Source: Oceanidesulfovibrio indonesiensis | Lineage (GTDB): Bacteria; Desulfobacterota; Desulfovibrionia; Desulfovibrionales; Desulfovibrionaceae | Length of the DNA stretch: 64,000 nt | Reading direction: 5' to 3' | NCBI RefSeq assembly: GCF_007625075.1 | Contig: NZ_QMIE01000015.1 | Span: 1 to 64,000 of the forward strand | Shown here: positions 1-64,000 of the stretch, in pieces | Numbering within the stretch: the first letter of the stretch is position 1 | Layout: every line of letters starts with the position of its first letter | Translations under genes and position numbers: made by a program | Notes under the pieces: generated by a model | Databases searched by the model: none | What the model was told of the DNA's origin: nothing | The model's input: the letters and a program-made list of their open reading frames with translations, nothing else

Positions 1-21
1 GGGGATGTGTATACGAGACAG
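1..21. other. Sequencing adapter remnant (Nextera-like mosaic end)
   Basis: Bases 4-21 read GATGTGTATACGAGACAG, which differs by a single base from the Nextera/Tn5 mosaic-end adapter (GATGTGTATAAGAGACAG). It sits at the very first bases of the window, where an untrimmed adapter would be expected at a contig end. It is not natural sequence and should be trimmed. Confidence 0.85.
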
Positions 22-657
22 GCCTTCAACATCACCAAGGCCGTGCTCTTGGCGCATTCGTAATGGGGAAGTGCGTCCAAATTCGGTTTTTCGGCCCGAA
101 ATGAGGCCGAATGGGCCGGATAAGGGCGAAAAGACGGCCTGATCCAGGTCAGATTCTCGGATGGGATGAGGCTAGAAGTTGATTGCGCGGCAATGCGCAG
201 AGGTCTCGACTAGGATTTCAGCATGATCACCGGCTGGTGGTACAACTTGGCCATAAAAAAAGGCACAACCACGAGGTTGTGCCACTAAAAACCGGATGTC
301 AACGAACAGCAACGAACGGAATGAAACAGATAACGGCTGTTTTTGTTGATTTTTTATGTCCGATGTGGACGGTATGGGACGTAGAAAAATAGGGTCTTGG
401 TGGAGGGAACGCCGACCTACCGCAAAACAGTCTCAAAGCCCGCGCTCCTCGTAACGCCTTGATAATATGCGCCGAAGTCATCTCACACAACCATTTTCCG
501 CCAACCAGACCAGAGAAACGATTTTCTACCCTGATTTCCCGGCACCGGACGAGGGTGACGGGTTTGCAGTAAAAACGGATACCTGGCGTCGAGCCGCAAC
601 AACTTCGAATCCGGTTTTCGGACGCCGGTTCGGTTCCCATAACCGAATCGAATTGAC
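22..657. other. Intergenic stretch without a supportable gene
   Basis: About 640 bases downstream of the fic gene. Apart from a hairpin terminator at 254-283, I see only short open frames with no ribosome binding site and no recognisable domain. It may hold gene remnants at the contig end. Confidence 0.5.
254..283 (-). terminator. Rho-independent terminator
   Basis: GGCACAACC (262-270) and GGTTGTGCC (275-283) form a perfect 9-bp stem with a 4-base loop. Read on the minus strand it is followed by a run of seven to eight T, so it would stop leftward transcripts such as that of the fic gene. Confidence 0.75.
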
Positions 658-1827
658 CTACCTGCCCGGCAGTTCCGTGCCGCGACTCATGATCTCGATA
701 TAGCCCGCATAGCTGAACAGGCGGTTGCGTTTCTGGGCGGTCAACTCCTTGACGATGCCGAGCTGCTCCAGATGACCGAGCGCCTTGTTGACGGTCGTTG
801 GGGTGATGCCGGTTTTCTCCACCAGCGAGCCTGAGGTGGCGATGGGATGCTCCATCAGCGCCCGGTGAATCTGCAGCGTGGATGCAGCCGCCCGGCCGAG
901 ACCGCTGATCTTGTCGCGGTCCTGGTTCGAAAGGTCGAGAAGTTGCTGCGCCGTTTCCACCGCCTGGGTGGCGGTGACGATCACCGCCTCGGAGAAGAAG
1001 TCGAGCCAGGCTTCCCAGTCACCTGTCATACGCACGTTGTTGAGCAGCTCGTAGTAGTACTGGCGATGTGTTTTGAAATAGAGGCTGAGGTAGAGCATCG
1101 GCTCCCGCAGCACCTTCTGCTCGCACAAAAGCAGCGCAATCAGCAGACGACCGAGACGGCCGTTACCGTCCAGAAACGGGTGGATCGTCTCGAACTGCAC
1201 ATGGGCCAGCGCCGCCTTGAGCAGCACCGGGGTCGGCTCCGGCTGGTCATGGAGGAAGAGCTCCAGCTTGCTCATGCACTCCAGTACCTCTTCGGCCGGA
1301 GGCGGAACGAAAGCCGCATTGCCCGGCCGGGTGCCGCCGATCCAGTTCTGGCTGCGACGAAACTCCCCCGGGGTCTGATTGCTGCCACGCCCCTTGGTCA
1401 GCAGCACACCATGAATCTCGCGGAACAGCCGCAGCGACAGTGGCAGCCCCTCCTCCAGCAGGCGCAGACCATGGTCAAGGGCCGCAACATAGTTGCTGAC
1501 CTCCCGCACGTCATCCAGCGGCACGCCGGGTTCCTGATCCAGCTCGAACAGCAGCAGGTCGGACAGCGACGACTGGGTTCCCTCAATCATGGAAGAAAGC
1601 ACCGCTTCCTTGCGAACATACATGTAGAGGAACAGCGAGGTGTCCGGCAGCGGGGTCGAAACGCTATCCAGCCGCCCGAGCGCGAGCAACGCCTGGTCGA
1701 ACTTGCTGCGCAGCTCCGGCGTCCAGTCGATGGGTGGACGTGGCGGCAGCGGCGCGGGCACGAAGGCCTGGGCCTTCTCACCCACCGTCGATATGGTCAC
1801 GTATCTGCCTTGGAGTTCTCGCTTCAT
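658..1827 (-). CDS. Fic family protein (class II, with C-terminal winged helix)
   Basis: Predicted AMP/NMP transferase or regulator of 389 residues. The Fic core motif HPFLDGNGRLGR is near residue 215, with the catalytic His and the phosphate-binding DGNGR loop. An N-terminal inhibitory helix motif (SMIEGT, near residue 80) fits class II Fic proteins, in which a glutamate blocks ATP until relieved. The C-terminal 70 residues look like a winged helix-turn-helix (LVEKTGITPTTVNKALGHLEQLGI), a common layout (Fic_N, Fic, DNA-binding). This suggests autoregulation through the repeat boxes directly upstream. No toxin/antitoxin partner is adjacent, so it probably acts alone. Length is normal for the family. 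Confidence 0.9.
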   Translation of the reverse strand: MKRELQGRYVTISTVGEKAQAFVPAPLPPRPPIDWTPELRSKFDQALLALGRLDSVSTPLPDTSLFLYMYVRKEAVLSSMIEGTQSSLSDLLLFELDQEPGVPLDDVREVSNYVAALDHGLRLLEEGLPLSLRLFREIHGVLLTKGRGSNQTPGEFRRSQNWIGGTRPGNAAFVPPPAEEVLECMSKLELFLHDQPEPTPVLLKAALAHVQFETIHPFLDGNGRLGRLLIALLLCEQKVLREPMLYLSLYFKTHRQYYYELLNNVRMTGDWEAWLDFFSEAVIVTATQAVETAQQLLDLSNQDRDKISGLGRAAASTLQIHRALMEHPIATSGSLVEKTGITPTTVNKALGHLEQLGIVKELTAQKRNRLFSYAGYIEIMSRGTELPGR

Positions 1828-1842
1828 CCTGCCTGCCTCGAA

Positions 1843-1895
1843 CCTAAAATAAGATTCGTCTTTATTTTATTTTAACCGAACATCCTAAAATAAAG
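1843..1895. repeat. AT-rich direct/inverted boxes upstream of fic (candidate operator)
   Basis: CCTAAAATAA occurs at 1843-1852 and again at 1884-1893, and the inverted form TTATTTTA lies between them within 1861-1875. The boxes sit 15-70 bases upstream of the fic start codon, where a promoter and operator belong. Since the Fic protein carries a winged helix, it is a reasonable candidate to bind here; that is inference. Confidence 0.55.
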
Positions 1896-1978
1896 GGCCG
1901 GTAAGGAAAAATCAAGCGGATTTCCTGAACGGCCACTTCGATTTCCTCAGACGAGCGTTCGACGTCGCAACGCATTTG

Positions 1979-2410
1979 CTAAAGGGCAATTTCGTTCCGT
2001 TCGGCATAGACGACAGCCTTGGCCTGGTCGCTGTGGCCATGCCGCTCAAGGAACGCATCAAAACGGCCCTGCATGGGGCGATAGTAATTCTCAAGCCAGC
2101 AATGCACTGGCAGTACAAAGTAGGTCTCGGGGCTGTAGCTATCCCTCTCGAAGAGCCAGATTTTCGCTGAAGCGATATCGATCTCCGGGTACTCCGTCTG
2201 CCAATGGGACTGGAGCTCCGCCGCTCGTGTGGAGCAAAGCCAGGTGATCTCGGAAAAGATGAGCTTTCCACGTTCTGGATCTTTCCATCCTTGCCGTGGA
2301 TGTAGAACTCGGTGCCTTGATTCTGGCTGATCTTGCGCCCGGCATCGACGGCATCCTGCTTCTCGTTTGACGAGCGGAGGGTTATGCCCTCTGCCTTCTG
2401 ACCGTCAAAT
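1979..2410 (-). pseudogene. Scar: DUF2188-like fragment joined to the C-terminus of a SAM-dependent methyltransferase
   Basis: Read leftward, about 2410-2275 encodes a DUF2188-like piece (DAVDAGRKISQNQGTEFYIHGKDGKIQ). Immediately afterwards, in another frame, about 2270-1979 encodes some 95 residues typical of the tail of class I methyltransferases (GKLIFSEITWL, YFVLPVHCWLENYY, RFDAFLERHGHS) ending in a stop at 1979-1981. The methyltransferase SAM-binding domain and a start codon are missing. The two pieces do not share a reading frame, so this is a recombination scar, not a working gene. Family assignments are by eye. Confidence 0.6.
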
Positions 2411-2426
2411 TCAGCAATGCTGCAGG

Positions 2427-5400
2427 TTACATGCCGACCCAGCGCTTCATCTGCCGCGTCTTCTCCCACAGTCCCAGGTTGGACGCCCAGGCCCTCCATT
2501 TTTCGACCTCCAAAGACGTGTAGGCGTTGAAAGAATCCAGTTCGCGCGGCCATGCATCGGGAATGGCAAATCTTCGAGCGGTCTTCTGCGCCGGCTGTGT
2601 TCCCACCTCGCGGTCCACCTCTTCCCGTGCGGCTGTCACCATAAAATGGAGGCGGTTCATCATGTTGACCTCGCTTGCCCCTGCATCCATGTCCAGTGAA
2701 AGTAGGTTCAGATGAGGAAACATCTCCCTGAGTTTGTTTTCCATGCCCCGCCCGGTGATGTGGTTGGCAATGCAGCCGAAGGGCTGGAGACAGACGATGT
2801 TGTCGATTCCTTCATTGAGCATGGCGATCATTTCAGCCGTAAGAAGCCATCCTTCGCCAAACTGATTGGCCAAACTGACTACCTCGCCGGTTATCGCCGC
2901 CAGTTTTCTTAAGTCATGAGCCTTTCTGTAAAAACGAAATCCCTGCATAATCCGCTCGATTTGGCCGACATGGTAATTTGAGTATATCTCCAGCAGCCTG
3001 TACTTGATACGATCCGCCAAAGAACGTTTAAAAAAGGCCTTTTGGTCGTAGGTCTCATTGATAAAGCGCTGGGCGAAAAAATTCTGTATAGGAGGAAGAA
3101 CCACTTCCACCCCCTGGCCGGACAGCCAGTCGATGATATTTCCGTTGGAGAAGAAGTTATATTTAACGAAGATTTCTCCAACGATCCCGACTCTTGGGAC
3201 AGTCTTGTCGTTGATCTCAACCCGGTTGAAGTCCGCCACGGCCCTTTTCAGAAGATTGAGAAGATAATAATAATCTGCATTCTCGATACCTGTTTCCATT
3301 TCAAAGAGATATTTTTCATGCAGGTTCTTGGATGTCCCGGGCACCTTTTCCCTGACCATTGTTGATAAATACATCCTGGCCAGGGGATCGGCGAAAATAA
3401 TTCCCAAGCCCATCCGTTTTATCAGCCCCATTTTATCTATTTTAAACCACGGTTGTGCATTGATTTCCTCATTGGATATAGCGATTATCGGAACCTCATC
3501 CAGGCCGGCGGCGGCCAGTGCTTTTTTGATAAGCGACACGTAAGAGGATGCCCGGCATTGACCGCCGGTTTGGGTCATGACGACAGCGGTTTTTTCAGGA
3601 TCGTACCTGCCTGATTGAAATGCCTTGATAATGTCGCCGGCTACCAGGACAGAGGGGTAGCACATATCGTTGTTGATGGTTTTAAGTCCCCATTCAACCG
3701 ACTCCCTGTCCTGGGGCGGAAGGACTTCAACCCGGTGACCGAAGGGCCTGAAAGCCGACGGGACCAGCGGTGAATAGAAGGGTGAAAAATAGGGGGCGAT
3801 CAGGGTTCTCTTTCCGGACTTGCCCACAACCGCCCGGCCCGTTTGCATTGTGCCGCCCCCTACGGCTCTCGTTTTGCCGTTCTTTTCCTTCACCGCTTCC
3901 AGCATGGAGCGCAGTCTGATCCTGACGGCGCCCACGTTGACGATTTCATCCATTTTGATCAAGGTATGAATCTTCCCGCCATGGCGCAGAATTTCTTTGA
4001 CCTCATCGGCCGAAATCGCATCCGGCCCACAGCCGAAAGAGGTCAACTGAACCATTTGGGCATTCGCCGTGTTTGTTACCCACCTTGCCGCTGCGTACAG
4101 CCTGTTGGCATAGCTCCACTGGGTCAGGACATTGACATCTTCCAGAGCGACGGTATCTGCATTCAGGGGAAGCGCGGTTTCACTGACGACGTCCACGCCG
4201 AGTTCCGTCAATACATCCGGAACACCGTGGTTGACAAGCGGGTCTGCATGGTAGGGTCGGCCGCAGAGGACAACGGTTGTCCGTCTCTCGGCCTCCGACC
4301 TGACCAGCAGCGTTTTCGCCATGGACCTGAGTTCCGTCTTGTAATTCGATTGCGCCTTGACGCCCTTTTCAACCCCTTCCGATATCGTGCGGTAATTGAT
4401 TCCAAACCGCCTGAAGAACAGATAAAGCTGATCTTTCAGCAAACCGAAATCCTTAAAGCTGACAGATGGATTGTCCAGGGGGATTTTGAATTTTTTCTCT
4501 GGATTGACAGCACTCTTCAATAGATCGGGATATCCGGTAACCACCGGGCAATTATAACTGTTTAAGGCATCTGCGTATTCTTCTTCCTCATAGACGACGG
4601 TCGGATAGAACAGCCTGTCGATGTCTTTCCCGGCAAGATCGAAAATATGCCCATGGGCAAGTTTGGCGGGGAAACAGATGTTTTCCGACATGACAGTGGA
4701 AGACCCCTTTTCATATAATTGGAAATTGGACTCGGACGAGAGAACCACCCTGAAGCCGCATGTGGTCAAAAAGGCGCACCAAAAGGGAAAGTTTTCATAC
4801 ATGTTCAGGCAGCGGGGGATACCGTAGGTGAAAATCGGTTCGCCTTCGGGTTCCGTGTTTCGCTCAAACAGGAGCCTTATCTGATCATCAATCAGGTTCC
4901 TTCCTTTGCGTTGAGCATCCGGATTGTTGCTGAAGCGCCGCTCGCATCGGTTCCCTGTATAAAAATGGTTTCCGTTGCTGAAAGTCAGCTTCAAAACCCT
5001 GCACTGGTTTTCACATCCCCGGCAGCGGATTTCCTTTTTTGAAAAACCACTTCCCATCACCAATTTCTCAAAAACCAGGTCGTCGGTCTCCCGTCCCGGC
5101 CGATCCGGACCTTTCAGCGCTTCTTGCTGCGGAGCAACGGCCGCCACAACATGCGCACGATGATTGGCAAGGGCTGTCAGGGCCGCACCGTAGGCTCCCA
5201 TCAGCTCGGAAATATCCGGTCTCATAACCTCCTTGTTCAGAAGCACCTCCAAGGCGCGTAATACGGCTGGATTTCGAAATGTTCCGCCCTGAACTACGAT
5301 TTTGTCCCCCAGGACATCGACGTCCTTCAGCTTCAGCACTTTGTACAGAGCATTTTTGATAACCGAATACGCCAAACCTGCCGAAATGTCGCCGACCGTC

Positions 5401-6938
5401 GCCCCTTCCCGAAGGGCCTGCTTCACTTTGGAGTTCATGAAGATGGTGCAGCGGGTTCCCAGATCAAAAGGTGATTTGCTATCGCATGCAATCTCTGCGA
5501 ATTCCTGGACACTATACCCTAGCGAACGGGCAAACGTCTCAATAAAGGAACCACATCCCGATGAGCAGGCCTCATTGATCTGAATTTCAGCCACGGCGTT
5601 GTCATGAATATAGATCGCCTTCATGTCCTGCCCGCCGATATCCAGAATAAAGGATACATCCGGCTCAAAGCGCCGCGCCGCCCGGTAATGCGCCATGGTC
5701 TCAACCAGGCCGTCGTCCAACCCGAAGGCGGTTCTTATGAGACTTTCACCATAGCCGGTGGCCGCCGTTCTGGTGATCCGCGGGGCAAAGCCGGCAGAAA
5801 CAAACTTTTTTCTGAATTCAGCCAGTCCCTTTTTTACCGCCTGGATGGGATCGCCGTTGTTGGGGCCGTAATAGCTCAGAACCAGTTTGCCTTTCTCATC
5901 GACAAGGACGATCTTGGTGGTGGTTGACCCCGAATCCACACCTAAAAAAAGATCTTTTCCTTTTGCCTCAGGCAGGTCAATCCTGGGAACCAAATTTCGC
6001 TCATGCCTTTTTTGCCATATTTCAAATTCGTAATTGCTTGCAAACAGGGGGGGCAGCCTTTTGGTGCCGCTGTTGGTTGCACGGCTGACACCTCTCTCGG
6101 ACATGGATAAAAAATTGCTGATCCGGCCCCGACATGGTTTGCCATTGCGCACCATGGCCGCTCCCATGGCGGGAAGCAGTTCCGGATGATCCGGAAGTAC
6201 CAGGTCATCCGGATGCTCAATGCCGAGCAGATTTGCAAAGGCTTTCCGCAGGATTGGATAAAATGTCAGCGGCCCGCCTCCGATCAGTATTTTTCTTTCC
6301 ATCTCCCGTCCACGGGACAAGGCGGTTATCACCTGAAGGGCGACCGAATGAAATATGGAAGCCGCCACATCTTCCCTGGATACATGGCGGCTCAGCAGGG
6401 CCTGGATGTCGGTTTTGGCGAAAACGCCGCACCGCGACGCAATCGGATAAATATTCGTGGCTTTTCCGGCCAGAACGTTCAGTTCCGCTACATCAACACC
6501 CAGGAGAACCGCCATTTGATCGATAAAAGCACCGGTCCCGCCGGCGCAACTTCCGTTCATCCGGATATCGGGGCGGCCACTGCCGTCAAAGAATATTATT
6601 TTGGAGTCTTCTCCGCCGATTTCGATAAATGTCCTGGCTTCGGGGAAAAACTTTTCGATGACGTGCGCGGAGGCCACCACTTCCTGCACGAACGGCAGGC
6701 CGAAGAATTCGGCCGCACCCATCCCCGCCGATCCGGTAACCGCCAAATCAAGCTCCACGTCGCCAAGTTTCTCAAGGGCGTCATTGAAAATACGCCGTGT
6801 TGTTTCCACTGTTTTGCCCTGATGACGACAGTAGCGGAAAAATACCATGCCACCCTCTTTATCCAGGATAACCGCCTTGGCTGTAGTTGAACCGATATCG
6901 ATCCCGGCAAAATAGAGACTTTCTGCATGGTTCTTCAT
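2427..6938 (-). CDS. Fused acyl-CoA dehydratase activase / DUF2229 protein (BadF/BadG/BcrA/BcrD family)
   Basis: A 1503-residue protein of the long activase family. It has two ASKHA ATPase domains, each opening with a phosphate-1 motif (GIDIGSTTAK near residue 13, GVDSGSTTTK near residue 328). Each carries a Cys-containing cluster region (GSCAGGTGAFIDQ / SRCGVF; ACSSGCGSF / TRCTIF) that in activases helps bridge a [4Fe-4S] cluster at the dimer interface. A third region starting CRGCENQC (near residue 640) and the remainder match the DUF2229 and dehydratase-subunit-like portion. Known activases couple ATP hydrolysis to a one-electron transfer that starts 2-hydroxyacyl-CoA dehydration. The role of these long stand-alone versions is not established. 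It is the last gene of the efflux operon, with a 4-base overlap with the upstream gene; no classical dehydratase subunits are nearby. Confidence 0.85.
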   Translation of the reverse strand: MKNHAESLYFAGIDIGSTTAKAVILDKEGGMVFFRYCRHQGKTVETTRRIFNDALEKLGDVELDLAVTGSAGMGAAEFFGLPFVQEVVASAHVIEKFFPEARTFIEIGGEDSKIIFFDGSGRPDIRMNGSCAGGTGAFIDQMAVLLGVDVAELNVLAGKATNIYPIASRCGVFAKTDIQALLSRHVSREDVAASIFHSVALQVITALSRGREMERKILIGGGPLTFYPILRKAFANLLGIEHPDDLVLPDHPELLPAMGAAMVRNGKPCRGRISNFLSMSERGVSRATNSGTKRLPPLFASNYEFEIWQKRHERNLVPRIDLPEAKGKDLFLGVDSGSTTTKIVLVDEKGKLVLSYYGPNNGDPIQAVKKGLAEFRKKFVSAGFAPRITRTAATGYGESLIRTAFGLDDGLVETMAHYRAARRFEPDVSFILDIGGQDMKAIYIHDNAVAEIQINEACSSGCGSFIETFARSLGYSVQEFAEIACDSKSPFDLGTRCTIFMNSKVKQALREGATVGDISAGLAYSVIKNALYKVLKLKDVDVLGDKIVVQGGTFRNPAVLRALEVLLNKEVMRPDISELMGAYGAALTALANHRAHVVAAVAPQQEALKGPDRPGRETDDLVFEKLVMGSGFSKKEIRCRGCENQCRVLKLTFSNGNHFYTGNRCERRFSNNPDAQRKGRNLIDDQIRLLFERNTEPEGEPIFTYGIPRCLNMYENFPFWCAFLTTCGFRVVLSSESNFQLYEKGSSTVMSENICFPAKLAHGHIFDLAGKDIDRLFYPTVVYEEEEYADALNSYNCPVVTGYPDLLKSAVNPEKKFKIPLDNPSVSFKDFGLLKDQLYLFFRRFGINYRTISEGVEKGVKAQSNYKTELRSMAKTLLVRSEAERRTTVVLCGRPYHADPLVNHGVPDVLTELGVDVVSETALPLNADTVALEDVNVLTQWSYANRLYAAARWVTNTANAQMVQLTSFGCGPDAISADEVKEILRHGGKIHTLIKMDEIVNVGAVRIRLRSMLEAVKEKNGKTRAVGGGTMQTGRAVVGKSGKRTLIAPYFSPFYSPLVPSAFRPFGHRVEVLPPQDRESVEWGLKTINNDMCYPSVLVAGDIIKAFQSGRYDPEKTAVVMTQTGGQCRASSYVSLIKKALAAAGLDEVPIIAISNEEINAQPWFKIDKMGLIKRMGLGIIFADPLARMYLSTMVREKVPGTSKNLHEKYLFEMETGIENADYYYLLNLLKRAVADFNRVEINDKTVPRVGIVGEIFVKYNFFSNGNIIDWLSGQGVEVVLPPIQNFFAQRFINETYDQKAFFKRSLADRIKYRLLEIYSNYHVGQIERIMQGFRFYRKAHDLRKLAAITGEVVSLANQFGEGWLLTAEMIAMLNEGIDNIVCLQPFGCIANHITGRGMENKLREMFPHLNLLSLDMDAGASEVNMMNRLHFMVTAAREEVDREVGTQPAQKTARRFAIPDAWPRELDSFNAYTSLEVEKWRAWASNLGLWEKTRQMKRWVGM

Positions 6939-7963
6939 CTTTTTTCATCTCCCGGTTCCGGATGAACGCAACGGGAGGCCGCCTCTGTGGGTTTGTCTTG
7001 TTTCTTCATGCTCAGATAGTCCCTTGCAGAGCAAAAGGTATCCACCAGAGAAACCACCAGCGATTCCATATGGCGCGGCGGTATAACAGTAAGCGGCCAC
7101 ATGTGTTTTTTAATAATATCCGCTTCTTTTTCGGTAAGACCGGTGATGCTGCGGGCGTTCTCAAGAGCGATAGTATGGTGCCGGAAACCGTGCAGCCTGG
7201 GTCCGTCATGCAGCCAGTCATAGTAGAAAAGATCGTGCAGCAACGCACCCCGGATAATCGCCCGGGTGTCAAGGGAAAGTCTTTTTCCCCAGCGAAAGCT
7301 CAGGCAGGCCACCTCCTCCACATGATCCAATCGGGTTTTCCCCCTGTGATGGTTATACTGCGCCAGTTTTGCAACCTCCGGCAGATCGAGAAGCGGCCTT
7401 GCCGTGTTGACGAATTCCGCCTCCATCAGAGTTTTCTCTTCCGGCGTCAGGCGGAGGAAACGCCCGGCTGCAACCGCCAGGAAATCCATCGACATGATTG
7501 AGATCGTTGCTCCGGCCACTATCCACTTGAAGACCGGTGAAAGCAGGACGAGCATGCTTTGATAGGGGGGCAAAACGGCATATTCAAAAGCGAAGGCCAG
7601 CAGTATCCAGTACAGGGAGAATTTTAGACAGATGTGCCCCCTGTAATTAAATCTTTGGTCCGAATAGTCCCACAGACGGATCTGGAAAAAGTATTGAGCA
7701 ACCAATCCGGAGCCGAATTCGAGTCCGGTTGTGATTATGAAATAAGCGAAGGCCTTGGTTCCCCAATTGGATTCCTGCAGCAATGAAACCGCTGCCATAA
7801 GCATCACTGCGCCGGCACCGTAAAGGATGAGATACGGCCCCTTCAGGAGGCCGGGATTGACGAACCGCTTGTCACGCACGGAACGATAGGAGACCTCCAG
7901 CATCCATCCAAGAATGGAAAAAAAGGAGAAAGAAAAGAAGAAGTTTACAACATCGGCCGTCAT
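6935..7963 (-). CDS. CmpB-like membrane protein fused to an HD domain
   Basis: 342 residues. The N-terminal ~190 residues hold four to five membrane segments and the features of the 'putative ABC transporter permease' family PF06541 (start FFSILGWMLEVSYRS, NPGLLKGPYL, RGHICLKFSLYW). The C-terminal ~130 residues form a metal-dependent HD phosphohydrolase-like domain (HVEEV, ALLHDLFYYDW, HHTIALENA, SLVDTFCS). The fusion links a membrane sensor- or channel-like part to a cytoplasmic HD hydrolase. No ABC ATPase is nearby, so 'ABC permease' should not be taken literally. Both ends are ATGA overlaps with neighbours, indicating translational coupling. Substrate unknown. Confidence 0.75.
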   Translation of the reverse strand: MTADVVNFFFSFSFFSILGWMLEVSYRSVRDKRFVNPGLLKGPYLILYGAGAVMLMAAVSLLQESNWGTKAFAYFIITTGLEFGSGLVAQYFFQIRLWDYSDQRFNYRGHICLKFSLYWILLAFAFEYAVLPPYQSMLVLLSPVFKWIVAGATISIMSMDFLAVAAGRFLRLTPEEKTLMEAEFVNTARPLLDLPEVAKLAQYNHHRGKTRLDHVEEVACLSFRWGKRLSLDTRAIIRGALLHDLFYYDWLHDGPRLHGFRHHTIALENARSITGLTEKEADIIKKHMWPLTVIPPRHMESLVVSLVDTFCSARDYLSMKKQDKPTEAASRCVHPEPGDEKR

Positions 7964-10900
7964 TTTGCTTTACCCCGGTGAACCAGCGAATACATTAGCG
8001 GCACCAGAATCAATGTCACAAGGCCGCTGACCGACAGTCCCCCAATGACCGTGATGCCCAGTGCATTCCATATTTCAGAGCCTTCCCCTCTGGAAAGGGC
8101 TAATGGGACCATGCCGAATATGGTGGTCAAACTCGTCATGAGCACCGGCCTCAGGCGTGTTTTTCCGCCCGTGACCACCGCTTCGTTTAGCGTCATCCCA
8201 CCTGCTCTCAGTTGCTTGGTATAATCCACGAGCACAATGGCGTTCTTTACAACAATGCCCATGAGCATGATTACCCCGATGAAGCTCATCAGGTTGAGCG
8301 GAGTGGCCGTGGCAACGAAGGCCCATATCACTCCGGCGAAGGCGAAAGGAACCGAAAACATGATGATGAATGGATCAACGAAATCCTCGAACTCCCCTGC
8401 CATGACCATGTAGACAAGGACTATTCCCAGAATCAAAAGGAGGGTCAGGTCGCGGAACGCTTTTCGCTGTTCCTCCACCTCCCCGCCCCATTCGATGGAA
8501 ACGCCGGGAGGCAGGTCAAGAGAGGCCATCTTTTCTCGAACATCCCGTACCACATCCCCCAGAACCCTGCCCTGGACGCCCGCCTGAACCTTTGTGACGC
8601 GGGTCCTGTTTTTCCGGTCGATCTCCACGGGCCCAAAGGTTTCCCGAACAGACGCGACGTTCCGGAGCTTAATGGTCTGACCGGTCAGGGTGGTGATGGG
8701 GGTTTCCCCGATTTCACGAATCGTTTCCCGCTGGTCTTTTTTCAGTCGCAACTCGATGTCGAAGTCGTCACCCGCCTCCCGGAACTTCGTATCATCGAAT
8801 CCATAGTAGTTGGTCCTCAATGCGTCGGCGACAAGCGCCACATTCAATCCCAGGGATGCCGCCTTATCCCGGTCAAGACAAATCCGCACTTCCGGCCGTG
8901 GTCTCTTTCTGCTGACAGAGACATCCACTGCGCCGGGTGTGGTTTCCACGATGCGCTGGATCTTTGCGGCGGCTTTGTCGGTCGTCTCGATATCATGGCC
9001 CAGAATATCGATGCTGATAGGCCGGCCGCCTCCCAGGAACGCCTTTTGGATGACGCTTACGGCGCTGGCGGAAAAATTCTCAACGCCCGGCAGTTTTATG
9101 ACCTGCTCACGAAGCTCCGAAGCGACCTCCTTGGCATGGCGACTCCGTTCTTTTTTATCAATGAGACGCCCTCCGATGCGACCGATGCCGGTTCCCTCTT
9201 CAAAACCGAGGGCTGTTAAAAATCCTTTCTTGGTCTGACCTGCCAGGGCATAGGAGGCTTCCATTTCCGGAATGGCGTTCACCGCGTTGAGCATTTCTTC
9301 CGTGGTTCCGGCCGTGACCTCCACTCGGGTGCCCTGCGCCATCTCCAGGACCACCTCCACTTCCCCCGAATCCACTTCGGGGAAAAATTCCGTACCGACC
9401 AAAGGAATCAGTGCCAGACTGCCGATAAATACAATAACTATAAGTGAAAGCAAAATGTTACGGTGCCTTAGTCCCCATCCCAGGACGTGAGAATAACCGG
9501 CTTCGATTCCATTCAGCAAACGCTCGCTCCATACAAATACCGGATTGAGCTTTCTTTGATCCCGTGAACGGAGCAAACGGGAAGCAGCCATGGGGGTCAA
9601 CGTCAATGAAATGAAAAGCGAGGCCAGAATCGTAATCAAGATCATGAACGCCAACTGACCAAAGATGATGCCGGCGATCCCTTTCACTAAGAGAAGAGGG
9701 GCGAAGACAGCTACAATGGTCAATGTTGACGCGGCTACCGCCATACCCACTTCGGATGTTCCCTCCACGGCGGCCAACTGCGGAGGCTTGCCATCGTCCA
9801 CATGCCGCACGATGTTTTCAAGTACGACGATGGCATCGTCCACCACCATTCCCACAGCAATGGCAAGACTCATCATGGAAATGACGTTGATGGTATAATC
9901 CATGACGAAGAGGCCGATAAAGGCGACGATAATCGAAAAAGGAATTGCCATTGAGACGACCAGGCTGGTGCGAAACCGCCGGAGAAACAGGAAACAGACG
10001 ACAATGACCAAAAGGCCTCCGACGACGGCGGCTTCGGCCAAACTATTGATCATCGCATAAATGTGATCTGAGTTATCCAGAATCCCGTGGATTTCGATAT
10101 CCGCCGGCACTTCGGTCTTCAGTGTCTTGAGGCGATCTTTTATGGCTTCGATCACGTTGACGGTGTTGGTCCCGGACTGCTTCTGAATAATCAAGGCAAT
10201 CGCAGGAAGCTTGCCGGAACGCGCCCACTCCTGCGGCTCCTCAAAGGCATCGGTGACCGTGGCCACGTCTCTGAGCCGCACAAGCGCGTCGCCGTTGCTT
10301 CCGATCACCGTATTTGCGATTTCCGCTGCATCCCGATAGCGCCCCGCCACTCTGATCTGGAGTTCATTCCTCCCGATCTTGACGGTGCCCACCGGAAGGT
10401 TCAGGTTTTCAGCGGCGAGAACATTTCTGATCTGCTGGACGGAAATGTGATAAGCATCTATTGCTTCGCGGTCGAAATGCACATTGATCTGTCTTTCCTG
10501 ACCGCCGATATAGACGACAGCGCCCACGCCGGGCACACGCTTCAACGGATCGGCGATCTGCTTGTCCACAATTCTGTAAAGATCGGGACTGCTTTCTTCC
10601 GCCGTCACCGTCATGATGAGCACCGGCACCATGGAACTGCTGAACTTGAAGATAAAGGGGTCTTCCGCTCCATCGGCAAGGTCCGGCTTGGCAAGATCGA
10701 TCTTCTCCCGGATATCGTTGACCGCAACATCCAGGTCGGTGCCCCAGTTGAATATGCAATTGACGATGGCGATGTTGTCTTTGGACTTTGACTCCAGCCG
10801 GTCGAGATTCGGTGTGGTGGAAAGCTGGTCTTCCAGGTACTTGGTCACCTCCGACTCAACATCCGTGGCGGAAGCCCCCGGATAGGGTGTGATGACACTC

Positions 10901-11034
10901 ACGGCCGGAGGTTCAATATCCGGCAACAAGTCGAGGTTGAGCCTGAAAAAAGCCACGCAACCCAGCAATGTAATGGCAGCGAAAACCATAACGGTCGTGA
11001 CCGGCCTGCGGACGGATATCTCCGGTAATTTCAT
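7960..11034 (-). CDS. RND efflux pump inner-membrane subunit (HAE1/AcrB-type)
   Basis: 1024 residues, the usual length of proton-driven tripartite pumps. It opens with a cytoplasmic stretch and membrane helix 1 (ISVRRPVTTVMVFAAITLLG), followed by a large periplasmic loop, the TM4 proton-relay Asp pair (SLAIAVGMVVDDAIVVLENI), a second periplasmic loop and the closing helices (VLMTSLTTIFGMVPLALSRG). It should export hydrophobic compounds with the HlyD-type adaptor and TolC-type channel of the same operon, under the TetR regulator. Start and stop overlap neighbours by 4 bases. Substrates cannot be told from sequence. Confidence 0.95.
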   Translation of the reverse strand: MKLPEISVRRPVTTVMVFAAITLLGCVAFFRLNLDLLPDIEPPAVSVITPYPGASATDVESEVTKYLEDQLSTTPNLDRLESKSKDNIAIVNCIFNWGTDLDVAVNDIREKIDLAKPDLADGAEDPFIFKFSSSMVPVLIMTVTAEESSPDLYRIVDKQIADPLKRVPGVGAVVYIGGQERQINVHFDREAIDAYHISVQQIRNVLAAENLNLPVGTVKIGRNELQIRVAGRYRDAAEIANTVIGSNGDALVRLRDVATVTDAFEEPQEWARSGKLPAIALIIQKQSGTNTVNVIEAIKDRLKTLKTEVPADIEIHGILDNSDHIYAMINSLAEAAVVGGLLVIVVCFLFLRRFRTSLVVSMAIPFSIIVAFIGLFVMDYTINVISMMSLAIAVGMVVDDAIVVLENIVRHVDDGKPPQLAAVEGTSEVGMAVAASTLTIVAVFAPLLLVKGIAGIIFGQLAFMILITILASLFISLTLTPMAASRLLRSRDQRKLNPVFVWSERLLNGIEAGYSHVLGWGLRHRNILLSLIVIVFIGSLALIPLVGTEFFPEVDSGEVEVVLEMAQGTRVEVTAGTTEEMLNAVNAIPEMEASYALAGQTKKGFLTALGFEEGTGIGRIGGRLIDKKERSRHAKEVASELREQVIKLPGVENFSASAVSVIQKAFLGGGRPISIDILGHDIETTDKAAAKIQRIVETTPGAVDVSVSRKRPRPEVRICLDRDKAASLGLNVALVADALRTNYYGFDDTKFREAGDDFDIELRLKKDQRETIREIGETPITTLTGQTIKLRNVASVRETFGPVEIDRKNRTRVTKVQAGVQGRVLGDVVRDVREKMASLDLPPGVSIEWGGEVEEQRKAFRDLTLLLILGIVLVYMVMAGEFEDFVDPFIIMFSVPFAFAGVIWAFVATATPLNLMSFIGVIMLMGIVVKNAIVLVDYTKQLRAGGMTLNEAVVTGGKTRLRPVLMTSLTTIFGMVPLALSRGEGSEIWNALGITVIGGLSVSGLVTLILVPLMYSLVHRGKAK

Positions 11035-11525
11035 TTCTGTTCCCCTTGCTTGTCGTCACCGTCAGCTTCAAAAAAGTCGACTTCCGTCTTAAGGTCCCGA
11101 AGGCATTTGCTTTGCTCGTGCGAACATATCCTGGCCCAGGCAATAACGCTGATCCAACCTGCTGCGACAAGAGAAAGGATAGCGGCGGTTTTTCCAGGAA
11201 AATGGGTTGTGATGGCCCAGATTGCCAGTGCCCCAGATGTGATTCCAACAATCAGCCAGACGAATAGATGGCAAGTGCACGGATCACGATCAGGGACCGG
11301 AGGAGAGAACCAAATCCGTTCCCCGATCTCAGTCCGTTCGAATTCTGCGTCATCAAGGTTTGTTTCAATTATCCTGTTCTTGAACTTGACAACGACAATC
11401 TTCCTTTCGGGCCGTCCACTGAATGATTCCATTCTTTTTTTCTCGATCACTTCTCCTTTGACCCTCAGAGAACGCAGACGATCAACGAGGCGTTTTTCTT
11501 GTAACTGACAAATATTAATTCCCAT
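11031..11525 (-). CDS. Small membrane protein of the efflux operon, unknown function
   Basis: 164 residues. I place the start at 11525 because GGAGGACGGAAG stands directly before that ATG; an upstream in-frame extension would overlap the patatin gene much further. The N-terminal ~85 residues are soluble and charged with beta-strand character (KIVVVKFKNRIIETNL). Two hydrophobic segments follow (FVWLIVGITSGALAIWAI and TAAILSLVAAGWISVIAWA), then a charged tail. It overlaps the patatin gene by 11 bases and the pump gene by 4. It may be an accessory subunit of the pump; no family recognised. Confidence 0.75.
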   Translation of the reverse strand: MGINICQLQEKRLVDRLRSLRVKGEVIEKKRMESFSGRPERKIVVVKFKNRIIETNLDDAEFERTEIGERIWFSPPVPDRDPCTCHLFVWLIVGITSGALAIWAITTHFPGKTAAILSLVAAGWISVIAWARICSHEQSKCLRDLKTEVDFFEADGDDKQGEQK

Positions 11526-12522
11526 CTTCCGTCCTCCCCGGTAAAAAACCTCCTGGCAAATCTCTTTTGGCGGCACACTTCCATCTTTCTTTGAGCTGCA
11601 CCATGGCTTCTCGGTACCCCTCGGCAATGGCCTCCTCGGCCCGATGGAATTCGAGAAAACGAACATCCCCCAGCTTCGGCCGAATCAGCAGATCGGGCGG
11701 ATCGGTTGCCAATCTTGTTGCGGTGATCTGCACTTCCATAATATTGATTGCAGTCGTCAACACATCAAAGATATTTGGCACGGGGTCCCTTTGCAGCCAC
11801 TGGCGCACTTGCGATAACGCGGGCGAACCGAATTCGCTGAGCCTGTTGGTCAGATCCTGCGCGATTCTCCATTCTGCGGGCTGGGGCTGAACAACCATAC
11901 CTGCCACCGATGAATCAACCGGAGCGATGCCGGCGGTACTCCTTTTGTCGATAATGTCATGGTTCAAATCAACAGCGATGACGTAATCCGCTCCCATTTT
12001 CCTGACAGCGCTCACCGGCACGGGGTTGACCAGCCCTCCATCCACCAGAAAGCCGCCGTTTTTCCTGACCGGCGTGAAAATGCCCGGAACCGAGATGCTC
12101 GCGCGGATTGCCTCTATGAGGTCCCCTTTGTTCAACACGACCTCACGACCCGTGGCCAGGTCGGTGGCAACCGCGCAATAGCGGAGAGGTAATTCTTCAA
12201 TGTTCATTTCTCGAACATGAGAACGAAAGAAATCGCTGATCTTCTTTCCATCAATGAGTCCCGACCTCGGAAAAGTTACATCCAGGAAGGAAACAATCTG
12301 TTTCCAGTCGAGCTGACGGGCAAAATTTTCCAGCACATCCATTTTGCCAAGGGCACATGCGGCCCCTACCAACGAACCAATGCTGGTGCCGGCGACGTAC
12401 CTGATTTCTATTCCTGCCTCAGCTAGTGCCTGCAATACACCGATATGAGACCATCCCCGTGCGGAGCCGCTACCCAGAGCCAGGCCGATATTTTTCGGAA
12501 AACCTGAGCTATCGTCCGACAT
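11515..12522 (-). CDS. Patatin-like phospholipase (RssA-type)
   Basis: 335 residues from the ATG at 12522, which overlaps the adaptor gene by 14 bases. It has the full set of patatin features: the oxyanion-hole glycine-rich stretch LGSGSARGW, the nucleophile elbow GTSIG (Ser) and the catalytic Asp in DGG (VDGGLVNPVP). Such enzymes hydrolyse acyl esters of phospholipids. The tail (TRLATDPPDLLIRPKLGD) also fits the RssA-like subgroup. Its place inside an RND operon suggests a link to membrane remodelling or lipid/acyl export, but that is inference. Confidence 0.9.
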   Translation of the reverse strand: MSDDSSGFPKNIGLALGSGSARGWSHIGVLQALAEAGIEIRYVAGTSIGSLVGAACALGKMDVLENFARQLDWKQIVSFLDVTFPRSGLIDGKKISDFFRSHVREMNIEELPLRYCAVATDLATGREVVLNKGDLIEAIRASISVPGIFTPVRKNGGFLVDGGLVNPVPVSAVRKMGADYVIAVDLNHDIIDKRSTAGIAPVDSSVAGMVVQPQPAEWRIAQDLTNRLSEFGSPALSQVRQWLQRDPVPNIFDVLTTAINIMEVQITATRLATDPPDLLIRPKLGDVRFLEFHRAEEAIAEGYREAMVQLKERWKCAAKRDLPGGFLPGRTEDGN

Positions 12523-13726
12523 GTTCACCGCCGTTCTTCTTGAAAAGTTGTCCCCCAGAGTTATCCGTCCCATTCTTGTTCAAAATATCTTGCACGCTTA
12601 CCTCCATGCCTGACTGTAAACGTCCCGCTCCGCTGGTGACCACTTTGTCATTCTCAACCAAGCCGCCCATCACTTCGGCAAATTGGTCATCCATGGCCCT
12701 AATTTCGACCGTTCGCTTATGGGCCTTATTTCCTTCCACCACAAAAACGTAATAGGTGCCGCTGCCGGGGAGGCGTTGCAAGGTTTCACGGGGAACGGCA
12801 AGGGACCTTCTTTTCTCTGCCGAAAGCTTCACCCTGGCATACATTCCGTCCACCAACTTCCCGGACGGATTCGGCACCTCGATTCTCATGCGGAAAGTAC
12901 GCGTCTTTCGGTCCACCAATGGATTGATAACGGTTACTTTCCCTGAATACTCATGTCCCGGGAAGGCGTCTGTCGTGATCAGCGCAACAGTTCCAACGAC
13001 AATCCGGCCAATGTCTGCTTCCGGCAAATCGACATCCAGGTTCAGAGATGTTTGGTCCACGATTAGCAGAAGTCGGCCGCCGGGAGCGACCGCCTGACCG
13101 ATTTCCACATTTCTCTCCACGACAGCGCCGCCGATAGGCGATCGGATATCTGCATCCTTGAGATGTTCCAGCGCTGTCTCCAAGGCGGCCTTTGCCTGGT
13201 CCCTCTGTGCTCGGGCGTAGAACACCGCTTCCTTGGCGCTTTTAAAGGCCGCTTCTGATGCATCAAAGCGACTTTGCGGAATCACTTTTTCCTTCAGCAG
13301 TTCGATTGCGCGTCGGTATTCTTTCTCGGCCTGTTCAAAATGGGCTTCAGCCTGCGGAACTGCTGCTTCCGCAGCTGCTAGCGCCGCCCGGGCCTGCTTG
13401 ACGCCGAGATCATAGTTTGTTCTGTCCAGTTTTATAACGACCTCACCGGCATTGACGCGCTCACCGATATCAACCAGAACCCGGCTCACCGTTCCTGCCA
13501 CCTTGGGGCTTAGCGGACTCGTGTCTCGGGCTTTCAAGGTGCCGACGGCGCTGATTTCATCAGCGAATTCGTGCGGGACAACAGATGCGATTGTGACAGG
13601 CAACGCCTTGCCCGCCGCGTTCGGATCTTCATCTTTTTGCCATTGCTTCCTGGAAACTTGGACAGCCAAGAACGCAATAACAGCAGCCGCAATAGCAATG
13701 GATATATAGACTCCTCTTCGTCTCAT
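12509..13726 (-). CDS. Periplasmic adaptor of an RND pump (HlyD/MFP family)
   Basis: 405 residues. An N-terminal anchor (VYISIAIAAAVIAFLAVQVS) is followed by a lipoyl half (GTVSRVLVDIGERVNAGEVV), a long alpha-helical hairpin rich in Ala/Glu/Gln, the second lipoyl half (DIRSPIGGAVVERNVEIGQAV), a beta-barrel and a membrane-proximal domain. This is the standard adaptor layout connecting the RND pump to the outer-membrane channel. It overlaps the TolC-like gene by 4 bases (ATGA). Confidence 0.93.
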   Translation of the reverse strand: MRRRGVYISIAIAAAVIAFLAVQVSRKQWQKDEDPNAAGKALPVTIASVVPHEFADEISAVGTLKARDTSPLSPKVAGTVSRVLVDIGERVNAGEVVIKLDRTNYDLGVKQARAALAAAEAAVPQAEAHFEQAEKEYRRAIELLKEKVIPQSRFDASEAAFKSAKEAVFYARAQRDQAKAALETALEHLKDADIRSPIGGAVVERNVEIGQAVAPGGRLLLIVDQTSLNLDVDLPEADIGRIVVGTVALITTDAFPGHEYSGKVTVINPLVDRKTRTFRMRIEVPNPSGKLVDGMYARVKLSAEKRRSLAVPRETLQRLPGSGTYYVFVVEGNKAHKRTVEIRAMDDQFAEVMGGLVENDKVVTSGAGRLQSGMEVSVQDILNKNGTDNSGGQLFKKNGGEHVGR

Positions 13727-15198
13727 TCGGCAGACTCCTTTTCCTTGATATCAGGCGGCTCTATCACCATTACGCCCACCGCTCGATGAAGGGCGGCAAG
13801 GGCAACGTTGTAATCAAAAAGAGCCTGTGTGTGATTCGCTTCAGCTCGACTTAAGGCCGTACGAACGTCCAGCACGTCGGTATTTGTGCCTTCTCCTGCC
13901 CGGTAGCTGGCTCTTGCCAGGCGGTAAGCCTCCCTGGCTGTCTTCAGTGCACTCTCAGCCGCATCGATATTCTTTTCTGCTTTTCCGAGGTCCAGGAAGG
14001 CTTGGCGCACTTCAAGACGAATGCGATCTGTCGTTTTATCTCGCTGGATTTTTACCTGAGCCCGTTGCGATCCCGCCTCTCTGACCTTGGCAGCGGTTTT
14101 CCCTCAATTCCAGAGGGGAAACTGCGCCCCTATTCCAACCGTCCAATGCTCTCCGCCTTCCAGATCCCGAAAATCGCCTTCCATATATTCGTAACGCCCT
14201 TCCAGGGCAATGGTAGGCAGGTATTCTCCCCTGGCCGCTTTAAGCGCCTGCTCCGCAGCTGCCATTTTGGAATCCATTGCAGACAGTTCGGGACGTTGCG
14301 AAAGGGCCAACTCGGTGAGAGACGAAAGATCCGCCCCCGGCCCGGGCGACCGCACCAAGGCTTCCGTCAAACGGACTGATTCTTCAAGGGGCATGCTCAG
14401 CAAGTTCTTAAGTGCAGAATATGCCAGGTCGACGGCGTTGTCAGCGCCATTCAGATCTTTGCGGGCATTGGCAAGTTCCGTTCGGGTGCGAAGCAGGTCA
14501 ATTTCCGGATTCGCCCCTTTCTCCACCAGAATCGCCACGTCATGTTCATGCACATTGAGAAGATCGACGGCCTCCACGGCAACACCTTGAAACGCTTCGG
14601 CCAACTGTGCGGTCCGATAAGCGCGTGTAACCTGGAAAACGACTTCCTCTTCAACGGCCCTGTTCTCTTGAGCTTGAGCGTCTCGTGAATACTGGGATGC
14701 CTTGCGCGCCGCATTCAATCGCCCTCCCGTGAAAATGGGCTGCCGGATGACGAGCCCCGCCTTGTATTGATCACGATCCATGAAGGTCAATGATTGCGGT
14801 CCCATTGCAAAACTCAACTCCTCGTCCAGTCGTGTATAGGAAGCCTCCGCCCCCAAAAATGGGAGCATAGCCGATCTGGCCTGAGTTATCTTTGTATTGG
14901 CTTGAGTCAGGGCTTCCCGTGTAAGGCGGATATCGTAATTCTGTTGCAACGCTATTTTCAGGCAATCGCTTAACGAAAGGTGTATATTGCCATCCTTTTC
15001 GAGCTTGCGAAGCTCCTCAACGGGAGCAGAGGGACGATTGCCTTCTATTTCCGGCGATTTTTCGGCGATTGCATCGGAATGGCCGTGCAACGGCTCGGCG
15101 GCAGCGCTAATAGAAATACAACCCGCTGTCAGCAGCAATCCACCTCCCACCAGAAGCATAACCATGGTGCGAGCTGTTATCCTTAAGGCTTTTTTCAT
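13723..15198 (-). pseudogene. TolC/OprM-type outer membrane efflux protein interrupted by one in-frame TGA
   Basis: Read leftward from 15198, the frame encodes a lipoprotein signal (hydrophobic stretch ending LLTAGC) and a TolC-type channel protein (LSLSDCLKIALQQNYDIRLT, AGLVIRQPIFTGGRLNAARKA). It reaches LWN, then a TGA at 14104-14106. Beyond the stop the same frame continues without any shift as GKTAAKVREAGSQRAQV and on through RLARASYRAGEGTNTDVLDV to the stop at 13723. Family members usually have a Gly here (F/W-x-GG-K/R), so a GGA-to-TGA change explains it. The full frame would be about 491 residues, normal length. It overlaps the TetR gene and the adaptor gene by 4 bases each. The cause could be a true nonsense mutation, strain variation or a base error. 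Confidence 0.85.
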
Positions 15199-15815
15199 TC
15201 GGCCATCACCCCTTTGAGAAACATGTCACTGATCACCGGGGCATTCGCCTTGTATGAATGCCGTTCCGGATCTTCCAGCCAACAGAAGAGAAAAGCGTTG
15301 GTGATTCCCTCCAGGGCCACGGCCATATAGTAGGGGTTCAGATCGCGAAGCACGTTTTTGCGAATACCTTTTTCCAGTGTCGAAGCCAGTTGCTCTACCA
15401 GTTCGTCATAAAGCTTGCGAATGTCCTGATCGAGACCGGCCTTGATGTTGAAACTCGCACCCCGCGTTTCAGCAAAATAGAGCCGCAACGTGGCAACGTC
15501 ATCGGCAAAGATCCCCGCTTTAGCGGAAATGTAGTCTTTGAGAATAGTCAGGACGTCACCTTCCCTCGAAAGGACTCCGCTCAGGGTATGATGATATTCC
15601 GCTGCCTTTTCCATCATGAGGGCCTTGTAGAGGTGCTCCTTGTTCTTGAAGAATTTGTAAAGCGTTCCGATGGCAAACTCTGCTCTTTCTGCAATCTCGT
15701 GCATGGATACGTTGTGGTATCCTTTCTTCGAGAAAAGCTCGAGTGCAGCGGCAAGCATCTGCCGACGATGTCTGCGTTTTTCTCTTTCCCGACGTGGGAG
15801 CTTCTCATCTTGCAT
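15195..15815 (-). CDS. TetR family transcriptional regulator
   Basis: 206 residues with the typical N-terminal HTH (RRQMLAAALELFSKKGYHNVSM, IAERAEFAIGTLYKFFKNKEHLY) and a helical ligand-binding C-terminal domain. A good ribosome binding site (GGAGG) precedes the ATG at 15815. First gene of the leftward efflux operon, overlapping the TolC-like gene by 4 bases; it is probably the ligand-responsive repressor of its own operon. About 85 bases of AT-rich DNA upstream (15830-15915) would hold promoter and operator. Confidence 0.92.
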   Translation of the reverse strand: MQDEKLPRREREKRRHRRQMLAAALELFSKKGYHNVSMHEIAERAEFAIGTLYKFFKNKEHLYKALMMEKAAEYHHTLSGVLSREGDVLTILKDYISAKAGIFADDVATLRLYFAETRGASFNIKAGLDQDIRKLYDELVEQLASTLEKGIRKNVLRDLNPYYMAVALEGITNAFLFCWLEDPERHSYKANAPVISDMFLKGVMAE

Positions 15816-15963
15816 TGCCTGACCTCCGTTTCCTTGGCAGCATAGAACATTTAAAAACGTGACGGCATGTTCATTTTATGACGTTATATTCTAACCAATA
15901 CGCGCGTTGGCTCCTTGTGTCAAGCGGAAAACCAATAATCCGGATAAGGCCGCAAAGATCGGT

Positions 15964-16488
15964 TCACGGGCGTAACCACTGGCCACTGGCGACTCTTTCC
16001 GCGTAAGGCGGGCATGGAATCCAATAGGTCCAGGCTGGAATCGAGGTGCGACCGCATAGCACCGCCACCATCACCCGCTGGTACATGCTGTGCCCGCCGG
16101 GCCGGAAGCCTTCCAGCCGGTCGATGGGCGGCAGGTCGCGTTGCGGGTCGGTGAAGGTCACCAGCTCTCCGTGGATCAGATTCCAGTCGCCGGTCGGGCG
16201 TCCGAAGCACGGCGTGCCGATCTCCTGCTGTCTGCGGGCGTCGGCCAATGGATCAACACTGCCCCGGGCCAGGATCAGGCCTTCCGGCACCTCGATGGCC
16301 GGGAACCCGGCGTGGAGATGGTAGAGCCTGCCCCAGACCACGGCCTGTTCGATGCTGCGGGCCTGGGCGCAGAAGCGCTGATGGTTCCAATAGCCCCGTT
16401 TCAGGGTGCCGTAGACGAAGAGCCGGAGGATGGTCTCGGGACTGTCTTCCGGATTTGTGTTCAGCTTTGATGGTTCTCCAATGTTCAT
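15964..16488 (-). CDS. Gamma-glutamylcyclotransferase (AIG2/GGCT fold)
   Basis: 174 residues. The fold signature FVYGTLKRGYWNHQRF is near residue 25, followed by WGRLYHLHAGFPAIEV and GELVTFTDPQRDLPPIDRLEGF, as in GGCT/AIG2 proteins. These enzymes release 5-oxoproline from gamma-glutamyl amides. Here it is the last gene of an amidoligase operon (ATGA overlap with the amidotransferase gene), where it is expected to undo or edit isopeptide-like gamma-glutamyl links. It is the leftmost gene of the phage block. Confidence 0.85.
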   Translation of the reverse strand: MNIGEPSKLNTNPEDSPETILRLFVYGTLKRGYWNHQRFCAQARSIEQAVVWGRLYHLHAGFPAIEVPEGLILARGSVDPLADARRQQEIGTPCFGRPTGDWNLIHGELVTFTDPQRDLPPIDRLEGFRPGGHSMYQRVMVAVLCGRTSIPAWTYWIPCPPYAERVASGQWLRP

Positions 16489-17282
16489 GCATTCACTCCT
16501 TCGGGCAGTGTCCCTTTGCGCTCCTGGGGTATGAAGCGGAATTCGCTGTTTTCGATGGCCCGCACATCCTTGTGGCGGATGGTGAGCATGGTCATGGGCG
16601 GCACCTCCAGCTCGCGCCAGCCCGGATCAAAGTCCACGGCAAAGTCGATGAAGGCTGGCTCCGAGGCGTAGAGCACCACCCGGTGCTGGCGGTGGATGCG
16701 CAGGCAGAGCGGTTTGTTGCCCTTGAGCACGGTGATGGTGCCGGGGTCGAGCCGCGAGGCCAGCACGGCGCTCATCTGGCCGCGACAGAGGGCGAGCGCC
16801 TTCTTCAGGCCCTCCTGGTCGATGGGGCCTTCGGGCGCGAAGCGGTCGGCCAGGCGGAAGATCAGCTCGCTGTCCACTTCGGCGAAGCGCGGCAGCCCGA
16901 GACGGCGGAACAGATAATCGGCGTTGTAGATGGTGCCGTTGTGGGTACCGATGACGATCCCGGCCCGGATGGGATGGTTGTTGCGGTTGTTGAACTCGTT
17001 GCCCCGGGTGCGCCAGCGGGTGTGGCCCATGAGGATGGTGGTCTCGTTGTCGACCTGCCCGAGCAGCTCCTGGAACGGCTTCTCGTAGACCAGTTCGTGC
17101 GCCCGCATCGGCCGCTTGAAGATCCGGTGGCTGCCGTCGATCTTGAGCCAGGCCAGACCGGAGGCGTGCGGGCCGCGCTCCTCGCTGTGCAGCAGCATGC
17201 GGATGAAGACCTCGCGCAGGTAATCCTGCTCGTCCGGCCGTCTGCGCTTGCGGCCGAAGATGATGCCTACTTGTCCGCACAT
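16485..17282 (-). CDS. Class II glutamine amidotransferase (Ntn hydrolase)
   Basis: 265 residues when started at the ATG at 17282. That start puts Cys at position 2 (MCGQVGIIFGRKRR), the N-terminal nucleophile needed after Met removal. Supporting motifs are GHTRWRT, the GTHNGTIYN loop and EVDSELIFRL, all seen in GlmS/PurF/AsnB-type glutaminase domains. No synthetase domain is fused, so it probably supplies ammonia to, or cleaves, a product of the amidoligase encoded two genes upstream. It overlaps the preceding gene by 16 bases and the following one by 4. Confidence 0.88.
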   Translation of the reverse strand: MCGQVGIIFGRKRRRPDEQDYLREVFIRMLLHSEERGPHASGLAWLKIDGSHRIFKRPMRAHELVYEKPFQELLGQVDNETTILMGHTRWRTRGNEFNNRNNHPIRAGIVIGTHNGTIYNADYLFRRLGLPRFAEVDSELIFRLADRFAPEGPIDQEGLKKALALCRGQMSAVLASRLDPGTITVLKGNKPLCLRIHRQHRVVLYASEPAFIDFAVDFDPGWRELEVPPMTMLTIRHKDVRAIENSEFRFIPQERKGTLPEGVNA

Positions 17283-17788
17283 GGAGCCGGGTCCTCCTTG
17301 CCGCCGAAGTTCTTGCCGAGCGGTCTTGTCCCATCGAGGACGAAGGCCGCGTACTCGCGCCGGTGGCCCGTCAGCCACTCGGCCACCTCTGGGTAGCCCA
17401 TCTCGGCGGTCAGCCGGGTCACCTCCGGGTGGTCGAGCATGTTGGTGCGCCCGGAGAGCCGCACCGTTTCCAGGGCTTCGAGGAATCGTTCCGGCCAGGG
17501 ATCGCTGGCCTTGTCGTCGGGCAGGAACTCGATCAGGCCGTGCCGCGCCAGGCGGGTGAGAAACTCGGCGGCCGCAGCGGCGGCGTCCTCCGGCAACGGC
17601 TGGGTCGGACCGCCTTCGATGCCGGAGAGCACCTCGGTCATGTAGTCCCGGGGCGCTCGGCTGGCGGTAAACGGCGTCTGGCCGCGCATCAACTCGACAA
17701 CTTCGAGGCAGTCGGCGGCCTGCAGGGTTTCCCCGCTGCCGGGGATCGGTTCGCCGGAAAGCCGGGTGGAGCGGATCAGAATTTTCAT
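17267..17788 (-). CDS. DUF5049-like protein of the amidoligase operon
   Basis: 173 residues. The C-terminal part (ALETVRLSGRTNMLDHPEVT ... EVAEWLTGHRREYAAFVLDG) resembles the DUF5049 signature (VRxSGxTNMxD, then a helix, then YxxFI). The N-terminal half (RSTRLSGEPIPGSGETL, ADCLEVVELMRGQTPFTASR) is not a domain I can name. It lies between the amidoligase and the amidotransferase and overlaps the latter by 16 bases. DUF5049-type proteins recur beside GGCT proteins in phages; a carrier or substrate-recognition role is conceivable but unproven. Confidence 0.7.
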   Translation of the reverse strand: MKILIRSTRLSGEPIPGSGETLQAADCLEVVELMRGQTPFTASRAPRDYMTEVLSGIEGGPTQPLPEDAAAAAAEFLTRLARHGLIEFLPDDKASDPWPERFLEALETVRLSGRTNMLDHPEVTRLTAEMGYPEVAEWLTGHRREYAAFVLDGTRPLGKNFGGKEDPAPCADK

Positions 17789-17799
17789 GGAGCCCCTCC

Positions 17800-18756
17800 T
17801 TAAACAGTGAGGCCGGGAACTTGCCCGGCCTCGTTGGTGTGAGTGGTGGTTTCGTCCGGAAGGACCTCCTCCGGTTTAGGCCGTCCGTTCTTGAAGGCGG
17901 CGTCGCCGGGCATGTTGGCCATCAGATGCTTGCGGGCGGTCTTAAACTCGTCGCCGATCAGGCCGAGGTGGAGCAGGAAGACTCGAAAGTCGTACTTGGC
18001 GCTCTGGGGATCGAAGCCCCGCTTGCGGCTGGAGGCGGCCCGACCGTTGAGCGCCTTGGCGGCGACGGCGAGGCAGAACTGCAGGTAGGCCTTGATCCGT
18101 CCCGCGTGGAGGGTCGCCTCGAACCAGCGGAACTCCACCGTGCCCCGGTACCAGATGTTGTGCAGGTTGACCCCGTGGTAGCGGCTGTTGTCGTAGTGCT
18201 GGGGCTGGCGGTTGTGATAGCCGTACCAGATGCGGTTGAGCTGGTCCTTGGTGCGGGGGCGATGCTGTTCGATGCGCTGGATCAGCTCGTCGCTCACCGG
18301 CCGCGTGTAGCGGTTGAGCCGGTCGCGGCTGATGCCGAGGGCGTGGAGGATCAGCGGCTCCTGCTTGTAGATGATCTTGGCCAGGTTACCCAGGTGCCTG
18401 CCGTCGAAGGGCGCGGCGTCGATATGGATGTGGATGCCGCACTGGCTGTTGATCTTGCCTCCGGCGCGGCGGATGGCCCGGACCGCCTCCTGCAGTTGCG
18501 GGATGTCGTCGTAGCCGAGCACCGGGCTGACCACCTCGGCCCGCAGATGGGCCGGGACGCTGGTCAGGGAGGCGTCCCCCACCACCTTCCAGACGCGGCC
18601 GCGCAGGTCCTCGACCTCCCAGGGGTCATAGCTGCTGGGGATGCCGACATGGCGGACCGTGCCGCCCACCACCGAGTGGATGGCCCAGGCGATCTGTTCC
18701 CGGGTGCGTTTTACGGTCTCGATCTCGATCCCGTAGTGGATCTCTTTCAGGTTCAT
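17800..18756 (-). CDS. Amidoligase (COOH-NH2 ligase, PF12224-type)
   Basis: 318 residues from the ATG at 18756, chosen for its GACGGAGG ribosome site. It shows the family's catalytic landmarks: the early acidic motif YGIEIET, a [10 protein letters not shown] metal/substrate motif near residue 140, and the late [20 protein letters not shown] motif near residue 220. Amidoligases are glutamine-synthetase-fold enzymes predicted to join carboxyl and amino groups, making gamma-glutamyl or isopeptide links on peptides or small metabolites. First gene of a four-gene leftward operon with DUF5049-like, class II amidotransferase and GGCT genes. This combination was predicted by comparative genomics as a mobile-element modification system; I know of no experimental function. 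Confidence 0.88.
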
Positions 18757-18938
18757 GCGTGCCTCCGTCGTTCGTGGCGCTTCTAAGTCGTTGTCAGGCA
18801 AGGCTTTTTAGCCTCCGCTTACACCATGAATGCTTCTTTCCGGACACAAATCAAGTAGAAGAACAGCCGAAGCCGACATTTAACACGTTTATTTTCAATG
18901 ACTTGCGAACTAGGCCGGATTGGGCGGCGCACAGGCGG

Positions 18939-18978
18939 CAGAAACCCCGGAACGGGCTGGCCGTATCCGGGGTTTCTG
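18939..18978. terminator. Perfect 13-bp hairpin between phage late genes and amidoligase operon
   Basis: CAGAAACCCCGGA (18939-18951) and TCCGGGGTTTCTG (18966-18978) pair perfectly around a 14-base loop. It lies just downstream of the last phage late gene read leftward. A T-run is missing, so it may be an RNA processing or weak termination hairpin that separates the amidoligase operon from upstream transcription. Confidence 0.5.
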
Positions 18979-19001
18979 GGTTGGCGGTGGCAGTGAGCCG
19001 G

Positions 19002-19259
19002 TCAGCCGGAGGCGGTATCAGCGGTGATCAGGCTGGCGTGCAGCTCGAGGTTGCGCGACTCGTCGGCCCGCATCCGCGCCAGCAGCGCCGTGAAGGCCTC
19101 CGCTTCGTCGGCCGGGAGCTTTGATGCCCGTTCCAGCCGCGCCAGGCGCTGGTGCAGGTTTTCGAGCAGGCCCAGGGCATGGTCGCGGATCAGCCCGTCG
19201 CGCTTCTCCTGCGGCGAGGGAATGAACTCGGTCAGGCCGCCTTTGCGTCGAACGATCAT
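19002..19259 (-). CDS. Small phage protein, unknown
   Basis: 85 residues, charged, mostly alpha-helical by composition (LLENLHQRLARLERASKL, EAFTALLARMRADES), no membrane segment. It follows the giant structural fusion gene by 12 bases with the same orientation and is the last gene before the hairpin at 18939. Possibly a tail accessory or assembly protein; I do not recognise a family. Confidence 0.65.
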   Translation of the reverse strand: MIVRRKGGLTEFIPSPQEKRDGLIRDHALGLLENLHQRLARLERASKLPADEAEAFTALLARMRADESRNLELHASLITADTASG

Positions 19260-19271
19260 GGCCGTGCCTCC

Positions 19272-22200
19272 TTAGCTCAGGGTCGCGCCCAGCGAATGGA
19301 TGCGCGGGTAGATCAGCGGCGTGCCGGTCATCTCGGCTTTGTAGCGCACCTTGTTGCCGGTGTTGTCGGTGAAGGTGCGCACCAGGGTGTACTCGGTCCA
19401 GTTCTCGTCGATGGGCCGGGTGTCCTGGATGGTCATCGCCTCCCAGGTCAGGCCGCCGTCGTTGCTGGCGAACCATTGCAGGGTGGTGCCACTGGGGATC
19501 TGCATCTGCACATAGGCTTTGGTCGATTCCACACCCTGGGTCAGCTCGTTCTCGCGGGTCAGGTAGGCCCCGGTGGTCTTGTTGAGGTAGCCCACCAGGT
19601 TGACGTCGCGAAAGTTGATGGCCGGAGTGTCGTTGGAAAGCGAGCTGCTCAGGCGCACGCGGATCTGGACCCGGGTGGCGAGGTTGGGCAGCCGTTCCTC
19701 CTCGGCGGGAACCATGGCGTCCCAGGTCACGCCGCCGTCGGTGGAGTATTCCCAGTCGAGACCGGTACCCTGGGGGATGGCCGAGTATTCGTCGAGGTTG
19801 ATGTCGGAGAACTGCACGCCGGTGATCGGCTGAAAGCGAATCATCCCCTCGGACTGGAAGTTGTAGCCGTAGATCTTCATCGCCAGGTCGGAGCCGTTGA
19901 GCGGCGTCCAGGTCTCGGCGTTGGAGCTCTCCAGCAGCACGCCCTCCATGTAGGTCTGCCGGGTGATGATGCCCCAGCGGCCCATCTTGCCGAGGGTGGC
20001 GGTGCGGACCTTATAGTTGGTGCTGTTGGTCAGCAGCACCACGGCGTAGCTGGTGTTGGCCTCGGCGTAGAACGGGTCGTCGAAGCGAATGCGGGTCTCG
20101 CCGCTCAGGCTGATCTCGTTCGGGGCCAGCACCTTCTCGGCGAACACCACGCCGTTGGGCAGACCGGTGGTGACGCCGCGAATCTGCACCGTGACCGGAA
20201 TGCTCGGGTCCCTGGCGGTGAACTGCAGACCGATGCTGGAGATCACCTGGTTCTGGGTGAAGCTGAAGGTCTGGGCCAGCGGGTCGCGGGGCACGAAGAT
20301 GGTCTGAGTGCGCCAGACCACCTGCACCACGGGCACGCGAATGATGCGGTTCTCGATGATGCGCTCGATGCGGGTAATGACCAGCGGATCGTTGATCTGC
20401 AGGCTGGCCCGGGCCGAATAGACGCCGTCGGCCATCTCCACGATACGGTTGCCGTTGCGGGCGTTGGTCGGAATGGTGAAGGAGGCGCTGACCCGACCGG
20501 CCTCGTCGCTGATCAGGTTACTGGCCATTACCTGGCCGTCGCAGCGCAGCACGATGCCGGATTTGCTCGGGGTGAAGTTGATGCCGGTGACGGCGATGCC
20601 GGTCTGGCCGCGCCGCCCGAGGTTGGGCGTGATCTGCAGCATGGCCGGGGGCTTGTCGAACACCGCGTAGGGGTTGATGTTGCGCTCCTCGGACCAGTCG
20701 TTCTGTTCCACCAGCACGGTCTCGTTGCCCGGCAGCAGCGCCAGGCTGCCGAAGAAGCTCGCGCTGCTGCCCGCCTGATCGACCGAGAGCACCGTGGAGT
20801 GCGGAATGCGGTCCGGCGCGACGAAGCGGGCAATCTCGTTGACCCGGGCGTCCCATTCGGCGTGGTAGATGTCCGACTGGGCGGTGTTCGAGAAGTCGTC
20901 CGAGTAGATGCCTTTCTTGGTCTGGGCGTCCCGGTTCTGCAGCTCGTTGTTCATCTGGTACTGGGCGTCGTTGTACTTCAGGTCCTCGACGTCCTGGATG
21001 ATGTCGTGGATCTGGTCCATGGTGATGCGGGTCAGGCCGAAGTTGCGGATCTCCATGTCGGTGGAGTTGGGCGGGCAGTCGATGCTGCACAGCCCCAGGG
21101 CGTTTTCCGGCACGATGGGCAGCTTCGGGAAATCCGCCGGAGCCCCTTCCAGCCGCTTGATCTCGGTGGTGGTGGCGTTGCGGTCGTCGAGGGATTTCTG
21201 CAGTCGTTTGTAATCGGCGCTCTTGTCGGTCTTGCGGATGTAGGCGAGCTTTTCGAGGTACATCTGCTCCGCGTTTTCCGCCGTGGCCACCCGTGTGTCG
21301 ATGCCGAGCTGTTCGAGCTTTTCCAGCATCGCTTCGACCCGTCCTGGGGTGGCATCGCCATCCAGGATCATTTCCAGCTCGCCGCGTTGGGCATAGAGGT
21401 TGGTGTCCGACCAGGGACGATAGCGGACCCGGGTGCCGTCCTCGAAGGTGACGGTGTACTGGTGCCCGTCCTGCATGCGAGAGTTGTGATTGAACAGCGT
21501 CCGGTTGTCGATGTCGTCGGCCTCGACGGTGATGGTGCCGGAACCAATCCTGCGCTTGGTGTGAGTCACCTTGCCGCGTTCCACCTTGAACGGCGGTTTC
21601 TCCTTGGGTTTCTGCGCGTCGAGCTTGGGTAGGTACTGCTCGAAAACGCCGTTGGTGGCCCGGTCCCAGTCGACGGATTCTTCGATCTCCTTGACCCATT
21701 TCAGATAGTGGTCCGCCATCTCCTTGACCTTGGGGTCGGCGCTCTTTTGCAGGGTCTCCAGTTTCTTGCGCAGGCGCAGGGCCTTGTCGATCTTGGTCCG
21801 GTTGTACTTGCCGTCGCCCACGTGAAAGTTGACGTTTTTGACGGCGTCCAGAATCGTCGGAAAGAAGCTGTCTTCGACCAGCGGTTGTCCCTTTTCCCCG
21901 GCCGCCGTCTGCACATACCTGCGCAGCACCTCGTCGATGCGGCGGTCGGTGTCCGGCCGGATCTTCATCTTGACCACGGTGCGCTTCTTCCCCTTGAAAC
22001 TCTCGGTGAAGATCAGCGCGTTCTGGTCCTCCACGTCGCCGCTGTCGAAGGGCAGCGTCTTGCCTTGCCAGCCGAGTTTGCGGGCCTCCTCGACCAGGGT
22101 CTCTTCGGCGGAGGAGAGCAGCTTTTTCTTGCCGGTGGCGGTACTCAGCTTGTCGAAACGAAAGCCCCGATCCCCCAGCACATCGGCGTAATAGCCTTCG

Positions 22201-25001
22201 AAGTCTCGCCGGAGATTGTGTTTCCGCTCCAAGGCCAGATCATAGAAATGCCGCAGCCCGGCTGGGTCCTTGGAAAACCGTCCCTCCGCATAGGGCCGCA
22301 GCAGATCGAGGTAATCCTCGTCGGCGATCTTTTCGACTTCCTGGATGTAGCGAAGGGTCGCGTTCGGATCGACCCGTACCTTCCCTTCCTTGGCCGCCCG
22401 GAAGACCTTGTTGTAAAACGACTCTTCCTCGCCGCAGACGCCGTTGGGGTGATAGTCGAGCGAGAGCTTGTCCTGCCCCAGAAACTTGAAGGCCTGGCCT
22501 TTGTCGATGCCGTAGACGCGACCGTCCCGGGCGCGGATGAACTGCTTGGAATGTCCATCGTGGTTAGCGATCAGCCAGTCGACCACATGCTCGCGCTGGA
22601 TCTGCTCAAGTTCGATGGTGGTCAGATCCTGGGGCAGGATGTTGCGAAAATCGAAGTCGTCCCGCAGATCGGTGCGCCATTTCTGGATGGAGCCGGTGCG
22701 GCCATTCAACTGGATGGTGCGCACCTCGATGGAAAGGGGGTCAATCAGGCGACCGATCTTGTAGGCGGCTTCCTCTCCGAAGGCGATGAACTCATCGTCC
22801 TTGCGGCCAATGGGCTTGAACAGCCATTTGTCACCGTTCTCATCGGTCCAGAACTCCTTTTCATGTGCGCCGCCGACAGCGGCCTTGCCGGTTTTCTTGA
22901 ATTTTGACGGCAGACCTTTCTGCTGCCATGCGGTATCGACGGTGGTGAACTCCGCGCCTTTCTTGACGATCTTTGGCTCGGGCGGCTTGACCGGACTCGG
23001 TTGTGGAGCTGGTTTCGGCGTGGCTGGCTTGGCCGGTGCGGTTTTCTTCTTGCCGCCATGTTTTTCGGCCCAGGCGGCGTGCTTTGTGTCGATGCTGGCC
23101 TGAACCGCCTTGATTTTCGCGGGGTCGGTCTCGGTGAAGAGCGTGGTCAGCTCGTCTTTGTTGGCCCACTGCCAATACTGGACCTTGGTCTCCTTGGCGA
23201 GCGTCTTGAGCTCCGTCGATTTCAGCTTGCCGACCTGATCCTGGAAGAGCTGTTTCTTGAGGGCGATTTCCTTGCTGTGGGCCGCCAGCAGATCCTGGGG
23301 TAGATCGGTGCCAACGGAAACCGCCTGTTCCGCCTTGGCAATCGCGTCGAGGAAATCCTTGTAGCCGGTCGGCGTGTCGGGAACGACCACGGCCTTGGCG
23401 GCGTCTTCGAGAGCCGTTTTCTGTTTCAGGATCAGCTTTTGTTTGGCCTCGTCGACCGCCTTTTTCTTGACCGACTCGGCCATGTCGGCACCGGCCTTCT
23501 TCTGCAGCGCCTCGACGAGCTGCTGCTTGTTTTTGAGGATGCCGATGCCGTGCTTCTGTTTGGCCGCCGCGAGTTCCTTGCCCATCAGGCCGCTGTGATC
23601 CACGCCGGGCTCCAGCTTGTCGAGCAGCTCGATGGTCTCCTGTTTGGTCATATTGAGGGAGATGCCGTTCTCTTTCGCCATCTCCTTGAGCTGCTGGGCG
23701 GTCATGCCCTCCAGCCCCTCGGCGGGAGGGATCTTCGCCATCTGGGCGGCGAGCAGCTTGGCCTGTTTGAGTTCCGCCTGCTTCAGTCCGAGCAGATCGA
23801 CCAGTTCTTCCTTGGTCCGCAGCAGACCGATCTTGTGTTCCTTGAGCTTGGCGCTGAGCGCCGCTCCGGCCAGGTCGCCGTGATCGATCCCGGGTTCGGC
23901 CAGATCGAGCAGCTTGATGAAATCGGCCTTGGTCCGGGCGATGGCCACGCCGTTCTGTTTCGCCAGGGTCTGGAGCTGTTTGACCGTCAGCGAACCGAGG
24001 TCGGCGATGTCGCCGTTTTCAAAGGCGCTCTTGATCTTGGCGTTCTCCTTGGCCTGGGCGTCGGCCATGCCTTCCAGCACGTGGGGCGGGAGAATGCAGG
24101 CGTCCCCCTGCGATGCCTGGGCGGCTGCTTTGGCGGCCATCTCGCTACCGCAGACGGTCATCGGCCACGCCACGATATTGGTGCAGCGGCAGTGCGGATG
24201 CGCGGGTTGCTGGGGGAACTTGTCGATGGGAAAGGTCTTGCCGTCCAGCCCGCCGCAGACCGGGCACATGCGCTCGTCCTCCATGGCCAGCCATTCCAGC
24301 TTCTGGATGCCGACCCGCTCGTGGAACTTGAGCCTGCCCATGTTGTGGGCGCGGAGGACCTCGGTGCGGGCGATCATCTCCATGCGGTACTGAGCCTTGC
24401 TGAACACCCGGCTTCCGGCCTGGCGAAAGGAGTCCTTGTCGATGATCACCTTGCCCATGTCCCGGACGATGTCGTCGGCTCCCTTGCCCGTGGCGACGCC
24501 GTTCAGGATGGTGCGCTTGATGCCGTCTGCGAGTTCTCGGTGGACGTCACCGGCGAGCGTGAGGTTGTACTGCGCCATGAAGTCGAGGGCATTGGTGTCG
24601 ACGATGGTGAACACCTTGGTGGCCAGCTTGTCGATGCCCTCGGGCTTCAGGTCGGCGTAGAACGGCAGCGCCGCGTCGGCGAGCTCTCCGATTCCCTGCT
24701 GGATACCGAGCTTGAAGGAGTCCTTGGTCGTCTTGCGAAAGACCAGGGTCTGCTCCCGCTTGAGCCGCTTCATGGTGTCGTCGAGTTCGAGCTGGAGCTT
24801 TTCCAGCCCCTTGAGGGCGGCGAGCTTGTTGTCCGGCAGGGAGCCGAGGGAGCGGTACTGGAGGATGGCGCGGGCGACCTCGTCTTCGGCCTGTTTCAGG
24901 GCCTGGGTGAGCTGGGCCGTGACCTGGTCGTTGTAGCGGTTGCGGGCCGTCAGACTCTTCAGTGTGGCCGCCTGGATGCGCTGCTTGAGGTCCGACGGCA
25001 T
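19272..25001 (-). CDS. Giant fusion: Mu F-like head protein, SAP-like repeats, HipA-like kinase domain, DUF4815 tail segment
   Basis: One uninterrupted frame of 1909 residues. Residues ~1-280 form a Mu gpF/SPP1 gp7-type head morphogenesis domain ending in a metal-binding-like cluster (CPVCGGLDGKTF ... HPHCRC). Residues ~330-505 hold repeated SAP-like helical motifs (SLTVKQLQTLAKQNGV, GMTAQQLKEMAKENGI). Residues ~690-950 form a protein-kinase-like domain of the HipA/FAM20 sort (DWLIANHDGHSKQFI, GIDKGQAFKF), plausible as a MuF-linked effector. From about residue 1288 the protein is the C-terminal half of a DUF4815-type phage tail protein (PADFPKLPIVPENAL, YNDAQYQMNNEL, YTLVRTFTDNTG). The N-terminal half of that tail protein is absent. 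The gene directly follows the portal gene (1 base shared). The joining of head and tail proteins looks like an in-frame deletion or an assembly collapse. Confidence 0.8.
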   Translation of the reverse strand: MPSDLKQRIQAATLKSLTARNRYNDQVTAQLTQALKQAEDEVARAILQYRSLGSLPDNKLAALKGLEKLQLELDDTMKRLKREQTLVFRKTTKDSFKLGIQQGIGELADAALPFYADLKPEGIDKLATKVFTIVDTNALDFMAQYNLTLAGDVHRELADGIKRTILNGVATGKGADDIVRDMGKVIIDKDSFRQAGSRVFSKAQYRMEMIARTEVLRAHNMGRLKFHERVGIQKLEWLAMEDERMCPVCGGLDGKTFPIDKFPQQPAHPHCRCTNIVAWPMTVCGSEMAAKAAAQASQGDACILPPHVLEGMADAQAKENAKIKSAFENGDIADLGSLTVKQLQTLAKQNGVAIARTKADFIKLLDLAEPGIDHGDLAGAALSAKLKEHKIGLLRTKEELVDLLGLKQAELKQAKLLAAQMAKIPPAEGLEGMTAQQLKEMAKENGISLNMTKQETIELLDKLEPGVDHSGLMGKELAAAKQKHGIGILKNKQQLVEALQKKAGADMAESVKKKAVDEAKQKLILKQKTALEDAAKAVVVPDTPTGYKDFLDAIAKAEQAVSVGTDLPQDLLAAHSKEIALKKQLFQDQVGKLKSTELKTLAKETKVQYWQWANKDELTTLFTETDPAKIKAVQASIDTKHAAWAEKHGGKKKTAPAKPATPKPAPQPSPVKPPEPKIVKKGAEFTTVDTAWQQKGLPSKFKKTGKAAVGGAHEKEFWTDENGDKWLFKPIGRKDDEFIAFGEEAAYKIGRLIDPLSIEVRTIQLNGRTGSIQKWRTDLRDDFDFRNILPQDLTTIELEQIQREHVVDWLIANHDGHSKQFIRARDGRVYGIDKGQAFKFLGQDKLSLDYHPNGVCGEEESFYNKVFRAAKEGKVRVDPNATLRYIQEVEKIADEDYLDLLRPYAEGRFSKDPAGLRHFYDLALERKHNLRRDFEGYYADVLGDRGFRFDKLSTATGKKKLLSSAEETLVEEARKLGWQGKTLPFDSGDVEDQNALIFTESFKGKKRTVVKMKIRPDTDRRIDEVLRRYVQTAAGEKGQPLVEDSFFPTILDAVKNVNFHVGDGKYNRTKIDKALRLRKKLETLQKSADPKVKEMADHYLKWVKEIEESVDWDRATNGVFEQYLPKLDAQKPKEKPPFKVERGKVTHTKRRIGSGTITVEADDIDNRTLFNHNSRMQDGHQYTVTFEDGTRVRYRPWSDTNLYAQRGELEMILDGDATPGRVEAMLEKLEQLGIDTRVATAENAEQMYLEKLAYIRKTDKSADYKRLQKSLDDRNATTTEIKRLEGAPADFPKLPIVPENALGLCSIDCPPNSTDMEIRNFGLTRITMDQIHDIIQDVEDLKYNDAQYQMNNELQNRDAQTKKGIYSDDFSNTAQSDIYHAEWDARVNEIARFVAPDRIPHSTVLSVDQAGSSASFFGSLALLPGNETVLVEQNDWSEERNINPYAVFDKPPAMLQITPNLGRRGQTGIAVTGINFTPSKSGIVLRCDGQVMASNLISDEAGRVSASFTIPTNARNGNRIVEMADGVYSARASLQINDPLVITRIERIIENRIIRVPVVQVVWRTQTIFVPRDPLAQTFSFTQNQVISSIGLQFTARDPSIPVTVQIRGVTTGLPNGVVFAEKVLAPNEISLSGETRIRFDDPFYAEANTSYAVVLLTNSTNYKVRTATLGKMGRWGIITRQTYMEGVLLESSNAETWTPLNGSDLAMKIYGYNFQSEGMIRFQPITGVQFSDINLDEYSAIPQGTGLDWEYSTDGGVTWDAMVPAEEERLPNLATRVQIRVRLSSSLSNDTPAINFRDVNLVGYLNKTTGAYLTRENELTQGVESTKAYVQMQIPSGTTLQWFASNDGGLTWEAMTIQDTRPIDENWTEYTLVRTFTDNTGNKVRYKAEMTGTPLIYPRIHSLGATLS

Positions 25002-26509
25002 CAGCGGGGCTCCCGGCGGTCGATGAAACGACAGGCCGGGGCGTCGAAGGTGCGCTCGCTGTTGTGGACCCGGCAGTGGTTGGTGTCAGCAATGAAGTGG
25101 CTGCACTCGTCGCACACGGCAGCAATGCCGGTGGACTCCAGGTCGCCCGACCAGACCAATGCCGCCTCCGCCGTGGGTTCATCATCCTCGGCCGGAATCC
25201 CGAGCATCTTGCGGGCGCGAGGCACGCTGAGGATGCCGGAGACGACCATATCCACCACCGGCTTCACCTGCTTCTCGTCCATCAGGTCGATCTGCTTACG
25301 TTCGGTCTCCCGGTTGGCGGCCTCGATGTCCGGGTCCAGGTCCATCTTGAGCTGAAGGCTGGAGCGGCTGATGAGCTTGCGGTCGTAGAGTTCGATGAGG
25401 AGCTTCTTGAAATCGACCGCGTCGCTGGGGTCGAGGTCGTTGAAGATGAACTGGATGCTTTTGTCGCCATGGCCGTTCAGCTCCATCCAGTCGTCGAACA
25501 CCCAGTCGAGGAGCTTGCGTGCGGCCTGTTTGATCTCGCGGATCATGACCATCATCTTCTGCATGCTCACCGAGGCGGTGGCGAAATTCGGGCCGTCGCC
25601 GGTCACCAGCGAGCGTGACAGACCCAGGGCCACCACGATGTCTTCCTTCACCTCCTTGACCTTGTCCTCGACGTTGAGGACCTGGCCATCGGTGCCGTGG
25701 GTTTCGACATTGACGTAGAACGGGACCACCAGGCCGCTTTTCATGTCCATCTTGTTGACCATGTCGCGGACCTGTTCGAGCATCCGCTGGTCCGGCATCA
25801 CCATCTTCTGGCCGAACGCGCCGCCCACCTTGAGCAGGCGGAACGGCGTGGCCCAGCGCTTGGCGATGGCCTGTTCGGCCCGGCGGTAGTCGCGCAGCAG
25901 TTCGATGGCTTGGAAAGCTGGAAGCACGAGGGAGTTGCCCCGGGGCGAGAAGGCCGGTGCGTCCCATTTGAGGTGGACCACCTGTTCGACGGGCAGTGGG
26001 ATGGATTCCCCGCCGCCGAGAGTTTCTTCGGGAAATTGCCGGGCCTCGATCAGTTCGCCCTGGGCGTATTTGACCTTGACCGAAACCGGGTTGACGCAGA
26101 CCAGCTCCTCGATGTCCTGGCCGGACTTGCTGAAGCGCTTGAAGCCGATGGCGTCGCCTTTCACCAGGAGCTGAAGAACCATGTCCTTGATAAACTGCGA
26201 GACGTTCAGCCGCCAGGCGGCCTCCTGGGCTTGCTCCTTGAGGGTCTCGTCATCGCTGGTGATCTTGATCTCGTCGCCCACGGCGAAGGTGCGCCAGGAG
26301 TTGACGCAGTTTTTCACCAGCGGCTCCTCGACGTAGTATTCCCAGGCCTTGCGGGCGCGTTCTTCCCAGGTGGCAGGAATCGCTTCGGCGGCGTTCACCT
26401 TGGCGAAGGCGGCCGAGTCGAGCGCTGCCGCTGCGGCCAGCGGCGCGATGACAAAGCCGGTGGTGTCCAGGCTTTCGGGTTGTTCGTCCTGATGGGCGGT
26501 GCTTTCCAC
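25001..26509 (-). CDS. Phage portal protein
   Basis: About 502 residues. It has the portal-like layout: an N-terminal region, a stem/wing core (YYVEEPLVKNCVNSWRTFAV, QFIKDMVLQLLVKGDAIGFK), PVEQVVHLKW and SPRGNSLVLPAFQAIELLRD, and a helical crown. The C-terminus adds a Cys/His cluster (CDECSHFIADTNHCRVH). I place the start at the GTG at 26509 because GAGAGG precedes it; an upstream in-frame ATG at 26548 lacks a ribosome site. It stands between terminase and the MuF-like protein, the normal order. The 31-base promoter-like motif at 26584-26614 lies just upstream. Confidence 0.88.
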   Translation of the reverse strand: MESTAHQDEQPESLDTTGFVIAPLAAAAALDSAAFAKVNAAEAIPATWEERARKAWEYYVEEPLVKNCVNSWRTFAVGDEIKITSDDETLKEQAQEAAWRLNVSQFIKDMVLQLLVKGDAIGFKRFSKSGQDIEELVCVNPVSVKVKYAQGELIEARQFPEETLGGGESIPLPVEQVVHLKWDAPAFSPRGNSLVLPAFQAIELLRDYRRAEQAIAKRWATPFRLLKVGGAFGQKMVMPDQRMLEQVRDMVNKMDMKSGLVVPFYVNVETHGTDGQVLNVEDKVKEVKEDIVVALGLSRSLVTGDGPNFATASVSMQKMMVMIREIKQAARKLLDWVFDDWMELNGHGDKSIQFIFNDLDPSDAVDFKKLLIELYDRKLISRSSLQLKMDLDPDIEAANRETERKQIDLMDEKQVKPVVDMVVSGILSVPRARKMLGIPAEDDEPTAEAALVWSGDLESTGIAAVCDECSHFIADTNHCRVHNSERTFDAPACRFIDRREPR

Positions 26510-26583
26510 GTGATCCTCTCGGTAGTTTCGGCCATGACAGCCGCACATCCGGCCCGTGTGGGCCGAACCCGGCTCGATGCCGG

Positions 26584-26614
26584 TTACTTACCGGAGCGGG
26601 GTGGAAAGCGTCGG
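26584..26614 (-). promoter_or_regulatory. Phage promoter-like motif, copy A (before portal)
   Basis: Read on the minus strand: CCGAC (26614-26610), 12 unconserved bases, then GCTCCGGTAAGTAA (26597-26584). Four copies in the phage block keep the 12-base gap exactly. This copy lies between the terminase large subunit stop and the portal start, 75 bases before the proposed GTG start. Confidence 0.7.
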
Positions 26615-26672
26615 AGGATGCCTCCAGACAAAGTGTTGCCACTTCCGAAAAACTGGTAACGATTTGTCTGGC

Positions 26673-28196
26673 TCAGATGAAGACCGGATTGGTGAGCACC
26701 GGCTTGAGCGAGACCACCTCTTCGCCGACCGGGTCGAGGTTGCCTTCCTCCCGGATCAGCATGGCGCAGCGCACCGCGTCGATGATGTGGTCGTTGCCCT
26801 TGGAATAGATGATCTTGCCGTCCCGCAGGGTGTAGGTGTGGGTGGTGAACTGGTCTTCCACCTCCAGGTCGTCCGAGGGGAAAATGAGCTGCTTGCGCTG
26901 TAGAGCCCCGTTGATGAGGCTGGTCATCAGCTCCTTGGTCCGCTTCTTGATTTCCTTTCCGTCCCGCACCGCCAGCCGGGTCATGCCGCCGAAGTCGTAT
27001 CCCTTGAGCCTGCCTTCCAGCTCCAGCCCCTTGTACTTGTCCAGGGTGAGCAGCTCCTGAACCACGGCCAGGCCGTTGCCGCCGTTGTCCACGCCGATGC
27101 CCGCCGGGGTGTAGTAACGCTCCAGCAGCGCGATGATCTGGGCGATGTGCGGATAGGAAACGTGTTCGAGATGCACGCGCAGGATCATCTTCAGCAGCGT
27201 CCGCTCGCCGATCTCCATCTCCTGGAATACGACGATCTCGGTGGGATCGTTGGTGTAGCCCAGGTCGCCGCCGACCCAGAACTGCCCGCTGCGGGGCGTG
27301 AGGTTGAGCAGCATCTCCAGCCGGTCGTGGGCCGCTTCCTCGGTGTCGCAGTCGCGCAGCTCGGAATCGGTGATGACGATCTTCTGGTACTCCAGCAGAT
27401 CCTGCCGACAGAGGTTGAACTGCTCGACATTGAAGGCCCCATAGGAGGGCTTGCCGTGTTCACCGGCCACCTCGTGCTGCCAGCCGGAGCTGTCGCGGCC
27501 GCCGTAGAACTCCAGCAGTTCGGCCTCGCGATCCTCGGTCCACAGGGGGTTGAGCCAGGACGGCCAGCGGAACACATGGAACTGATCCGACGAGGTGAGC
27601 CGGTAATAGGTGGTGTCGCGCAGGCCGTTGGGCGTGGAGTAGATGCGTAGCGTCCCCCCGGCCTTGAGACACTGGCGCAGCGCCTTCCAGGCCCGTTCGG
27701 TCAGCCAGGCCCCTTCGTCGACCCAGACGCGGCCCACGTGCAGGGACCGGAAGGCGTCGCCATAAGCCCCGGCCGGGCGGAAATAGAGCACTGAACCATT
27801 GGTGAACTCCAGCCGGAAATAGGGTTTGCGGTGGATCTTGGGCTTGCCGTACTTGGTCAGAGCGATGCTGTTCATCAGATCCGGGTTGCTGTCGAGCTGG
27901 AACTCGATCTCCTCGATGATGGTGTCGAGGTGCCCCTGGTGCGGAGCCGCGATGAGGCCCTGGCCGCCTCGGGTGGTGAAGGCGTAATGGAGCGCGTCGG
28001 TCGAGAGCACGATGGACTTGCCCACGTCCCGGCCGTCGAGGTGGATGATGTTCTTGGCCGGGCAGCGCAGGTCCTCCACCTGGTGCAGCCAGTAGTCGCG
28101 GCCTGAGCCATCCCGGTTGTAGAGGTAGGCTTGCCCCCACAACACGGGATCGCTCAGGGTCGCCGCGAGTTTGCGCTCCTTGTCGGTTACCGCCAT
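26673..28196 (-). CDS. Terminase large subunit (TerL)
   Basis: 507 residues. The ATPase part has a Walker A-like motif (HLDGRDVGKSIVLS, near residue 55) and a Walker B (HVGRVWVDEGAWL, near 155) followed by the coupling motif TPNGLRDT. The C-terminal RNase H-like nuclease starts at WVGGDLGYTNDPTEIVVF (first Asp) and continues with VDNGGNGLAVVQ and HIIDAVRCAM. TerL pumps and cuts phage DNA at the portal. The order here (TerS-like gene upstream, portal downstream) fits, though recombinase genes on the other strand separate TerS from TerL. Confidence 0.93.
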   Translation of the reverse strand: MAVTDKERKLAATLSDPVLWGQAYLYNRDGSGRDYWLHQVEDLRCPAKNIIHLDGRDVGKSIVLSTDALHYAFTTRGGQGLIAAPHQGHLDTIIEEIEFQLDSNPDLMNSIALTKYGKPKIHRKPYFRLEFTNGSVLYFRPAGAYGDAFRSLHVGRVWVDEGAWLTERAWKALRQCLKAGGTLRIYSTPNGLRDTTYYRLTSSDQFHVFRWPSWLNPLWTEDREAELLEFYGGRDSSGWQHEVAGEHGKPSYGAFNVEQFNLCRQDLLEYQKIVITDSELRDCDTEEAAHDRLEMLLNLTPRSGQFWVGGDLGYTNDPTEIVVFQEMEIGERTLLKMILRVHLEHVSYPHIAQIIALLERYYTPAGIGVDNGGNGLAVVQELLTLDKYKGLELEGRLKGYDFGGMTRLAVRDGKEIKKRTKELMTSLINGALQRKQLIFPSDDLEVEDQFTTHTYTLRDGKIIYSKGNDHIIDAVRCAMLIREEGNLDPVGEEVVSLKPVLTNPVFI

Positions 28197-28474
28197 CAGT
28201 GCATTCCCGTCCTCAAGGCGCTGCCGAGGATGGTGCCCACCAGTTCCGTCAGGATCTGCTGCACGGCCAGGGTGTTCTTCCGGTCGTGGACAGCCTCCTG
28301 AATATCGATGATGGCCTGGTCCAACTCCGCCCAGGCCTGGTAATGCTGCTGGGCCGCTTCCAGACGGCCGAGGGCGTTCTCGATCCGTCCCGCCGCCAGT
28401 TCGGTGCCGATTTCAACCAGGGCCTCACCGGCCTGGCGAACGGCATCGCTGTTTTCCTGAAGGATCTCTTTCAT
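28196..28474 (-). CDS. Small helical phage protein, unknown
   Basis: 92 residues from the ATG at 28474 (ribosome site AGGAGGCGGGCC). Entirely helical with heptad-like spacing (LVEIGTELAAGRIENALGRL, LDQAIIDIQEAVHDRKN). It overlaps the lipoprotein gene upstream by 4 bases and the terminase gene by 1. Possibly part of a lysis or packaging gene set; no family recognised. Confidence 0.65.
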   Translation of the reverse strand: MKEILQENSDAVRQAGEALVEIGTELAAGRIENALGRLEAAQQHYQAWAELDQAIIDIQEAVHDRKNTLAVQQILTELVGTILGSALRTGMH

Positions 28475-28743
28475 TGGCCCGCCTCCTGGTTCGAGCCGTT
28501 GGCCCACTGGTCAAGTGCGTCCACGGCGGTCTGCAGGCGCAGACCGACTCCGGTCAGGCGCTCGGCGTCCGGGTGGCCGACCTCGAGCAGGGCCTTGTTG
28601 GCCTCGGTCACGTACTCGGGCGTGTGGCGGTTGACGGTGGCCACCGCCGACTGGATCTGGGCCGGAGGCCGGTAGGTGGCGCAGCCGGTCATGATCCCGG
28701 CCAGGACCAGCGGGATGGTCCATTCGAGGGTCTTCTTCAACAT
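28471..28743 (-). CDS. Small lipoprotein (phage-encoded)
   Basis: 90 residues starting at the ATG at 28743 (ribosome site AAAGGAG). A signal sequence (WTIPLVLAGIMTGC) with a Cys directly after a small/Gly residue resembles a lipobox, so the mature protein would be lipid-anchored at Cys20. The rest is soluble and helical. Phage lipoproteins of this size next to other small genes often act in lysis (Rz1/spanin) or in superinfection exclusion; neither can be decided here. No holin or endolysin is seen in the window. Confidence 0.7.
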   Translation of the reverse strand: MLKKTLEWTIPLVLAGIMTGCATYRPPAQIQSAVATVNRHTPEYVTEANKALLEVGHPDAERLTGVGLRLQTAVDALDQWANGSNQEAGQ

Positions 28744-28883
28744 GTTGATCTCCTTTGGGTTATGGGTTTGGGGAACATGCAGAAAGATCTCTGCAAACAC
28801 TTGATTTCCAACGAAATAGAAGCGTCATTGGATGTGACGCGGGATGGTCCCGTATCCACGAAAACCGGAACCGGAGGCAGGCC

Positions 28884-29078
28884 ATGACCTACGACAGAAA
28901 CCGCCAGCAGGCACTCAAGGCGTACCGAGAAAAGCAGGAGAACATCGTCCGGCTGATCGAGGGCATTCGCGGCAAGCTCGAAGCGGACGCGAAGCAGCCG
29001 GACATCACCTGGGCGAGCGTCGGCTCCCTCGGCCACGTCGAGGAACTGCTGCGGGAGCTGGACGAGTTCCTGTCCTGA
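28884..29078 (+). CDS. Small protein upstream of the recombinase pair
   Basis: 64 residues from the ATG at 28884 with CCGGAGG as ribosome site. Charged, helical (NRQQALKAYREKQENIVRLI, SLGHVEELLRELDEFL). It opens the rightward operon that continues with the two recombinase genes 33 bases later, so it may be an excisionase-like or accessory factor; no DNA-binding motif is obvious. Confidence 0.6.
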   Translation: MTYDRNRQQALKAYREKQENIVRLIEGIRGKLEADAKQPDITWASVGSLGHVEELLRELDEFLS

Positions 29079-29111
29079 ACACACCGGGCCACCGACAAAG
29101 GAGACATCGAC

Positions 29112-29486
29112 ATGACCGAATGCACAGTGCATCAAGCCGCCGAGGCTTTCATCGGCCACCTGCGGGAATCCGGAAAGAAAGAGCGGACCCTCTACACCTA
29201 CCGGAAGGACCTCGACGTGGTTGAGTCCTTCTTCGGCGGGGATCGCCAGCTCGCCGAGATCCGGCTTCCCCAGGTCGGCAAGTTCTACAAGTCCGACCTG
29301 CTGCTCAAACTCCCCGACGGCAAGGAGCGGGCTGAACGCACCATCGCCAAGACCGTCCGGGTGTTCCGCATGATGATGGTCTGGGCCAGGGAATCGGGGC
29401 GCATCGAGGAGCTGCCGCTGCCCAAGAGCACACCCATGGGCCACAGCCGGGTGAAGGAGTCCAGCGATGAGCAACCGAACGGCTGA
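29112..29486 (+). CDS. SAM-like N-terminal recombinase domain protein (no catalytic domain)
   Basis: 124 residues that look like the core-binding (SAM-like) domain of tyrosine recombinases: TVHQAAEAFIGHLRESGKKE, RTLYTYRKDLDVVESFFGG, FRMMMVWARESGRIEELPLP. The catalytic domain with its Arg/His/Tyr set is absent, so it cannot cut DNA alone. It overlaps the full recombinase gene downstream by 20 bases, so the two are made together. It may be a DNA-binding partner of the recombinase or the remnant of a second recombinase. Confidence 0.7.
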   Translation: MTECTVHQAAEAFIGHLRESGKKERTLYTYRKDLDVVESFFGGDRQLAEIRLPQVGKFYKSDLLLKLPDGKERAERTIAKTVRVFRMMMVWARESGRIEELPLPKSTPMGHSRVKESSDEQPNG

Positions 29487-30381
29487 CCTCGACCTGACGG
29501 CCGCGACAGAGGCGTTCTGTGCCAGCCTGTCGGCCGAAGGACGCTCCCCTGCGACCATAACCGCATACCGCCGGGACCTCGCCCTGGTGGCCCGCGTGGC
29601 CGGGGAGCTGGCCCCGGGCATCGTCTGCCGGGCGGTCACGGCCGGGCTCCTCGACCAGGTGTTCTCCGCCGGGGCGGTCATCGAGAGTGAGCGAGGCCCA
29701 CGCTCGGCGGCTTCGCTCCATCGGATGAATGCGGCGGTGCGGGCCTTTTTCGCCTGGGCTGTCGAGGCGGGCGTGGTCGATGACAATCCGTCCCGGTCAA
29801 TCCGCATGCATCGGCTGCCGAGAAAGCTGCCGGTGTTCCTGACTGCCGCCGAAAAGAAACGGCTCCTCAAGGAGCTCAAGGGGCGGACCGACTTCTCCGC
29901 GCTGCGCGACCGCGCCATGATCGAGGTGCTGCTGGGCACCGGGATCAGGCTTGGCGAGCTGGCCGCGCTCGACATGGATGACATCGACCTCGACGCCAAA
30001 CATCTGCGGGTGCGGGCCAAGGGGAATGTGCCGCAGGTCAAGTTCATCAAGACCGACCTCCGCACATTGCTTCGCCGTTACCTGGCCGAGCGCCGTCGAC
30101 ATGGCCGCCCGGAAATGGAAGCCCTGTTCCTGTCGAACCGGGACGGCAGACTCTGCCAGCGGCAGATTGCCAACCGGCTCGCCCACTGGCTGCGGAAGGC
30201 CGGGATCGAAAAGGAACTGACGCCGCATGGGCTGCGGCACACCTTCGCCACCCACCTCTACGGCGCGACCAACGACCTGCTCGTGGTGCAGCGGGCATTG
30301 GGGCATCGCGACGTGTCCACCACCCAGATCTACACCCACCTCGTGGACGGCCAGCTCGAGGAAGCCCTCGAACGCCTCTGA
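29467..30381 (+). CDS. Tyrosine recombinase / integrase (XerC/D-like)
   Basis: 304 residues. N-terminal SAM-like domain (ATEAFCASLSAEGRSPATIT), then the catalytic domain with all active-site positions visible: Arg in GTGIRLGELAAL, Lys in RAKGN, HGLRHTFATHL (His-x-x-Arg), GHRD (His) and the nucleophile Tyr in TTQIYTHL. Expected to perform site-specific strand exchange for integration, excision or dimer resolution. The coding strand is opposite to the terminase genes around it. A repeat array starts 200 bases downstream. Confidence 0.93.
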   Translation: MSNRTADLDLTAATEAFCASLSAEGRSPATITAYRRDLALVARVAGELAPGIVCRAVTAGLLDQVFSAGAVIESERGPRSAASLHRMNAAVRAFFAWAVEAGVVDDNPSRSIRMHRLPRKLPVFLTAAEKKRLLKELKGRTDFSALRDRAMIEVLLGTGIRLGELAALDMDDIDLDAKHLRVRAKGNVPQVKFIKTDLRTLLRRYLAERRRHGRPEMEALFLSNRDGRLCQRQIANRLAHWLRKAGIEKELTPHGLRHTFATHLYGATNDLLVVQRALGHRDVSTTQIYTHLVDGQLEEALERL

Positions 30382-30401
30382 TCCTTCCTGACCCGACGAT
30401 G

Positions 30402-30431
30402 GGAGCGGCCTGGGCTGCTCCTGTTTTCGTT
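30402..30431 (+). terminator. Possible terminator after the recombinase
   Basis: GGAGC (30402-30406) can pair with GCTCC (30417-30421), followed by TGTTTTCGTT. It lies 21 bases after the recombinase stop. Short stem, so modest confidence. Confidence 0.4.
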
Positions 30432-30582
30432 GGGCGAGACAGTGTCGAAGACAGTGAATGACAGTGCCCGCAGAAGAACACATCCGCCGATGATGAATGA
30501 TCATGACGATAGGTCTCAGCCTCCCGGGCGGAGCGGGAAATATCGATTGACCGGAATTTCTCCTTCGCTGTCTGTCGGCTGC

Positions 30583-30821
30583 ACATGGCTATAACTGCTT
30601 GGCTTATGCGCTCCGGGCGCGGAACACACATGGCAATATCCGCTTGGCTTATGCGGTGGCTGCTGGCGAAGGAATGGCTGTTTGCGGGGCTTGGCCGGTT
30701 CTGCCTGGGGCTCGACATGCCCATATTTACTTGGGTTCTGTGAGAGAGCTTCGGCGTGAACATGCCAATATCTACTTGGGTTATGCGGCTCGGCTTATGC
30801 GCACACATGCCAAGCGGATAT
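30583..30821. repeat. Array of four 28-bp repeats plus inverted half copy (candidate recombinase sites)
   Basis: Four related 28-base units at 30583-30610, 30628-30655, 30715-30742 and 30760-30787 follow the pattern ACATG-S-C-W-ATAT..., CTTGG-S-TTATGCG. Spacing start to start is 45, 87 and 45. An extra GGCTTATGCG lies at 30792-30801. An inverted piece, GCCAAGCGGATAT at 30809-30821, is the exact reverse complement of 30636-30648 in unit 2. The array fills the gene-free stretch between the tyrosine recombinase and the TerS-like gene. Likely arm- or core-type binding sites for the recombinase; not a CRISPR because units are close, unequal in spacing and partly inverted. Confidence 0.75.
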
Positions 30822-30981
30822 CGAGAGCTGCAGGAAGAAATCGAGGAGTGGGAATGATGATCAGCAGCCGGAGAATGCCGATTCCGAAAGTGCAAGGAAC
30901 ACGTCTTATCCGCAATTCCTGGTGAAGCTGTCTGCCGCAAGTCGCCGTGTGCCGGGGTCATCGGAAAAGCCCTCCATGGTG

Positions 30982-31482
30982 TTATCCGCAATTCTTTCCG
31001 CGTTTCTTGCGGCCGGAGGTTTTCGTGGCCGGAGCATTGGCGGCCTCAGCCACCTTCTCGAGCAGAGCCGCCGCCCATTCCGCCGGAGAGGTCTGGGGAC
31101 CTTGCGGCTCCTCACCCTCGCGGGCGATCTTGGTGGTCTTGAGATCCTTCATATGGCAGCGGATCATCCGGTCGAGGCTCTCGGCCGCTTGGGTGTTCCC
31201 TTCGATCTGGGCACGGACCAGCTTGACGGAGTAGACGCCCACCAGTTCGACCTGAAGGAAGTCACTGGACTTGTTGAACACGAAGTCCTGGTTGAGGCGC
31301 TCGATGATCACGTCGAACATGACCTTCTCTTCCGGGGTCAGGCAGCGGTCGGCGAAGATGCCGTGCGTAAGCCGATACTGGTTGCCCTCGGGTGCTCCGG
31401 CCCCGCGCTTGGGCGGTTCGGTCTTGCCCTCGTTGCGATGCCAACGGTCCAGAATAGCTTTGTCGGGCTTGCTCAAAGGCAT
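30982..31482 (-). CDS. Terminase small subunit-like phage protein
   Basis: 166 residues with a basic, flexible N-terminus (GAGAPEGNQYRLTHGIFADR), which is common in small terminase-type proteins, then a helical core (EEKVMFDVIIERLNQDFVFN, SLDRMIRCHMKDLKTTKIAR) and a Lys-rich tail. TerS proteins bind the packaging site and load TerL. It follows the HTH gene at 31573 and its promoter-like motif, and lies upstream of TerL with the recombinase module in between. Assignment is from composition and context. Confidence 0.6.
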   Translation of the reverse strand: MPLSKPDKAILDRWHRNEGKTEPPKRGAGAPEGNQYRLTHGIFADRCLTPEEKVMFDVIIERLNQDFVFNKSSDFLQVELVGVYSVKLVRAQIEGNTQAAESLDRMIRCHMKDLKTTKIAREGEEPQGPQTSPAEWAAALLEKVAEAANAPATKTSGRKKRGKNCG

Positions 31483-31572
31483 GTCGATATCCTGCTAAAA
31501 CTGATTTTTTATGCCGGGTTGCGGGGCGGGAGGCCGATTTGGCCTCCAAACGCGCTCCCGCCGGTTCAGGGG

Positions 31573-31603
31573 TTACTTACCGGAAGCGACGGCCAACTGT
31601 CGG
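31573..31603 (-). promoter_or_regulatory. Phage promoter-like motif, copy B (before TerS-like gene)
   Basis: Minus strand: CCGAC (31603-31599), 12 bases, CTTCCGGTAAGTAA (31586-31573); one base differs from the other copies. It is embedded in the 3' end of the HTH gene, whose TAA stop forms the end of the motif, and lies 91 bases before the TerS-like start codon. Confidence 0.6.
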
Positions 31604-31851
31604 TCCCGATCCTGATTTCGTTCGGCGGCGATGATCTGATTGACCCGGCGGGTGGTCACTCCAGCGAGGTTGGAGATCTCCTGGCTGCTGATCCCCTGCA
31701 GATGAAGGGCAAGCACCAGGTCGCGACGCTCCCGGTAAAACCGGCTCGGTGCCGGAACCCAGAGAATCCCGGTGTAGTGCTTCTGGATCTGCTCGAAGAG
31801 TTCCTCGGGCAGGACATCCTTGGCGTTGGCGTAGCGTTTCTTTTTCTTCAC
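31573..31851 (-). CDS. HTH protein, CD3324-like
   Basis: 92 residues with a GTG start at 31851 (ribosome site GGAGGATTG). The N-terminus (YANAKDVLPEELFEQIQKHYTG) matches the CD3324-type opening. The C-terminal half is a clear helix-turn-helix (LVLALHLQGISSQEISNLAG, TTRRVNQIIAAE). Probably a DNA-binding regulator or packaging-site recognition protein. Its last codons and stop overlap promoter-like motif copy B. The gene upstream ends 3 bases before its start. Confidence 0.75.
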   Translation of the reverse strand: MKKKKRYANAKDVLPEELFEQIQKHYTGILWVPAPSRFYRERRDLVLALHLQGISSQEISNLAGVTTRRVNQIIAAERNQDRDRQLAVASGK

Positions 31852-31854
31852 GTC

Positions 31855-32628
31855 TCAATCCTCCACTTTCTTCATCCACGGCTGCGGCACCTCCGGGTTG
31901 TAGAATCGCAGCGTGCTGGGACGCCCGGACTTCGGCCCGTGGATAATTTCGATAGAACGCTCGGTGACCTCGCCAATCTCCTGATCGCCATCGACGAAAC
32001 AGACCAGGCCGTAGTCCTCGCCGCAGGGAAACCGAAACCGGCCCTGGTTCTGATAGAGGCGTGCCTCGGACCAACCCTTGGCCATGGCCTCCTCACGGAT
32101 GGTGTCGACCTTGGCGACAGCCTGGGAAGTCACCGGCTGCCTATGGCGTCCGGCTGCGTGTTGAGGGTAAATCCAGACCTTTCTGGGAACTTCGACGGGT
32201 TTCTTCTGGGGTTCGGGACGAAGCGCGGGTGGCCGGTAGTTCTTCGGGGAAAAGGACTGCAGTACATCCTGGAGGCTTTCCTTGCCGAACTCCCGGATGG
32301 CCAGCTCCTGCAGGGCGTTGAATCGCTGCCGCAGCGTGTTCCAGGCAGCCTCGGGGAGCTTTCCGGCCTTGTGCGCGGCTTGGGCGGTGACCATGCGGGA
32401 ACGTAGCCAGGCGAAGTATTCAGGCGACAGACGGCGGAACACTTTGCCGTCGCGCTCGAAGTCAGTCTCTTTGGTTCGAACCCAGGCGAGTTCTTTGATT
32501 TCAAGATCTGTGGCGACGAAGACCACATGGCAGGATTCTGGTGACGAAAGGATGTCTGGGCTTGTTCGATTTGCGGATTGGGCGGCATCCGTGCAGAGGT
32601 GACGGATCATGGTGGTCAACAGGCTCAT
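31855..32628 (-). CDS. Phage protein of unknown function
   Basis: 257 residues, start ATG at 32628 with GGAG before it. Middle segment FRRLSPEYFAWLRSRMVTAQ and AAWNTLRQRFNALQELAIRE is helical; the C-terminal part (EEAMAKGWSEARLYQNQGRF, GLVCFVDGDQEIGEVTERSI) looks like a small alpha/beta domain. I do not recognise a family, though similar proteins occur near primase and terminase genes in mobile elements. Motif copy C lies 39 bases upstream. Confidence 0.7.
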   Translation of the reverse strand: MSLLTTMIRHLCTDAAQSANRTSPDILSSPESCHVVFVATDLEIKELAWVRTKETDFERDGKVFRRLSPEYFAWLRSRMVTAQAAHKAGKLPEAAWNTLRQRFNALQELAIREFGKESLQDVLQSFSPKNYRPPALRPEPQKKPVEVPRKVWIYPQHAAGRHRQPVTSQAVAKVDTIREEAMAKGWSEARLYQNQGRFRFPCGEDYGLVCFVDGDQEIGEVTERSIEIIHGPKSGRPSTLRFYNPEVPQPWMKKVED

Positions 32629-32666
32629 GGTAAATCTCCGGAAACGTTGGTAGTCATCGTTTCCCG

Positions 32667-32697
32667 TTACTTACCGGAGCCTGACCATGGGTGTCGG
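32667..32697 (-). promoter_or_regulatory. Phage promoter-like motif, copy C
   Basis: Minus strand: CCGAC (32697-32693), 12 bases, GCTCCGGTAAGTAA (32680-32667). It lies between the iteron cluster and the gene starting at 32628. Confidence 0.7.
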
Positions 32698-32700
32698 ATA

Positions 32701-33020
32701 GCCGAAAGCGCCGAAAGGGGTTTCGGCGCTCGACGACCTTTCGGCATCCCCTTTCGGCATCACTAAACAATAGAAGTATCAGTTAGTTATATATATTTTT
32801 CCGAAAGAGTAGAAAGATATGAGAATATTACTCTCGCATGGGCCAAAATTTTCTATACCCTGTTCCGAGAGGAGTATTGAAAAAAATACAAAGGAGGGGG
32901 AGTAATCTCTGAAACCTTTCGGCACTTTCGGCGCTTGCATCACAAATCCAACAAAAACATATAGTTGCACTGCCGAAAGGTACCCTTGGGACTTTCGGCA
33001 ATGCCGAAACCCCTTTCGGT
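32701..33020. repeat. Iteron-like cluster, candidate replication origin
   Basis: Eight exact copies of GCCGAAAG or its complement CTTTCGGC start at 32701, 32710, 32738, 32751, 32916, 32925, 32972 and 32992. Four one-mismatch copies start at 32720, 32810, 33003 and 33013. They form two dense groups flanking a strongly AT-rich 150-base core (about 32760-32910, with TTAGTTATATATATTTTT). Several copies are paired head-to-tail at 9 or 13 bases, others are inverted. The cluster sits in a gene-free stretch just beyond the primase-helicase gene, as expected for a phage or plasmid origin with iterons and an unwinding element. Which protein binds is unknown. Confidence 0.7.
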
Positions 33021-33115
33021 ATCTCCGATTTCGTAACGATTTTTCCAGCCAAAGGCCGTTTTGTAATCGTTTTTCAAGCCGGATAACTGTTTTGCCAAAG
33101 GACCGCGTGGATATA

Positions 33116-33156
33116 AACAAGAAAAGCCCGCAGAAATGAATCCACGGGCCGGGCTT
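33116..33156 (-). terminator. Terminator after the primase-helicase gene
   Basis: AAGCCCG (33124-33130) pairs with CGGGCTT (33150-33156). Read leftward the stem is followed by TTTTCTTGTTT. It lies 25-65 bases past the leftmost end of the neighbouring iteron region's gene border and would block transcription entering from the right, downstream of the primase stop at 33181. Confidence 0.6.
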
Positions 33157-33180
33157 GGGTGATGATATGGGTGATGCGAT

Positions 33181-36100
33181 CTATTTTGCTGATTGAATCG
33201 TATAGAGTTTGGTTCCGCGATGGTTCTGCCCTATTTCAATCTCGAACCCTGCCCCCCGGATGGTCTCCAGATCATTCACCAGCCGCTGTGCGAATTGCCG
33301 GGATGAGTCCATCTCGAAACGCAGACCGAAATCCCGAGCAACTCGCTTGAGGGCCACGAACAGGTCCCGGGAAAGAACCTCCCGCAAACTTCCATCGTCT
33401 TCAAAGCGGATCTGATACCGTTGGACGAACTCCTGAAGAGGGTCCGTCCGGCGGTCTCCGTAAACATCCCGCGCATTGGTTTCGGTCGCGGTGCGCCACG
33501 CGTTGAACAAGGTCGCCAGCGCCGTCGCCGTATGATTTGAATCCCGGGCCGTATCCCGGCTGGTCCGGTTGAGCGACTCGATCTGCCGGGCGAATGCCGG
33601 TGCCAGCTCTCCCAACCCCTGTTCCATCTCTTCACGGCTCGATCCGGCCAGCATCATCAGGTACATCAAGCTGAGATATTCGTTGCAGCGGCGCTTGTCG
33701 TGGCTCCCCAGTGCCTCGTGCAAAAGCTTCATGGCATGGCGTCTCATGCCGTCTCGCATCATCGCCAGCACCACCCGGGTCCGCTTAATGATGGCCGAAA
33801 TGATGAGGTCGCGATGCTGCTGGATGCCTGCGACGACCTCGGATTCGATGAAACAGTCATTGCCCTGGTTGGCGACATCGAAGTTGATCACAAAACTGCG
33901 TGATTGGATCTCCGAAAGCTCCCCGCACAGCGGCTCGATGCCGGTGGTGTTCAGCAGGCATTTGGTCCGCTCGGTGATGGTCTCGCTGTCTGTGCCGCTC
34001 TTGCGTTTCTCCTTGGCGATGCCGGTGATGCTGGTCAGCATGAAGGTGGTCAGATCCTCGGTCATCTGCTTGACCTCGATGTTGTCGAGGACGATGAGCG
34101 GGTTCTGCGAGCCATCGGTGTAGTTCGCCGCGTCGGTGGCTTTCTTGTGCTGGGGCTCGCCGTAAAGCAGCGTCGACGTGATCTTGCTGGCGGTGGTCTT
34201 GCCCGATCCGGCCGAACCCTCGAAGCGGGTCATGGGCCGCGTCCCGGCGAAGTCGATCAGCAGGAAACAGGAGAGCCAGGAAAGGATGAGAAATCGATCC
34301 CCCTGCGGACAGGTCATATTGCCCACCAGCAGATCGACCAGGAGCCGGTCCGCCTCTTCGAGGTCGGCGTCGGGCAGGAATTTCAGCGGCTTCATCTTGC
34401 GCGAGCCGTCCAGGATGATGCCGTCCTCGTTGCCGCCGTTCTTCATGATCTGAATCTCGTCCGGGGTGATCTTGGCGATCTCGTGCTCCGGATTGTTCAG
34501 GTTGAAATAGACGGTGTAGGAGGCCACATCGGTGTGCAGCCAGGAAAAATGGTCGCGCACCTGGCCACGGATCATCGCCAGGCTGGGCAGTACCTCGAAA
34601 AATGTCCGTCCGCCGCCCGTGGTCGGCACCATGCCCGTATGCTTATAGAGCATGGCCGCGTAATGGCGCTTGCGGCCCCGGTCCGGTGAATCCATCCAAT
34701 AGATGGCGTTGTCGAAATACATGAACGGCTCGCCCGGCAGGGTGTGAAAGAACTGGGCACCGTTGGAGGTGAACCAGTCGTAGGCGGCCTCGGCGGCCAG
34801 GGTGTAGTCGGGAGCGCCGTTCTCCAGTTCCGTGTCGATCAGCACCTCGTCAACCCGGGCGCGGCATGATCCGGGCATCGCGCCGGACATCCGCTTGGCC
34901 TTTTTCTTTTCGTTGCGGAACTCGACCTTTCGGTCCTTCTGGATGGCGCGGATTTGTTCCTTCAGGGTGGCCATGGAGACGCCACCACCGATGCGCTCCT
35001 GCACCAGCTTCAGCAGACGGGCCTGTTCCAGCGGAGACTGCTCGGAAATCTCCCCCAGGATCGGCTCGAGCAGGCGGTTGCGTTCCTCCTCTTCAGCGCC
35101 CTCGGGCAGCGAGCGCACGCCGAATTCGATGGGCGTGCTGGCCTCGGCGAGCAGACGTTCGAAATCCTCCCGGGTATGCCCGGCGGCAATGTAATCGTTG
35201 ACGTCGATCTTTGCGGTGGCGAGAAGCGCCTCGGCCGCCTGGATTTCCTCGGCGGGCCGTCCAGCCAGCAGCTTGGCCAATTCCTTCGGCCCCACGCTCG
35301 CCATCAGGCCGAAGCGTTCGGTCAGCTCCTGCCGGGCCGAGATCTGTGTCTCCGACAAGGGCAGCGTCACCAGGCGGGTGTCGATTTTGTGTTCGGCCAG
35401 GGTGCGGGCGGTTTGCAGCGCCCCCTTGAGACCGGCTTGGGAAAGTTCGTTGTCCTGACAGATGTAGACGGTTTCGACGCCGCGCAGCTTGGGGATCAGG
35501 CGCTCCCAATCGGCGGCCCGGATGCGGACGGTGACCGGCGATACGGTGGGCAGGCCCAGTTGCATCAGCGCCAGGCAATCGGTCACCCCCTCGGTGATGA
35601 TCACCTTGCCGGGCCGGGCCAGCAGACAGTCCTCGTTGAACAGCAGCGCGTTGTTGATGAAGTCGGCGACGTAGGGCCGCTGGTGTTCGTCGTGAACCGG
35701 CAGTTTCTTGTATTTCCCTTGCTCCCAGCCCACGTCCGGGGTCCACGGCGTCTTGCGGCCGATCATGAACACCACCCGGCCACGGCTCCAGTAGGGAAAG
35801 ACGATCCGGCGCTCGAAAAATGGCGTCAGGCCGTCCTGGCTGGTGGGACGGAAAGCGCCGGTGGCGGCGAGCTCCCGCTTGGAGAAACCGTCCTCACCCC
35901 CGGTCAGTTGGACGACCGCGCCGGATGCGTTGTCCGCGTAGCCGATCAGGAGATCGTCGATGATCTCCTCGCTCAGGGCGTATTTGGATTTCAGCCAGTC
36001 GAGGACCTCCGGAGACTCCTTGAGTCTGGCGTGGTAAAGCCTGGCCAGCGAGGTCAGCGCGTCCTTGACCCGCAGTTCGAAGGCGCGGTCGGCCTCCGTC

Positions 36101-36483
36101 TGGGCGAGACGCTCCTGGCTGAGGCCATAGCGCGACAGCGGCGGCAAGCCCGCCTTCTTGGCGAGATAGTCCCGGGCCTGACGGTGGCTGTCCGGCATCG
36201 GACCGGATTGCCCGGCGGTGACCGAGCCCGTCTGAATGAACTCCACGAGCTGCAGCACATCGCCGCCGACTCCGCAGCCGAAGCAGTACCAGCCCTGCTT
36301 GTCGAGCATCACGTGCAGCGACAGGCGCGACTGACTTTGATGGTTGGGGCAGTCGCACATCAAGCGCTGGCCGGTCTCCTGGGTGATCCGTCCCGGCAGG
36401 AGTTCCCGGGCCACGTCACCGATGTCCATCTCGGTGACGAGCCGGTAATACTCCCTGACGTTATCCGTTCCGCCCATACTCAT
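33181..36483 (-). CDS. Phage primase-helicase (CHC2 zinc finger, Toprim, P-loop ATPase)
   Basis: 1100 residues. Residues ~40-75 carry a DnaG-type zinc ribbon (CDCPNH ... CFGCGVGGD). Residues ~290-400 form a Toprim domain with the EGVTD glutamate and a following acidic motif (VYICQDNEL). A C-terminal ATPase begins with Walker A GSAGSGKTTASK near residue 760 and continues with ALIVLDNIEV-like Walker B (NPLIVLDNIEV). The protein should synthesise primers and unwind DNA for phage replication. It overlaps the RecD2-like gene by 4 bases and is the last gene of the leftward replication operon, next to the iteron cluster. Confidence 0.9.
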   Translation of the reverse strand: MSMGGTDNVREYYRLVTEMDIGDVARELLPGRITQETGQRLMCDCPNHQSQSRLSLHVMLDKQGWYCFGCGVGGDVLQLVEFIQTGSVTAGQSGPMPDSHRQARDYLAKKAGLPPLSRYGLSQERLAQTEADRAFELRVKDALTSLARLYHARLKESPEVLDWLKSKYALSEEIIDDLLIGYADNASGAVVQLTGGEDGFSKRELAATGAFRPTSQDGLTPFFERRIVFPYWSRGRVVFMIGRKTPWTPDVGWEQGKYKKLPVHDEHQRPYVADFINNALLFNEDCLLARPGKVIITEGVTDCLALMQLGLPTVSPVTVRIRAADWERLIPKLRGVETVYICQDNELSQAGLKGALQTARTLAEHKIDTRLVTLPLSETQISARQELTERFGLMASVGPKELAKLLAGRPAEEIQAAEALLATAKIDVNDYIAAGHTREDFERLLAEASTPIEFGVRSLPEGAEEEERNRLLEPILGEISEQSPLEQARLLKLVQERIGGGVSMATLKEQIRAIQKDRKVEFRNEKKKAKRMSGAMPGSCRARVDEVLIDTELENGAPDYTLAAEAAYDWFTSNGAQFFHTLPGEPFMYFDNAIYWMDSPDRGRKRHYAAMLYKHTGMVPTTGGGRTFFEVLPSLAMIRGQVRDHFSWLHTDVASYTVYFNLNNPEHEIAKITPDEIQIMKNGGNEDGIILDGSRKMKPLKFLPDADLEEADRLLVDLLVGNMTCPQGDRFLILSWLSCFLLIDFAGTRPMTRFEGSAGSGKTTASKITSTLLYGEPQHKKATDAANYTDGSQNPLIVLDNIEVKQMTEDLTTFMLTSITGIAKEKRKSGTDSETITERTKCLLNTTGIEPLCGELSEIQSRSFVINFDVANQGNDCFIESEVVAGIQQHRDLIISAIIKRTRVVLAMMRDGMRRHAMKLLHEALGSHDKRRCNEYLSLMYLMMLAGSSREEMEQGLGELAPAFARQIESLNRTSRDTARDSNHTATALATLFNAWRTATETNARDVYGDRRTDPLQEFVQRYQIRFEDDGSLREVLSRDLFVALKRVARDFGLRFEMDSSRQFAQRLVNDLETIRGAGFEIEIGQNHRGTKLYTIQSAK

Positions 36484-38708
36484 TCAGCCTCCGCGACACG
36501 GGCGAAATCGTCTTCCGCGTGCTGGGCGGCGTCCAGGAACAGGGGCAGGAAGGTCCGGCGGTCATCCACCTGGCAACGCTTGGCGCAATTCTGGATGCCC
36601 CAATGGTCACCCAGGACAATGGCGGTGCGCCGGGCGCGGGTCACCCCGGTGTAGAGCAGATTGCGGTGGTGCATGAAGGAATGCGCCTTGTGGACCACCA
36701 CCACGGCGCAGGGGAACTCGGAACCCTGGGTTTTGTGGATGGTGAGCGCATAGGCGAGCTGCAGGTCCTGAAGGTCGGGCGAACCCTTTTCCATCTCCAC
36801 CGGCATGCCGTCGAAGTCGATGACCAGGGTGCCGTTCGCGAGGACATCGACCACATAGCCGATGGCACCGTTCATCACATTCAGGTCGTAATTGTTCCGG
36901 GTCTGGATGACCTTGTCGTGTTTGAGAAACGGAGCGCGGCGGCCCATAGCGACCGGCGGTACCTCGGCGTTCCAGAGCTTGCGCTGGATGAGCCGCTGCA
37001 GTTCCTCGTTCAGTTCCTTGGTGCCGAGCGGCCCCTTGTGGGTCGGCGTCAGCACCTGCACGTCCTTGATGATGTCGAACCCCAGGGCGTCGAGCCGCTC
37101 CTGAAACAACTCCAGCAGGAACGAGCGTGCCGCCATCGGATCTGTGAACTGATCCACCAGATACCAATCCCGGCATCCAGATACCGACGCCTCGCTGGTC
37201 TTGCGCACTTCGCCCTTGAGAACGGCGGTGCAGTTCTCCTTGAGGACGCCAGCCTGACGCACGACCTTGTCGAGGATGACCGTAGGAATGGAGCGTGTCT
37301 GGATCAGATCGCGCAGGATGTTTCCGGGTCCCACCGGCGGAAGCTGGTTGTGGTCACCGACCAGCAGCACCGTGGTCTGCGACAGGTCAACCGCCTCGAA
37401 CAGGTGCCAGGCCAGCGGCACGTCCACCATCGAAAACTCGTCGACCACCAGAACATCAGCATCTATGGGGTTCTCCTTGCTACGCGAGAAACCCTTGCCG
37501 TCATAGCCGAGCAGGCGGTGAATGGTGGTGCCGCTACGGCCGCTGACTTCCTCCAGGCGCTTGGCCGCCTTGCCGGTCGGCGCGGCGAGCACGACCTCCA
37601 GGTCGCTCTCCTCGCAGATGGTGTTGATGACCGAGATGGTGTAGCTCTTGCCCGAACCGGCTCCACCCGAGATCAGGCTGATGCTGTGCTGGAGAGCCGA
37701 GCGGACCGCTTCGAGCTGCTTCTCGTTCAGCGTCGCCGCGCAGCGCCGAATCAGGGCATCGAGCTTCTTGACGGACTGGAAATGCGGGTTGGGTGTTTCG
37801 GCCTGGCCGAACAACGAGGCCAGCTCCCGCTCCATGCGGACGATCTCCGGCAGAGCGACCACGAAACGTCCGCCGTGGGAATCGCAGGAAAGCGCCTGTT
37901 CTTCGATGAGCGCGTCGAGGGCGCTCTCGATACGGACCCGGCTGTCCAAGGCATCCATGACCAGCAGCAGGTTGGCCTGATCCACCAGATCCTCGTATTC
38001 GATCCAGCAGTGACCATTGTCCAGGGCTTCACGGACGCAGAAATTTAACCCAGCGCGGATACGAGGGGTGTGGTCCTTGGGGGTGCCCAGCTTGCGGGCG
38101 ATCTTGTCGACCTTCTTGAAGCCGAATCCCCGGATCTCCCGAATGAGGATGTACGGGTCTTCCTTCAGGATATCGAGGCAGTTGCCGCCGAGCCTTTCGA
38201 CCAGGGTGGTGACCTGATGATGGGTCAGACCGAATGCCGACAGCCAGGCCATGACGGCGTTGACGCTGCGGTTCTTCAACCATTCGTCACGCAGCCGCTT
38301 GGCCGCCTCCAGGGGCAGCCGAGCTTTGAGCGCGATGCGCTCGGGGTCGTTCAGAAGGGTTTCTTCAAAGGCGTCGCCGAAACTCTCGACGATCAATCTG
38401 GCCTTGGCCGGACCAATGCCCTTGATCTCCGGATGGTTGGCCAGATAGTGGATCAGCCCCTCCGGATCGAGTTCGAGGTCGTGCTCCATCCCGTCGACCT
38501 TGAACTGACGGCCGTATTTGGGATGGGTGGCCCACGACCCGAGCAGGACCACAGGCTGATTTTCCCGGGCGAACAAATTGCCCGCGAACTGGACTTCCTC
38601 ACCGGTCGGGGTGAGCAGTCGGCCTGCGGAGAACTTGGGTCCGGCATAGTAAACGCGCTCTATTCTTCCCCGGAGTCGCGCCGGGTTACTCTCATTTCTT
38701 TTTGGCAT
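36480..38708 (-). CDS. RecD2-like SF1B DNA helicase
   Basis: 742 residues from the ATG at 38708 (ribosome site GGAGGATCG). An OB-like N-terminal domain and helix-hairpin-helix motifs (HPEIKGIGPAKARLIVE) are followed by the helicase core: Walker A GGAGSGKSYT (near residue 345), DEFSMVD Walker B, GDHNQLPPVGPG motif III and the C-terminal YALTIHKTQGSEF and YTGVTRARR motifs. This is the RecD2/TraA pattern. RecD2 unwinds 5'-3' and helps recombination or fork processing. It overlaps the ERCC4 nuclease gene by 49 bases. Confidence 0.93.
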   Translation of the reverse strand: MPKRNESNPARLRGRIERVYYAGPKFSAGRLLTPTGEEVQFAGNLFARENQPVVLLGSWATHPKYGRQFKVDGMEHDLELDPEGLIHYLANHPEIKGIGPAKARLIVESFGDAFEETLLNDPERIALKARLPLEAAKRLRDEWLKNRSVNAVMAWLSAFGLTHHQVTTLVERLGGNCLDILKEDPYILIREIRGFGFKKVDKIARKLGTPKDHTPRIRAGLNFCVREALDNGHCWIEYEDLVDQANLLLVMDALDSRVRIESALDALIEEQALSCDSHGGRFVVALPEIVRMERELASLFGQAETPNPHFQSVKKLDALIRRCAATLNEKQLEAVRSALQHSISLISGGAGSGKSYTISVINTICEESDLEVVLAAPTGKAAKRLEEVSGRSGTTIHRLLGYDGKGFSRSKENPIDADVLVVDEFSMVDVPLAWHLFEAVDLSQTTVLLVGDHNQLPPVGPGNILRDLIQTRSIPTVILDKVVRQAGVLKENCTAVLKGEVRKTSEASVSGCRDWYLVDQFTDPMAARSFLLELFQERLDALGFDIIKDVQVLTPTHKGPLGTKELNEELQRLIQRKLWNAEVPPVAMGRRAPFLKHDKVIQTRNNYDLNVMNGAIGYVVDVLANGTLVIDFDGMPVEMEKGSPDLQDLQLAYALTIHKTQGSEFPCAVVVVHKAHSFMHHRNLLYTGVTRARRTAIVLGDHWGIQNCAKRCQVDDRRTFLPLFLDAAQHAEDDFARVAEAE

Positions 38709-39142
38709 CTCGCGATCCTCCGGTGAAAACGTGTCAGGTACTCCTCGACAAAACGGCAGGCGGCCTGCCGGTCCGAGCAGAAGTAGACGGGGACACCGAA
38801 GTCGACGACGATGGAGGCGACCGTTCCGATCAGCGCGTGCGGGTGGGCATCGCTGCGGTAGCGGCCGTCGACCAGATCGCGAAAGTTGCACTCGACAACC
38901 ACGCAGGCGGATTCGTAGGCAGAGAGCTTTTCCAACTCGCGGTGGAACCGCTTTCGCCCCCGGATGACGGTGGAGACGAAATCCGTCAGGGATTTACGCT
39001 CCACCGCCACCCGTTCCTCGAGGCCGACCAGTGAGTAATCACCGGCGGGCAGCGCTTTGCGAACTGCCGAAACCTTGTCTGTATCGAAGCTGTAGGGCTC
39101 CTGTTCGCGGGTGTCGACGACAACGGTGATCCGGTCCATCAT
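38660..39142 (-). CDS. ERCC4-type nuclease
   Basis: 160 residues spanning a single ERCC4/XPF nuclease domain: VVVDTREQEPYSF (first acidic residues), LPAGDYSL and VAVERKSLTDFV (the ERKxxxD signature), then CVVVECNFRDL. Such single-domain nucleases of phages cut branched or flapped DNA. Encoded between the DUF669 protein (1-base overlap of start and stop) and the RecD2-like helicase, which suggests cooperation in recombination-dependent replication. Confidence 0.9.
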   Translation of the reverse strand: MMDRITVVVDTREQEPYSFDTDKVSAVRKALPAGDYSLVGLEERVAVERKSLTDFVSTVIRGRKRFHRELEKLSAYESACVVVECNFRDLVDGRYRSDAHPHALIGTVASIVVDFGVPVYFCSDRQAACRFVEEYLTRFHRRIARCQKEMRVTRRDSGEE

Positions 39143-39615
39143 CAGAACGGGATCATGTCGTCCATCGCCGCGCCGGGAGCCCCGGCATCATCGGCCATGA
39201 CAATGCGACGGTTGAAGTAGATGTTCTCGTTTTCACCGCGAGTGCGCTTGGTCACCTCCAGCTTGATGTTGAGAAGCTGCTCGAGGTGGCCCGGCAGGTC
39301 GGAGAGCTTCTGAAGCTGCAGCCCGCAGGTGTAGAGGTCCTGCTTGAGCCACTTGATGTTCTCGTTGCTGGCCATGACGTTGTTGCGCCAGAGCAGACGA
39401 CCCTTGTGGGTCGGCGCGAGAATGCGCAGAGTCCATTTGAGCATGGGATTGCCCGAGGTCTGGGCGCGGGTCAGTTCGACCCGGTCGACGTTGACCTGGT
39501 ACTTGCCGTCGGGGACGGCCTCGAACTCACGTTCCTCGACTTCGGCGGTTTCGAAGGCGTCGTCGAACTGCGCCAGGTCGAGGTTGCTGCTGGATTGGTT
39601 TTCGTAGTGTTCCAT
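39142..39615 (-). CDS. DUF669 phage recombination protein (SSB-like tail)
   Basis: 157 residues of the DUF669 type: AVPDGKYQVNVDRVELTRAQ, GNPMLKWTLRILAPTHKGRL and NIKWLKQDLYTCGLQLQ. It ends in MDDMIPF, an acidic tip very like the C-terminal peptide by which bacterial SSB recruits partners. It probably coats single-stranded DNA and recruits the co-encoded ATPase and nucleases. Good ribosome site (AAGGAG) before the ATG at 39615. Confidence 0.85.
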   Translation of the reverse strand: MEHYENQSSSNLDLAQFDDAFETAEVEEREFEAVPDGKYQVNVDRVELTRAQTSGNPMLKWTLRILAPTHKGRLLWRNNVMASNENIKWLKQDLYTCGLQLQKLSDLPGHLEQLLNIKLEVTKRTRGENENIYFNRRIVMADDAGAPGAAMDDMIPF

Positions 39616-39627
39616 GGTCGGATCTCC

Positions 39628-40398
39628 TTACTGTTGAGGTTTCGCCGCCGCACTCGCGGTCGGCTCCGGCTTCGGCCGGGCGGCACTCGCCGCAGCTCCG
39701 GCTGCCGTGTTGTTGAAGGCTTTAACGAAGCTCGAAAAATCGAGGGGGATGACTTCGGGGAGTCGGCCGGTGCGGTCACCAGCGTCGTAGTTGGGACTGG
39801 GCTTGGTGCGCATCACGCGTTGCCAGACCGGCTTGCCGTCCTCGCCGGTTTTCATGTCCAGGTCGCAGAACAGGATCAGGTCCACCAGACCGGTGACCAG
39901 CTTCCGCGCCTTTTCCGGCAGCGTCGGCACGATGCGGGTGTGTTTGCCGGTCCGGGTCTCGATGTCCCGCTCCTGGGAGTGGGAAATCAGGATCAGCCCG
40001 TAGGGCAGGAACGCGAGCTTGTTGATGACGCGCTGGAACTCGTTGTTGATCAGCGCGTAGCCCTTGCCGTAGCCCAGGTCGGATTCGTGCTCGATCTTGA
40101 ATTTCTTGCAGACGTAGTCCGAGCACATCTTGTAGGCGTTATCCACCGTGTCGACGACGATGGTCTTGAACTCGTGCTTGCCCTCGGCGATTTCGGCGCA
40201 GGCCTGCAGAAGGTCGTCCCAGCAGGTGATCGGGGTCTGAAACACCTCCAGGGCGTTCAGGCCCGGCTCGGTCGCCAGGAACAGTGCGTCATCGGCCTTG
40301 GAGCACCAGGTGCTCTTGCCGATCTTGCTCGGGCCGTACACCAGGGCGGTGAGGTCCGAGAGCGTGTGTTTGGGTTTGCTTTTGGTCTTGGGAAGCAT
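39628..40398 (-). CDS. Sak4-like phage recombination ATPase (AAA_24)
   Basis: 256 residues, RecA-core-like. Walker A is GPSKIGKST near residue 22; Walker B-like FKTIVVDTVDNAY near 80; then LILISHSQERDIETRTGKHT, typical of phage ATPases in the Sak4/AAA_24 group. Sak4 proteins promote single-strand annealing together with an SSB-type partner, here probably the DUF669 protein directly downstream. Ribosome site AAGGAG precedes the ATG at 40398. Confidence 0.82.
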   Translation of the reverse strand: MLPKTKSKPKHTLSDLTALVYGPSKIGKSTWCSKADDALFLATEPGLNALEVFQTPITCWDDLLQACAEIAEGKHEFKTIVVDTVDNAYKMCSDYVCKKFKIEHESDLGYGKGYALINNEFQRVINKLAFLPYGLILISHSQERDIETRTGKHTRIVPTLPEKARKLVTGLVDLILFCDLDMKTGEDGKPVWQRVMRTKPSPNYDAGDRTGRLPEVIPLDFSSFVKAFNNTAAGAAASAARPKPEPTASAAAKPQQ

Positions 40399-40424
40399 GG
40401 CTTCGTCTCCTTATGGTTGGGATT

Positions 40425-41441
40425 TCAAAACACCGGAGCGGCGTCTTCACCGGCTCCGTCCCGCAGCTCTTCGTGCGGGGCGATCCGTTGGAAATGGTTT
40501 TCGATGACGTTGGGGTTGCCGCCCGAGCGGCAGAGCTGGAAGTAGGCGCAGGGCCGTCCGTACTGGAAGCAGTAGCTGGTGTTGCGGTAGAAGGTGTTGC
40601 GCCGACGGGCGTCGAGCATGGCCTTGGAGAGCTCCCACAGCTCCGCCCGCAGTTCCTCGAACTGGTCGCGGGAGATGTAGAGCACCTCGCGATGGAACAT
40701 GCCCGGCTCGAGGTACTTCTCCTGGAGCCGCTGCTGAAAGGTGTCGTCGTCCTCCGCCAGCTTGCGCTTGGCGCTGCTCTTGCCGGTTTTCGACTTGGCA
40801 ATCAGCTCCGCCCGGCGGGCTTCGAATTCGGCTTCGGTCTCACCTTTTCCCTGGCGCAATTTGGCCTTGACCAGGACGTTGTAGATGATGCCGCTGACCG
40901 TGATGCCGAGGGTCTGCTCCAGGTACCAGGCGTAGAGGATGATCTGGAAATCGGTCCACAGCCGCTCCAGATAGCTGGCGTCGATCTGCGCGGCGGTTTT
41001 GTGTTCCAGCAGAAAATACTGGCCATCCTGACGGACGATGCCGTCCACCTTCCCGGCGAGAATGAAACTGCGCGAGGTCGCCCCGGTCGCCGGGTTGACG
41101 ATGGGACCTTCGAAGGTCTTCTCGAGCGCGACGACCTCGAACTCTTCGGCCGGATAGTGTTCCGCATAGGCGCTCATCATGGCTCGGGCGAGATGCCAGT
41201 CGGCCTGTTGATGATCGTCCTGCGCTCGGTTCGGATAGGTCCGGTCGATGTGGTCGAGGACCTTGGCCAGATCCCGCTCGCCGTGCCAGCACTCCAGGCA
41301 GTCGTGAATGACCGAGCCGAAGGCCAGATTGGGGTCGCGTTCGAGCGGCACCAGCTCGTCGATGTAGCGCCACTTGCAGGCCATGCGGCAGTTGCGGAAC
41401 AGCCGCCACATGGAATAGGTGGTGGTCATCAGCTCGCTCAT
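40425..41441 (-). CDS. PD-(D/E)XK nuclease, RecB/Cas4-like
   Basis: 338 residues from the ATG at 41441, which overlaps the upstream stop by 4 bases. Active-site motifs are AFGSVIHDCLECW (His), GKVDGIV (Asp) and FLLEHKTA (Glu-x-Lys). Cys residues early (CRMACKWRY) and late (YCFQYGRPCAYFQLC) are spaced as in Cas4-like exonucleases that hold an iron-sulfur cluster. Likely the 5' resection nuclease of the phage recombination set. A Lys-rich insertion (SKTGKSSAKRKLAEDDD) lies before the C-terminal cluster. Confidence 0.87.
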   Translation of the reverse strand: MSELMTTTYSMWRLFRNCRMACKWRYIDELVPLERDPNLAFGSVIHDCLECWHGERDLAKVLDHIDRTYPNRAQDDHQQADWHLARAMMSAYAEHYPAEEFEVVALEKTFEGPIVNPATGATSRSFILAGKVDGIVRQDGQYFLLEHKTAAQIDASYLERLWTDFQIILYAWYLEQTLGITVSGIIYNVLVKAKLRQGKGETEAEFEARRAELIAKSKTGKSSAKRKLAEDDDTFQQRLQEKYLEPGMFHREVLYISRDQFEELRAELWELSKAMLDARRRNTFYRNTSYCFQYGRPCAYFQLCRSGGNPNVIENHFQRIAPHEELRDGAGEDAAPVF

Positions 41442-41773
41442 ACCGCCACCCCCGCTTCGGCGGCGGGCGCTGCACGATGCTTGGAGGCACAGGCGCAACC
41501 CGACGGCTGGGATCGTTCGATCAGGACCGAGCGTTCGCCGTATTCCTTGGTGGCGAAGCCAGTGAAGATGCGGGCGAGGTCGCTGCCGACATCGGTGGAG
41601 GCGTCGATCACGCAGGTGCGGCGGGCCTTGTCCAGATTGAACCGGCTCTCCATCCGCACACGGGAACGGCCATGCAGGCTTTCGACGGCCAGCATCGCCA
41701 GCATGAAAGTGTCTTCCAGTTCCTGGGCCGGGACCGACTCGTCAAAACGGTACTTGTAGGTGTCGTGAGTCAT
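41438..41773 (-). CDS. Small protein opening the replication operon, unknown
   Basis: 111 residues from the ATG at 41773 (ribosome site AGAGGAG). Middle part EDTFMLAMLAVESLHGRSRV, SRFNLDKARRTCVIDASTDV and LARIFTGFATKEYGERSVLI suggests a compact alpha/beta domain; the C-terminus has a Cys pair (GCACASKH). First gene downstream of motif copy D and coupled to the nuclease gene. Not recognised. Confidence 0.65.
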   Translation of the reverse strand: MTHDTYKYRFDESVPAQELEDTFMLAMLAVESLHGRSRVRMESRFNLDKARRTCVIDASTDVGSDLARIFTGFATKEYGERSVLIERSQPSGCACASKHRAAPAAEAGVAV

Positions 41774-41843
41774 GGTTGAACTCCTCTTTTGTTCAGGTTT
41801 TGATTTCCGAGGCCCCGGATAGCCGCACCATGCGGCACGGTGC

Positions 41844-41874
41844 TTACTTACCGGAGCCGGAGTCGATGCGTCGG
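41844..41874 (-). promoter_or_regulatory. Phage promoter-like motif, copy D (before replication operon)
   Basis: Minus strand: CCGAC (41874-41870), 12 bases, GCTCCGGTAAGTAA (41857-41844). It begins 4 bases after the stop of the sigma-like gene and stands about 70 bases before the first gene of the replication operon. Confidence 0.7.
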
Positions 41875-41877
41875 AGA

Positions 41878-42462
41878 TCACAGGTAGTCGGTCAGGCCAG
41901 CCTCGCTGAACGCGTCCCGCAGCTTGCTCAGCCGCTCGTAGAGGGTGGTTCTGGGAATGCCTATCTCTCGGGCGACTTCGGCCATGGTGCTGTCGTGCAG
42001 GCGCACGCACAGATCCCGGAGCTCTTCCGGCAGCGAGGCGATGGCCCGGTCGAGATCCATGCGGATCTCATGGGCGAGGCGCTCCCTTGTCTCGCGGGTG
42101 CCGCTTCCCAGAGAGCCTTCGCTGTCCAGGAAGTCGATCCGCTCGGTGGTGTCGCCTTCACCGTTGTCGAGGGGTTCGTTGAGCGAGGTTTGGCAGAGCC
42201 GCCAGTCCCGGCATTGGGCGAACCGGGCCTCCAGAATGGTGGAGATGTGACGTTCGACGATCCGGGCCATGAAGGTGGTCTTCTTGGCCTTTGCGGGATT
42301 GAAATGCCGCATCCGCTGCAGCAGATCGATCATCAGTTCCTGTTCGAGGTCGGGTCTGTCGTCCTCGGTGAATCCGGCCTTGCCTACGAGTTGACGTGCT
42401 TTGTGCCGAATGAGGTCGGCGGCATACTTGTCGATGCCGTCGTAAGAATTCTGAGAAACCAT
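41878..42462 (-). CDS. Phage sigma-70 family RNA polymerase sigma factor
   Basis: 194 residues. The N-terminal part fits sigma region 2 (DLIRHKARQLVGKAG, DRPDLEQELMIDLLQRMRHF, KKTTFMARIVERHISTIL). The C-terminal part fits region 4 (LDRAIASLPEELRDLCVRLH, MAEVAREIGIPRTTLYERLS), with an acidic linker between. Such phage-encoded sigma factors switch host polymerase to phage promoters. It is followed immediately by promoter-like motif D, and three more copies lie in front of other phage transcription units, making it the natural candidate to read them. HTH in region 4 is clear; specificity is inference. Confidence 0.85.
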   Translation of the reverse strand: MVSQNSYDGIDKYAADLIRHKARQLVGKAGFTEDDRPDLEQELMIDLLQRMRHFNPAKAKKTTFMARIVERHISTILEARFAQCRDWRLCQTSLNEPLDNGEGDTTERIDFLDSEGSLGSGTRETRERLAHEIRMDLDRAIASLPEELRDLCVRLHDSTMAEVAREIGIPRTTLYERLSKLRDAFSEAGLTDYL

Positions 42463-42494
42463 CGGGGCCTCCTCGGAGCGAGGAGGAGGTCCGC

Positions 42495-42595
42495 GTGGGT
42501 GTCGGCACGGGCCAGATCACAGGACAAAGCTGTCGCGTGGGCGAAGGGGTCGCAGGTACGCCGCCAATTGCCGTATTCGGCTCGGCGACACCCAC
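42495..42595. repeat. Long-range 10-bp inverted repeat upstream of the sigma-like gene
   Basis: GTGGGTGTCG (42495-42504) and CGACACCCAC (42586-42595) are exact inverses 81 bases apart, in the non-coding space between the sigma-like gene and the gene ending at 42658. It could be a pair of operator half-sites or close a large RNA structure in the sigma leader. Confidence 0.4.
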
Positions 42596-42657
42596 AACAG
42601 CCTCCGCCATGCGTCCAGCTTGTTGTCCAGTGTCTAAGGGTTCAGGTCGTTACGTGT

Positions 42658-42984
42658 TCAGGCTGCCCGTTCCTCGATGCGAATCAGGAACGGGAGACCG
42701 TGCTTGATTTCGAGCAGGCAGACTTTTCCACTGCCCATCTGCGCGAGGTGCTCCAGCAGCGCCACGACCTCTTGCTTGAGGATGAAGTCATCCTGGTCGC
42801 GCTCGGGCCGGGGACCGCTCTGTCCGCCCAGCTTGATCTCGCGCTCAATGACCGTGTCAGGGGTGAGTTCCGGCTCGCCGTCGCGGACCGGAATGTTGGT
42901 GATGCGGCCGAAGTTGATGTCCTGCATCAACTCGATGAGTCGCCGCTTCGGTGGGGTGAGGTGTGCTTTGCTTGTCTGGTTCAT
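42658..42984 (-). CDS. Small phage protein, unknown
   Basis: 108 residues, ATG at 42984 with GGAGG upstream. Begins TPPKRRLIELMQDINFGRIT, then NIPVRDGEPELTPDTVIERE and a C-terminal strand/helix (CLLEIKHGLPFLIRIEE). Soluble. The N-terminal part is seen in small phage regulators, but I cannot name a family. It lies upstream of the sigma-like gene on the same strand. Confidence 0.65.
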   Translation of the reverse strand: MNQTSKAHLTPPKRRLIELMQDINFGRITNIPVRDGEPELTPDTVIEREIKLGGQSGPRPERDQDDFILKQEVVALLEHLAQMGSGKVCLLEIKHGLPFLIRIEERAA

Positions 42985-43306
42985 GCCGAACCTCCTTCAT
43001 TTCTGAACCGACCGGGAGACAGGTCCGGCATGAATTTCCCGGGTGGCGGTCGTGAACTTTTCGTGTTCACCAGACCTGTCACCCTGCTTTGGCGAATTTT
43101 CGTTGCGACCCCGAAAAACGCCCTGGCTCAAGAAGGAGGAAAGCCCGTAAGGCTCTGATTGGTGGTGGATTTACAGAGGAAAACTTTTTTAACTTTTTTT
43201 GCCCGGCCCCAGTGAAATTTCACCGAGCGGGCCTCCAAGACGCAAAAAGCCCCGATCCAGAATCCTGAATCGGGGCTATAGATTTGTCGGGCGCTATAAA
43301 GGGTGG
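42985..43306. other. Intergenic stretch between two leftward phage units
   Basis: Holds the terminator at 43244-43277 and a perfect palindrome GTGAAATTTCAC (43212-43223) beside a T-rich run. No supportable gene. The palindrome may be an operator for the unit starting at 42984. Confidence 0.45.
43244..43277 (-). terminator. Terminator of the LexA-like / unknown-pair operon
   Basis: AGCCCCGAT (43248-43256) and ATCGGGGCT (43269-43277) form a perfect 9-bp stem. Read leftward it is followed by TTTTTG. It lies 30 bases past the stop of the gene ending at 43307. Confidence 0.8.
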
Positions 43307-44371
43307 TCAGTAAACCTCGGCACCTTCCGGGAGGATGCGGAACTTACACCGGTAGGTCTTTGTGTCCTTGACCCATTCGATAGGATCGTCATCGAGCCGG
43401 AAGAATTCCCGCAGGTGCTTCGACAGCTCTTGCTTCTGTTTCTTCAGTTTGTCCGACGCGTATCGGCTGTGCCAGTCAATCTCGCCACGGGAGTTGGCAA
43501 ACCCCTCAAGCAATTTCCATTGCTCGGTAGGATTGCCATTCTTCCTGCTCGCCATTCCCATTTGCGTATAGGTGTATCGACCGCTCTGATCTCCCGCCCA
43601 TATTGTGACGGTATGGCCATCACGGAATTGAATCTTGATTTGCGCCCATGTGGTGCCCGGCGGTGTTGGAAAAAACACCGTGCCGCCAGAATCCGGCTCA
43701 GGCACCTGGCCGATAAGGAGGGCGAATATCGCGGCCTTGTCCCGACGTGTCAGAAACCGTGGTGCATCTCCCAGGTGTAGCTCTTCGTTCAGCGCAATGA
43801 AGGGGCTGCTTCTCTGCGCCAGCAGTGTTTCAACTGCAGGACTCAGATGAAGGCGCGTGGGCGCGATCAGGACAAACGGTTTGGGGATCGAGAGACATAA
43901 TGATCGAACGACCTCTGCCAGCGCATCCTTGCTGTCCTGCATCGTCAGAACAACCGGGAAGTCCATCCCCGCCGTGGGTATGAAATCGCCCAGTCTCCAT
44001 GTGTGGGGCAGTCCATCGAGTTTCGCCTCTCGGTGTTCTATTCCCAAGGCCGCGCAGATAGCGCCATTGATGGCTGACTGCTTGAGCCGGTAGATCAGGG
44101 TCTGCCTTGTGGTGAGTTGGACGGCTGGATATTCCTTTTCATTGCAGATGGCCCGGATGTTGGTCTTCACATGGGTGACAACACTCCGTGGGCATCCGAG
44201 GCCACATTCCGTTGGGCAATCCACGGCGGTCGCGTGATTCTTGGTCAGTTGAAGGAAGTGATCCCGAAACAACGGGTATCGGTCCCAACCGGAGAGCGCC
44301 TTATCCCAATCGAACAGCGCCGCCGACTTTCCAGGCAATCTCTCCAGATATGCCCAGAAGGGATCATTCAT
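43307..44371 (-). CDS. Second gene of an unknown two-gene pair
   Basis: 354 residues from the ATG at 44371 (ribosome site GGAGGGACATC). A short Cys motif (CPTECGLGCPRSVVTH) near residue 50 may bind metal. A helical region (LTTRQTLIYRLKQSAINGAI) follows, then a central alpha/beta part (FPVVLTMQDSKDALAEVVRS, FVLIAPTRLHLSPAVETLLA) and a C-terminal region with GHTVTIWAGDQSGRYTYTQM. No catalytic signature I can name. It overlaps the upstream partner by 8 bases, so both are made together under the LexA-like repressor. Placement and coupling suggest cargo such as phage exclusion, but function is unknown. Confidence 0.75.
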   Translation of the reverse strand: MNDPFWAYLERLPGKSAALFDWDKALSGWDRYPLFRDHFLQLTKNHATAVDCPTECGLGCPRSVVTHVKTNIRAICNEKEYPAVQLTTRQTLIYRLKQSAINGAICAALGIEHREAKLDGLPHTWRLGDFIPTAGMDFPVVLTMQDSKDALAEVVRSLCLSIPKPFVLIAPTRLHLSPAVETLLAQRSSPFIALNEELHLGDAPRFLTRRDKAAIFALLIGQVPEPDSGGTVFFPTPPGTTWAQIKIQFRDGHTVTIWAGDQSGRYTYTQMGMASRKNGNPTEQWKLLEGFANSRGEIDWHSRYASDKLKKQKQELSKHLREFFRLDDDPIEWVKDTKTYRCKFRILPEGAEVY

Positions 44372-45530
44372 CCGATGTCCCTCCGGCCCCGACAATAAAG
44401 CCCCTGAGTCCAAGCCACCGCTCGATAACCTCGGCATCACCATCACGTTTGAATTGCGCCCGGTTGCCTGAACTCAAGATCACAGATCTTGGAGTCTTGG
44501 ACCCCTCGAACTTAATCTGGAAGCTTGCTTTGATGATTTTCCCTCCGCCTGGGAGTGAAGCGCCTCGATCACGAAGGGATGCAAAAATGTCCTCAGACCT
44601 GCGGATTTCGACGTCTTTATGAGCGCCGCCCCAAAAGACCTGAACTTCCTTGAGCCTGACATACTCGATGCCATCGACATCGTCACATAGGAGCGCGTCT
44701 TCACCAATTTGCCGCAAAGGTTCCAGGTCAAACCGGCTGCGTTCGTTGAAGAACTCCTCGTCTCCGAACAGGTGAAATCCAAATTTCTTGCGGTAGAGCT
44801 CCTTCTCACCCTTGGTTTCGGCGTTCATGCGGATCTCCCCGATGACGGGGTTGTATGCAAGCACGTCGAATTTTTCAGGGCGGAAGTATTGGCTGGTGGA
44901 TTCACCGGCCTCAATGACCGCTTCACGGGCATAGGGCTTGCCGTGGCGCACGAGGAACCATGTGTGGCCTTCCTTCGGATAGACGAACACCTTGGAATAC
45001 TTGCCCCGACGCTTCTTGGAAAACCATTCGTCAAGATCGGCTTCGAGGGCCGCGAGGGTTTCCTCCGATGGCAGCACGAAATCCGGCAGCGGGTTTTTCT
45101 TGGTCTTGAAATACTCGAAGGACCTGACGTTCATGAAGAACTGTTCGGCGTGTACCTTCTCGATGATTTCCCGGTCAGCCATCCAGACCTGGATCGCCAA
45201 GTCTGCCGGTGCGGCGTTTTCCCCGATTTCCACGTCGATGTCCGTTCCAGCGATCTCATCCTGAATGGAGTCGAATCCTTCAGGAGTCGAAACTTCATTC
45301 ACATAGAACAAGGCCTCTGCAAGGTCGTCTGGGGTTGAACCGTCCGGGGTCAGCAAAATGTGACTGAGCGCGTTGTAGTCCAGGCCATCTTCGTGCTGGA
45401 CTGGTGGCAACTCTACGCCGCGAGCTGAAAAATAGGCGGCATGAGGCTCCAGAAAGGCAATGAGATGCTTCCTGTCGATTCGCCGGAGCATCTCCGGCTT
45501 CGAAAAGCGGCGTAGGTTAAAAGTTGCCAT
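44364..45530 (-). CDS. First gene of an unknown two-gene pair
   Basis: 388 residues from the ATG at 45530 (ribosome site AGGAGTATTTG). Opens with NLRRFSKPEMLRRIDRKHLI, then an acidic middle (SIQDEIAGTDIDVEIGENAA), a segment with GHTWFLVRHGKPYAREAVIE, and a C-terminal basic/beta part (KIIKASFQIKFEGSKTPRSV). No transmembrane helix. I do not recognise it. It follows the LexA-like gene by 46 bases on the same strand and overlaps its partner by 8, so the three probably share the operator at 46264-46304. Confidence 0.75.
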   Translation of the reverse strand: MATFNLRRFSKPEMLRRIDRKHLIAFLEPHAAYFSARGVELPPVQHEDGLDYNALSHILLTPDGSTPDDLAEALFYVNEVSTPEGFDSIQDEIAGTDIDVEIGENAAPADLAIQVWMADREIIEKVHAEQFFMNVRSFEYFKTKKNPLPDFVLPSEETLAALEADLDEWFSKKRRGKYSKVFVYPKEGHTWFLVRHGKPYAREAVIEAGESTSQYFRPEKFDVLAYNPVIGEIRMNAETKGEKELYRKKFGFHLFGDEEFFNERSRFDLEPLRQIGEDALLCDDVDGIEYVRLKEVQVFWGGAHKDVEIRRSEDIFASLRDRGASLPGGGKIIKASFQIKFEGSKTPRSVILSSGNRAQFKRDGDAEVIERWLGLRGFIVGAGGTSDE

Positions 45531-45576
45531 CAAATACTCCTGTCGTTTTGTCGTTATTCGTCCATGTCTGTCTCGG

Positions 45577-46200
45577 TTAACTCCGTTTCCATCCAACGAC
45601 CTTGCCTAAAACTCGAAGGTCATCCTCCGGCCTGATCCGGATCTTTCTTACCTCCGGGTTCTCTGGCACCAATTCGATGAGCTCGTCTTTGATTTTCAGC
45701 CGTTTGACGGTCGCCTCGTTGTTGAGCAGCGCTACAACGATGTCACCATCCTCGGCGATGGGCTGCTGCCGCACGATGATCAAATCGCCATCGTTGATAC
45801 CGGCACCGATCATGCTGTCACCCACCGCACGGAGTGCGAAGTGCTGTCCGGAACGAACGACGTCCGACTCGACCAGCACTTGGCCGGTGATGTTCTCCTC
45901 GGCCAGGATGGGACGGCCAGCCGCCACCATCCCCACAACAGGTACTGAAACCAGAGAGGCAGCCATCTCGCTGGGGCGACGGGCAACAGCTATGCCTCGC
46001 GACTTCCCGTCCTCCCGCTTCAGGTATCCCTTGCGCACCAGTTGGTTGATCCGGTCGTGGGCACTCGCCGGGCTGATTTCAAAGATCTCGCTCAGTTCCT
46101 TCACCGTTGGAGGAAAGCCCTTGGCATCGACGAAACGACATATCGCTTCGAGCGTTTTCCGCTGCAACGGCGTTATCTCATCCGTTTTCGCTTTGCCCAT
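45577..46200 (-). CDS. LexA-like / S24 family repressor
   Basis: 207 residues from the ATG at 46200. The N-terminal winged helix matches LexA (ITPLQRKTLEAICRFVDAKG, FPPTVKELSEIFEISPASAH). The C-terminal peptidase has the Ala-Gly cleavage site (VGMVAAGRP), the catalytic Ser in GDSMIGAGI and Lys in ATVKRLK. On DNA damage such proteins cleave themselves and release their operators. It probably controls lysogeny or its own operon. The palindromic operator lies about 65 bases upstream. Confidence 0.92.
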   Translation of the reverse strand: MGKAKTDEITPLQRKTLEAICRFVDAKGFPPTVKELSEIFEISPASAHDRINQLVRKGYLKREDGKSRGIAVARRPSEMAASLVSVPVVGMVAAGRPILAEENITGQVLVESDVVRSGQHFALRAVGDSMIGAGINDGDLIIVRQQPIAEDGDIVVALLNNEATVKRLKIKDELIELVPENPEVRKIRIRPEDDLRVLGKVVGWKRS

Positions 46201-46263
46201 GGCGTCTCCATTTCTGTTGAAAGACAAAAAGGCGCAATGCGCCAGCAAACCCTAATAATATAA

Positions 46264-46304
46264 ACCTGATGCATATCAGGTCAAGAAATAATCTCACACC
46301 TGAT
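46264..46304. promoter_or_regulatory. Operator of the LexA-like repressor
   Basis: ACCTGATGCATATCAGGT at 46264-46281 has perfect 7-bp arms (ACCTGAT / ATCAGGT) with a 4-base centre; a further half site ACCTGAT lies at 46298-46304. It is placed upstream of the repressor gene, in the divergent space to the rightward recombinase cassette. Confidence 0.75.
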
Positions 46305-46501
46305 TTCCGACACTTCCACGAGCCCCTCGGTAGGTAAGGCCTGAAGAAAGCCGGTTTGAAACCGGACGAGCAGTTAGAAACCAGATAACCGACCAGAGGC
46401 GGAGCTGAGGCGGTTGTGGGTGCCAACGAACGCGCATCCCGACCGCCACCGTTTTCTGGCATCCACACCATCCAGCCCCCCGGTCCCACCGGAGGTGTTC
46501 G

Positions 46502-46744
46502 ATGTTGGATGTACAGGAAATGAATGATGGGCCGGGGCTTGATGACCTTGGCGAAAACGGCAAACCCGGCCGCCTGTCGGGTGAGGCGAGGCTCCAGTCA
46601 GCCGCTTCCATTCTGGCCACGGCGATCCTGCGCCGAAAGGCAAAAAACGCATGTGTGGGCAATGAGTTAGAGGTTTTCGAAGATTCTTCCCCCGTGCTCG
46701 GAGAAGGACTTGATTCATTGCCGGAACAGAGCATTCATTCATGA
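46502..46744 (+). CDS. Small protein at the head of the recombinase cassette
   Basis: 80 residues with GGAGG eight bases before the ATG at 46502. A central helix (AASILATAILRRKAKNA) resembles short proteins often found just before DUF2924 genes; the rest is acidic. It ends 34 bases before the DUF2924 gene. Modest evidence: size, ribosome site and position. Confidence 0.5.
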   Translation: MLDVQEMNDGPGLDDLGENGKPGRLSGEARLQSAASILATAILRRKAKNACVGNELEVFEDSSPVLGEGLDSLPEQSIHS

Positions 46745-46778
46745 CAACTCGTCCGGAAACCAAAATAAGGAGTTGAAA

Positions 46779-47303
46779 ATGAATGAGTTACAGAACGCCG
46801 CCACGGGCGGCAAGAATCAGGACCGAACCCGAAACTCGGTTCTTCGGCAGATGGCCCTGCTGCAATCCATGTCCCTGGAGCAGCTCCGGGAAAAATGGCT
46901 CGACCTCTACGGCGAAGAGCCGCCCCAGTACAAAAAGCAATTCCTCATCAAGCGGCTGGCTTATCGCATCCAGGAGCTTTTCTACGGCGGGCTGTCCGAG
47001 CAGGCCAAGGTCCATCTCCAGCAGGCCGCCAAGGAGGACCCGGTAGCCACTGTCAATCGACGCATCCCAGAAGAGCGGAAATCGAACGAGGCGCTCCTGC
47101 CCGGGACCAGACTGGTGCGGGTCTGGAACGACCGGCGCTATGAGGTGATCGTCCTTGCCGATGGCTATGAGTTCGAAGGCCGCACCTTCCGGTCGCTCAG
47201 CGCGGTGGCCAGGGAGATCACCGGGACGCGCTGGAACGGCAAGGTCTTTTTCGGGCTGAAGAAGGTTTACGGCAGAAAAGCCGAGGGAGGTTCGGATGCT
47301 TGA
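46779..47303 (+). CDS. DUF2924 family protein
   Basis: 174 residues from the ATG at 46779 (ribosome site AAGGAG). Typical DUF2924 blocks: LREKWLDLYGEEPPQYKKQF, LIKRLAYRIQELFYGGLSEQ, LLPGTRLVRVWNDRRYEVIV and FRSLSAVAREITGTRWNGKV. The C-terminal part is a small DNA-interaction-like domain. The family nearly always precedes a large serine recombinase, as here (8-base overlap), and may act as a recombination accessory factor. Confidence 0.9.
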   Translation: MNELQNAATGGKNQDRTRNSVLRQMALLQSMSLEQLREKWLDLYGEEPPQYKKQFLIKRLAYRIQELFYGGLSEQAKVHLQQAAKEDPVATVNRRIPEERKSNEALLPGTRLVRVWNDRRYEVIVLADGYEFEGRTFRSLSAVAREITGTRWNGKVFFGLKKVYGRKAEGGSDA

Positions 47304-48882
47304 TAACAGCAATGTCGCGCCGGGCAAGAACAAGACCCTGCGCTGTGCCATCTACACCCGCAAGAGCCACGAGGAAGGTCTCGAACAGGAGTTCAACTCG
47401 TTGGATGCCCAACGGGAATCGGCGGAACACTATATCGAAGCTCAGAGGATGCGGGGCTGGACGGCTCTGCCGGATCGCTATGACGATGGTGGTTTCTCGG
47501 GCGGGAACATGGAGCGTCCGGGGCTGCGCCGCCTGCTGGCGGACATCGACGCCGGGAAGATCGATGTGATCGTCGTCTACAAGGTCGACCGGCTGTCCCG
47601 CTCGCTGCTGGACTTCATGAAGATGATCGACCTCTTCAACGAGAAGGGTGTCAGCTTCGTCTCGGTCACCCAGCACTTCAGCACCACCGATCCCACCGGC
47701 CGAATGTTTCTCGGTATCCTGATCACCTTCGCCCAGTACGAGCGGGAGGTCATCGCCGAACGCATCCGGGACAAGGTGGCGGCAGCCAAGCGCCGGGGGA
47801 AATACTGCGGCGGCGTACCCATCCTCGGATACGACGTCGACAGGGACAACAAGAAGCTGCTGGTCAACCCAGATGAAGCCAGGACGGTGCAGTACATCTT
47901 CCGCCGCTTCATCCAGATCGGCTCGGCCAAGAAGCTGGGCCAGGAATTGAACGAACAGGGATACCGCACCAAGGCCTGGACCACCAAGAAAGGCAAGGTG
48001 CGTGAGGGCTCCGAATGGAACACCGCCCACATCTACCGGCTGCTCAATAACCGGATCTATATCGGCGAGATCGCCCACAAGGACCGCAGCTACCCCGGTG
48101 AGCACGAAGGGATCATCGACCGGGCGACCTGGGACAAGGTTCAGGCCATCCTGGAGGACAACAAACCGGTCAAGGTTTCCATGGCCAGAACCAAAATGGT
48201 CGCCCCACTGAAAGGCGTCATTCGCTGCGGCCACTGCGGATGCGCGATGGGACCGACCTACGCCCGCAAGAACGGCCGCCACTACACCTATTACATCTGC
48301 CAGAAGGACAGCAAGCGGACCTTGAGCCGGTGTCCGCTCAAACGGATTCCCGCCGGGGACATCGAGCAGGCGGTGATCGAGCAGTTGAGCGCGGTGTTCC
48401 GCACACCGACGCTGGTGGCCAAAACCTACTTCGCGGCCCGGGACATCGAGCAGGTGGAGCGGGAGCGGCTGTTCAAGCAGAAAGCCCAACTCGAGATGGA
48501 GCTGTCGCAGGCGCGGGAGCAGGCACTCGAACTGATGAAGCCCGGCAGCGATCAGCCGGGCAAGGCAGAGATGCTGACGACCGTCAACCGCCAGGCGGTC
48601 GAGCTCTCGAAACAACTGACGCACGTGAGCGAGCGATGCAGAGCCTACCGGGGGAACAGCATCACGGAACAGGATGTATCGGAGGCCTTCCAGAATGTCG
48701 AAGGCTTCTGGGAAGACCTTTTCCCGGTGGAGCGAAACCGGCTCATCCGCCTCCTGGTGGATAAGGTCGAGATCCGCGAGACCGGGATCGACATGGAGCT
48801 GCGCACCAACGGGCTGACAACGCTCATCGCCGAGCTGGCCGGTCTGGCATGCGAAGTCACCGAACGGAGGGCAAGCCGATGA
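47296..48882 (+). CDS. Large serine recombinase
   Basis: 528 residues. Resolvase domain with the nucleophile Ser in CAIYTRKSHEEG, DAQRESAEHYI, VYKVDRLSRSLLDFM and FGMFLGI-type segment (GRMFLGILITFAQYEREVIA). Then the recombinase domain (LNNRIYIGEIAHKDRSYPGE), a zinc ribbon (IRCGHCGCAMGP ... YYICQKDS ... CPLKRIP) and a coiled coil. It should integrate or excise an element by double-strand cleavage and rotation. It lies 840 bases from the 3' end of the tmRNA gene. Confidence 0.95.
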   Translation: MLDNSNVAPGKNKTLRCAIYTRKSHEEGLEQEFNSLDAQRESAEHYIEAQRMRGWTALPDRYDDGGFSGGNMERPGLRRLLADIDAGKIDVIVVYKVDRLSRSLLDFMKMIDLFNEKGVSFVSVTQHFSTTDPTGRMFLGILITFAQYEREVIAERIRDKVAAAKRRGKYCGGVPILGYDVDRDNKKLLVNPDEARTVQYIFRRFIQIGSAKKLGQELNEQGYRTKAWTTKKGKVREGSEWNTAHIYRLLNNRIYIGEIAHKDRSYPGEHEGIIDRATWDKVQAILEDNKPVKVSMARTKMVAPLKGVIRCGHCGCAMGPTYARKNGRHYTYYICQKDSKRTLSRCPLKRIPAGDIEQAVIEQLSAVFRTPTLVAKTYFAARDIEQVERERLFKQKAQLEMELSQAREQALELMKPGSDQPGKAEMLTTVNRQAVELSKQLTHVSERCRAYRGNSITEQDVSEAFQNVEGFWEDLFPVERNRLIRLLVDKVEIRETGIDMELRTNGLTTLIAELAGLACEVTERRASR

Positions 48883-49301
48883 AAATGAAGCCGACCATTA
48901 CCGTTGCGGACAACGGCAACCTGCAGATCCACATCCCGATGCTGATCCGGCGCATGCGTGGCCGCAAGACGGTCATCGCTCCCCAGGCCCTGGAGGGAGA
49001 AATCACCGGAGCGCAGGAACCGGTGCAGTCCGCCGTCCTCCAGGCGCTGGGCAGGGCCTTTTCCTGGGCCGACATCCTCGAATCCGGCCAGATCAGGTCC
49101 ATCAGCGAGCTTGCCCGTACCCTCGACGTCGATGGCTCGTATGTGGCCCGCATTCTCAAGCTGACGACCCTGGCCCCCGACATCGTCGAAGCCCTGATCA
49201 ACGGCGAGGAACCCAACGGGCTCTCGCTGGCCAAACTGACCCAGACCTTCCCGGAGGACTGGGCCGAGCAGCGCCGCCAGTTCGGCTTTGCCACCGACTG
49301 A
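48879..49301 (+). CDS. HTH/ParB-like protein of the recombinase cassette
   Basis: 140 residues starting with an ATGA overlap of the recombinase stop. The C-terminal half contains a helix-turn-helix (RSISELARTLDVDGSYVARI) followed by LKLTTLAPDIVEALINGEEP, like the KorB/ParB-type HTH. Such proteins regularly follow the DUF2924/serine recombinase pair and probably guide or regulate it. Confidence 0.85.
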   Translation: MKMKPTITVADNGNLQIHIPMLIRRMRGRKTVIAPQALEGEITGAQEPVQSAVLQALGRAFSWADILESGQIRSISELARTLDVDGSYVARILKLTTLAPDIVEALINGEEPNGLSLAKLTQTFPEDWAEQRRQFGFATD

Positions 49302-49327
49302 CGACCGGACCGGAGACCGCCCCAGAG

Positions 49328-49357
49328 AGCCGACCATCAGCGTCGGCTTTTCTTCTT
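49328..49357 (+). terminator. Terminator of the serine recombinase cassette
   Basis: AGCCGAC (49328-49334) pairs with GTCGGCT (49342-49348) and is followed by TTTTCTTCTTT. It lies 27 bases after the HTH gene. Confidence 0.8.
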
Positions 49358-49660
49358 TAGGGGGCAGGAAGCCGGAGTTGACCGCGCTTCTTTTCATGGC
49401 CGAGGCGGGCAATTTCGAAAAAAACGTCCGGTTGCGGCATCGAACGATGACCTAAGACAACCGTCAAAAATGGCAATCTGCCGCAAACCCATATCAATCA
49501 AGGATGTAACTTTCCGGACGCGCTTCGGACTTCGTCCGGAGAAAACAGAGAATCAGGGGCCAAACAGAGAAAGAAAGGCAGGAAGATGGGGAGAATCGGT
49601 GGTGCGGAGAGGTGCTTTGGAAAGATGTGAAACGGGCGCAAACCCTTTAGAAACAAGGGG

Positions 49661-49707
49661 AAAAAGAAAACCCGTCACCCCGGAGAATGACCCCAGAGAG
49701 ACGGGTT
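49661..49707 (-). terminator. Terminator of the tmRNA gene
   Basis: GACGGGTT (49700-49707) and AACCCGTC (49669-49676) form an 8-bp stem that on the minus strand runs into TTTTCTTTTT. It lies 14 bases past the mature CCA end. Confidence 0.8.
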
Positions 49708-49720
49708 TGTCTTTTCTAAA

Positions 49721-50080
49721 TGGTGGAGGCGGGGGGAGTCGAACCCCCGTCCGAGAATGTTCCACAGTGAGCGTCTACAGGTATAGTCCGTGGTTTGGTC
49801 TCATCGCGGCGGCGCCCACGAACAGGCTCCATCCGCGACCAGTTTGCCAAAGTGTCTCACCCCCGCCGTGGCGAACGCCGGCGGGAGCCAGCCCGATAAG
49901 GGTGTCATTCCGAATGCGTATCAGGCGTCAGCTTCCGGAATGTGGCAGCGTTAGTTACGCAGCCAGAGCGTAATCGTAGTCGTTGTTGGCAACTATCGGT
50001 TTGCCGCTTTTTTACGAGGCCAGCGGCGCCTCGACCTGCAACTCCTGCTTCCGCATCCCCGTCGAAACCAGTGCGCCCCC
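49721..50080 (-). ncRNA. ssrA: tmRNA
   Basis: Transfer-messenger RNA of about 360 nt that rescues stalled ribosomes. The 5' end GGGGGCGCACTGGTTTCGAC and 3' end TTCGACTCCCCCCGCCTCCA(CCA) form the tRNA-like acceptor and T-arm. The resume frame at 49990-49955 encodes the tag ANNDYDYALAA followed by TAA, the type known from Desulfovibrio. The mature 3' CCA is encoded. The gene reads leftward towards the phage-derived block, whose recombinase cassette ends 420 bases away. Confidence 0.97.
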
Positions 50081-50158
50081 ATTCAAAGATCGCTCGCGGA
50101 TAACGTGCGCCGGCGGTTTGGGAGGGGATGAAGCTGCCGGCGTCGTCCGCGAATCATT

Positions 50159-50186
50159 AGTATAAGGACTTCTCGGCATCTGGCAA
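50159..50186 (-). promoter_or_regulatory. Promoter of ssrA
   Basis: On the minus strand TTGCCA (50186-50181) and TATACT (50164-50159) are 16 bases apart, a good sigma-70 pair. Transcription would start near 50152, giving a leader of about 70 nt to be removed by RNase P. Confidence 0.6.
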
Positions 50187-50209
50187 GGGGCAATGAAACC
50201 GGGTTGCAA

Positions 50210-51124
50210 TTATTTGCCAGAGCTGACGCTTGCTTCCCCGACGCGAATGGGGACGATGCGCTTCTTCCCGTAGGCTCGCATGCCCAGGTACGAATGTCCA
50301 AGCAGCACGGCGAAGAGGCCTGTGCCGCCGATGAAGGTAGCAATGGGAACTGTCTCGCCCACAGCAGTCCATACAAGCAGCGGACCCAGCACCATTTCCA
50401 GAAGCAGGATCATGTTCACTTCAGGCGCCGGAATGAAGCGCGGAGCGTTAAGCAGGCAAAGAAATGAACCAGGCAGCACCACCAGGACGAGCAGAACGAG
50501 CGGAACGACATCCGGCATGGCCACGGCCAGGGAGCCAGCGTTCAGGAACGAAACAATGGCGGTAATGGAGCCGCCGAGGATCATGCAGGGGACCATTTCC
50601 ACATCGGGCTGGCTGCGGATGAGCACGAAGCCCGCGGCCATGAATACCGCCTGGAAGAGGGCGATTATGTCCCCTGTCGGGCTACTGCCGGAACCACCCA
50701 GACCGCCACCTACGATGACGATGATGCACCCAGCGGTGAGTACGACAGCAGCCCAGGTACGTAGCGGAAGCCGTTCGCGCAGCACCAGGGCGGAGAAGAA
50801 AGCCGCCCAGATGGGCGCGGTGGAAATGATGGCCAGGGTATTGGCCACGCTGGTTCGCATGAGCGAATTGACGAACAGCATGTTCGCCGTGCTGAAGCAT
50901 ACGGCCGTGGCCACGCCAATGAGACCGAGGGCGCGTATCCGCTGGATGAGATTCTGCCGACCTCTCATGAGTGTGTAGACGGCAACGCCTGCAGCCATGC
51001 CCATGCCGCGGTAGAAGAGCAGCGGCCAGGTGTCCAGGTGCATGAGCCGCACGAGGAGGGTGTCCGGTGTAATGATGAGAACGCCGGCAAAGGCCAACAG
51101 AAGACCGCGGGATTGTGAAGTCAT
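50210..51124 (-). CDS. EamA/DMT family transporter
   Basis: 304 residues with about ten hydrophobic segments in two five-helix repeats (GLLLAFAGVLIITPDTLLVR, ANTLAIISTAPIWAAFFSAL, VNMILLLEMVLGPLLVWTAV). DMT-superfamily exporters move amino acids or other small metabolites across the inner membrane. Single gene; upstream neighbour on the same strand is 79 bases away. Substrate unknown. Confidence 0.9.
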   Translation of the reverse strand: MTSQSRGLLLAFAGVLIITPDTLLVRLMHLDTWPLLFYRGMGMAAGVAVYTLMRGRQNLIQRIRALGLIGVATAVCFSTANMLFVNSLMRTSVANTLAIISTAPIWAAFFSALVLRERLPLRTWAAVVLTAGCIIVIVGGGLGGSGSSPTGDIIALFQAVFMAAGFVLIRSQPDVEMVPCMILGGSITAIVSFLNAGSLAVAMPDVVPLVLLVLVVLPGSFLCLLNAPRFIPAPEVNMILLLEMVLGPLLVWTAVGETVPIATFIGGTGLFAVLLGHSYLGMRAYGKKRIVPIRVGEASVSSGK

Positions 51125-51202
51125 TGGACAAAAGGGCTGAGGTTGCGAAAGAAAGACTCCATACCTCAGCCAATGGCGAAGCGCCAGGGGCTGTTCCAGG
51201 GA

Positions 51203-51562
51203 TCAGTTCACCGCGCTTTCTATGCTGCGGGCTATCATTTCGAACGGCGCCGGTTTTTCAAGGAAAGCGGAGTGGGGTTGGGACTGAACCCGGCCCATGG
51301 TCTCTGCATCCACGAAGGCCGAGTAGTAGATTACCGGGATGCCGCGATTGATGATCGCTGCTGCGTCAATGCCATCCATGGCGCCCTTGAGCCGTATGTC
51401 CATGATAATGCAGTCGATGTCGTGTTCCCTGGCATAGGAAATCGCGTCCTCGCCCGTGTCCGTCACATGGCAGACATCGTAGCCAAGCCTTGCGATGTTC
51501 CGTTCCAGGTACAACGCTGTGATGGCTTCATCTTCTACGATCATTACGTTTTTCGGATTCAT
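51203..51562 (-). CDS. Single-domain response regulator (receiver)
   Basis: 119 residues forming one CheY-like receiver: acidic pair in IVEDEAITA, phospho-acceptor Asp in CIIMDIRLKG, a Ser in IYYSAF and Lys in LEKPAPFE. No output domain. It lies 14 bases behind the histidine kinase gene on the same strand, so the pair forms a two-component system whose output is another protein. Confidence 0.92.
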   Translation of the reverse strand: MNPKNVMIVEDEAITALYLERNIARLGYDVCHVTDTGEDAISYAREHDIDCIIMDIRLKGAMDGIDAAAIINRGIPVIYYSAFVDAETMGRVQSQPHSAFLEKPAPFEMIARSIESAVN

Positions 51563-51576
51563 TCAGACCCTCGTCG

Positions 51577-52443
51577 TCAAGATTGCCGGATATGCATGGT
51601 TATGCACGCGCCTGTGTCGTTATGCAAGTCCAGAGTGCCGTTCAGCTGTCTGGCCAGGCTTTTCACGAGCTGCAATCCCAAACGATTCGAACTGCCCAGG
51701 GTGAAGTTCTCGGGGAAGCCCACTCCGTCGTCACATACCTGGAGACGATATCCGTTTTCCATACTCTTGAGTCGCAGATAGATGGTTCCCGAAGCGCCAT
51801 TTGGATGGGCGTGTTTGTAGGCATTGGTCAACAGTTCGCTGCATATCAACCCGCACGGTACAGCCTCCCTGGGCGACACTTCCACCGGATCGAGTTCCAT
51901 TATGATATCGACCTGTTTGGAGTCGTTGTCGTACAGAGCGATCAGCCCCCGGCTCAGGTTCTGCAGGTAGGTGTCCAGACGCAGGGAGGCGAATGTTTGC
52001 TGCGAATATATCTGCTTGTGTATGAGGATGATGGCGTCCAATCGCATGCGCACCTGGTTCAGCGTTTCCTCGGCGCTCGCATCCTCGACGTTTTCCCGTT
52101 GCATCTCCACGAGGGACAGGATGACGCCCAGGTTGTTCTTGATGCGATGGTGCACCTCCTTGAGCAGGGCGTCCTTGTCTGCAAGAGTCGATTCAAGCTT
52201 AGCGTTGAGCCGCTCGCGCACCCTGACTTGAGTATGCGCATAGAAGCCAAAAATCAAAAATATGGCAAAGATGAGGCTTCGGATATAGACTTCGTGCTCC
52301 GGGACGTCGAAAATGAGCAGGTCGATGAAAGTGCCTTCATAGAAAAGGAGCCAGTCCAGGACCGCATCAAGCACGCAGACGCCGATGCCGCAGGCCACAG
52401 AAATCAGGAGCATGCGATAGCGATTCATGAATCCGGAAGACAT
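51577..52443 (-). CDS. Sensor histidine kinase (HisKA_2 type)
   Basis: 288 residues from the ATG at 52443 (ribosome site AGGAACGGAG). Two hydrophobic segments (MLLISVACGIGVCVLDAVLD, IRSLIFAIFLIFGFYAH) anchor it. The phospho-acceptor His lies in LLKEVHHRIKNNLGVI, the HisKA_2 signature. The ATPase part has SELLTNAYKHAHP (N box), CDDGVGFP (G1) and LGLQLVKSLARQL (G2). No extracytoplasmic sensor domain of note lies between the helices. Partner is the receiver encoded downstream. Confidence 0.92.
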   Translation of the reverse strand: MSSGFMNRYRMLLISVACGIGVCVLDAVLDWLLFYEGTFIDLLIFDVPEHEVYIRSLIFAIFLIFGFYAHTQVRVRERLNAKLESTLADKDALLKEVHHRIKNNLGVILSLVEMQRENVEDASAEETLNQVRMRLDAIILIHKQIYSQQTFASLRLDTYLQNLSRGLIALYDNDSKQVDIIMELDPVEVSPREAVPCGLICSELLTNAYKHAHPNGASGTIYLRLKSMENGYRLQVCDDGVGFPENFTLGSSNRLGLQLVKSLARQLNGTLDLHNDTGACITMHIRQS

Positions 52444-52777
52444 CTCCGTTCCTTTCGGCAAACATTCATTCAACGGATGCGCAGGGAGCCTCCAGCGCAG
52501 TTCACTGTTTTTGCTGACAGAAAGTCCCCGGTGAAATCGGCGTTGCAGCAGGTTGCCGCGAGAATAGAGCATGCCGGGACTGCTTTGCTCATGGAGTCGG
52601 ACCCAGTCGGGTGCCTGCCCAAATACTTACTATACGTAGAGGAAAAAGGAAGAAAAATCCAGAAACCGCTGGTTCGTTTACAGAAGATCGTGACTCATAT
52701 CTTGACCCGCGCCGCACATCGCTCTACATCCGAGCGTGTCCGTCATACTGAATGCGGCATCAACCTAAGGAGTCCCC
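52444..52777. other. Divergent intergenic stretch between kinase and SDR genes
   Basis: About 330 bases without a supportable gene. It must carry the promoters of the leftward kinase operon and the rightward decarboxylase gene, but I cannot pick a convincing -35/-10 pair. Confidence 0.4.
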
Positions 52778-53788
52778 ATGCATCTGAAGAAGCGCATCAT
52801 CGTCACCGGCGGCGCCGGTTTTCTGGGCTCGCATCTGTGCGAGTTTCTTCTCAGCGCCGGGAACGAAGTCCTCTGCGTGGACAATTTCTATACCGGATCA
52901 AAGATGACAGTGGAGCATCTGCTCGAACACCCGGGTTTCGATGTCATCCGCCACGACATCACCTTCCCGCTGTATCTGGAAGCGGATGAGATATACAATC
53001 TCGCCTGCCCGGCGTCGCCCATTCATTACCAGAACGACCCTGTGCAGACGACCAAGGTATGCGTGCATGGGTCCATCAACATGCTGGGCCTGGCCAAGCG
53101 CCTGAAGGCCAAGATCATGCAGGCCTCCACCTCCGAGGTGTACGGCGATCCTGCCATACATCCCCAGCCCGAGAGCTATCGCGGCGACGTCAATCCTATC
53201 GGTCCGCGCTCCTGCTATGATGAAGGCAAGCGCTGCGCGGAAACGTTGTTTTTCGACTACCACCGTCAACACAACCTGCGCATCAAGGTTGCCCGGATTT
53301 TCAATACCTACGGCCCACGCATGCATCCCAATGACGGCCGCGTGGTCTCCAACTTCATCTGCCAGGCCCTTCGCGGCGATCCCATCACCGTATACGGCGA
53401 CGGTTCGCAGACACGCTCCTTCTGCTATGTGGACGACATGATCGCCGGGTTCATCAAGCTCATGCACTCGCGCGATGAATTCATCGGCCCCGTGAATCTG
53501 GGCAATCCAGGTGAGTACTCGATTCTGCAGATAGCGGAAACGGTGCGGGAGCTTATCGGCGCGTCTGTGGAGATTGTGTTCAAGGATCTGCCCAAAGACG
53601 ACCCGCGCCGCCGCCAGCCGGATATTACCCTGGCCAAGGAAGAGATGGATTGGGAGCCGCGCGTTCCCCTCAAGGAAGGCCTGGAGAAGACCATCGCCTA
53701 CTTCGACGATTTCCTTTCCAGCCTGGACCGCGCGGACAGGAAAAAACAGCAGGTGCTGGGCACCGTATTGGACCGCAGCTGCAGGTAA
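52778..53788 (+). CDS. UDP-glucuronate decarboxylase (SDR, UXS-type)
   Basis: 336 residues. Extended SDR enzyme with the NAD-binding GGAGFLGSH, the [20 protein letters not shown] block typical of UDP-xylose synthases, the TSEVYGDP segment, the catalytic YDEGK (Tyr/Lys) and [20 protein letters not shown]. It converts UDP-glucuronate to UDP-xylose for surface polysaccharides. Ribosome site AAGGAG. It is followed by a strong hairpin. Confidence 0.93.
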
Positions 53789-53815
53789 TCTCGACAGGCA
53801 AAAGCGCACGAGAAG

Positions 53816-53857
53816 AGGGCAGGCGCCTGAAGTATGGGGAAGTCAGGCGCCTGCCCT
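53816..53857. terminator. Bidirectional terminator
   Basis: A 15-bp perfect stem (53816-53830 with 53843-53857, core GGCAGGCGCCTG) and a 12-base loop separate the rightward SDR gene from the leftward ATP-grasp gene. A short T run follows on the plus strand. Confidence 0.85.
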
Positions 53858-53887
53858 TTGTCATATCGAAAATCTGCCACGCTGGGT

Positions 53888-55060
53888 TCAAGCCATGTTC
53901 AGAAACTCCTTGAGATCGGAGCCAAGAATGGCGTGCAACTCGCCCAGGTCGTCTTCCCGGTCCTGAACGAAGAGGAACGCGAACACGCCGTAGCGGGCAT
54001 AGTCCACGACCCGCAGCTCCAGCGGCTTGGAGAAGCACCCACAGAACCCTTCATAGTCTACTTGAAGAATCGCCGAACAGTCTACATCTGGCGCTATATC
54101 CGCAACGACAACAGCATACACATTGCCCTCGCGCGGCGGCAATATTGTATCCCAGTCCGGGGCAACGCCGTCCAGATAGCATGCATAGGGGTTTACACCG
54201 TAGGCGTGATGCGCCAGGTCTGTGACGCACCAGCCGGCAAAGCGCATGGGATTCACCTCGATGGGCGCAATATTGCCGGCGTCGTCCACGCGCAGTTCCA
54301 CGTGCACCGGAAAATTCGCCAGGCCGGCGCGTTCGCCCAGTTCGGCCAGGAACGCGGCGAACGGCTCGCGCCAACGCCGGATGATAGCGGGCGAGGTGAC
54401 GTACACGCGGTCCGAGACATCGTCCGCTGAGGCGAAGAGGTGGCCGAGAATATTCACGATGACCACGTTGCCCTCGCCGTCGTAGAAGGCGTCCACGGCG
54501 AACTCCTCGCCTTCGATGCATTGTTCGATCACGAAACGGTCCGCGTCCAGGACCTCGCGGGGGTAGTATCGGCGGATGCGCTCCATGTCGGCTCGGATTT
54601 TCGCAACGATCTGCTTCCAGCCGACGGCTGATTCCACCCGATGTACGCCCAGGCTGAAGAACCCCACGGCCGGCTTGACGATACAAGGATAGACGAGTTC
54701 TTCGGCGTCGATCTGCTCCAATTCGTCGAACGCCACGCCCTTGTAAAAATAGTTTGGATACATGGGCGCGATGAGATCACGGAATGCTACCTTGTCCTTG
54801 AACACGTCGATCATGGCCGGCAGTCTGGTATCCGCGAGGTTCGCGGCGATCCAGCCAATGGCGTTCTCCGAGTTCGCATAAATTCTGGGGGATTGCCGGG
54901 CCGCGGCGGCAAAGGCCGCGTCGTCGAGCAGCCGCATGGCGTCCACCCCGCAACCGTCCAGGCTGGCGCGGGCCTTGGCGTTGTCCAGCACGAGACCCCG
55001 CCGTTCGATCACGGTGTTTTTGAGAAAATCGGAGACGTACGGATCATCGAGGATGAACAT
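53888..55060 (-). CDS. ATP-grasp domain protein
   Basis: 390 residues. ATP-grasp landmarks: KDKVAFRDLIAPMYPNYF, the lysine in YPCIVKPAVGFFSLGV, FVIEQCIEGEEFAVDAFY, and the metal-binding VELRVDDAGNIAPIEVNPMR (Glu and Asn). Such enzymes ligate a carboxylate to an amine via acyl-phosphate. The C-terminal ~110 residues have no assignment. Single gene, so the substrate cannot be inferred. Confidence 0.87.
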   Translation of the reverse strand: MFILDDPYVSDFLKNTVIERRGLVLDNAKARASLDGCGVDAMRLLDDAAFAAAARQSPRIYANSENAIGWIAANLADTRLPAMIDVFKDKVAFRDLIAPMYPNYFYKGVAFDELEQIDAEELVYPCIVKPAVGFFSLGVHRVESAVGWKQIVAKIRADMERIRRYYPREVLDADRFVIEQCIEGEEFAVDAFYDGEGNVVIVNILGHLFASADDVSDRVYVTSPAIIRRWREPFAAFLAELGERAGLANFPVHVELRVDDAGNIAPIEVNPMRFAGWCVTDLAHHAYGVNPYACYLDGVAPDWDTILPPREGNVYAVVVADIAPDVDCSAILQVDYEGFCGCFSKPLELRVVDYARYGVFAFLFVQDREDDLGELHAILGSDLKEFLNMA

Positions 55061-55333
55061 GGATTATCCTTGGAAACTTTGTGTATGGTGCCGGGAAACG
55101 ACTCACGACAAGGGGGAAATGAATAGCCGGGGTTGCGTGAGGAGGCAAGCCCGTTTGCCGCCATGCGGAACACCTGGTGGCAATTTCGAGGAATCATGAT
55201 ACGAAGCTGAATCATTGCAGGTGACTCCAGCCCTGGAGAATCCTGGATTCGAGGCGTATCGCGTCCAGAAAAATTTATTGCGTCCGGACTGGATCGTCCC
55301 CCCTTCACTTCCAACCCAATCGGAGACTTGAAA

Positions 55334-55744
55334 ATGCGCAATCTGTTGCTTCTGTTCGTTGCAGGCTTGTTGCTGGTCGCGGCGGCGCCGGCATCCGCTC
55401 AGATAAAGTACGGCACCTGGGAGATAACCACCAAGGTGAGCATGCCCGGCATGCCCATGGAAATGCCCGCCATGACGCACACCCAGTGTCTGACCGAGGA
55501 CGGCATGACGCCCCAGGCCGAACAGCCAGATCACAACTGTGAAACGGAATCCCGCGTGGAAGGCGACACGGTGCACTACACCGTGATCTGCGATTCGCCC
55601 GAAGGCTCCATGCGGGGCGAGGGCACGGCTACCTATGCCGGGGACACCATGTCAGGATCCATGCACATGGTCATGGAAGGTGATGACGGAGACATGGAAG
55701 TGACGCAGGAGTACTCGGGACGCTACCTCGGCCCCTGCGAATAG
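55334..55744 (+). CDS. DUF3617 family periplasmic protein
   Basis: 136 residues with a Sec signal peptide (LLLLFVAGLLLVAAAPASA) and the DUF3617 pattern: GTWEITTKVSMPGMP, THTQCLTEDGM, then paired Cys residues (HNCETES, TVICD) and SGRYLGPC. It is Met-rich, and such proteins are secreted small beta-rich proteins of unknown role. I start at ATG 55334, behind GGAG. Confidence 0.87.
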   Translation: MRNLLLLFVAGLLLVAAAPASAQIKYGTWEITTKVSMPGMPMEMPAMTHTQCLTEDGMTPQAEQPDHNCETESRVEGDTVHYTVICDSPEGSMRGEGTATYAGDTMSGSMHMVMEGDDGDMEVTQEYSGRYLGPCE

Positions 55745-55823
55745 ATAGAGCTTCGCAATGTGGGCGGCGGCGCAGGATGTCGCCGCCTGTCAGGCTGTCG
55801 ATCTGATTTTTCGGCTGGGCCGC

Positions 55824-56981
55824 TCAGAAACGTATGCCGTAGCGGGCCAGACGTCTGGCAGCCTGGACGCGTTTTTTCTGCTGCCACAGGTACACGAGCA
55901 AAAGTGCGCCGATCGTCAGCACGATCAACGCGCCGATCAGCAACATCTCCTGCCAGACGTCCTCCTGCGCGGCGAGGCAGGCATCCGCAAAGCCCGCTTC
56001 CAGCACACTCATCGCCGGCGCTTCAGGGTTGTAGGCCACGGGAATACCGGCACCTGGGGCATACCGGGCCGCCATTGTCTCCGCATGATCCACTGAGCGA
56101 GAGGGCGCGTAACAGAAGTGGATACGGCTGCCTGTAAGGTTTTTGCCGTCCACCACGTACCCATAGGCTACATCGGCCTTGTAGCCGCGAACCGAATTTC
56201 TGCCCTGCCGGATTCGCGTTTCCTGAACGGACGACTCCGTCACTACGCCCCGCACCGAGGGCCAGTGCGCACTTTCCTCGGCCAGGCGCACGTTCTCCCG
56301 CGCGTTGTTCAGACGGGTGTCCATAAGCATGAAAAAGCCCACCCCGAGCACCAAAAGCACAGCCGCGGCAAGGAGCATGACGCTGTTCACCTGTCGCCAG
56401 GAAGCTTCGCGGTCGGCCGGTGTGGTGAGGGCGCCCCAATACACGTTCGTGTCGCCCTCCACGGCAAGGGAGCGTTTGGAATCCGCGGGATCGTGGTAGA
56501 TGAGCACGTCCTGCGGTTTTCTGGAAAGATAGCGCCGGCCGCTGGTGGCTATGGAAGCGATGCCCCAGGGAGGAGCGTCGTCCGGGGCGTTCCTGGACTT
56601 GAGTTCCACGAGGTAGCCCTGCACGCCGCTCACGCCTGTGGGGTGCATGCGCATTGGCTCGGGCCGAATAGACAGCATCAGGCGGTTGGTTCGCTCCAGG
56701 CGCGGCTTGAGCGTGGCCAGGAGCACCCGGTCCATAACCAGGAAAAGGGCCAGCGTGACAACGCTGACCACGCCGGCCATGATGAGCAGGGTAGGGTCCG
56801 GCTTGCGCAGATAGAGCAGAAGGAACATGCCCGCAATGCCGAGCACCGTGCCCAGAAAAACCCAACGCATGACGGTGAAAACCCGCATCATGGGCCTGAG
56901 CTTGGGATGAATCTCGTCGCCCTTGTTTTGCCGGTACGGGTCCTGGTCGCGTCCCTTCATCTTCTCTTCGTTCCTCGTCAT
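55824..56981 (-). CDS. DUF3592-like membrane protein
   Basis: 385 residues with four membrane segments (VMRWVFLGTVLGIAGMFLLL, LLIMAGVVSVVTLALFLVMD, VMLLAAAVLLVLGVGFFMLM, MLLIGALIVLTIGALLLVYL). The extracytoplasmic loop HWPSVRGVVTESSVQETRIR ... ADVAYGYVVDGKNLTGSRIH and RYAPGAGIPVAYNPEAPAMS is characteristic of DUF3592. Function of the family is unknown. Confidence 0.85.
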   Translation of the reverse strand: MTRNEEKMKGRDQDPYRQNKGDEIHPKLRPMMRVFTVMRWVFLGTVLGIAGMFLLLYLRKPDPTLLIMAGVVSVVTLALFLVMDRVLLATLKPRLERTNRLMLSIRPEPMRMHPTGVSGVQGYLVELKSRNAPDDAPPWGIASIATSGRRYLSRKPQDVLIYHDPADSKRSLAVEGDTNVYWGALTTPADREASWRQVNSVMLLAAAVLLVLGVGFFMLMDTRLNNARENVRLAEESAHWPSVRGVVTESSVQETRIRQGRNSVRGYKADVAYGYVVDGKNLTGSRIHFCYAPSRSVDHAETMAARYAPGAGIPVAYNPEAPAMSVLEAGFADACLAAQEDVWQEMLLIGALIVLTIGALLLVYLWQQKKRVQAARRLARYGIRF

Positions 56982-57186
56982 GAGCGTGGCGCATGCTATT
57001 CTATTGCCAGGTGAAACATCACAATAGGTAAACCTTGTGCTCCTGCGGCATTATTCGCAATGCTCCCGCCGGAGCCGTCCTTGTAACTGGGGCGCGAAGA
57101 TGCAATAATTTTCTGCTCCCAGGAATGAAGAAGTACGAGCGTACAAGATTTTTCGTTCCCGGTGATAGCACTCACAAGGCGAGAAG

Positions 57187-59034
57187 TCATCGGCTCATGG
57201 CTTGGAGCGCAGCGCCGGCGCCGCTGTGCGTCTGCTTCCTTTCGTAATGAGGGGAAATGAAAAAGTCACACTTGGAACAGTTGGCTATCTTCTTCGCCTG
57301 TTCTTCCTGCACCACGCCGCCGCAGAAGGTACCACTGACCGAGGCGCAATTGTGGCCGTCGTTGGGCCAGGCAGGGCAGACGCCCATCTCGCTCTCTTTG
57401 GCACCGCCTTTCTCACGGCCGCACTTCTTGAATTCCCAGCAGGGGATCTTCTCGCCGTCATATTCATCCTCGGCTCCGATGATGGTCTGAATGAGCCGTT
57501 CCAGGTCGCTGGATTTGCCGGTCATCTCCAGCACATCCTCGGCGGCCTGGTTCATGGTTTTCGTGGTTTCGGCCGCAACTTCTGTGATGGCCAGCACCGC
57601 GCGGTTGATCTGTTCCGAGGCGGCGGCCTGCTGCTCCGCGGCTGTGGCGATAGCCTGCACCTGGTCGCTGCACCGTTCCGATGCCCCGTTGATGTCCACG
57701 AGAAGCGCGGCGGCGCTTTCCGCCCGGCCGGTGACCTCCTTGACCACGGCGGTGGCGCTTTTCATCTCGCTGCCTGCCTGGCTCGCGCTGGACTGGATAG
57801 AGGTGATGGTCTGGCTCACCTCCTTGGTCGCAGTCATGGTTTTTTCCGCCAATTTCCGGACCTCGTCCGCTACCACGGCAAAGCCGCGGCCGTGCTCTCC
57901 AGCGCGTGCCGCCTCGATGGCAGCGTTCAGAGCGAGCAAGTTGGTCTGGTCGGCGATGTCGTTGATGACCGTGATGACGCGATTGATGCCCTCGGCCTCT
58001 TCGCCCAGAGTCGACACCCTTTGCCCCAGGGCGCCCACGGCCTGGTCCACCTGCATGATGAGGTCGGTGAGCTGCTTCACGGCGCCGGCCCCCTCGGACG
58101 ATTTATCGCTGGAGTCAGCGGCAAGGGAGGCTGCTTCGCTGGCGTTGTTGGCAACCTCCATGACCGTGGCGTTCATCTCGTTCATGGCCGTGGCCGTCTC
58201 GTTGGCGCGGTCGTTCTGGGCGTCGGCGCCTCGGTTGGCATTTTCCACGATGCCGGCCAGATTCTGGCTGGCCTGAAATACGGAACGGGCAATCAGCAAG
58301 GCGTCTTCAGAAATTCGTCGGATCGTCCTCTCCTGGTCCTCCAGCGCCTGGGCCTGTGCGCGCTCGGTGGTCGCATCCAGGTACATGGTAAATGCGCCGA
58401 GGACCTCGCCGCCGTCGAGAAGCGGGGTAGAGATGACGCGCAACAGCTTGTTCTGGCCTTGCTGAGTGGTCACTTCCATTTCGACTTTCTGGACAGCGCG
58501 CGTCTGCATGGCCTGAGTGGAGCAGACCCGGGCGTTGTCATCGCCTTTAAAAAAACCGCCGGCCGTCTGGCCGAGATATGCCTCGGTCGGACCGTCCTTG
58601 CCCATGAGCTGCAAAAGGCTTGCACTCACGAAACGGATGCGCCCTTCCGCATTCAGGACGAGGCAGGGGGTCGTTGTCCCCACGGCCTCGAACAGTCCCG
58701 CCAGTGTCGCACGCTCGTGATCGATGACGCCGCGTACCCTGGCGAGAATTGGGTAGTCTGAGGGAACATGTGACGAGACGTTCGTCGTGTGCGTATTGTT
58801 GTCGACAATCCTATCCAGTTCGGAAAGTATTTGTTCACAAGGACCGCGAAGCTTTTTGTCAAGTAAGACATAAAGAATTCCGCCCCCCATGATGCTCGCG
58901 AGTGCGGCTGCGACGATCCCTGAGGCGATGCCGGGATCATCCATGGACGCAACGACATGGCACGATGCGGCAACGACGGTGAATATGACAATGAAACAGA
59001 CGAACGGAAGAAAACGAGAAGAAAGCGAAGACAT
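57187..59034 (-). CDS. Methyl-accepting chemotaxis protein with PAS and two-CW domain
   Basis: 615 residues from the ATG at 59034 (ribosome site GGGGGCTGGG). Two hydrophobic segments near the N-terminus ([37 protein letters not shown]), a PAS-like region ([20 protein letters not shown]), and the signalling hairpin tip [20 protein letters not shown]. The last ~90 residues are Cys-rich ([39 protein letters not shown]), the two-CW domain common in Desulfovibrio chemoreceptors and likely metal- or redox-sensing. An upstream in-frame extension lacks a ribosome site. Confidence 0.93.
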
Positions 59035-59163
59035 CCCAGCCCCCAAGTGACGATGACAAGAAAAAGGCCTTTGGAAAAACAAAATATCCGCACGCATACC
59101 GAAGCACGCAGAAGAGGCATCCAGAAAAACAGCAGCCAACCCTAAACACAACCGGCGCGGTAG

Positions 59164-59192
59164 GAATAAGGTATGCAAATATGCCATGTCAA
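59164..59192 (-). promoter_or_regulatory. Promoter candidate of the chemoreceptor gene
   Basis: On the minus strand TTGACA (59192-59187) and TTATTC (59169-59164) are 17 bases apart, in front of the chemoreceptor start at 59034. Confidence 0.5.
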
Positions 59193-59370
59193 TAAATGCT
59201 GGCGTATAGTGTACGCAGCGGGCGATTGTTCGGGCAGCAGAATCGAACTGTCCGTTCAGGAAATCCGGAAGTCGTGTTATTGATGAGCGACGGAAGGAAG
59301 CTGACAGGACAGGGCGAACAGTATCAGCGGGGGCAAAATTCCTGTTGCCGGGCGGTCCTGATTTTGTCCA

Positions 59371-59400
59371 CAAAAAAAGGTGCGACCGAAGCCGCACCTT
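59371..59400 (-). terminator. Terminator of tRNA-Met
   Basis: AAGGTGCG (59377-59384) pairs with CGCACCTT (59393-59400); read leftward the stem runs into seven T. It lies 9 bases after the tRNA CCA end. Confidence 0.85.
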
Positions 59401-59408
59401 GAGAAATC

Positions 59409-59485
59409 TGGTAGCGAGGGAGGGAATTGAACCCCCGACACTGCGGATATGAGCCGCATGCTCTAACCGACTGAGCTACCTCGCC
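59409..59485 (-). tRNA. tRNA-Met (anticodon CAT)
   Basis: 77 nt with encoded CCA. Acceptor strand GGCGAGG, D-stem region GTAGCTCAGTCGG, anticodon stem-loop TGCGG-CTCATAT-CCGCA, T-arm CGGGGGTTCAATTCCC. The sequence closely follows elongator tRNA-Met; the initiator-specific features are absent. Confidence 0.95.
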
Positions 59486-59601
59486 ATTTGTGTCATGCAG
59501 GGGAAGGAGTCACCATTGGTGGAAACAGATTGAACTCCTGTCGCGCCCTGCGAAGCATGGGTAGATAGCACCACTGTCCGCGCTTGGCAAGGGGAGATTC
59601 C

Positions 59602-60405
59602 TTATTCCGGCCAAAAAAGCAGCACGATTGGCGCAAGCACCAGTCGGTACAGGGCAAAGGGACGCAGTGTCATGCGTTGCAACAGTCGTATGAACCCTTT
59701 CACCGCGACCCATGCGGCGAAAAACGAAACCACGAAACCCACCGCCAGGTGAATGAGTTCGTCGCCGTTGAACTGTGTGTAGTTCTGAGCGAAGTCCAGG
59801 GTCGTGGCAGCCATCATGATGGGCACAGCGGCAATGAAAGAGTATTCGGCCGCGAGCTTGCGATCCGCCCCCATGATCATGCCGCCCATGATGGTTGCGG
59901 CGGAACGGGAAAAACCGGGCCAGAGCGCCAGGCACTGGAAAAGCCCCACACCGAGGGCGAGCAGGGGAGTCATGTCGTCCAGGGTGCGATACTTTTTTGG
60001 CCGCGGATACGCCTCCACGATGAGAATGGCCACGGCGCCGATGGCCAGGGCCCAGGCCACGGTCTGCGGACCGAACAGATGTTCTTTGATGGAATCGTGG
60101 GCCACGAGGCCGACGATGGATGCCGGAAAGGACGTTATGATGAGGAACCGGATGCCCCGCCACCCGGCGAAACACGTTTCTCCCTTGGGGGCTGGTCGCA
60201 ACAAGCCCAGAAAACGCTGGCGGTAGATGACCACCACAGCCAGTATGGCGCCGAGTTGGATGACAACCTGAAAGGTCGCAGCCTTGGCCCCTGTGAAACC
60301 AAGAAGATGCCCGGTAAGGATGAGATGCCCCGTGGATGAAACCGGAAGAAACTCCGTAAGGCCTTCGACGATTCCGAGAATGACGGCAGAGAGAAGAAAT
60401 GGCAT
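59602..60405 (-). CDS. uppP: Undecaprenyl-diphosphatase (UppP/BacA)
   Basis: 267 residues, eight or so membrane helices. Signatures are GIVEGLTEFLPVSSTGHLIL near residue 10 and LWPGFSRSAATIMGGMIMGA near 160, which carry the active-site Glu, Ser and Arg. It recycles the lipid carrier for peptidoglycan and O-antigen synthesis by removing a phosphate from C55-PP; also linked to bacitracin tolerance. Confidence 0.95.
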   Translation of the reverse strand: MPFLLSAVILGIVEGLTEFLPVSSTGHLILTGHLLGFTGAKAATFQVVIQLGAILAVVVIYRQRFLGLLRPAPKGETCFAGWRGIRFLIITSFPASIVGLVAHDSIKEHLFGPQTVAWALAIGAVAILIVEAYPRPKKYRTLDDMTPLLALGVGLFQCLALWPGFSRSAATIMGGMIMGADRKLAAEYSFIAAVPIMMAATTLDFAQNYTQFNGDELIHLAVGFVVSFFAAWVAVKGFIRLLQRMTLRPFALYRLVLAPIVLLFWPE

Positions 60406-60558
60406 GCGTTATCCTGATTTGCACGACGCTGGATTGCGACGCATGGCAGACCCCGCTACACGAGAGACGGCTCGTTGGCAAGATGTTCTAGCGGAACGCT
60501 TCACGCCAACGTGGCGAATCACCAACATGAATTCGATTGCGCACACAGGAGGCGTCAT

Positions 60559-60753
60559 ATGACCGTCATTGATCCCAGCCTGCCGCACATGAAAAAGTCA
60601 GTGGCCTATGTTGATGAAAAGCTCAAGGAAGTCGGCAGCGGTCCGCAGGACCGCGAAACCCTGCGCCGCGTGTGCGAGGAAGCCTCGGTTCTGTTCAGCC
60701 TTGGCCCGCAGGAGAGCGTTTTCCTCGAAGAGTTTTTCACCAGGAATGAATAG
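60559..60753 (+). CDS. Small soluble protein, unknown
   Basis: 64 residues from the ATG at 60559, behind a very good ribosome site (CAGGAGGCG). Helical, charged (MKKSVAYVDEKLKEVGSG, TLRRVCEEASVLFSLGPQ). One Cys. No domain recognised; the strong ribosome site supports translation. Confidence 0.7.
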   Translation: MTVIDPSLPHMKKSVAYVDEKLKEVGSGPQDRETLRRVCEEASVLFSLGPQESVFLEEFFTRNE

Positions 60754-60888
60754 AAAATCTCCTTCCAGGAGGTGGCGGCTTTCCGCTTCCTGTCATTGGC
60801 AAGAAATCGCGTAGAGACCTGTTCCCACGCCACAGGTCCCCCTGAAGAAAGGAAGCATGTTCGATCAACTCTGTGCGGTTTTCAAAGG

Positions 60889-60921
60889 AAAACGGGGAAG
60901 ATCTTCGACCTTCCCCGTTTT
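60889..60921. terminator. Bidirectional terminator
   Basis: AAAACGGGGAAG (60889-60900) and CTTCCCCGTTTT (60910-60921) form a perfect 12-bp stem between the small rightward gene and the leftward betaine operon. Confidence 0.85.
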
Positions 60922-60945
60922 GCAAGCATGGCGTTCTGGTTGTGT

Positions 60946-61782
60946 CTATTTCCTGCGGAAGTGCAGGATGCCCCAGGTGAGATAGCCGTTCTTGCCGCCG
61001 TTCACCCAGTGGGAAAGCCCGACCTTCATGCGGTCCACATAGTCCTGGTTCACCTCGCGGACCAACTCTTCCTCGCGTCGCGTGGTTTCGTCCAGCACGC
61101 GCGCGTAATGGACCGGCAGATGCTGGGCCAGCTCGTCGAATCCAACGTCCTCGAACCCCAGCTTTGCAGCTTCCTCGCGATAGAACCCGGGGGAGCCAAG
61201 GGAGCTCAGGTGAATGCGGTCCAGGATTGGTTGCAACACGCCGTCCGGGCAATCATCCGTCTGCATGGGATCGGTGAAAATGAGCTCGCCGCCGGGTTTG
61301 AGCACGCGTGCGGCCTCGGCCAGCACCTTGGCGCGGTCTCCGCTGTGCAGAATGGCGTCCTGGGACCAGACCACGTCGAATGATTCGTCCGGATAGGGAA
61401 TGGCCTCGAAGCTGGCGTCCACGACCTCAACCCTGTCTTCCAGGCCCTGCGCTTTGTTGATTTCGCGGTCGCGGCAGTTCTGTTCCTCGCTCAGGTTCAG
61501 GGCGACCACGTGGCAGTCGTACTTTTTAGCCAGGAAACGGGCGGCGCCACCGTAGCCGGCGCCGAGATCAATGACGCGGCATCCCGGGCGAAGGGATTGG
61601 AGGTGGCCGGCCATGCGCTCCACGGTCTTGCGGCTGGCGTCCGCAATGGGGCTGGCGTCAGTTTCATAGAGGCCGATGTGGATGTCCTCGCCTCCCCATA
61701 TGTTGAAGTAGAACCTGTCGGCGTCGCTGGAGTTGTAGTAGCTGCGGGCTGTCTCCACAGTGGCGCAGTAATCCTTTGTCAT
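60946..61782 (-). CDS. Sarcosine/dimethylglycine N-methyltransferase (SDMT)
   Basis: 278 residues from the ATG at 61782 (ribosome site AAGGAG). The N-terminus SYYNSSDADRFYFNIWGGED and IHIGLYE is distinctive of SDMT. SAM-binding motif VIDLGAGYGGAARFLA; WSQDAILHSGDR; LKPGGELIFTDPMQTDDC. It methylates sarcosine to dimethylglycine and then glycine betaine. Encoded just behind the GSMT gene, giving the full glycine-to-betaine route. Confidence 0.92.
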   Translation of the reverse strand: MTKDYCATVETARSYYNSSDADRFYFNIWGGEDIHIGLYETDASPIADASRKTVERMAGHLQSLRPGCRVIDLGAGYGGAARFLAKKYDCHVVALNLSEEQNCRDREINKAQGLEDRVEVVDASFEAIPYPDESFDVVWSQDAILHSGDRAKVLAEAARVLKPGGELIFTDPMQTDDCPDGVLQPILDRIHLSSLGSPGFYREEAAKLGFEDVGFDELAQHLPVHYARVLDETTRREEELVREVNQDYVDRMKVGLSHWVNGGKNGYLTWGILHFRRK

Positions 61783-61784
61783 GC

Positions 61785-62597
<813 letters not shown>

Positions 62598-63207
62598 GGT
62601 CTTTCCTCCTGGTTTTAGCGCGCCAATGCTTCGCGGCCTGGGAGGGGCCAAGGAGCGCCGGCCAGATTCCGCACGTCCGCAAATCGTACGATACGCAGGA
62701 AAAAGGCTCTGGTTCATCAGGTTTCGGCCATGTTGCGAATTGGCCGAGAGTGTGACACCGCCGGAATCCGCTCGGTAGAGGGACGCCGGTCGATGCGCTA
62801 TTTTATGCAGGGAAAGCGCCCAGCCAAACAGCATGCGTAACGAGAAGACGCGATGGTAGCTGTTGCAAGGTGGCCAACCCCGCAGGGGGAGGGCGTGTCC
62901 ATAGCGCAAAACCAGAATCCAAGAAAAAATATTACAACGGATTCACGCTACGAATGCTATGTGATCACAACAAATGCACCCGTATTGTGTACTGAATGAA
63001 ATACATCAATGACAGTACATCATGGGCATTGGGAAATTGCTTTACGCAGCTATCCAATTGGATTGAACGGAGGGTAAACGAGCCATATAGTGTTGTCAAA
63101 CCACCGCAAATATAAGAAATATTTAATACATTTCAACACATTGAGGAGCGCTTTGCGAATTCTGTCACAAAAAAGATCCCAAATTTTTCATACAGAAAAA
63201 ATTCAAC
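62598..63207. other. Long AT-rich regulatory stretch upstream of the betaine operon
   Basis: About 600 bases with no supportable gene. The part 62,920-63,200 is strongly AT-rich. A minus-strand TTGACA at 63099-63094 has TACCCT 17 bases downstream (63076-63071), a weak promoter candidate. A palindrome TGTGATCACA lies at 62960-62969. The length suggests a long leader or osmotic regulation of the operon. Confidence 0.45.
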
Positions 63208-63801
63208 TTACGCGGGGCCATCCGCTGTGGCTTCCCTGATGGCGTCCCAGAGCTCGTCAACCCCCTCGCCGGTGAAGCTGGAGAAGAACAACGGGGCGGC
63301 GTCTCCCAGAAGCAGGGACCAGGCCTTGCGGGTCCGGGCGCGATCGCGCTGCTTGCACTTGTCGGCTTTTGTCAGTACCGGCAGTACCGGCAGTTTTTGA
63401 GAGCGGCAGTAGTCCACCAGATCGATGTCGATGCGCTGCGGCTCCAGTCGGCAATCCAGCAGGACGGCCACGCCGCGAAGCTCCGGGGTCCTGGTCAGGT
63501 AGGTCTGGGTCAGTTTCGCCCACTTGGCCCGTTCGGACTTGGAGCATTTTGCGTAGCCGTAGCCCGGCAGGTCCACGATGAAGAAGCCGCCAGGCTCCAC
63601 TCGGTAGTAGTTGATAGAGCGTGTCTTGCCCGGCGTGGCGCTGACCTTGGCCAGGGTCCTGCGCCTGCCGGCGATGGTGTTGATAAGTGAGGACTTGCCA
63701 ACGTTGGAGCGCCCCGCAAGAGCGATCTGGGGAACGTCCTTGTGGGCGAGCTGGTCCTCGGTGTACGCGGTTGTTTCGAGAGTCAGGGTCATGGGGGGCA
63801 T
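63208..63801 (-). CDS. engB: Ribosome biogenesis GTPase EngB/YsxC
   Basis: About 197 residues from the ATG at 63801 (a second ATG lies at 63792). G motifs are complete: G1 [13 protein letters not shown]2 Thr in [12 protein letters not shown]3 [10 protein letters not shown]4 TKADKC, G5 SSFTGEGVD. EngB acts in 50S subunit assembly. Length is normal. Confidence 0.95.
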
Positions 63802-63945
63802 TGTATTACTCGCATGTTTTGCATCGTATGTACTTGAAAAGAAATATCTTGACAAATTCTAGACTCTAAGACCACAAAGACGGATGTTAAACTAGTCCTA
63901 ATGGTGCGGCCAGTTCAATTTTTTCGATGCACAGGAGAACCGGGG

Positions 63946-64000
63946 GTGCACGTGCCCACGCCTCGCTACGAATTCCTCATACTCAACGGTCCCAATCTTG
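63946..64000 (+). CDS. aroQ: 3-dehydroquinate dehydratase, type II (5' end only)
   Basis: The frame starting at GTG 63946 (or GTG 63952) reads PTPRYEFLILNGPNL, the N-terminal signature of type II dehydroquinase of the shikimate pathway. AGGAG lies 10 bases upstream of 63946. The gene runs off the window edge. Confidence 0.85.
   Translation, partial: MHVPTPRYEFLILNGPNL

Follow-up and report, generated by a model that had tools for sequence, protein, structure and literature searches.

A prophage of Oceanidesulfovibrio indonesiensis carries a bipartite motif, CCGAC-N14-TCCGGTAAGTAA, in four exact copies, all on the minus strand and one of them directly behind a gene for a 194-aa sigma factor. 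Judged from sequence comparison, the motif very probably represents a phage-specific promoter class that is read by this adjacent sigma factor. The window, i.e. the whole stretch of DNA analysed (64,000 nt of contig NZ_QMIE01000015.1), harbours the following features.

21162-21178, no strand: point at which ~30 kb appear to have been deleted by comparison with G101, yielding a 1909-aa fusion ORF
25001-26548, minus: portal protein gene, downstream of site 4
26584-26614, minus: site 4, preceding the genes for the portal and a MuF-type head protein
26673-28196, minus: terminase large subunit gene
30982-31482, minus: TerS-like gene, downstream of site 3 (PHROG 1889, E 0.0039)
31573-31603, minus: site 3, overlapping the end of the HTH gene and preceding the TerS-like gene
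31573-31851, minus: HTH ORF, 92 aa (weak match to PHROG 836, 'late transcriptional activator', E 9.7e-6)
32667-32697, minus: site 2, preceding a gene (31855-32628) for a 257-aa protein of unknown function
33181-36483, minus: primase gene, one of those behind site 1
41844-41874, minus: site 1, heading recombination and replication genes (111-aa ORF, exonuclease, Sak4-like, SSB, nuclease, helicase, primase)
41878-42462, minus: sigma-factor gene, 194 aa, sigma2 + sigma4 (PHROG 1740, E 6.3e-24)
42463-42621, minus: pseudoknotted leader RNA belonging to the sigma gene, whose Shine-Dalgarno may lie within a hairpin
46307-46337, plus: site 5, upstream of an 80-aa ORF, the DUF2924 gene and the serine recombinase gene
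46375-46505, plus: RNA resembling the sigma leader, behind site 5, as judged by eye
46710-47303, plus: DUF2924 protein gene, behind site 5
47296-48882, plus: serine recombinase (integrase) gene, behind site 5 (PHROG 95, E 1.7e-128)
49721-50080, minus: tmRNA gene, likely the integration site given its place beside the recombinase

The preliminary description of this DNA had placed sites 1-4 correctly in both position and strand, each without mismatch, and had missed the fifth, divergent site before the integration module. Two of its distances are amended here: the gap between the sigma stop codon (41878) and site 1 (41874) is 3 nt rather than 4, and the sites lie 35-90 nt rather than 39-91 before start codons. 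Site 3 is not free intergenic space, as it consists of the last codons and the stop of the HTH gene. Site 5 is slightly diverged (CCGACACTTC..CTCGGTAGGTAA), being off consensus at positions 20, 21 and 27; the same positions vary among relatives, and both G099 and G100 have sites at a corresponding divergent place. Multiple bipartite elements with a spacing like that of -35/-10 pairs stand before phage genes.

With up to three mismatches, five motif matches were found in the window versus 0.10 expected from shuffles, and five were reached in none of 100 shuffles. Block 2 alone, at up to two mismatches, gave seven matches versus 1.52 expected (seven reached in 1 of 100 shuffles) and was dropped as a search motif for its weakness at that threshold. 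Across the whole 4.29-Mb assembly, the exact motif is present only as the four window copies (0 for the backwards control), in agreement with the restriction to the element that the earlier proposal predicts. At three mismatches the assembly yielded six motif matches versus nine for the backwards control, i.e. no enrichment; this own-genome search was rejected since it did not outdo its control, and the significance of the motif therefore rests on exactness and clustering. A second own-genome pattern, set aside because its TY was one position off, matched three times and only inside the window (0 for its control).

The 194-aa protein consists of two helical parts and a linker and harbours sigma2 and sigma4 only, with no sigma1.1 or sigma3; its Pfam scores for r2 (22.8 versus 24 bits) and r4_2 (19.6 versus 25.7) are both below the curated cut-offs. 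The AlphaFold model is of moderate quality (pLDDT 76, pTM 0.44). VIA-align lists 50 entries, each of them a sigma factor or a polymerase holoenzyme, with Z of 8.4-9.5 and rmsd of 13-24, where a Z below about 13 is possibly chance for helical proteins; Foldseek ranks entries for SigH, AlgU and SigE best (E from 5e-4). As modelled, the protein resembles sigma2+sigma4 factors and its fold is sigma-like.

Loci of relatives were fetched by a sigma-profile search, with sigma identity ranging from 98 to 30%, and in these the site usually lies within 20 nt behind the sigma gene with the spacing unchanged. Before counting, L186 and L205 (sigma truncated by the contig end) and L156 (wrong orientation) were dropped. 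Under a self-trained model, an after-sigma site of at least 15 bits was found in 45 of the 54 sigma-profile loci, a set that excludes 16 viral loci from an earlier search. Under a leave-group-out model, trained only on the other sigma groups and with p determined from windows taken at random within the locus concerned, the after-sigma site was significant in 25 of 29 sigma groups at p<=0.05 (23 at p<=0.01), as the earlier proposal predicts for related phages that carry the sigma, the motif standing beside it at the same spacing; the four groups with no significant after-sigma site are L211, L217, L219 (a partial match) and L220. Furthermore, among 91 distinct block 2 contexts, 89 have CCGAC exactly 14 nt upstream and two have a one-base variant there, most of these loci having been fetched by a pattern with the spacing fixed.

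Each of 40 motif records, at up to three mismatches, has from one to ten motif matches versus 0 for the backwards control, and in 37 of them the matches are confined to one strand. Copy number is 6-10 in intact-looking relatives and 1-3 in the most distant ones; for example, a Pontiellaceae prophage has nine sites, and two prophages on the chromosome of Desulfosarcina alkanivorans have 8 and 10, respectively. The sigma-adjacent site alone was found in G112, G116 and G120 (18-66 kb each), and two sites in G113, which is in the same size range.

Site versions follow the phage. The number of differences between sites was 0.63 within a phage versus 2.21 between phages (57 sites, 20 phages), and for divergent phages alone 1.44 versus 3.12 (34 sites, 16 phages); in both cases none of 2000 permutations was as tight. 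On the single D. alkanivorans chromosome, TCCGGTAAGTAA is present in 8 of the 10 sites of one prophage versus 1 of the 8 of the other. Moderate matches (11 of 15) were often no more numerous than those of permuted patterns, and only near-perfect ones carry weight. From these sequences, the promoter version appears to covary with the phage; what adjacency and covariation show at this level is co-evolution with the phage, and not binding.

For the action of the sigma factor, we infer the following course. The -35 element would be CCGACR, with a loose TY two nt further on, and the -10 element would be CGGTANGTAA; setting T25 of the 31-mer as -12 would put CCGACR at -36 to -31, and transcription starts are predicted 5-9 nt past the second block, GGTAAGTAA. 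After induction, the 194-aa sigma2+sigma4 protein would replace the host sigma on the host's RNA polymerase and bind these sites, turning on the replication and recombination genes, the 257-aa gene, terminase and the portal and head genes, and in intact relatives also the methylase, neck, tail and baseplate genes, while the integration module would be switched on divergently.

The sites could instead be operators of another phage regulator, such as the 92-aa HTH protein acting as an activator of a host-sigma promoter, given its weak PHROG 836 match and the site at the end of its own gene. This is very improbable: six of the 16 phage units (G113, G116, G112, G082, G065 and G064) yielded no HTH homologue at E<=1e-3, and four of these six have one to three sites by the core pattern. 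The HTH protein was rejected as the site reader because its gene was not found in these four site-bearing units, which likewise speaks against an operator of a Mor/C-type activator. Moreover, the motif is non-palindromic, its two-block geometry suits a -35/-10 pair, and it is placed behind the sigma gene. Still less likely is a signal at the RNA or DNA level (antitermination, processing, replication or packaging) that stands before gene blocks by chance. The window sites, at their distance from the start codons, could be transcribed, inverted-repeat-like sequence follows some sites by eye, and two sites in relatives lie inside a long tail ORF; yet two fixed blocks separated by 14 free bases speak against such a signal, as does the agreement in direction between the sites and the genes behind them, with divergent sites pointing into divergent genes. 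Least probable of all is that a host alternative sigma factor reads the sites and the phage sigma is unrelated to them, since, although exact sites do occur in a few genomes that lack a strong phage sigma homologue (below), the O. indonesiensis genome holds no further exact copy, near-identical sequence follows the phage sigma in prophages of Desulfobulbus, Desulfosarcina, Ectothiorhodospira and Pontiellaceae, and the two D. alkanivorans prophages differ within one chromosome. A promoter class read by the phage sigma factor is the preferred reading.

A related layout was found in Wolbachia phage WO, where each of two phages has three copies in its own version, one of them 30-43 nt behind the sigma gene, and the spacing differs by one base between copies. 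The WO sigma is a distant homologue (25-27% identity), and no site was seen in two of six WO stretches (L293 and L296). For this 'sigma-70 subunit' one WO paper suggests no more than a role in replication, and it nowhere uses the word promoter (PMC3173496).

The sigma leader RNA had no gathering match in Rfam (best E 1.1). By string search and eye it was not seen in L189, L204, L207, L212, L213, L217-L220 and L223-L225; the fold alignment omitted L211 and L216 (masked letters) and L224. As for the apparent deletion, G101 harbours five further late sites in the stretch that is absent from the O. indonesiensis prophage.

The reading in the preliminary description also predicts that no related phage carries the motif without the sigma. 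For phage records this largely stands: sigma is present in 9 of the 40 motif records, and among the 31 others, 29 end before the expected sigma place and two are unclassifiable. The exceptions are chromosomal. Among 395 genomes of the phylum, seven have the motif in exact form but no strong sigma homologue (eight best candidates scored per genome); the sites are in tandem in four of the seven and beside tmRNA in three. A recurring unit, in which two sigma-type sites ~70 nt apart precede a 62-aa ORF (MDINDLF...), is present in 13 of the 395 genomes, 10 of them without a strong sigma homologue, and adjoins the tmRNA gene, a likely integration site, in 6 of 14 loci. In three examined genomes the unit sits among defence genes, with type I restriction-modification in all three and with BREX, IetAS and Hachiman in addition in G286.

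That the orphan sites are the far end of intact prophages was rejected by tblastn of the 62-aa ORF, which matched L267, L268, L269 and L276 only and none of the phage loci searched. In G309, a weak primase match lies 10-15 kb beyond the orphan sites together with TerL fragments (94.5% over 55 aa; 72% over 75 aa), and a repeat of the tmRNA 3' end was looked for near the far end and not found. In G286, a DUF2188 gene next to the sites shares 96-99% identity with genes from two phages, and the recombinase, DUF2924 and 80-aa ORF are present (96-99.7%), while sigma, portal, TerL, primase, HTH and the 257-aa gene were all not found in 57 kb. Because of the TerL fragments and the DUF2188 identity, the unit may derive from old prophages rather than be purely resident. 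A tentative and rather doubtful extension is that bacterial chromosomes respond to the phage sigma: on sigma expression by a phage of the family, the unit would be turned on and would either act as an infection alarm for a defence island or trigger a phage satellite with the same recombinase.

Several known systems are comparable. ECF (group IV) sigma factors such as SigE, AlgU and SigH share the sigma2 + sigma4 layout and are the best structural matches, but ECF promoters (GGAAC..GTC) are unlike CCGACR..CGGTANGTAA. Xpf of the Bacillus subtilis prophage PBSX has a role at the late operon. It is likewise a prophage-linked small sigma2+sigma4 protein, termed 'positive control factor' (PMC10141391). 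As far as the accessible part of one study goes (PMC8948821), Salmonella phage 7-11 similarly directs a phage sigma, SaPh711_gp47, on host RNA polymerase to eight bipartite promoters before late genes (GTAAtg-(16)-aCTA), with starts 6-9 bp from the element; its consensus is different, and the promoter is not common to its relative phiEco32, whose sigma is 15% identical. By the same partial account, phiEco32 also has a phage sigma, gp36, with six middle/late promoters (tAATGTAtA), but these are a single element and gp36 lacks region-4 homology, whereas two blocks and a region-4-like domain are present here (PMC8948821). Unlike in the phage 7-11/phiEco32 pair, the promoter described here is recognisable over sigma identities from 98 to about 32%. 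No paper on this CCGAC-N14 promoter or on the sigma leader was found among the open-licence papers listed by literature searches.

A few phages are known to encode sigma factors that have promoters of their own, and here one sigma/promoter pair is seemingly common to temperate phages of very different bacteria. A diverged pair seemingly exists in phage WO, for which no promoters are named in the papers found. The pair provides a list of predicted operons and start sites and a model for the joint evolution of a sigma factor and its promoter, and it points to a possible host-side promoter that may sense phage infection.

The four minus-strand copies of the bipartite motif reported in the preliminary description were recovered without mismatch to CCGAC-N14-TCCGGTAAGTAA, where only 0.10 matches would be expected in the window even at three mismatches. 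In the genome-wide search that this description proposed, the exact pattern was confined to the same four places (4.29 Mb, 330 contigs), with none outside the element. At a tolerance of three mismatches the whole assembly yielded two further places, of which the first lies on a different contig and the second in the window (46307-46337, plus strand); as the reversed pattern, used as control, gave 9 matches at that tolerance, mismatch counts alone do not suffice for the latter. It was counted as a fifth site because its blocks read CCGACACTTC and CTCGGTAGGTAA, its counterpart in the related prophage G099 is nearly identical, and G100 has one at the equivalent divergent position. The element extends leftward, starting near the tmRNA gene:

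49721-50080, tmRNA gene
46375-46505, plus strand, RNA leader similar to that of sigma, after site 5 and before the integration genes
46307-46337, plus strand, site 5; downstream on the same strand an 80-aa ORF, DUF2924 and a serine recombinase
42463-42621, minus strand, sigma leader RNA
41878-42462, minus strand, sigma gene
41844-41874, minus strand, site 1, beginning 3 nt after the sigma gene; behind it exonuclease, Sak4-like annealing protein, SSB, ERCC4 nuclease, helicase and primase
32667-32697, minus strand, site 2, before a 257-aa gene
31573-31603, minus strand, site 3, before a TerS-like gene
26584-26614, minus strand, site 4, before the portal and a MuF-type head gene

The element also holds a small HTH gene resembling late transcriptional activators (31573-31851, minus strand), not found in more distant relatives, and the window an amidoligase-like gene (17800-18801, minus strand; PHROG 2443, E 3.6e-95); in genome G254 (loci L271 and L272), a class-II amidotransferase-like start, MCGLAGVIFG, was seen by eye after the motif.

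The sigma gene product matched PHROG 1740, RNA polymerase sigma factor (E 6.3e-24), while Pfam Sigma70_r2 and r4_2 matched below cut-off. An AlphaFold model built from 37 relatives (pLDDT 76, pTM 0.44) predicts an N-terminal part of three helices (12-83) and a C-terminal part of four (122-187), whose mutual placing is unreliable. Its best PDB matches by Foldseek include SigH, AlgU and SigE (best E 5e-4), and the 50 entries listed by VIA-align are all sigma-factor or polymerase-holoenzyme entries, at Z 8.4-9.5, a range inconclusive for helical proteins, and with large rmsd.

Longer relatives carry the sites in numbers (at most three mismatches, clear three-mismatch outliers excluded): 8 and 10 in the two prophages of Desulfosarcina alkanivorans PL12, 10 each in G103 and G099, 9 each in G101 and the Pontiellaceae prophage G104 (sigma 63%), 6 in G105, 2 in G113 and the sigma-adjacent site only in G112, G116 and G120, with 0 or 1 match of the reversed pattern in each. 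The genes behind the sites of G101 include a methyltransferase, a neck protein, the tape-measure region and the baseplate; G083 and G084 each have one site within a tape-measure-sized ORF. Relative to G101, about 30 kb harbouring five of its sites is absent at window 21162-21178, between flanks of 96% identity, and the junction fuses a MuF gene to another ORF, yielding a 1909-aa ORF (19272-25001). This apparent gap would fit a deletion in the cell as well as a mis-assembly, and the prophage is probably defective, or else mis-assembled.

Scans with a sigma profile, which included two sequences originating from motif loci (L024 and L127; L227 and L230 are those contigs), yielded 26 viral loci, of which 16 were already known, and 46 loci in named genomes, whose hosts include Desulfobulbus, Desulfosarcina, Ectothiorhodospira, Pontiellaceae and Planctomycetota. 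After setting aside the 16 known viral loci plus L186 and L205 (gene cut), 54 loci were analysed, and the raw sequence 3′ of sigma showed the two blocks at unchanged spacing in most, starting 6-20 nt beyond the matched region, or 38 nt in L195. The fitted model, [CG]CGACRnnTY-N9-(T)CCGGTANGTAA with position 27 free, reached at least 15 bits in 45 of the 54 loci on which it was itself trained. When each of the 29 sigma groups (70% identity) was left out in turn and compared with 2000 random windows per locus, true sites still included, the site after sigma was found at p≤0.05 in 25 groups and at p≤0.01 in 23, being not significant in L211, L217, L219 and L220. The search in prophages with a sigma homologue, likewise proposed beforehand, thus came out in favour of the pairing.

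Where phages diverge, so do their sites, and some phages have an additional copy that repeats the same change: CGGGC..CGGCATA(A/G)GTAA in L216, GCCGGTATGTAC in L204, TCCGGTAGGTAT in L197, CCCGGTAGGTGA in L223 and TGGGGTATGTAT in L206. The remaining loci of this search gave no good additional copy, and moderate matches were often as frequent as, or rarer than, those to permuted patterns. Calling by the core only (GAC..TY..GTAnGT) gave 100 sites vs 6 for the mirrored core. On positions unused in calling, sites differed by 0.63 within and 2.21 between phages (57 sites, 20 phages), or 1.44 and 3.12 among divergent phages only (34 sites, 16 phages), with 0 of 2000 permutations as tight in either case. 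L206 and L209 each hold, beside their phage-specific sites, one near-canonical CCGAC..TCCGGTAAGTAA site upstream of sigma, a candidate second promoter type or relic.

A related layout was spotted by eye 3′ of the sigma gene of Wolbachia phage WO (sigma identity 25-27%) and was then used as search pattern. Three copies were found in MN180251 (GCGGACGAATT..CGTACATATAT) and three in KX522565 (TTGGACGAATT..CCGTGTATATAT), located 30-43 nt past the sigma gene, ahead of a divergent operon and at one further place; the KX522565 set recurs in HQ906662, and HQ906664 has two copies. No such layout was found in the stretches of MW788656 and HQ906663 examined, nor in sixty mononucleotide shuffles. PMC3173496 goes no further than suggesting that the WO sigma subunit may direct polymerase to the replication genes; the words ‘sigma' and ‘promoter' are absent from PMC9203015.

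The 150-190 nt upstream of the sigma start codon harbour a conserved RNA in which the helix TGGGTGTC/GACACCCA crosses another to form a pseudoknot. In 22 chosen leaders, 85.4% of cells pair under a structure read by eye from the same sequences, vs 36-52% when slid and 0 of 500 shuffles. The crossing helix pairs at 98.3%, with both-side changes in 4 of 8 pairs; 58 of 500 shuffles reached the double-change count and 43 of 500 the pair-type count. Support for a hairpin around the Shine-Dalgarno sequence is weak (65% pairing). No Rfam family matched at gathering score, and the leader is a candidate riboregulator.

A pattern scan of viral contigs returned at least 120 stretches. In the loci examined, a set mostly fetched with the 14-nt spacing, TCCGGTAAGTAA occurred in 91 distinct contexts, 89 with CCGAC exactly 14 nt upstream and two with a one-base variant there. 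Forty chosen records held 1-10 matches each at up to three mismatches, on a single strand in 37, vs none for the reversed pattern. The sigma profile matched nine. Motif-bearing relatives without sigma had been taken beforehand to count against the reading; in 29 of the 31 sigma-less records an orthologous place (10 or more of 14 spacer bases identical) was assignable to the listed site lying furthest upstream, and each of these 29 records stops before the expected sigma place, the other two being unassignable.

In a phylum survey, the exact pattern (D at position 27) occurred in 15 of 395 genomes (control, 0), and a sigma homologue at E<1e-20 in 12 (or in 68 at E≤1e-3, most of those matches being short), with both in eight. 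The four sigma-only genomes have variant sites directly 3′ of the sigma gene; seven are motif-only (G286, G397, G477, G285, G254, G152 and G185). Tandem sites occur in the first four of these and in sigma-bearing G309, within about 0.4 kb of the tmRNA in G397, G477 and G285, and upstream of a 62-aa ORF in G286, G397, G477 and G309 (L267, G286:C1:720001-737000, 8275-8604; also L268, L269, L276 and L297-L311). This ORF is present in 13 genomes (E≤0.01), three with sigma (G309, G421 and G456); 10 of its 14 distinct loci have an upstream site (at most two mismatches) and six adjoin the tmRNA. Its neighbours in G286, G397 and G309 belong to defence systems: type I restriction-modification, HamB, BREX (BrxC, PglX, BrxHI), IetAS and ZacBC.

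G286 carries the phage recombinase, DUF2924 and 80-aa ORF at 96-99.7% identity; sigma, terminase and portal were not found in the 57 kb examined. These three genes adjoin BREX and IetAS in a stretch (L285, G286:C1:700001-720000) where no phage structural genes were seen, possibly a satellite or derived defence element. TerL fragments lie about 10 kb beyond the sites in G309, and a neighbour gene of the G286 sites is common to two phages; the unit may therefore derive from old prophages.

Sequence comparison thus supports the proposal of a phage-specific promoter class read by the adjacent sigma, and gene and motif together would make up a phage-encoded sigma factor and its dedicated promoters. 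Such systems are known from phages 7-11 and phiEco32 (PMC8948821) and from PBSX Xpf (PMC10141391). As far as the searches show, what is new here is the sequence, the position of a putative promoter immediately after the gene for sigma, the reach across hosts and the possible host-side copies, the 62-aa ORF units, which may answer to a phage sigma.

Follow-up and report, generated by a model that had tools for sequence, protein, structure and literature searches.

Phage P1 carries a single loxP site near its packaging start, at which Cre circularizes terminally redundant DNA and resolves dimers. loxP has two arms only, separated by an 8-bp spacer, and the P1 prophage is a plasmid. Host chromosomes use Xer enzymes of the same recombinase family at sites with 11-12-bp arms (XerCD/dif, XerS/difSL, XerH/difH), with a 6-bp central region in dif (PMC5357621). 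Each of the two XerCD enzymes recognizes one arm, XerS is a single recombinase encoded beside its site, and the available part of that article mentions no third arm at a fixed distance. TnpI of the transposons Tn4430 and Tn5401 is a tyrosine recombinase that resolves multimers at irs, a two-arm core with two further direct-repeat arms (PMC7157771). It serves transposon cointegrate resolution from a site upstream of its gene, and the accessible portion of that source mentions no core-binding-domain partner. Tyrovirus gp50 is a Xer-like tyrosine recombinase encoded among the structural genes of large Bacillus phages, between the neck and tape-measure genes (PMC9703825). A putative attP is described, an 11-6-11 inverted repeat lies directly after the gp50 stop codon, and the function of the protein was left open; the sections of the study available to us mention neither a third arm nor a partner protein.

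We analyzed a 64,000-nucleotide stretch of the Oceanidesulfovibrio indonesiensis genome (the window), which contains a related locus among phage genes, as judged by domain and phrog profile matches. On the minus strand are the gene for the terminase large subunit (TerL, 26673-28196; PF17289, PF03237; phrog_2, E 1e-29) and a terminase small subunit (TerS)-like gene (30982-31482), whose label rests on weak profile matches (phrog_1889, E 0.0039 in the window and 0.0004 in the best relative, the L015 orthologue). Between them, on the plus strand, are a tyrosine recombinase gene (29467-30381) and a gene for a partner protein (29112-29486). A gap of 600 bp (30382-30981) separates the recombinase from the TerS-like gene. 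The strands, the gap, and the position between the terminase genes are as an earlier, sequence-only reading of this DNA had described them. That reading also took the module to split the terminase genes, as if inserted there, and here the comparison of relatives says otherwise. A TerL search returned 79 loci, and the 54 with more than 1.8 kb of upstream sequence were used for a gene-order count. In 52 of these 54 loci, at TerL identities of 39-97%, TerL has the recombinase immediately upstream on the other strand; of the exceptions, L166 is cut short by the end of its contig and L189 has retained the partner alone. Because this order is shared down to 39% TerL identity, the sequence comparison indicates that the recombinase pair is no recent insertion and that its position is ancestral to the phage lineage.

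Several other features of these loci were recorded. In L062 and L063, roughly 1 kb of sequence interrupts TerL after about residue 76, possibly an intron, an intein, or an inserted gene (L195 is the same contig as L062). Microcystis phage MACPNOA1 (L202) has an annotated XerD-like recombinase at 143-1240, near the start of a gene run with a TerL-like protein of 28% identity; this arrangement hints at a wider link between recombinase and terminase. Nearly the same phage, with recombinases 95-97% identical, occurs at L002-L009; its recorded hosts, several Desulfobacterota and a gammaproteobacterium, Ectothiorhodospira shaposhnikovii, span a very broad range. In the window, one ORF of 1909 residues (19272-25001) fuses a Mu F-like head protein to a DUF4815 tail-type protein. 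Its similarity to a relative ends at about 21162, as if an in-frame deletion had removed capsid and tail genes, and the window prophage is probably defective.

The recombinase is a Xer-like simple tyrosine recombinase (PF00589, E 9e-43) with a SAM-like domain at residues 16-101, a catalytic domain at residues 124-293, and nothing else. The N-terminal arm-binding domain that characterizes lambda-type integrases was absent in the domain search. The catalytic R-K-H-R-H/W-Y set that, together with this simple architecture, defines Xer-type enzymes is complete: R161, K185, H254, R257, H280, and Y289 are the same in all 32 aligned members. XerC is the best family model (E 3e-66), followed by XerD, although the scores are under the equivalog cut-offs of both (223.7 of 335 for XerC and 207.5 of 330 for XerD). 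The closest solved relative is XerD.

The 124-residue partner is a stand-alone tyrosine-recombinase core-binding (SAM-like) domain without a catalytic domain, and on this point the domain searches agree with the sequence-only reading. Its family aligns with the N-terminal domain of the recombinase (hhalign probability 99.1), and 18 of its 25 members match Phage_int_SAM_1. A structural model (pLDDT 87.9) has recombinase N-terminal or core-binding domains as its top fold matches, none with E below 0.001. This catalytic-domain-less relative is conserved at 61% mean column identity over the 25 members and therefore probably serves a genuine function. Of the 54 TerL loci, 47 have a separate partner, which is missing at L178, L182, L183, L192, L193, L198, and L199. 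Since L182, L183, and L198 nonetheless have a clear copy of the site described below, the role of the partner is not general.

Comparison of the gap among relatives revealed a three-part candidate site at 30888-30993 on the plus strand. Its core (30888-30917) is a 12-6-12 inverted repeat consisting of a left arm, AAGTGCAAGGAA (30888-30899), an asymmetric 6-bp spacer, CACGTC (30900-30905), and a right arm, TTATCCGCAATT (30906-30917). The core thus has the two inverted 11-12-bp arms and 6-8-bp central region of Xer-type sites, although in the window its arms match at just 7 of 12 positions. A third arm, TTATCCGCAATT (30982-30993), lies 76 bp further along and repeats the right arm exactly and in the same orientation; its first three bases are the stop codon of the TerS-like gene. 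When 51 distinct gaps were scanned with the arm distance left free, the third arm lay at 75-76 bp in 47 and at 66 bp in 3; L178 was the one gap in which it was not found. In L179 and L180, whose recombinases are 37-40% identical, the arms differ in sequence (AAATGCGAC...) and the third lies at 65 bp. The 65-66 bp class totals five loci and differs from the 75-76 bp class by about one helical turn. The gap scans gave no clear site in L178, L192, L193, or L199, and a palindrome only in L186 and L191.

The arms change together across lineages. Among nine chosen lineage representatives, left and right arms match at 9.1 of 12 positions, compared with 7.8 when arms are shuffled between lineages (p 0.0006), and right and third arms match at 10.4 compared with 9.1 (p 0.0003). 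In 11 of 12 gaps, none of 300 shuffles reached the three-part score of the real site; in L160 another palindrome scored higher, and the L160 arms are still 75 bp apart. The core does not vary at any of its 30 columns among seven close relatives. All 12 spacers seen are asymmetric, and the arm pair at 76 bp occurs once in each of six records. The core occurs once in the window and once in those stretches of a second prophage (G002) that were scanned, with no further copy in either.

Conserved elements near the TerS stop codon could instead mark where packaging starts (a pac or cos site) or serve as a shared terminator of transcription. Either would fit their location where the TerS-like gene ends (3') and the hairpins that some lineages have between the core and the third arm. 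We consider this distinctly unlikely. A terminator does not need a third arm that copies and covaries with a core arm at a fixed distance, and Xer sites have this same arm-spacer-arm form (PMC5357621), here found beside a Xer-like enzyme. The arm architecture and covariation point to 30888-30993 as the place where the recombinase probably works.

This candidate site combines features of the known systems. It shares its enzyme family and arm length with the Xer sites, its 6-bp spacing with dif, and the proximity of a single recombinase with XerS/difSL; unlike those chromosomal systems, it belongs to a phage and has a third arm (PMC5357621). A two-arm core with a direct-repeat accessory arm, beside a tyrosine recombinase gene, recalls the architecture of TnpI/irs, but here there is one direct repeat, the site follows the gene, and a core-binding-domain partner is present (PMC7157771). 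The 6-bp-spaced inverted repeat and its place recall the repeat behind gp50, although gp50 is encoded elsewhere in the phage genome and not between terminase genes (PMC9703825). In the parts of the literature available to us on Xer, the Tn3 family, Tyrovirus gp50, and tyrosine recombinase classification (PMC8138268), we found no description of a three-arm phage site.

The remainder of the gap contains further elements. A G+C-rich hairpin followed by a T-rich stretch (30401-30429, plus strand), read from the sequence, is the probable terminator of the recombinase gene. Three direct GACAGTG repeats (30438-30466, plus strand) are well conserved in close relatives, with 5 of 75 columns variable in the surrounding block (30431-30505), and the pattern was found only in 8 phage contigs, all of the same group. 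An A+T-rich inverted repeat, GGGAAATATCGATTGACCGGAATTTCTCC (30535-30563), is variable at 3 of 30 columns in close relatives and adjoins the core in several other lineages. In L007, the gap carries a 75-bp hairpin-rich insert exactly at the edge of this A+T-rich palindrome.

A further element is a direct-repeat array (30582-30821, plus strand) with four units of 28-29 bp, one incomplete unit, and an inverted copy that forms a 6-bp-spaced palindrome. The units start at 30582, 30627, 30714, and 30759, in steps of 45, 87, and 45 bp, and units 2-4 are 90, 69, and 79% identical to the first. The partial copy at 30773 is 69% identical, and the inverted pair (30636-30653 and 30804-30821) matches at 89% over 18 bp, 13 bp of it exact. 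A repeat search thus reproduced the four 28-base units and the 13-base exact inverted copy from which the sequence-only reading had started. Scanning the whole window with one unit gave scores of 25-27 of 28 for array copies and 21 for one degenerate copy; the best score outside the array was 18, the level of shuffled sequence. Zero-mismatch matches to CTTGGSTTATGCG in the 4.29 Mb genome were confined to the array.

That reading suggested that the array may be the recombinase's own site, perhaps a switch that inverts or inserts DNA; an entry site for cassettes would be of this kind. Several observations fit. The search it had suggested, for the repeat beside homologous recombinases in other DNA, succeeded: the motif occurs in 8 contigs of a viral collection, all 8 of them recombinase loci by contig name, and the group-2 palindrome occurs in 16 contigs, 15 of which are recombinase loci by the same measure. 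Palindromes with 6-bp spacing are present in the array and in its group-2 counterpart, and in a group about 70% identical other TTATGCG elements, with such palindromes, are also spaced 45 bp apart, so that the unit step recurs in both groups. Genes have also entered the gap in L013, L014, L049, and L059. The weight of evidence nevertheless makes a working site in the array very unlikely. Array columns vary among close relatives at the average rate (35 of 240), in contrast to the invariant core, and TTATGCG does not track the shift of the core arms from TTATCCGCA in group 1 to TTATCTGAA in group 2. Copy number differs by whole units among close relatives, whose gaps are 606, 474, and 429 bp long. 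Lineages with recombinases about 53-66% identical keep the three-part site and lack the array, which was not seen by eye in any of 24 deeper-lineage gaps. The scan revealed no second array that could serve as a recombination partner. Because its copy number varies and most deeper lineages are without it, the array is at most accessory; it may be an accessory binding array, or a leftover or incidental feature. The expectation of arm- and core-type sites was partly borne out, in that the gap past the recombinase holds a core-type site and further repeats, but the core begins about 70 bp past the array, and the conserved, covarying site is the one outside it.

The regular steps of the array could also be codon repeats of a decaying or tiny gene, which the sequence-only reading had named as the outcome that would overturn its proposal. 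Changes within 30570-30870 are unevenly distributed over the three phases (20/8/22), and in the best plus-strand frame 20 of 50 changes are synonymous where 12.9 are expected (p 0.021, uncorrected over six frames). One minus-strand frame is open in both groups. The best frame, however, is interrupted by stops, and in other relatives its end is lost (frames were read in 17 sequences). We regard this weak signal as an unlikely sign of coding.

The genes that entered the gap did so beside the core. The L013 gap contains a Fic/Doc toxin gene and a nuclease-like gene; the reading frame upstream of Fic/Doc, which had no family match, we take to be MazE-like. A Fic/Doc gene is also present in the L014 gap, a nuclease-like gene is present in that of L049 and a putative one in that of L059, and the nuclease genes of L049 and L013 (1738-2526) are MTES_1575-like. 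The left core arm is changed in L013, L049, and L059, and the inserts of L049 and L059 replace this arm rather than the array, which is further evidence against the array as an entry site. The nuclease-like genes of L013, L049, and L059 start between the core and the third arm, as if the site were a homing target. Toxin-antitoxin genes may adjoin the TnpI/irs site as well, as in L013 (PMC7157771). Two candidate lines of evidence were set aside. As candidate products of recombination at the core, L013 and L061 share a right half in different backgrounds, but the swapped tracts are short and ordinary homologous recombination suffices to explain them. In L014, a recombinase fragment lies next to selB-like sequence and appears to be a remnant or a chimeric assembly.

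We examined how the prophage is integrated. A large serine recombinase (47296-48882, plus strand; PF00239, PF07508, PF13408), the probable prophage integrase, adjoins ssrA, the tmRNA gene (49721-50080, minus strand) and probable attachment site. Phage homology ends inside the 3' end of ssrA, with similarity to close relatives stopping at 49732-49763. Of 14 records from relatives, 12 gave a match to the serine recombinase, as did 8 of 18 deeper records, many of which are fragments. Among fetched right ends, ARAGORN found a tmRNA in L101, L102, and L103 and none in L098, L099, L100, L104, L105, or L106; direct observation of the ssrA site thus covers the window and three relatives. A 12-mer search for attL against the ssrA side gave three matches, all of them away from where the left end of the window prophage was expected. 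Gene order runs TerL-partner-recombinase-gap-TerS without interruption in 12 of the 15 genome-assembly loci in which most of the recombinase is present (L002-L016); the remainder are the insert in L013, the fragment in L014, and a contig edge in L016. A prophage integrated in the lambda manner would be split at the site beside its recombinase. Because the serine recombinase adjoins ssrA and 12 of 15 loci show no split in the gap, the tyrosine recombinase is probably not the chromosomal integrase of this prophage, and the serine recombinase probably is. The array was also rejected as a chromosomal attachment site, on the evidence weighed here and above.

Phage integrases often adjoin attP, and the tyrosine recombinase might be, or have been, a second phage integrase whose attP in other hosts or lineages is the core. 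The direct repeats (GACAGTG and the array) look like arm sites, and no serine recombinase was seen in 10 of the 18 deeper records; in these, the tyrosine enzyme could be the integrase. Against this, the enzyme is Xer-like and has no arm-binding domain, the unsplit prophages weaken the idea, and records without the serine gene may be fragments. We judge an integrase role improbable.

Our preferred reading, to which we assign a probability of about 0.6, is that the recombinase and its partner form a phage Xer/Cre-like system that acts at a directional three-part site to resolve or circularize phage DNA. The gene order, the Xer-like enzyme with all its catalytic residues, the site architecture, the covariation, the single copy, and the separate serine integrase were each computed directly. 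From these we infer binding, strand exchange, resolution or circularization, headful packaging with terminal redundancy, and the roles of the partner, the third arm, and the array. The recombinase-partner system would be a fixed part of the packaging region in this phage lineage. Strand exchange would occur at the 6-bp spacer between the two inverted 12-bp arms, and the third arm, at its distance of 75-76 bp or, in some lineages, 65-66 bp, would give the synaptic complex its shape. With one site per genome, exchange would join two genome copies or both ends of a terminally redundant molecule. Dimers, concatemers, or linear DNA that has just been injected would in this way become unit circles, ahead of integration at ssrA by the serine recombinase.

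The sequence-only reading had instead envisaged a switch that inverts or inserts DNA. An invertible switch has two inverted site copies flanking the DNA between them, and the window and the scanned parts of the G002 prophage each have one core; insertion into the chromosome probably falls to the serine recombinase at ssrA. A single directional site allows no inversion or excision within one genome copy, whereas dimer or concatemer resolution, or circularization, is feasible. One site per prophage and asymmetric spacers thus favor resolution or circularization over a switch. The resulting scheme resembles P1 Cre/loxP, in which a phage recombinase also has a single site at the packaging region, but differs in that this prophage is probably integrated by a serine recombinase. 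A more specific version is tentative: a two-protein Xer-like system coupled to packaging, in which the partner or a recombinase dimer might hold the third arm at the TerS stop codon and make exchange one-way, leaving lysogeny to the serine integrase, in a widespread and mostly undescribed phage lineage.

A directional three-arm site used by a single enzyme, with natural arm and spacer variants, would be a potential source of orthogonal recombination tools. For the phages themselves, the locus offers a defined site and a two-protein system with which to explain why a Xer-like recombinase may be kept among structural or packaging genes despite the presence of another integrase, a question like the one that the Tyrovirus authors left open for gp50 (PMC9703825).

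Follow-up and report, generated by a model that had tools for sequence, protein, structure and literature searches.

Phage initiators of the lambda O type act on iterons beside an AT-rich region. In P4, the alpha protein binds the origin repeats with a winged helix, after which it unwinds and primes (PMC4234260). The array that lies just past the alpha terminator in the P4 record (NC_001609) consists of ten 8-mers in both orientations, with pairs at 9-bp steps; this array, 3' of alpha, is annotated as crr, and the annotated ori is 4.5 kb away. In PICI origins, two iteron sets enclose an AT-rich stretch directly 3' of the initiator gene, a layout that the authors found in no other known bacterial replicon (PMC6092414). 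The Rep protein of SaPI recognises its origin through its C-terminal domain, and the primases of SaPIbov1 and SaPI5 are of the archaeo-eukaryotic type (PMC7581432). In the Vibrio cholerae PLE, RepA and ori vary together, and there have been several swaps of specificity (PMC8263062); this initiator is a RepA_N protein without predicted helicase or primase (PMC7145576).

We describe here a 320-bp region of a 64-kb window (the whole stretch of DNA analysed) that quite likely serves a temperate tailed phage as its replication origin, through binding of its iterons by the C-terminal winged helix of the neighbouring primase-helicase. The array lies between the primase-helicase gene, from whose stop codon it is separated by 160 bp, and a conserved gene that we call orfA. 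Boxes below are given with their orientation.

30982-31482: orfC, TerS-like, with a weak phrog_1889 match; 1.2 kb from the array
31855-32628, minus strand: orfA, 257 aa, conserved neighbour on the array's other flank; no Pfam or PHROGs family
~32666-32698, minus strand: phage-type bipartite promoter-like element TCCGAC-N15-CCGGTAAGTAAC, a conserved motif between the array and orfA
32701-32758, no strand: iteron group A, on the orfA side, with GCCGAAAG at 32701+, 32710+, 32720- (one mismatch), 32738- and 32751-
32759-32915, no strand: AT-rich core, candidate unwinding region, 26-46% GC in 50-bp steps; near-box at 32800+ (one mismatch)
32916-33020, no strand: iteron group B, on the primase side, with boxes at 32916-, 32925-, 32972+, 32992-, 33003+ (one mismatch) and 33013- (one mismatch)
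33125-33150, minus strand: intrinsic terminator-like hairpin directly past the primase-helicase gene; 1 found, 1.0 expected by chance
33181-36483, minus strand: primase-helicase, 1100 aa, proposed initiator; CHC2 Zn ribbon, DnaG-type core, Toprim, P-loop helicase (Walker A GSAGSGKTT) and C-terminal winged helix

All eight exact copies of GCCGAAAG/CTTTCGGC and all four near-exact ones that the original prediction had placed in 32701-33020 were located, the latter each with one mismatch, and the box pairs lie at steps of 9, 13 and 9 bases, where 9 or 13 had been claimed. The two groups and the AT-rich core between them are also present as described, except that one near-exact copy (32800) falls inside the core. 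GC content is 26% at 32751-32800 and 38-42% at 32801-32900, against a window mean of 58.7%. The density of 8-mers is indeed far beyond chance: in the 552-bp intergenic stretch, 5000 dinucleotide shuffles never gave more than 4 copies of an 8-mer, and the rest of the window contains at most 3 copies of any 8-mer per 552 bp, so that it holds one array only. The 4.29-Mb genome contains 282 copies of GCCGAAAG, one every ~15 kb on average (a control with the reversed pattern gives 339), and the sole occurrence of the paired 17-bp form, GCCGAAAGNGCCGAAAG, is the array. Equal box density elsewhere on the chromosome, which had been named as an argument against an origin, is therefore not found. There is no DnaA box (TTWTNCACA) in the whole 64 kb, and the array region has no Rfam match to a structured RNA. 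GC skew has no inflection at the array; it tracks gene content and is uninformative as an origin marker.

The terminator and promoter-like motif that had been reported beside the array have counterparts in the minus-strand hairpin that follows the primase gene and in the element at 32666-32698, but a search for sigma-70 promoters found none. The hairpin is plausible as a terminator because of its position, not its count. The promoter-like element reads away from the array, with a gap of 2-3 bp to the array end. Copies of TCCGAC-N15-CCGGTAAGTAAC occur on the minus strand of the window at 26584, 31573, 32667 and 41844, and in relatives (in L033, for example, at 4630, 15598, 16692 and 21633); they are strongly conserved, syntenic, always oriented along transcription and a short distance upstream of genes. 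From this pattern, the motif is probably a promoter for the phage-encoded sigma factor (41878-42462).

The array is carried by a prophage (~15900-49700) in which nearly all genes are on the minus strand. A large serine integrase gene (47296-48882) adjoins the tmRNA gene (49721-50080), and regulators include a LexA-like repressor (45577-46248), the sigma factor and HTH genes. The replication/recombination operon encodes a PD-(D/E)XK nuclease, a Sak4-like annealing protein, a DUF669 protein, an ERCC4 nuclease, a RecD-like helicase and the primase-helicase, and is followed by terminase, portal and head genes. Among the latter, a 1909-aa fused protein (19272-25001, minus) begins like a minor head or head-morphogenesis protein and continues with large domains of unknown function (phrog_6577, phrog_877); amidoligase and gamma-glutamyl-cyclotransferase-like genes (17800-18801 and 15964-16488, minus) lie beside the head genes. 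Left of ~15.9 kb the genes are host-like (AcrB and HlyD family efflux). No tail genes were found in this prophage copy before those efflux genes, implying that it is probably truncated on its left side, and no convincing pair of att repeats was found at its ends. Related virus records (54-133 kb) mostly encode a tape-measure protein (8 of 10), from which we conclude that the family as a whole consists of tailed phages.

The primase half of the proposed initiator matches the profiles Zn_ribbon_DnaG (1e-8), DNAG_N (7e-8) and Toprim_2 (5e-4), and aligns with solved DnaG primases. No close relative of the protein was found in INPHARED phage records. An AlphaFold2 model of residues 978-1100 is a winged helix (pLDDT 88.8, pTM 0.83), with the following parts.

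33184-33552, minus strand: C-terminal winged-helix domain, residues 978-1100, proposed to bind the origin from the AlphaFold2 model and its covariation with box spelling
33274-33303, minus strand: recognition helix, residues 1061-1070, predicted by AlphaFold2
33190-33246, minus strand: predicted wing hairpin, residues 1080-1098, with strands 1080-1086 and 1092-1098 and loop NHRGT at 1087-1091

A fold search with this domain returned weak, generic winged-helix matches only, none convincing (Z 4-5); many replication initiators are among them, including RepE54 with iteron DNA, RepA and Orc1/Cdc6.

Close relatives of the primase-helicase (54-99% identity) occur in virus contigs and also in genomes and bins of Desulfobacterota, Acidobacteria, Kiritimatiellales, Pontiellaceae and others; hosts in culture with an intact relative include Desulfofustis glycolicus and Desulfatitalea alkaliphila. 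All 53 loci that were readable from the primase gene through to orfA (duplicates and near-duplicates included, thus not all independent) have an array of ~310 bp in which one 8-mer recurs in 5-13 exact copies. The array usually lies directly upstream of orfA, even where up to ~3 kb of cargo genes separate it from the primase gene. Such cargo is seen in many relatives (L033, L035, L009, L036 and L018, for example) and includes a Fic protein, an AAA_21 and RloB pair, an ABC ATPase and an NgoFVII-like PLD nuclease; by its gene content, this interval looks like a defence-gene hotspot beside the putative origin. A detectable array is missing in three relatives, the divergent L063 (54%) and L117 (43%), and L056, whose frame is broken.

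The spelling of the boxes changes from lineage to lineage: GCCGAAAG, ACCGAAAG, GTAGAAAG, TGCGGTGG, TGCGAAGG, GGTGAAAG, TGCGGAGG, GGCGGGTG and TGAGAAGG, with TGGGAAGG in one partial locus and ACTTCTGC in one distant locus. Their geometry hardly changes. Relative to the start of orfA, the window boxes are at -392, -382, -371, -351, -304, -295, -179, -130, -117, -99, -89 and -80, and those of the GTAGAAAG class at -393, -383, -372, -352, -305, -296, -189, -180, -130, -117, -99, -89 and -80. Orientations are the same in these two classes and follow a similar pattern in the others, and most relatives have an AT-rich peak at the matching position. Near-identical positions with different letters imply that a set of ~12 sites has been respelled as a whole, which is hard to explain other than by a sequence-specific protein that binds all the boxes and changes with them.

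Across 1225 pairs of loci, which are related and partly redundant, so that these AUCs and the p-values below express association and are not corrected for phylogeny, pair identity predicted a shared box with an AUC of 0.992 for the winged helix (residues 1041-1100), 0.976 for residues 870-1040, 0.913 for residues 1-850, 0.882 for orfB (an HTH gene) and 0.879 for orfA. Closely related pairs point to the same part of the protein. L046 and L054 have no differences in residues 870-1075 and 18 in the wing and tail (p 1e-22), and their boxes are GGTGAAAG and TGAGAAGG; L018 and L019, with GCCGAAAG and ACCGAAAG, have 19 differences in the wing and tail, where they are densest (p 4e-22). L033 and L034 are ~97% identical, their wings reading KRY and NHR (p 1e-7) and their boxes GTAGAAAG and GCCGAAAG; the more distant L008 group also pairs a KRY wing with GTAGAAAG. 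In control pairs with the same box (n = 163), 156 of 4933 differences are in the wing. On the AlphaFold2 model, the covarying residues map to the wing loop 1087-1091 and its flanks. The recognition helix reads PAQLGRRI or PAQLGKRI with TGCGGTGG and GGCGGGTG boxes, which have a different 3' half, and has a QFAQR form in the GAAAG/GAAGG classes, so it differs too. Finally, in class-3 phages, those with TGCGGTGG boxes, identity to the window protein is mostly 94-100% for residues 1-850 but 34-64% for residues 901-1100; by this comparison, the C-terminal part and the array have been replaced jointly. In these alignments, the protein that covaries with box spelling is the primase-helicase, via its C-terminal winged helix and above all the wing. 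The original prediction had seen no obvious DnaA-type initiator and hence expected a new binding protein; that expectation is not upheld, since the primase-helicase itself covaries with the boxes and the kind is known from satellites. We found no description of this box-protein covariation in phages in the open-access literature.

In distant loci, the same primase half is fused to three other helicases: a VapE type (PF05272), a GSGKG P-loop type and one labelled FtsK-like solely on its motif. Of these 40 loci, 37 have five or more copies of one 8-mer arrayed at the gene's 3' end; the best 8-mer cluster elsewhere in the same related loci mostly has 3-4 copies. In the VapE and FtsK-like relatives, 0-46 bp lie between stop codon and array. 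Most GSGKG-type loci have an array that overlaps the end of the coding region and is therefore translated into a low-complexity tail of the protein; loci with such overlap are among L124, L125, L130, L144, L149-L155, L158, L159 and L166. Within the VapE group, the first wing strand again goes with the box, RFNA with TGGAAC, RFKC or RFRI with TGGGAC, and QYKA or MYKA with GGTCCACG. L142/L160 and L145 share identical wings and have two spellings, GGTGCACG and GGTTCACG, implying that this wing-box code is imperfect or incomplete.

The best reading of the array is a replication origin or cis-acting replication region. This suggestion, already made in the original prediction, gains from the position 3' of the primase-helicase in all relatives read as far as orfA, from the hairpin and promoter-like flanks, from the two iteron groups with their AT-rich core, and from a layout that matches PICI origins (PMC6092414) and the annotated P4 crr. 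The winged helix of the primase-helicase would bind the boxes, as the covariation suggests; the direct and inverted 8-mer pairs may seat initiator multimers on both sides of the AT-rich core, which the helicase would melt, and the fused primase could then start synthesis at the array.

Because the P4 array 3' of alpha is crr, and the annotated ori is elsewhere, the window array might instead be a crr-like accessory or control element, bound by the primase-helicase and needed in cis or for copy-number control, with synthesis starting at another site. We consider this improbable: there is a single array in the window, clusters elsewhere in related loci are usually small, and, like PICI origins (PMC6092414), the array contains an AT-rich core of its own, with an iteron group on either side. 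Upstream control of the orfA promoter, in which a regulator on the boxes would switch on late genes, could account for the 2-3 bp between the array end and the promoter-like element, and the phage has sigma factor and HTH genes. Against it, the other three copies of the element in the window have no array, arrays occur at loci without a detected orfA homologue (L122, L161 and L162), one helicase type has its array inside the 3' end of the gene, and orfB is 98% identical between L033 and L034 despite their different boxes, which also makes orfB an unlikely determinant of spelling. This role is therefore very unlikely.

We give less credence still to orfA as the box-binding protein. It nearly always adjoins the array and also covaries with it, but its AUC is no better than that of the primase body; since orfA in L018 and L020 is 23-34% identical to that of the window while the boxes are the same, and no homologue is detected at some arrays, it is unlikely to be the sole determinant. 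That the small terminase binds the array as a packaging (pac/cos) site is equally hard to credit: the TerS-like orfC is near enough to invite the idea, but in L033, L035 and L041 it is 90-92% identical to the window copy and the boxes differ. Considered as binders, orfB, orfC and the other replication genes were rejected, being nearly unchanged between phages with different boxes.

If the array is an origin, a broader picture can be drawn, towards which we lean slightly. These phages may constitute a large group of replicons that recognise themselves and have not been described before. A single primase would be joined to any of four or more interchangeable helicases, every helicase bringing its own DNA-binding domain at the C-terminus, and in nearly all cases the gene's 3' end would carry an iteron array of ~300 bp. 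A few wing residues would set the box, so that origin specificity could be exchanged in nature and read from sequence, possibly evading incompatibility or origin-targeting defences. The ~20 box spellings on a similar scaffold, with their matching proteins, are a natural data set on how wing specificity changes, and the origins of uncultured phages would become predictable from sequence. That all boxes change at once raises the question of the driver, be it incompatibility, co-infection or origin-cutting nucleases such as Odn (PMC8263062).

How does this system relate to those already described? P4 alpha, with the type 1 repeats of crr and ori (NC_001609), is likewise a primase-helicase in one chain with a C-terminal DNA-binding winged helix; both systems have an N-terminal Zn-binding and Toprim DnaG-like primase, and in both an array of 8-mers closely follows the gene, beyond a terminator or terminator-like hairpin. 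P4 alone needs a helper and has two array regions, and its box letters, GGTGAACA, are unlike those of the window. The helicase domains D5_N and DUF5906, found in P4 alpha at 5e-12 and 2.5e-9, have no match at E<=1 in the window protein, L041 or L047; Pox_D5 matches the P4 C-terminal domain at 9e-18 and not the window domain. Profile comparison of the window C-terminal domain with the P4 alpha origin-binding domain found no homology (hhalign probability 0.6), and the P4 domain is absent from the fold-search list, where all matches were weak. The window system thus works like P4 but is not a member of its family by the features tested.

As in PICI and SaPI, two iteron sets surround an AT-rich region directly 3' of the proposed initiator gene. 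The window primase is of DnaG type, unlike those of SaPIbov1 and SaPI5; moreover, PICI and SaPI are helper-dependent satellites with an incomplete virion gene set, whereas the relatives here are full tailed phages and the window has portal and terminase genes. The PLE ori has three ~30-bp iterons instead of 8-mers. Unlike those of lambda O, the window iterons lie outside the gene, and the proposed initiator is itself primase and helicase; unlike DnaA-dependent iteron plasmid origins, the window lacks DnaA boxes. The general kind is therefore already known from P4 and the PICI/SaPI satellites, and initiator-origin covariation and swapping from PLEs (PMC8263062). What sets the window system apart is its occurrence in large tailed-phage genomes and a helicase and DNA-binding domain for which no relation to those of P4 alpha is detectable; a layout that was described for satellites alone (PMC6092414) is thereby extended to large tailed phages of Desulfobacterota and other phyla.
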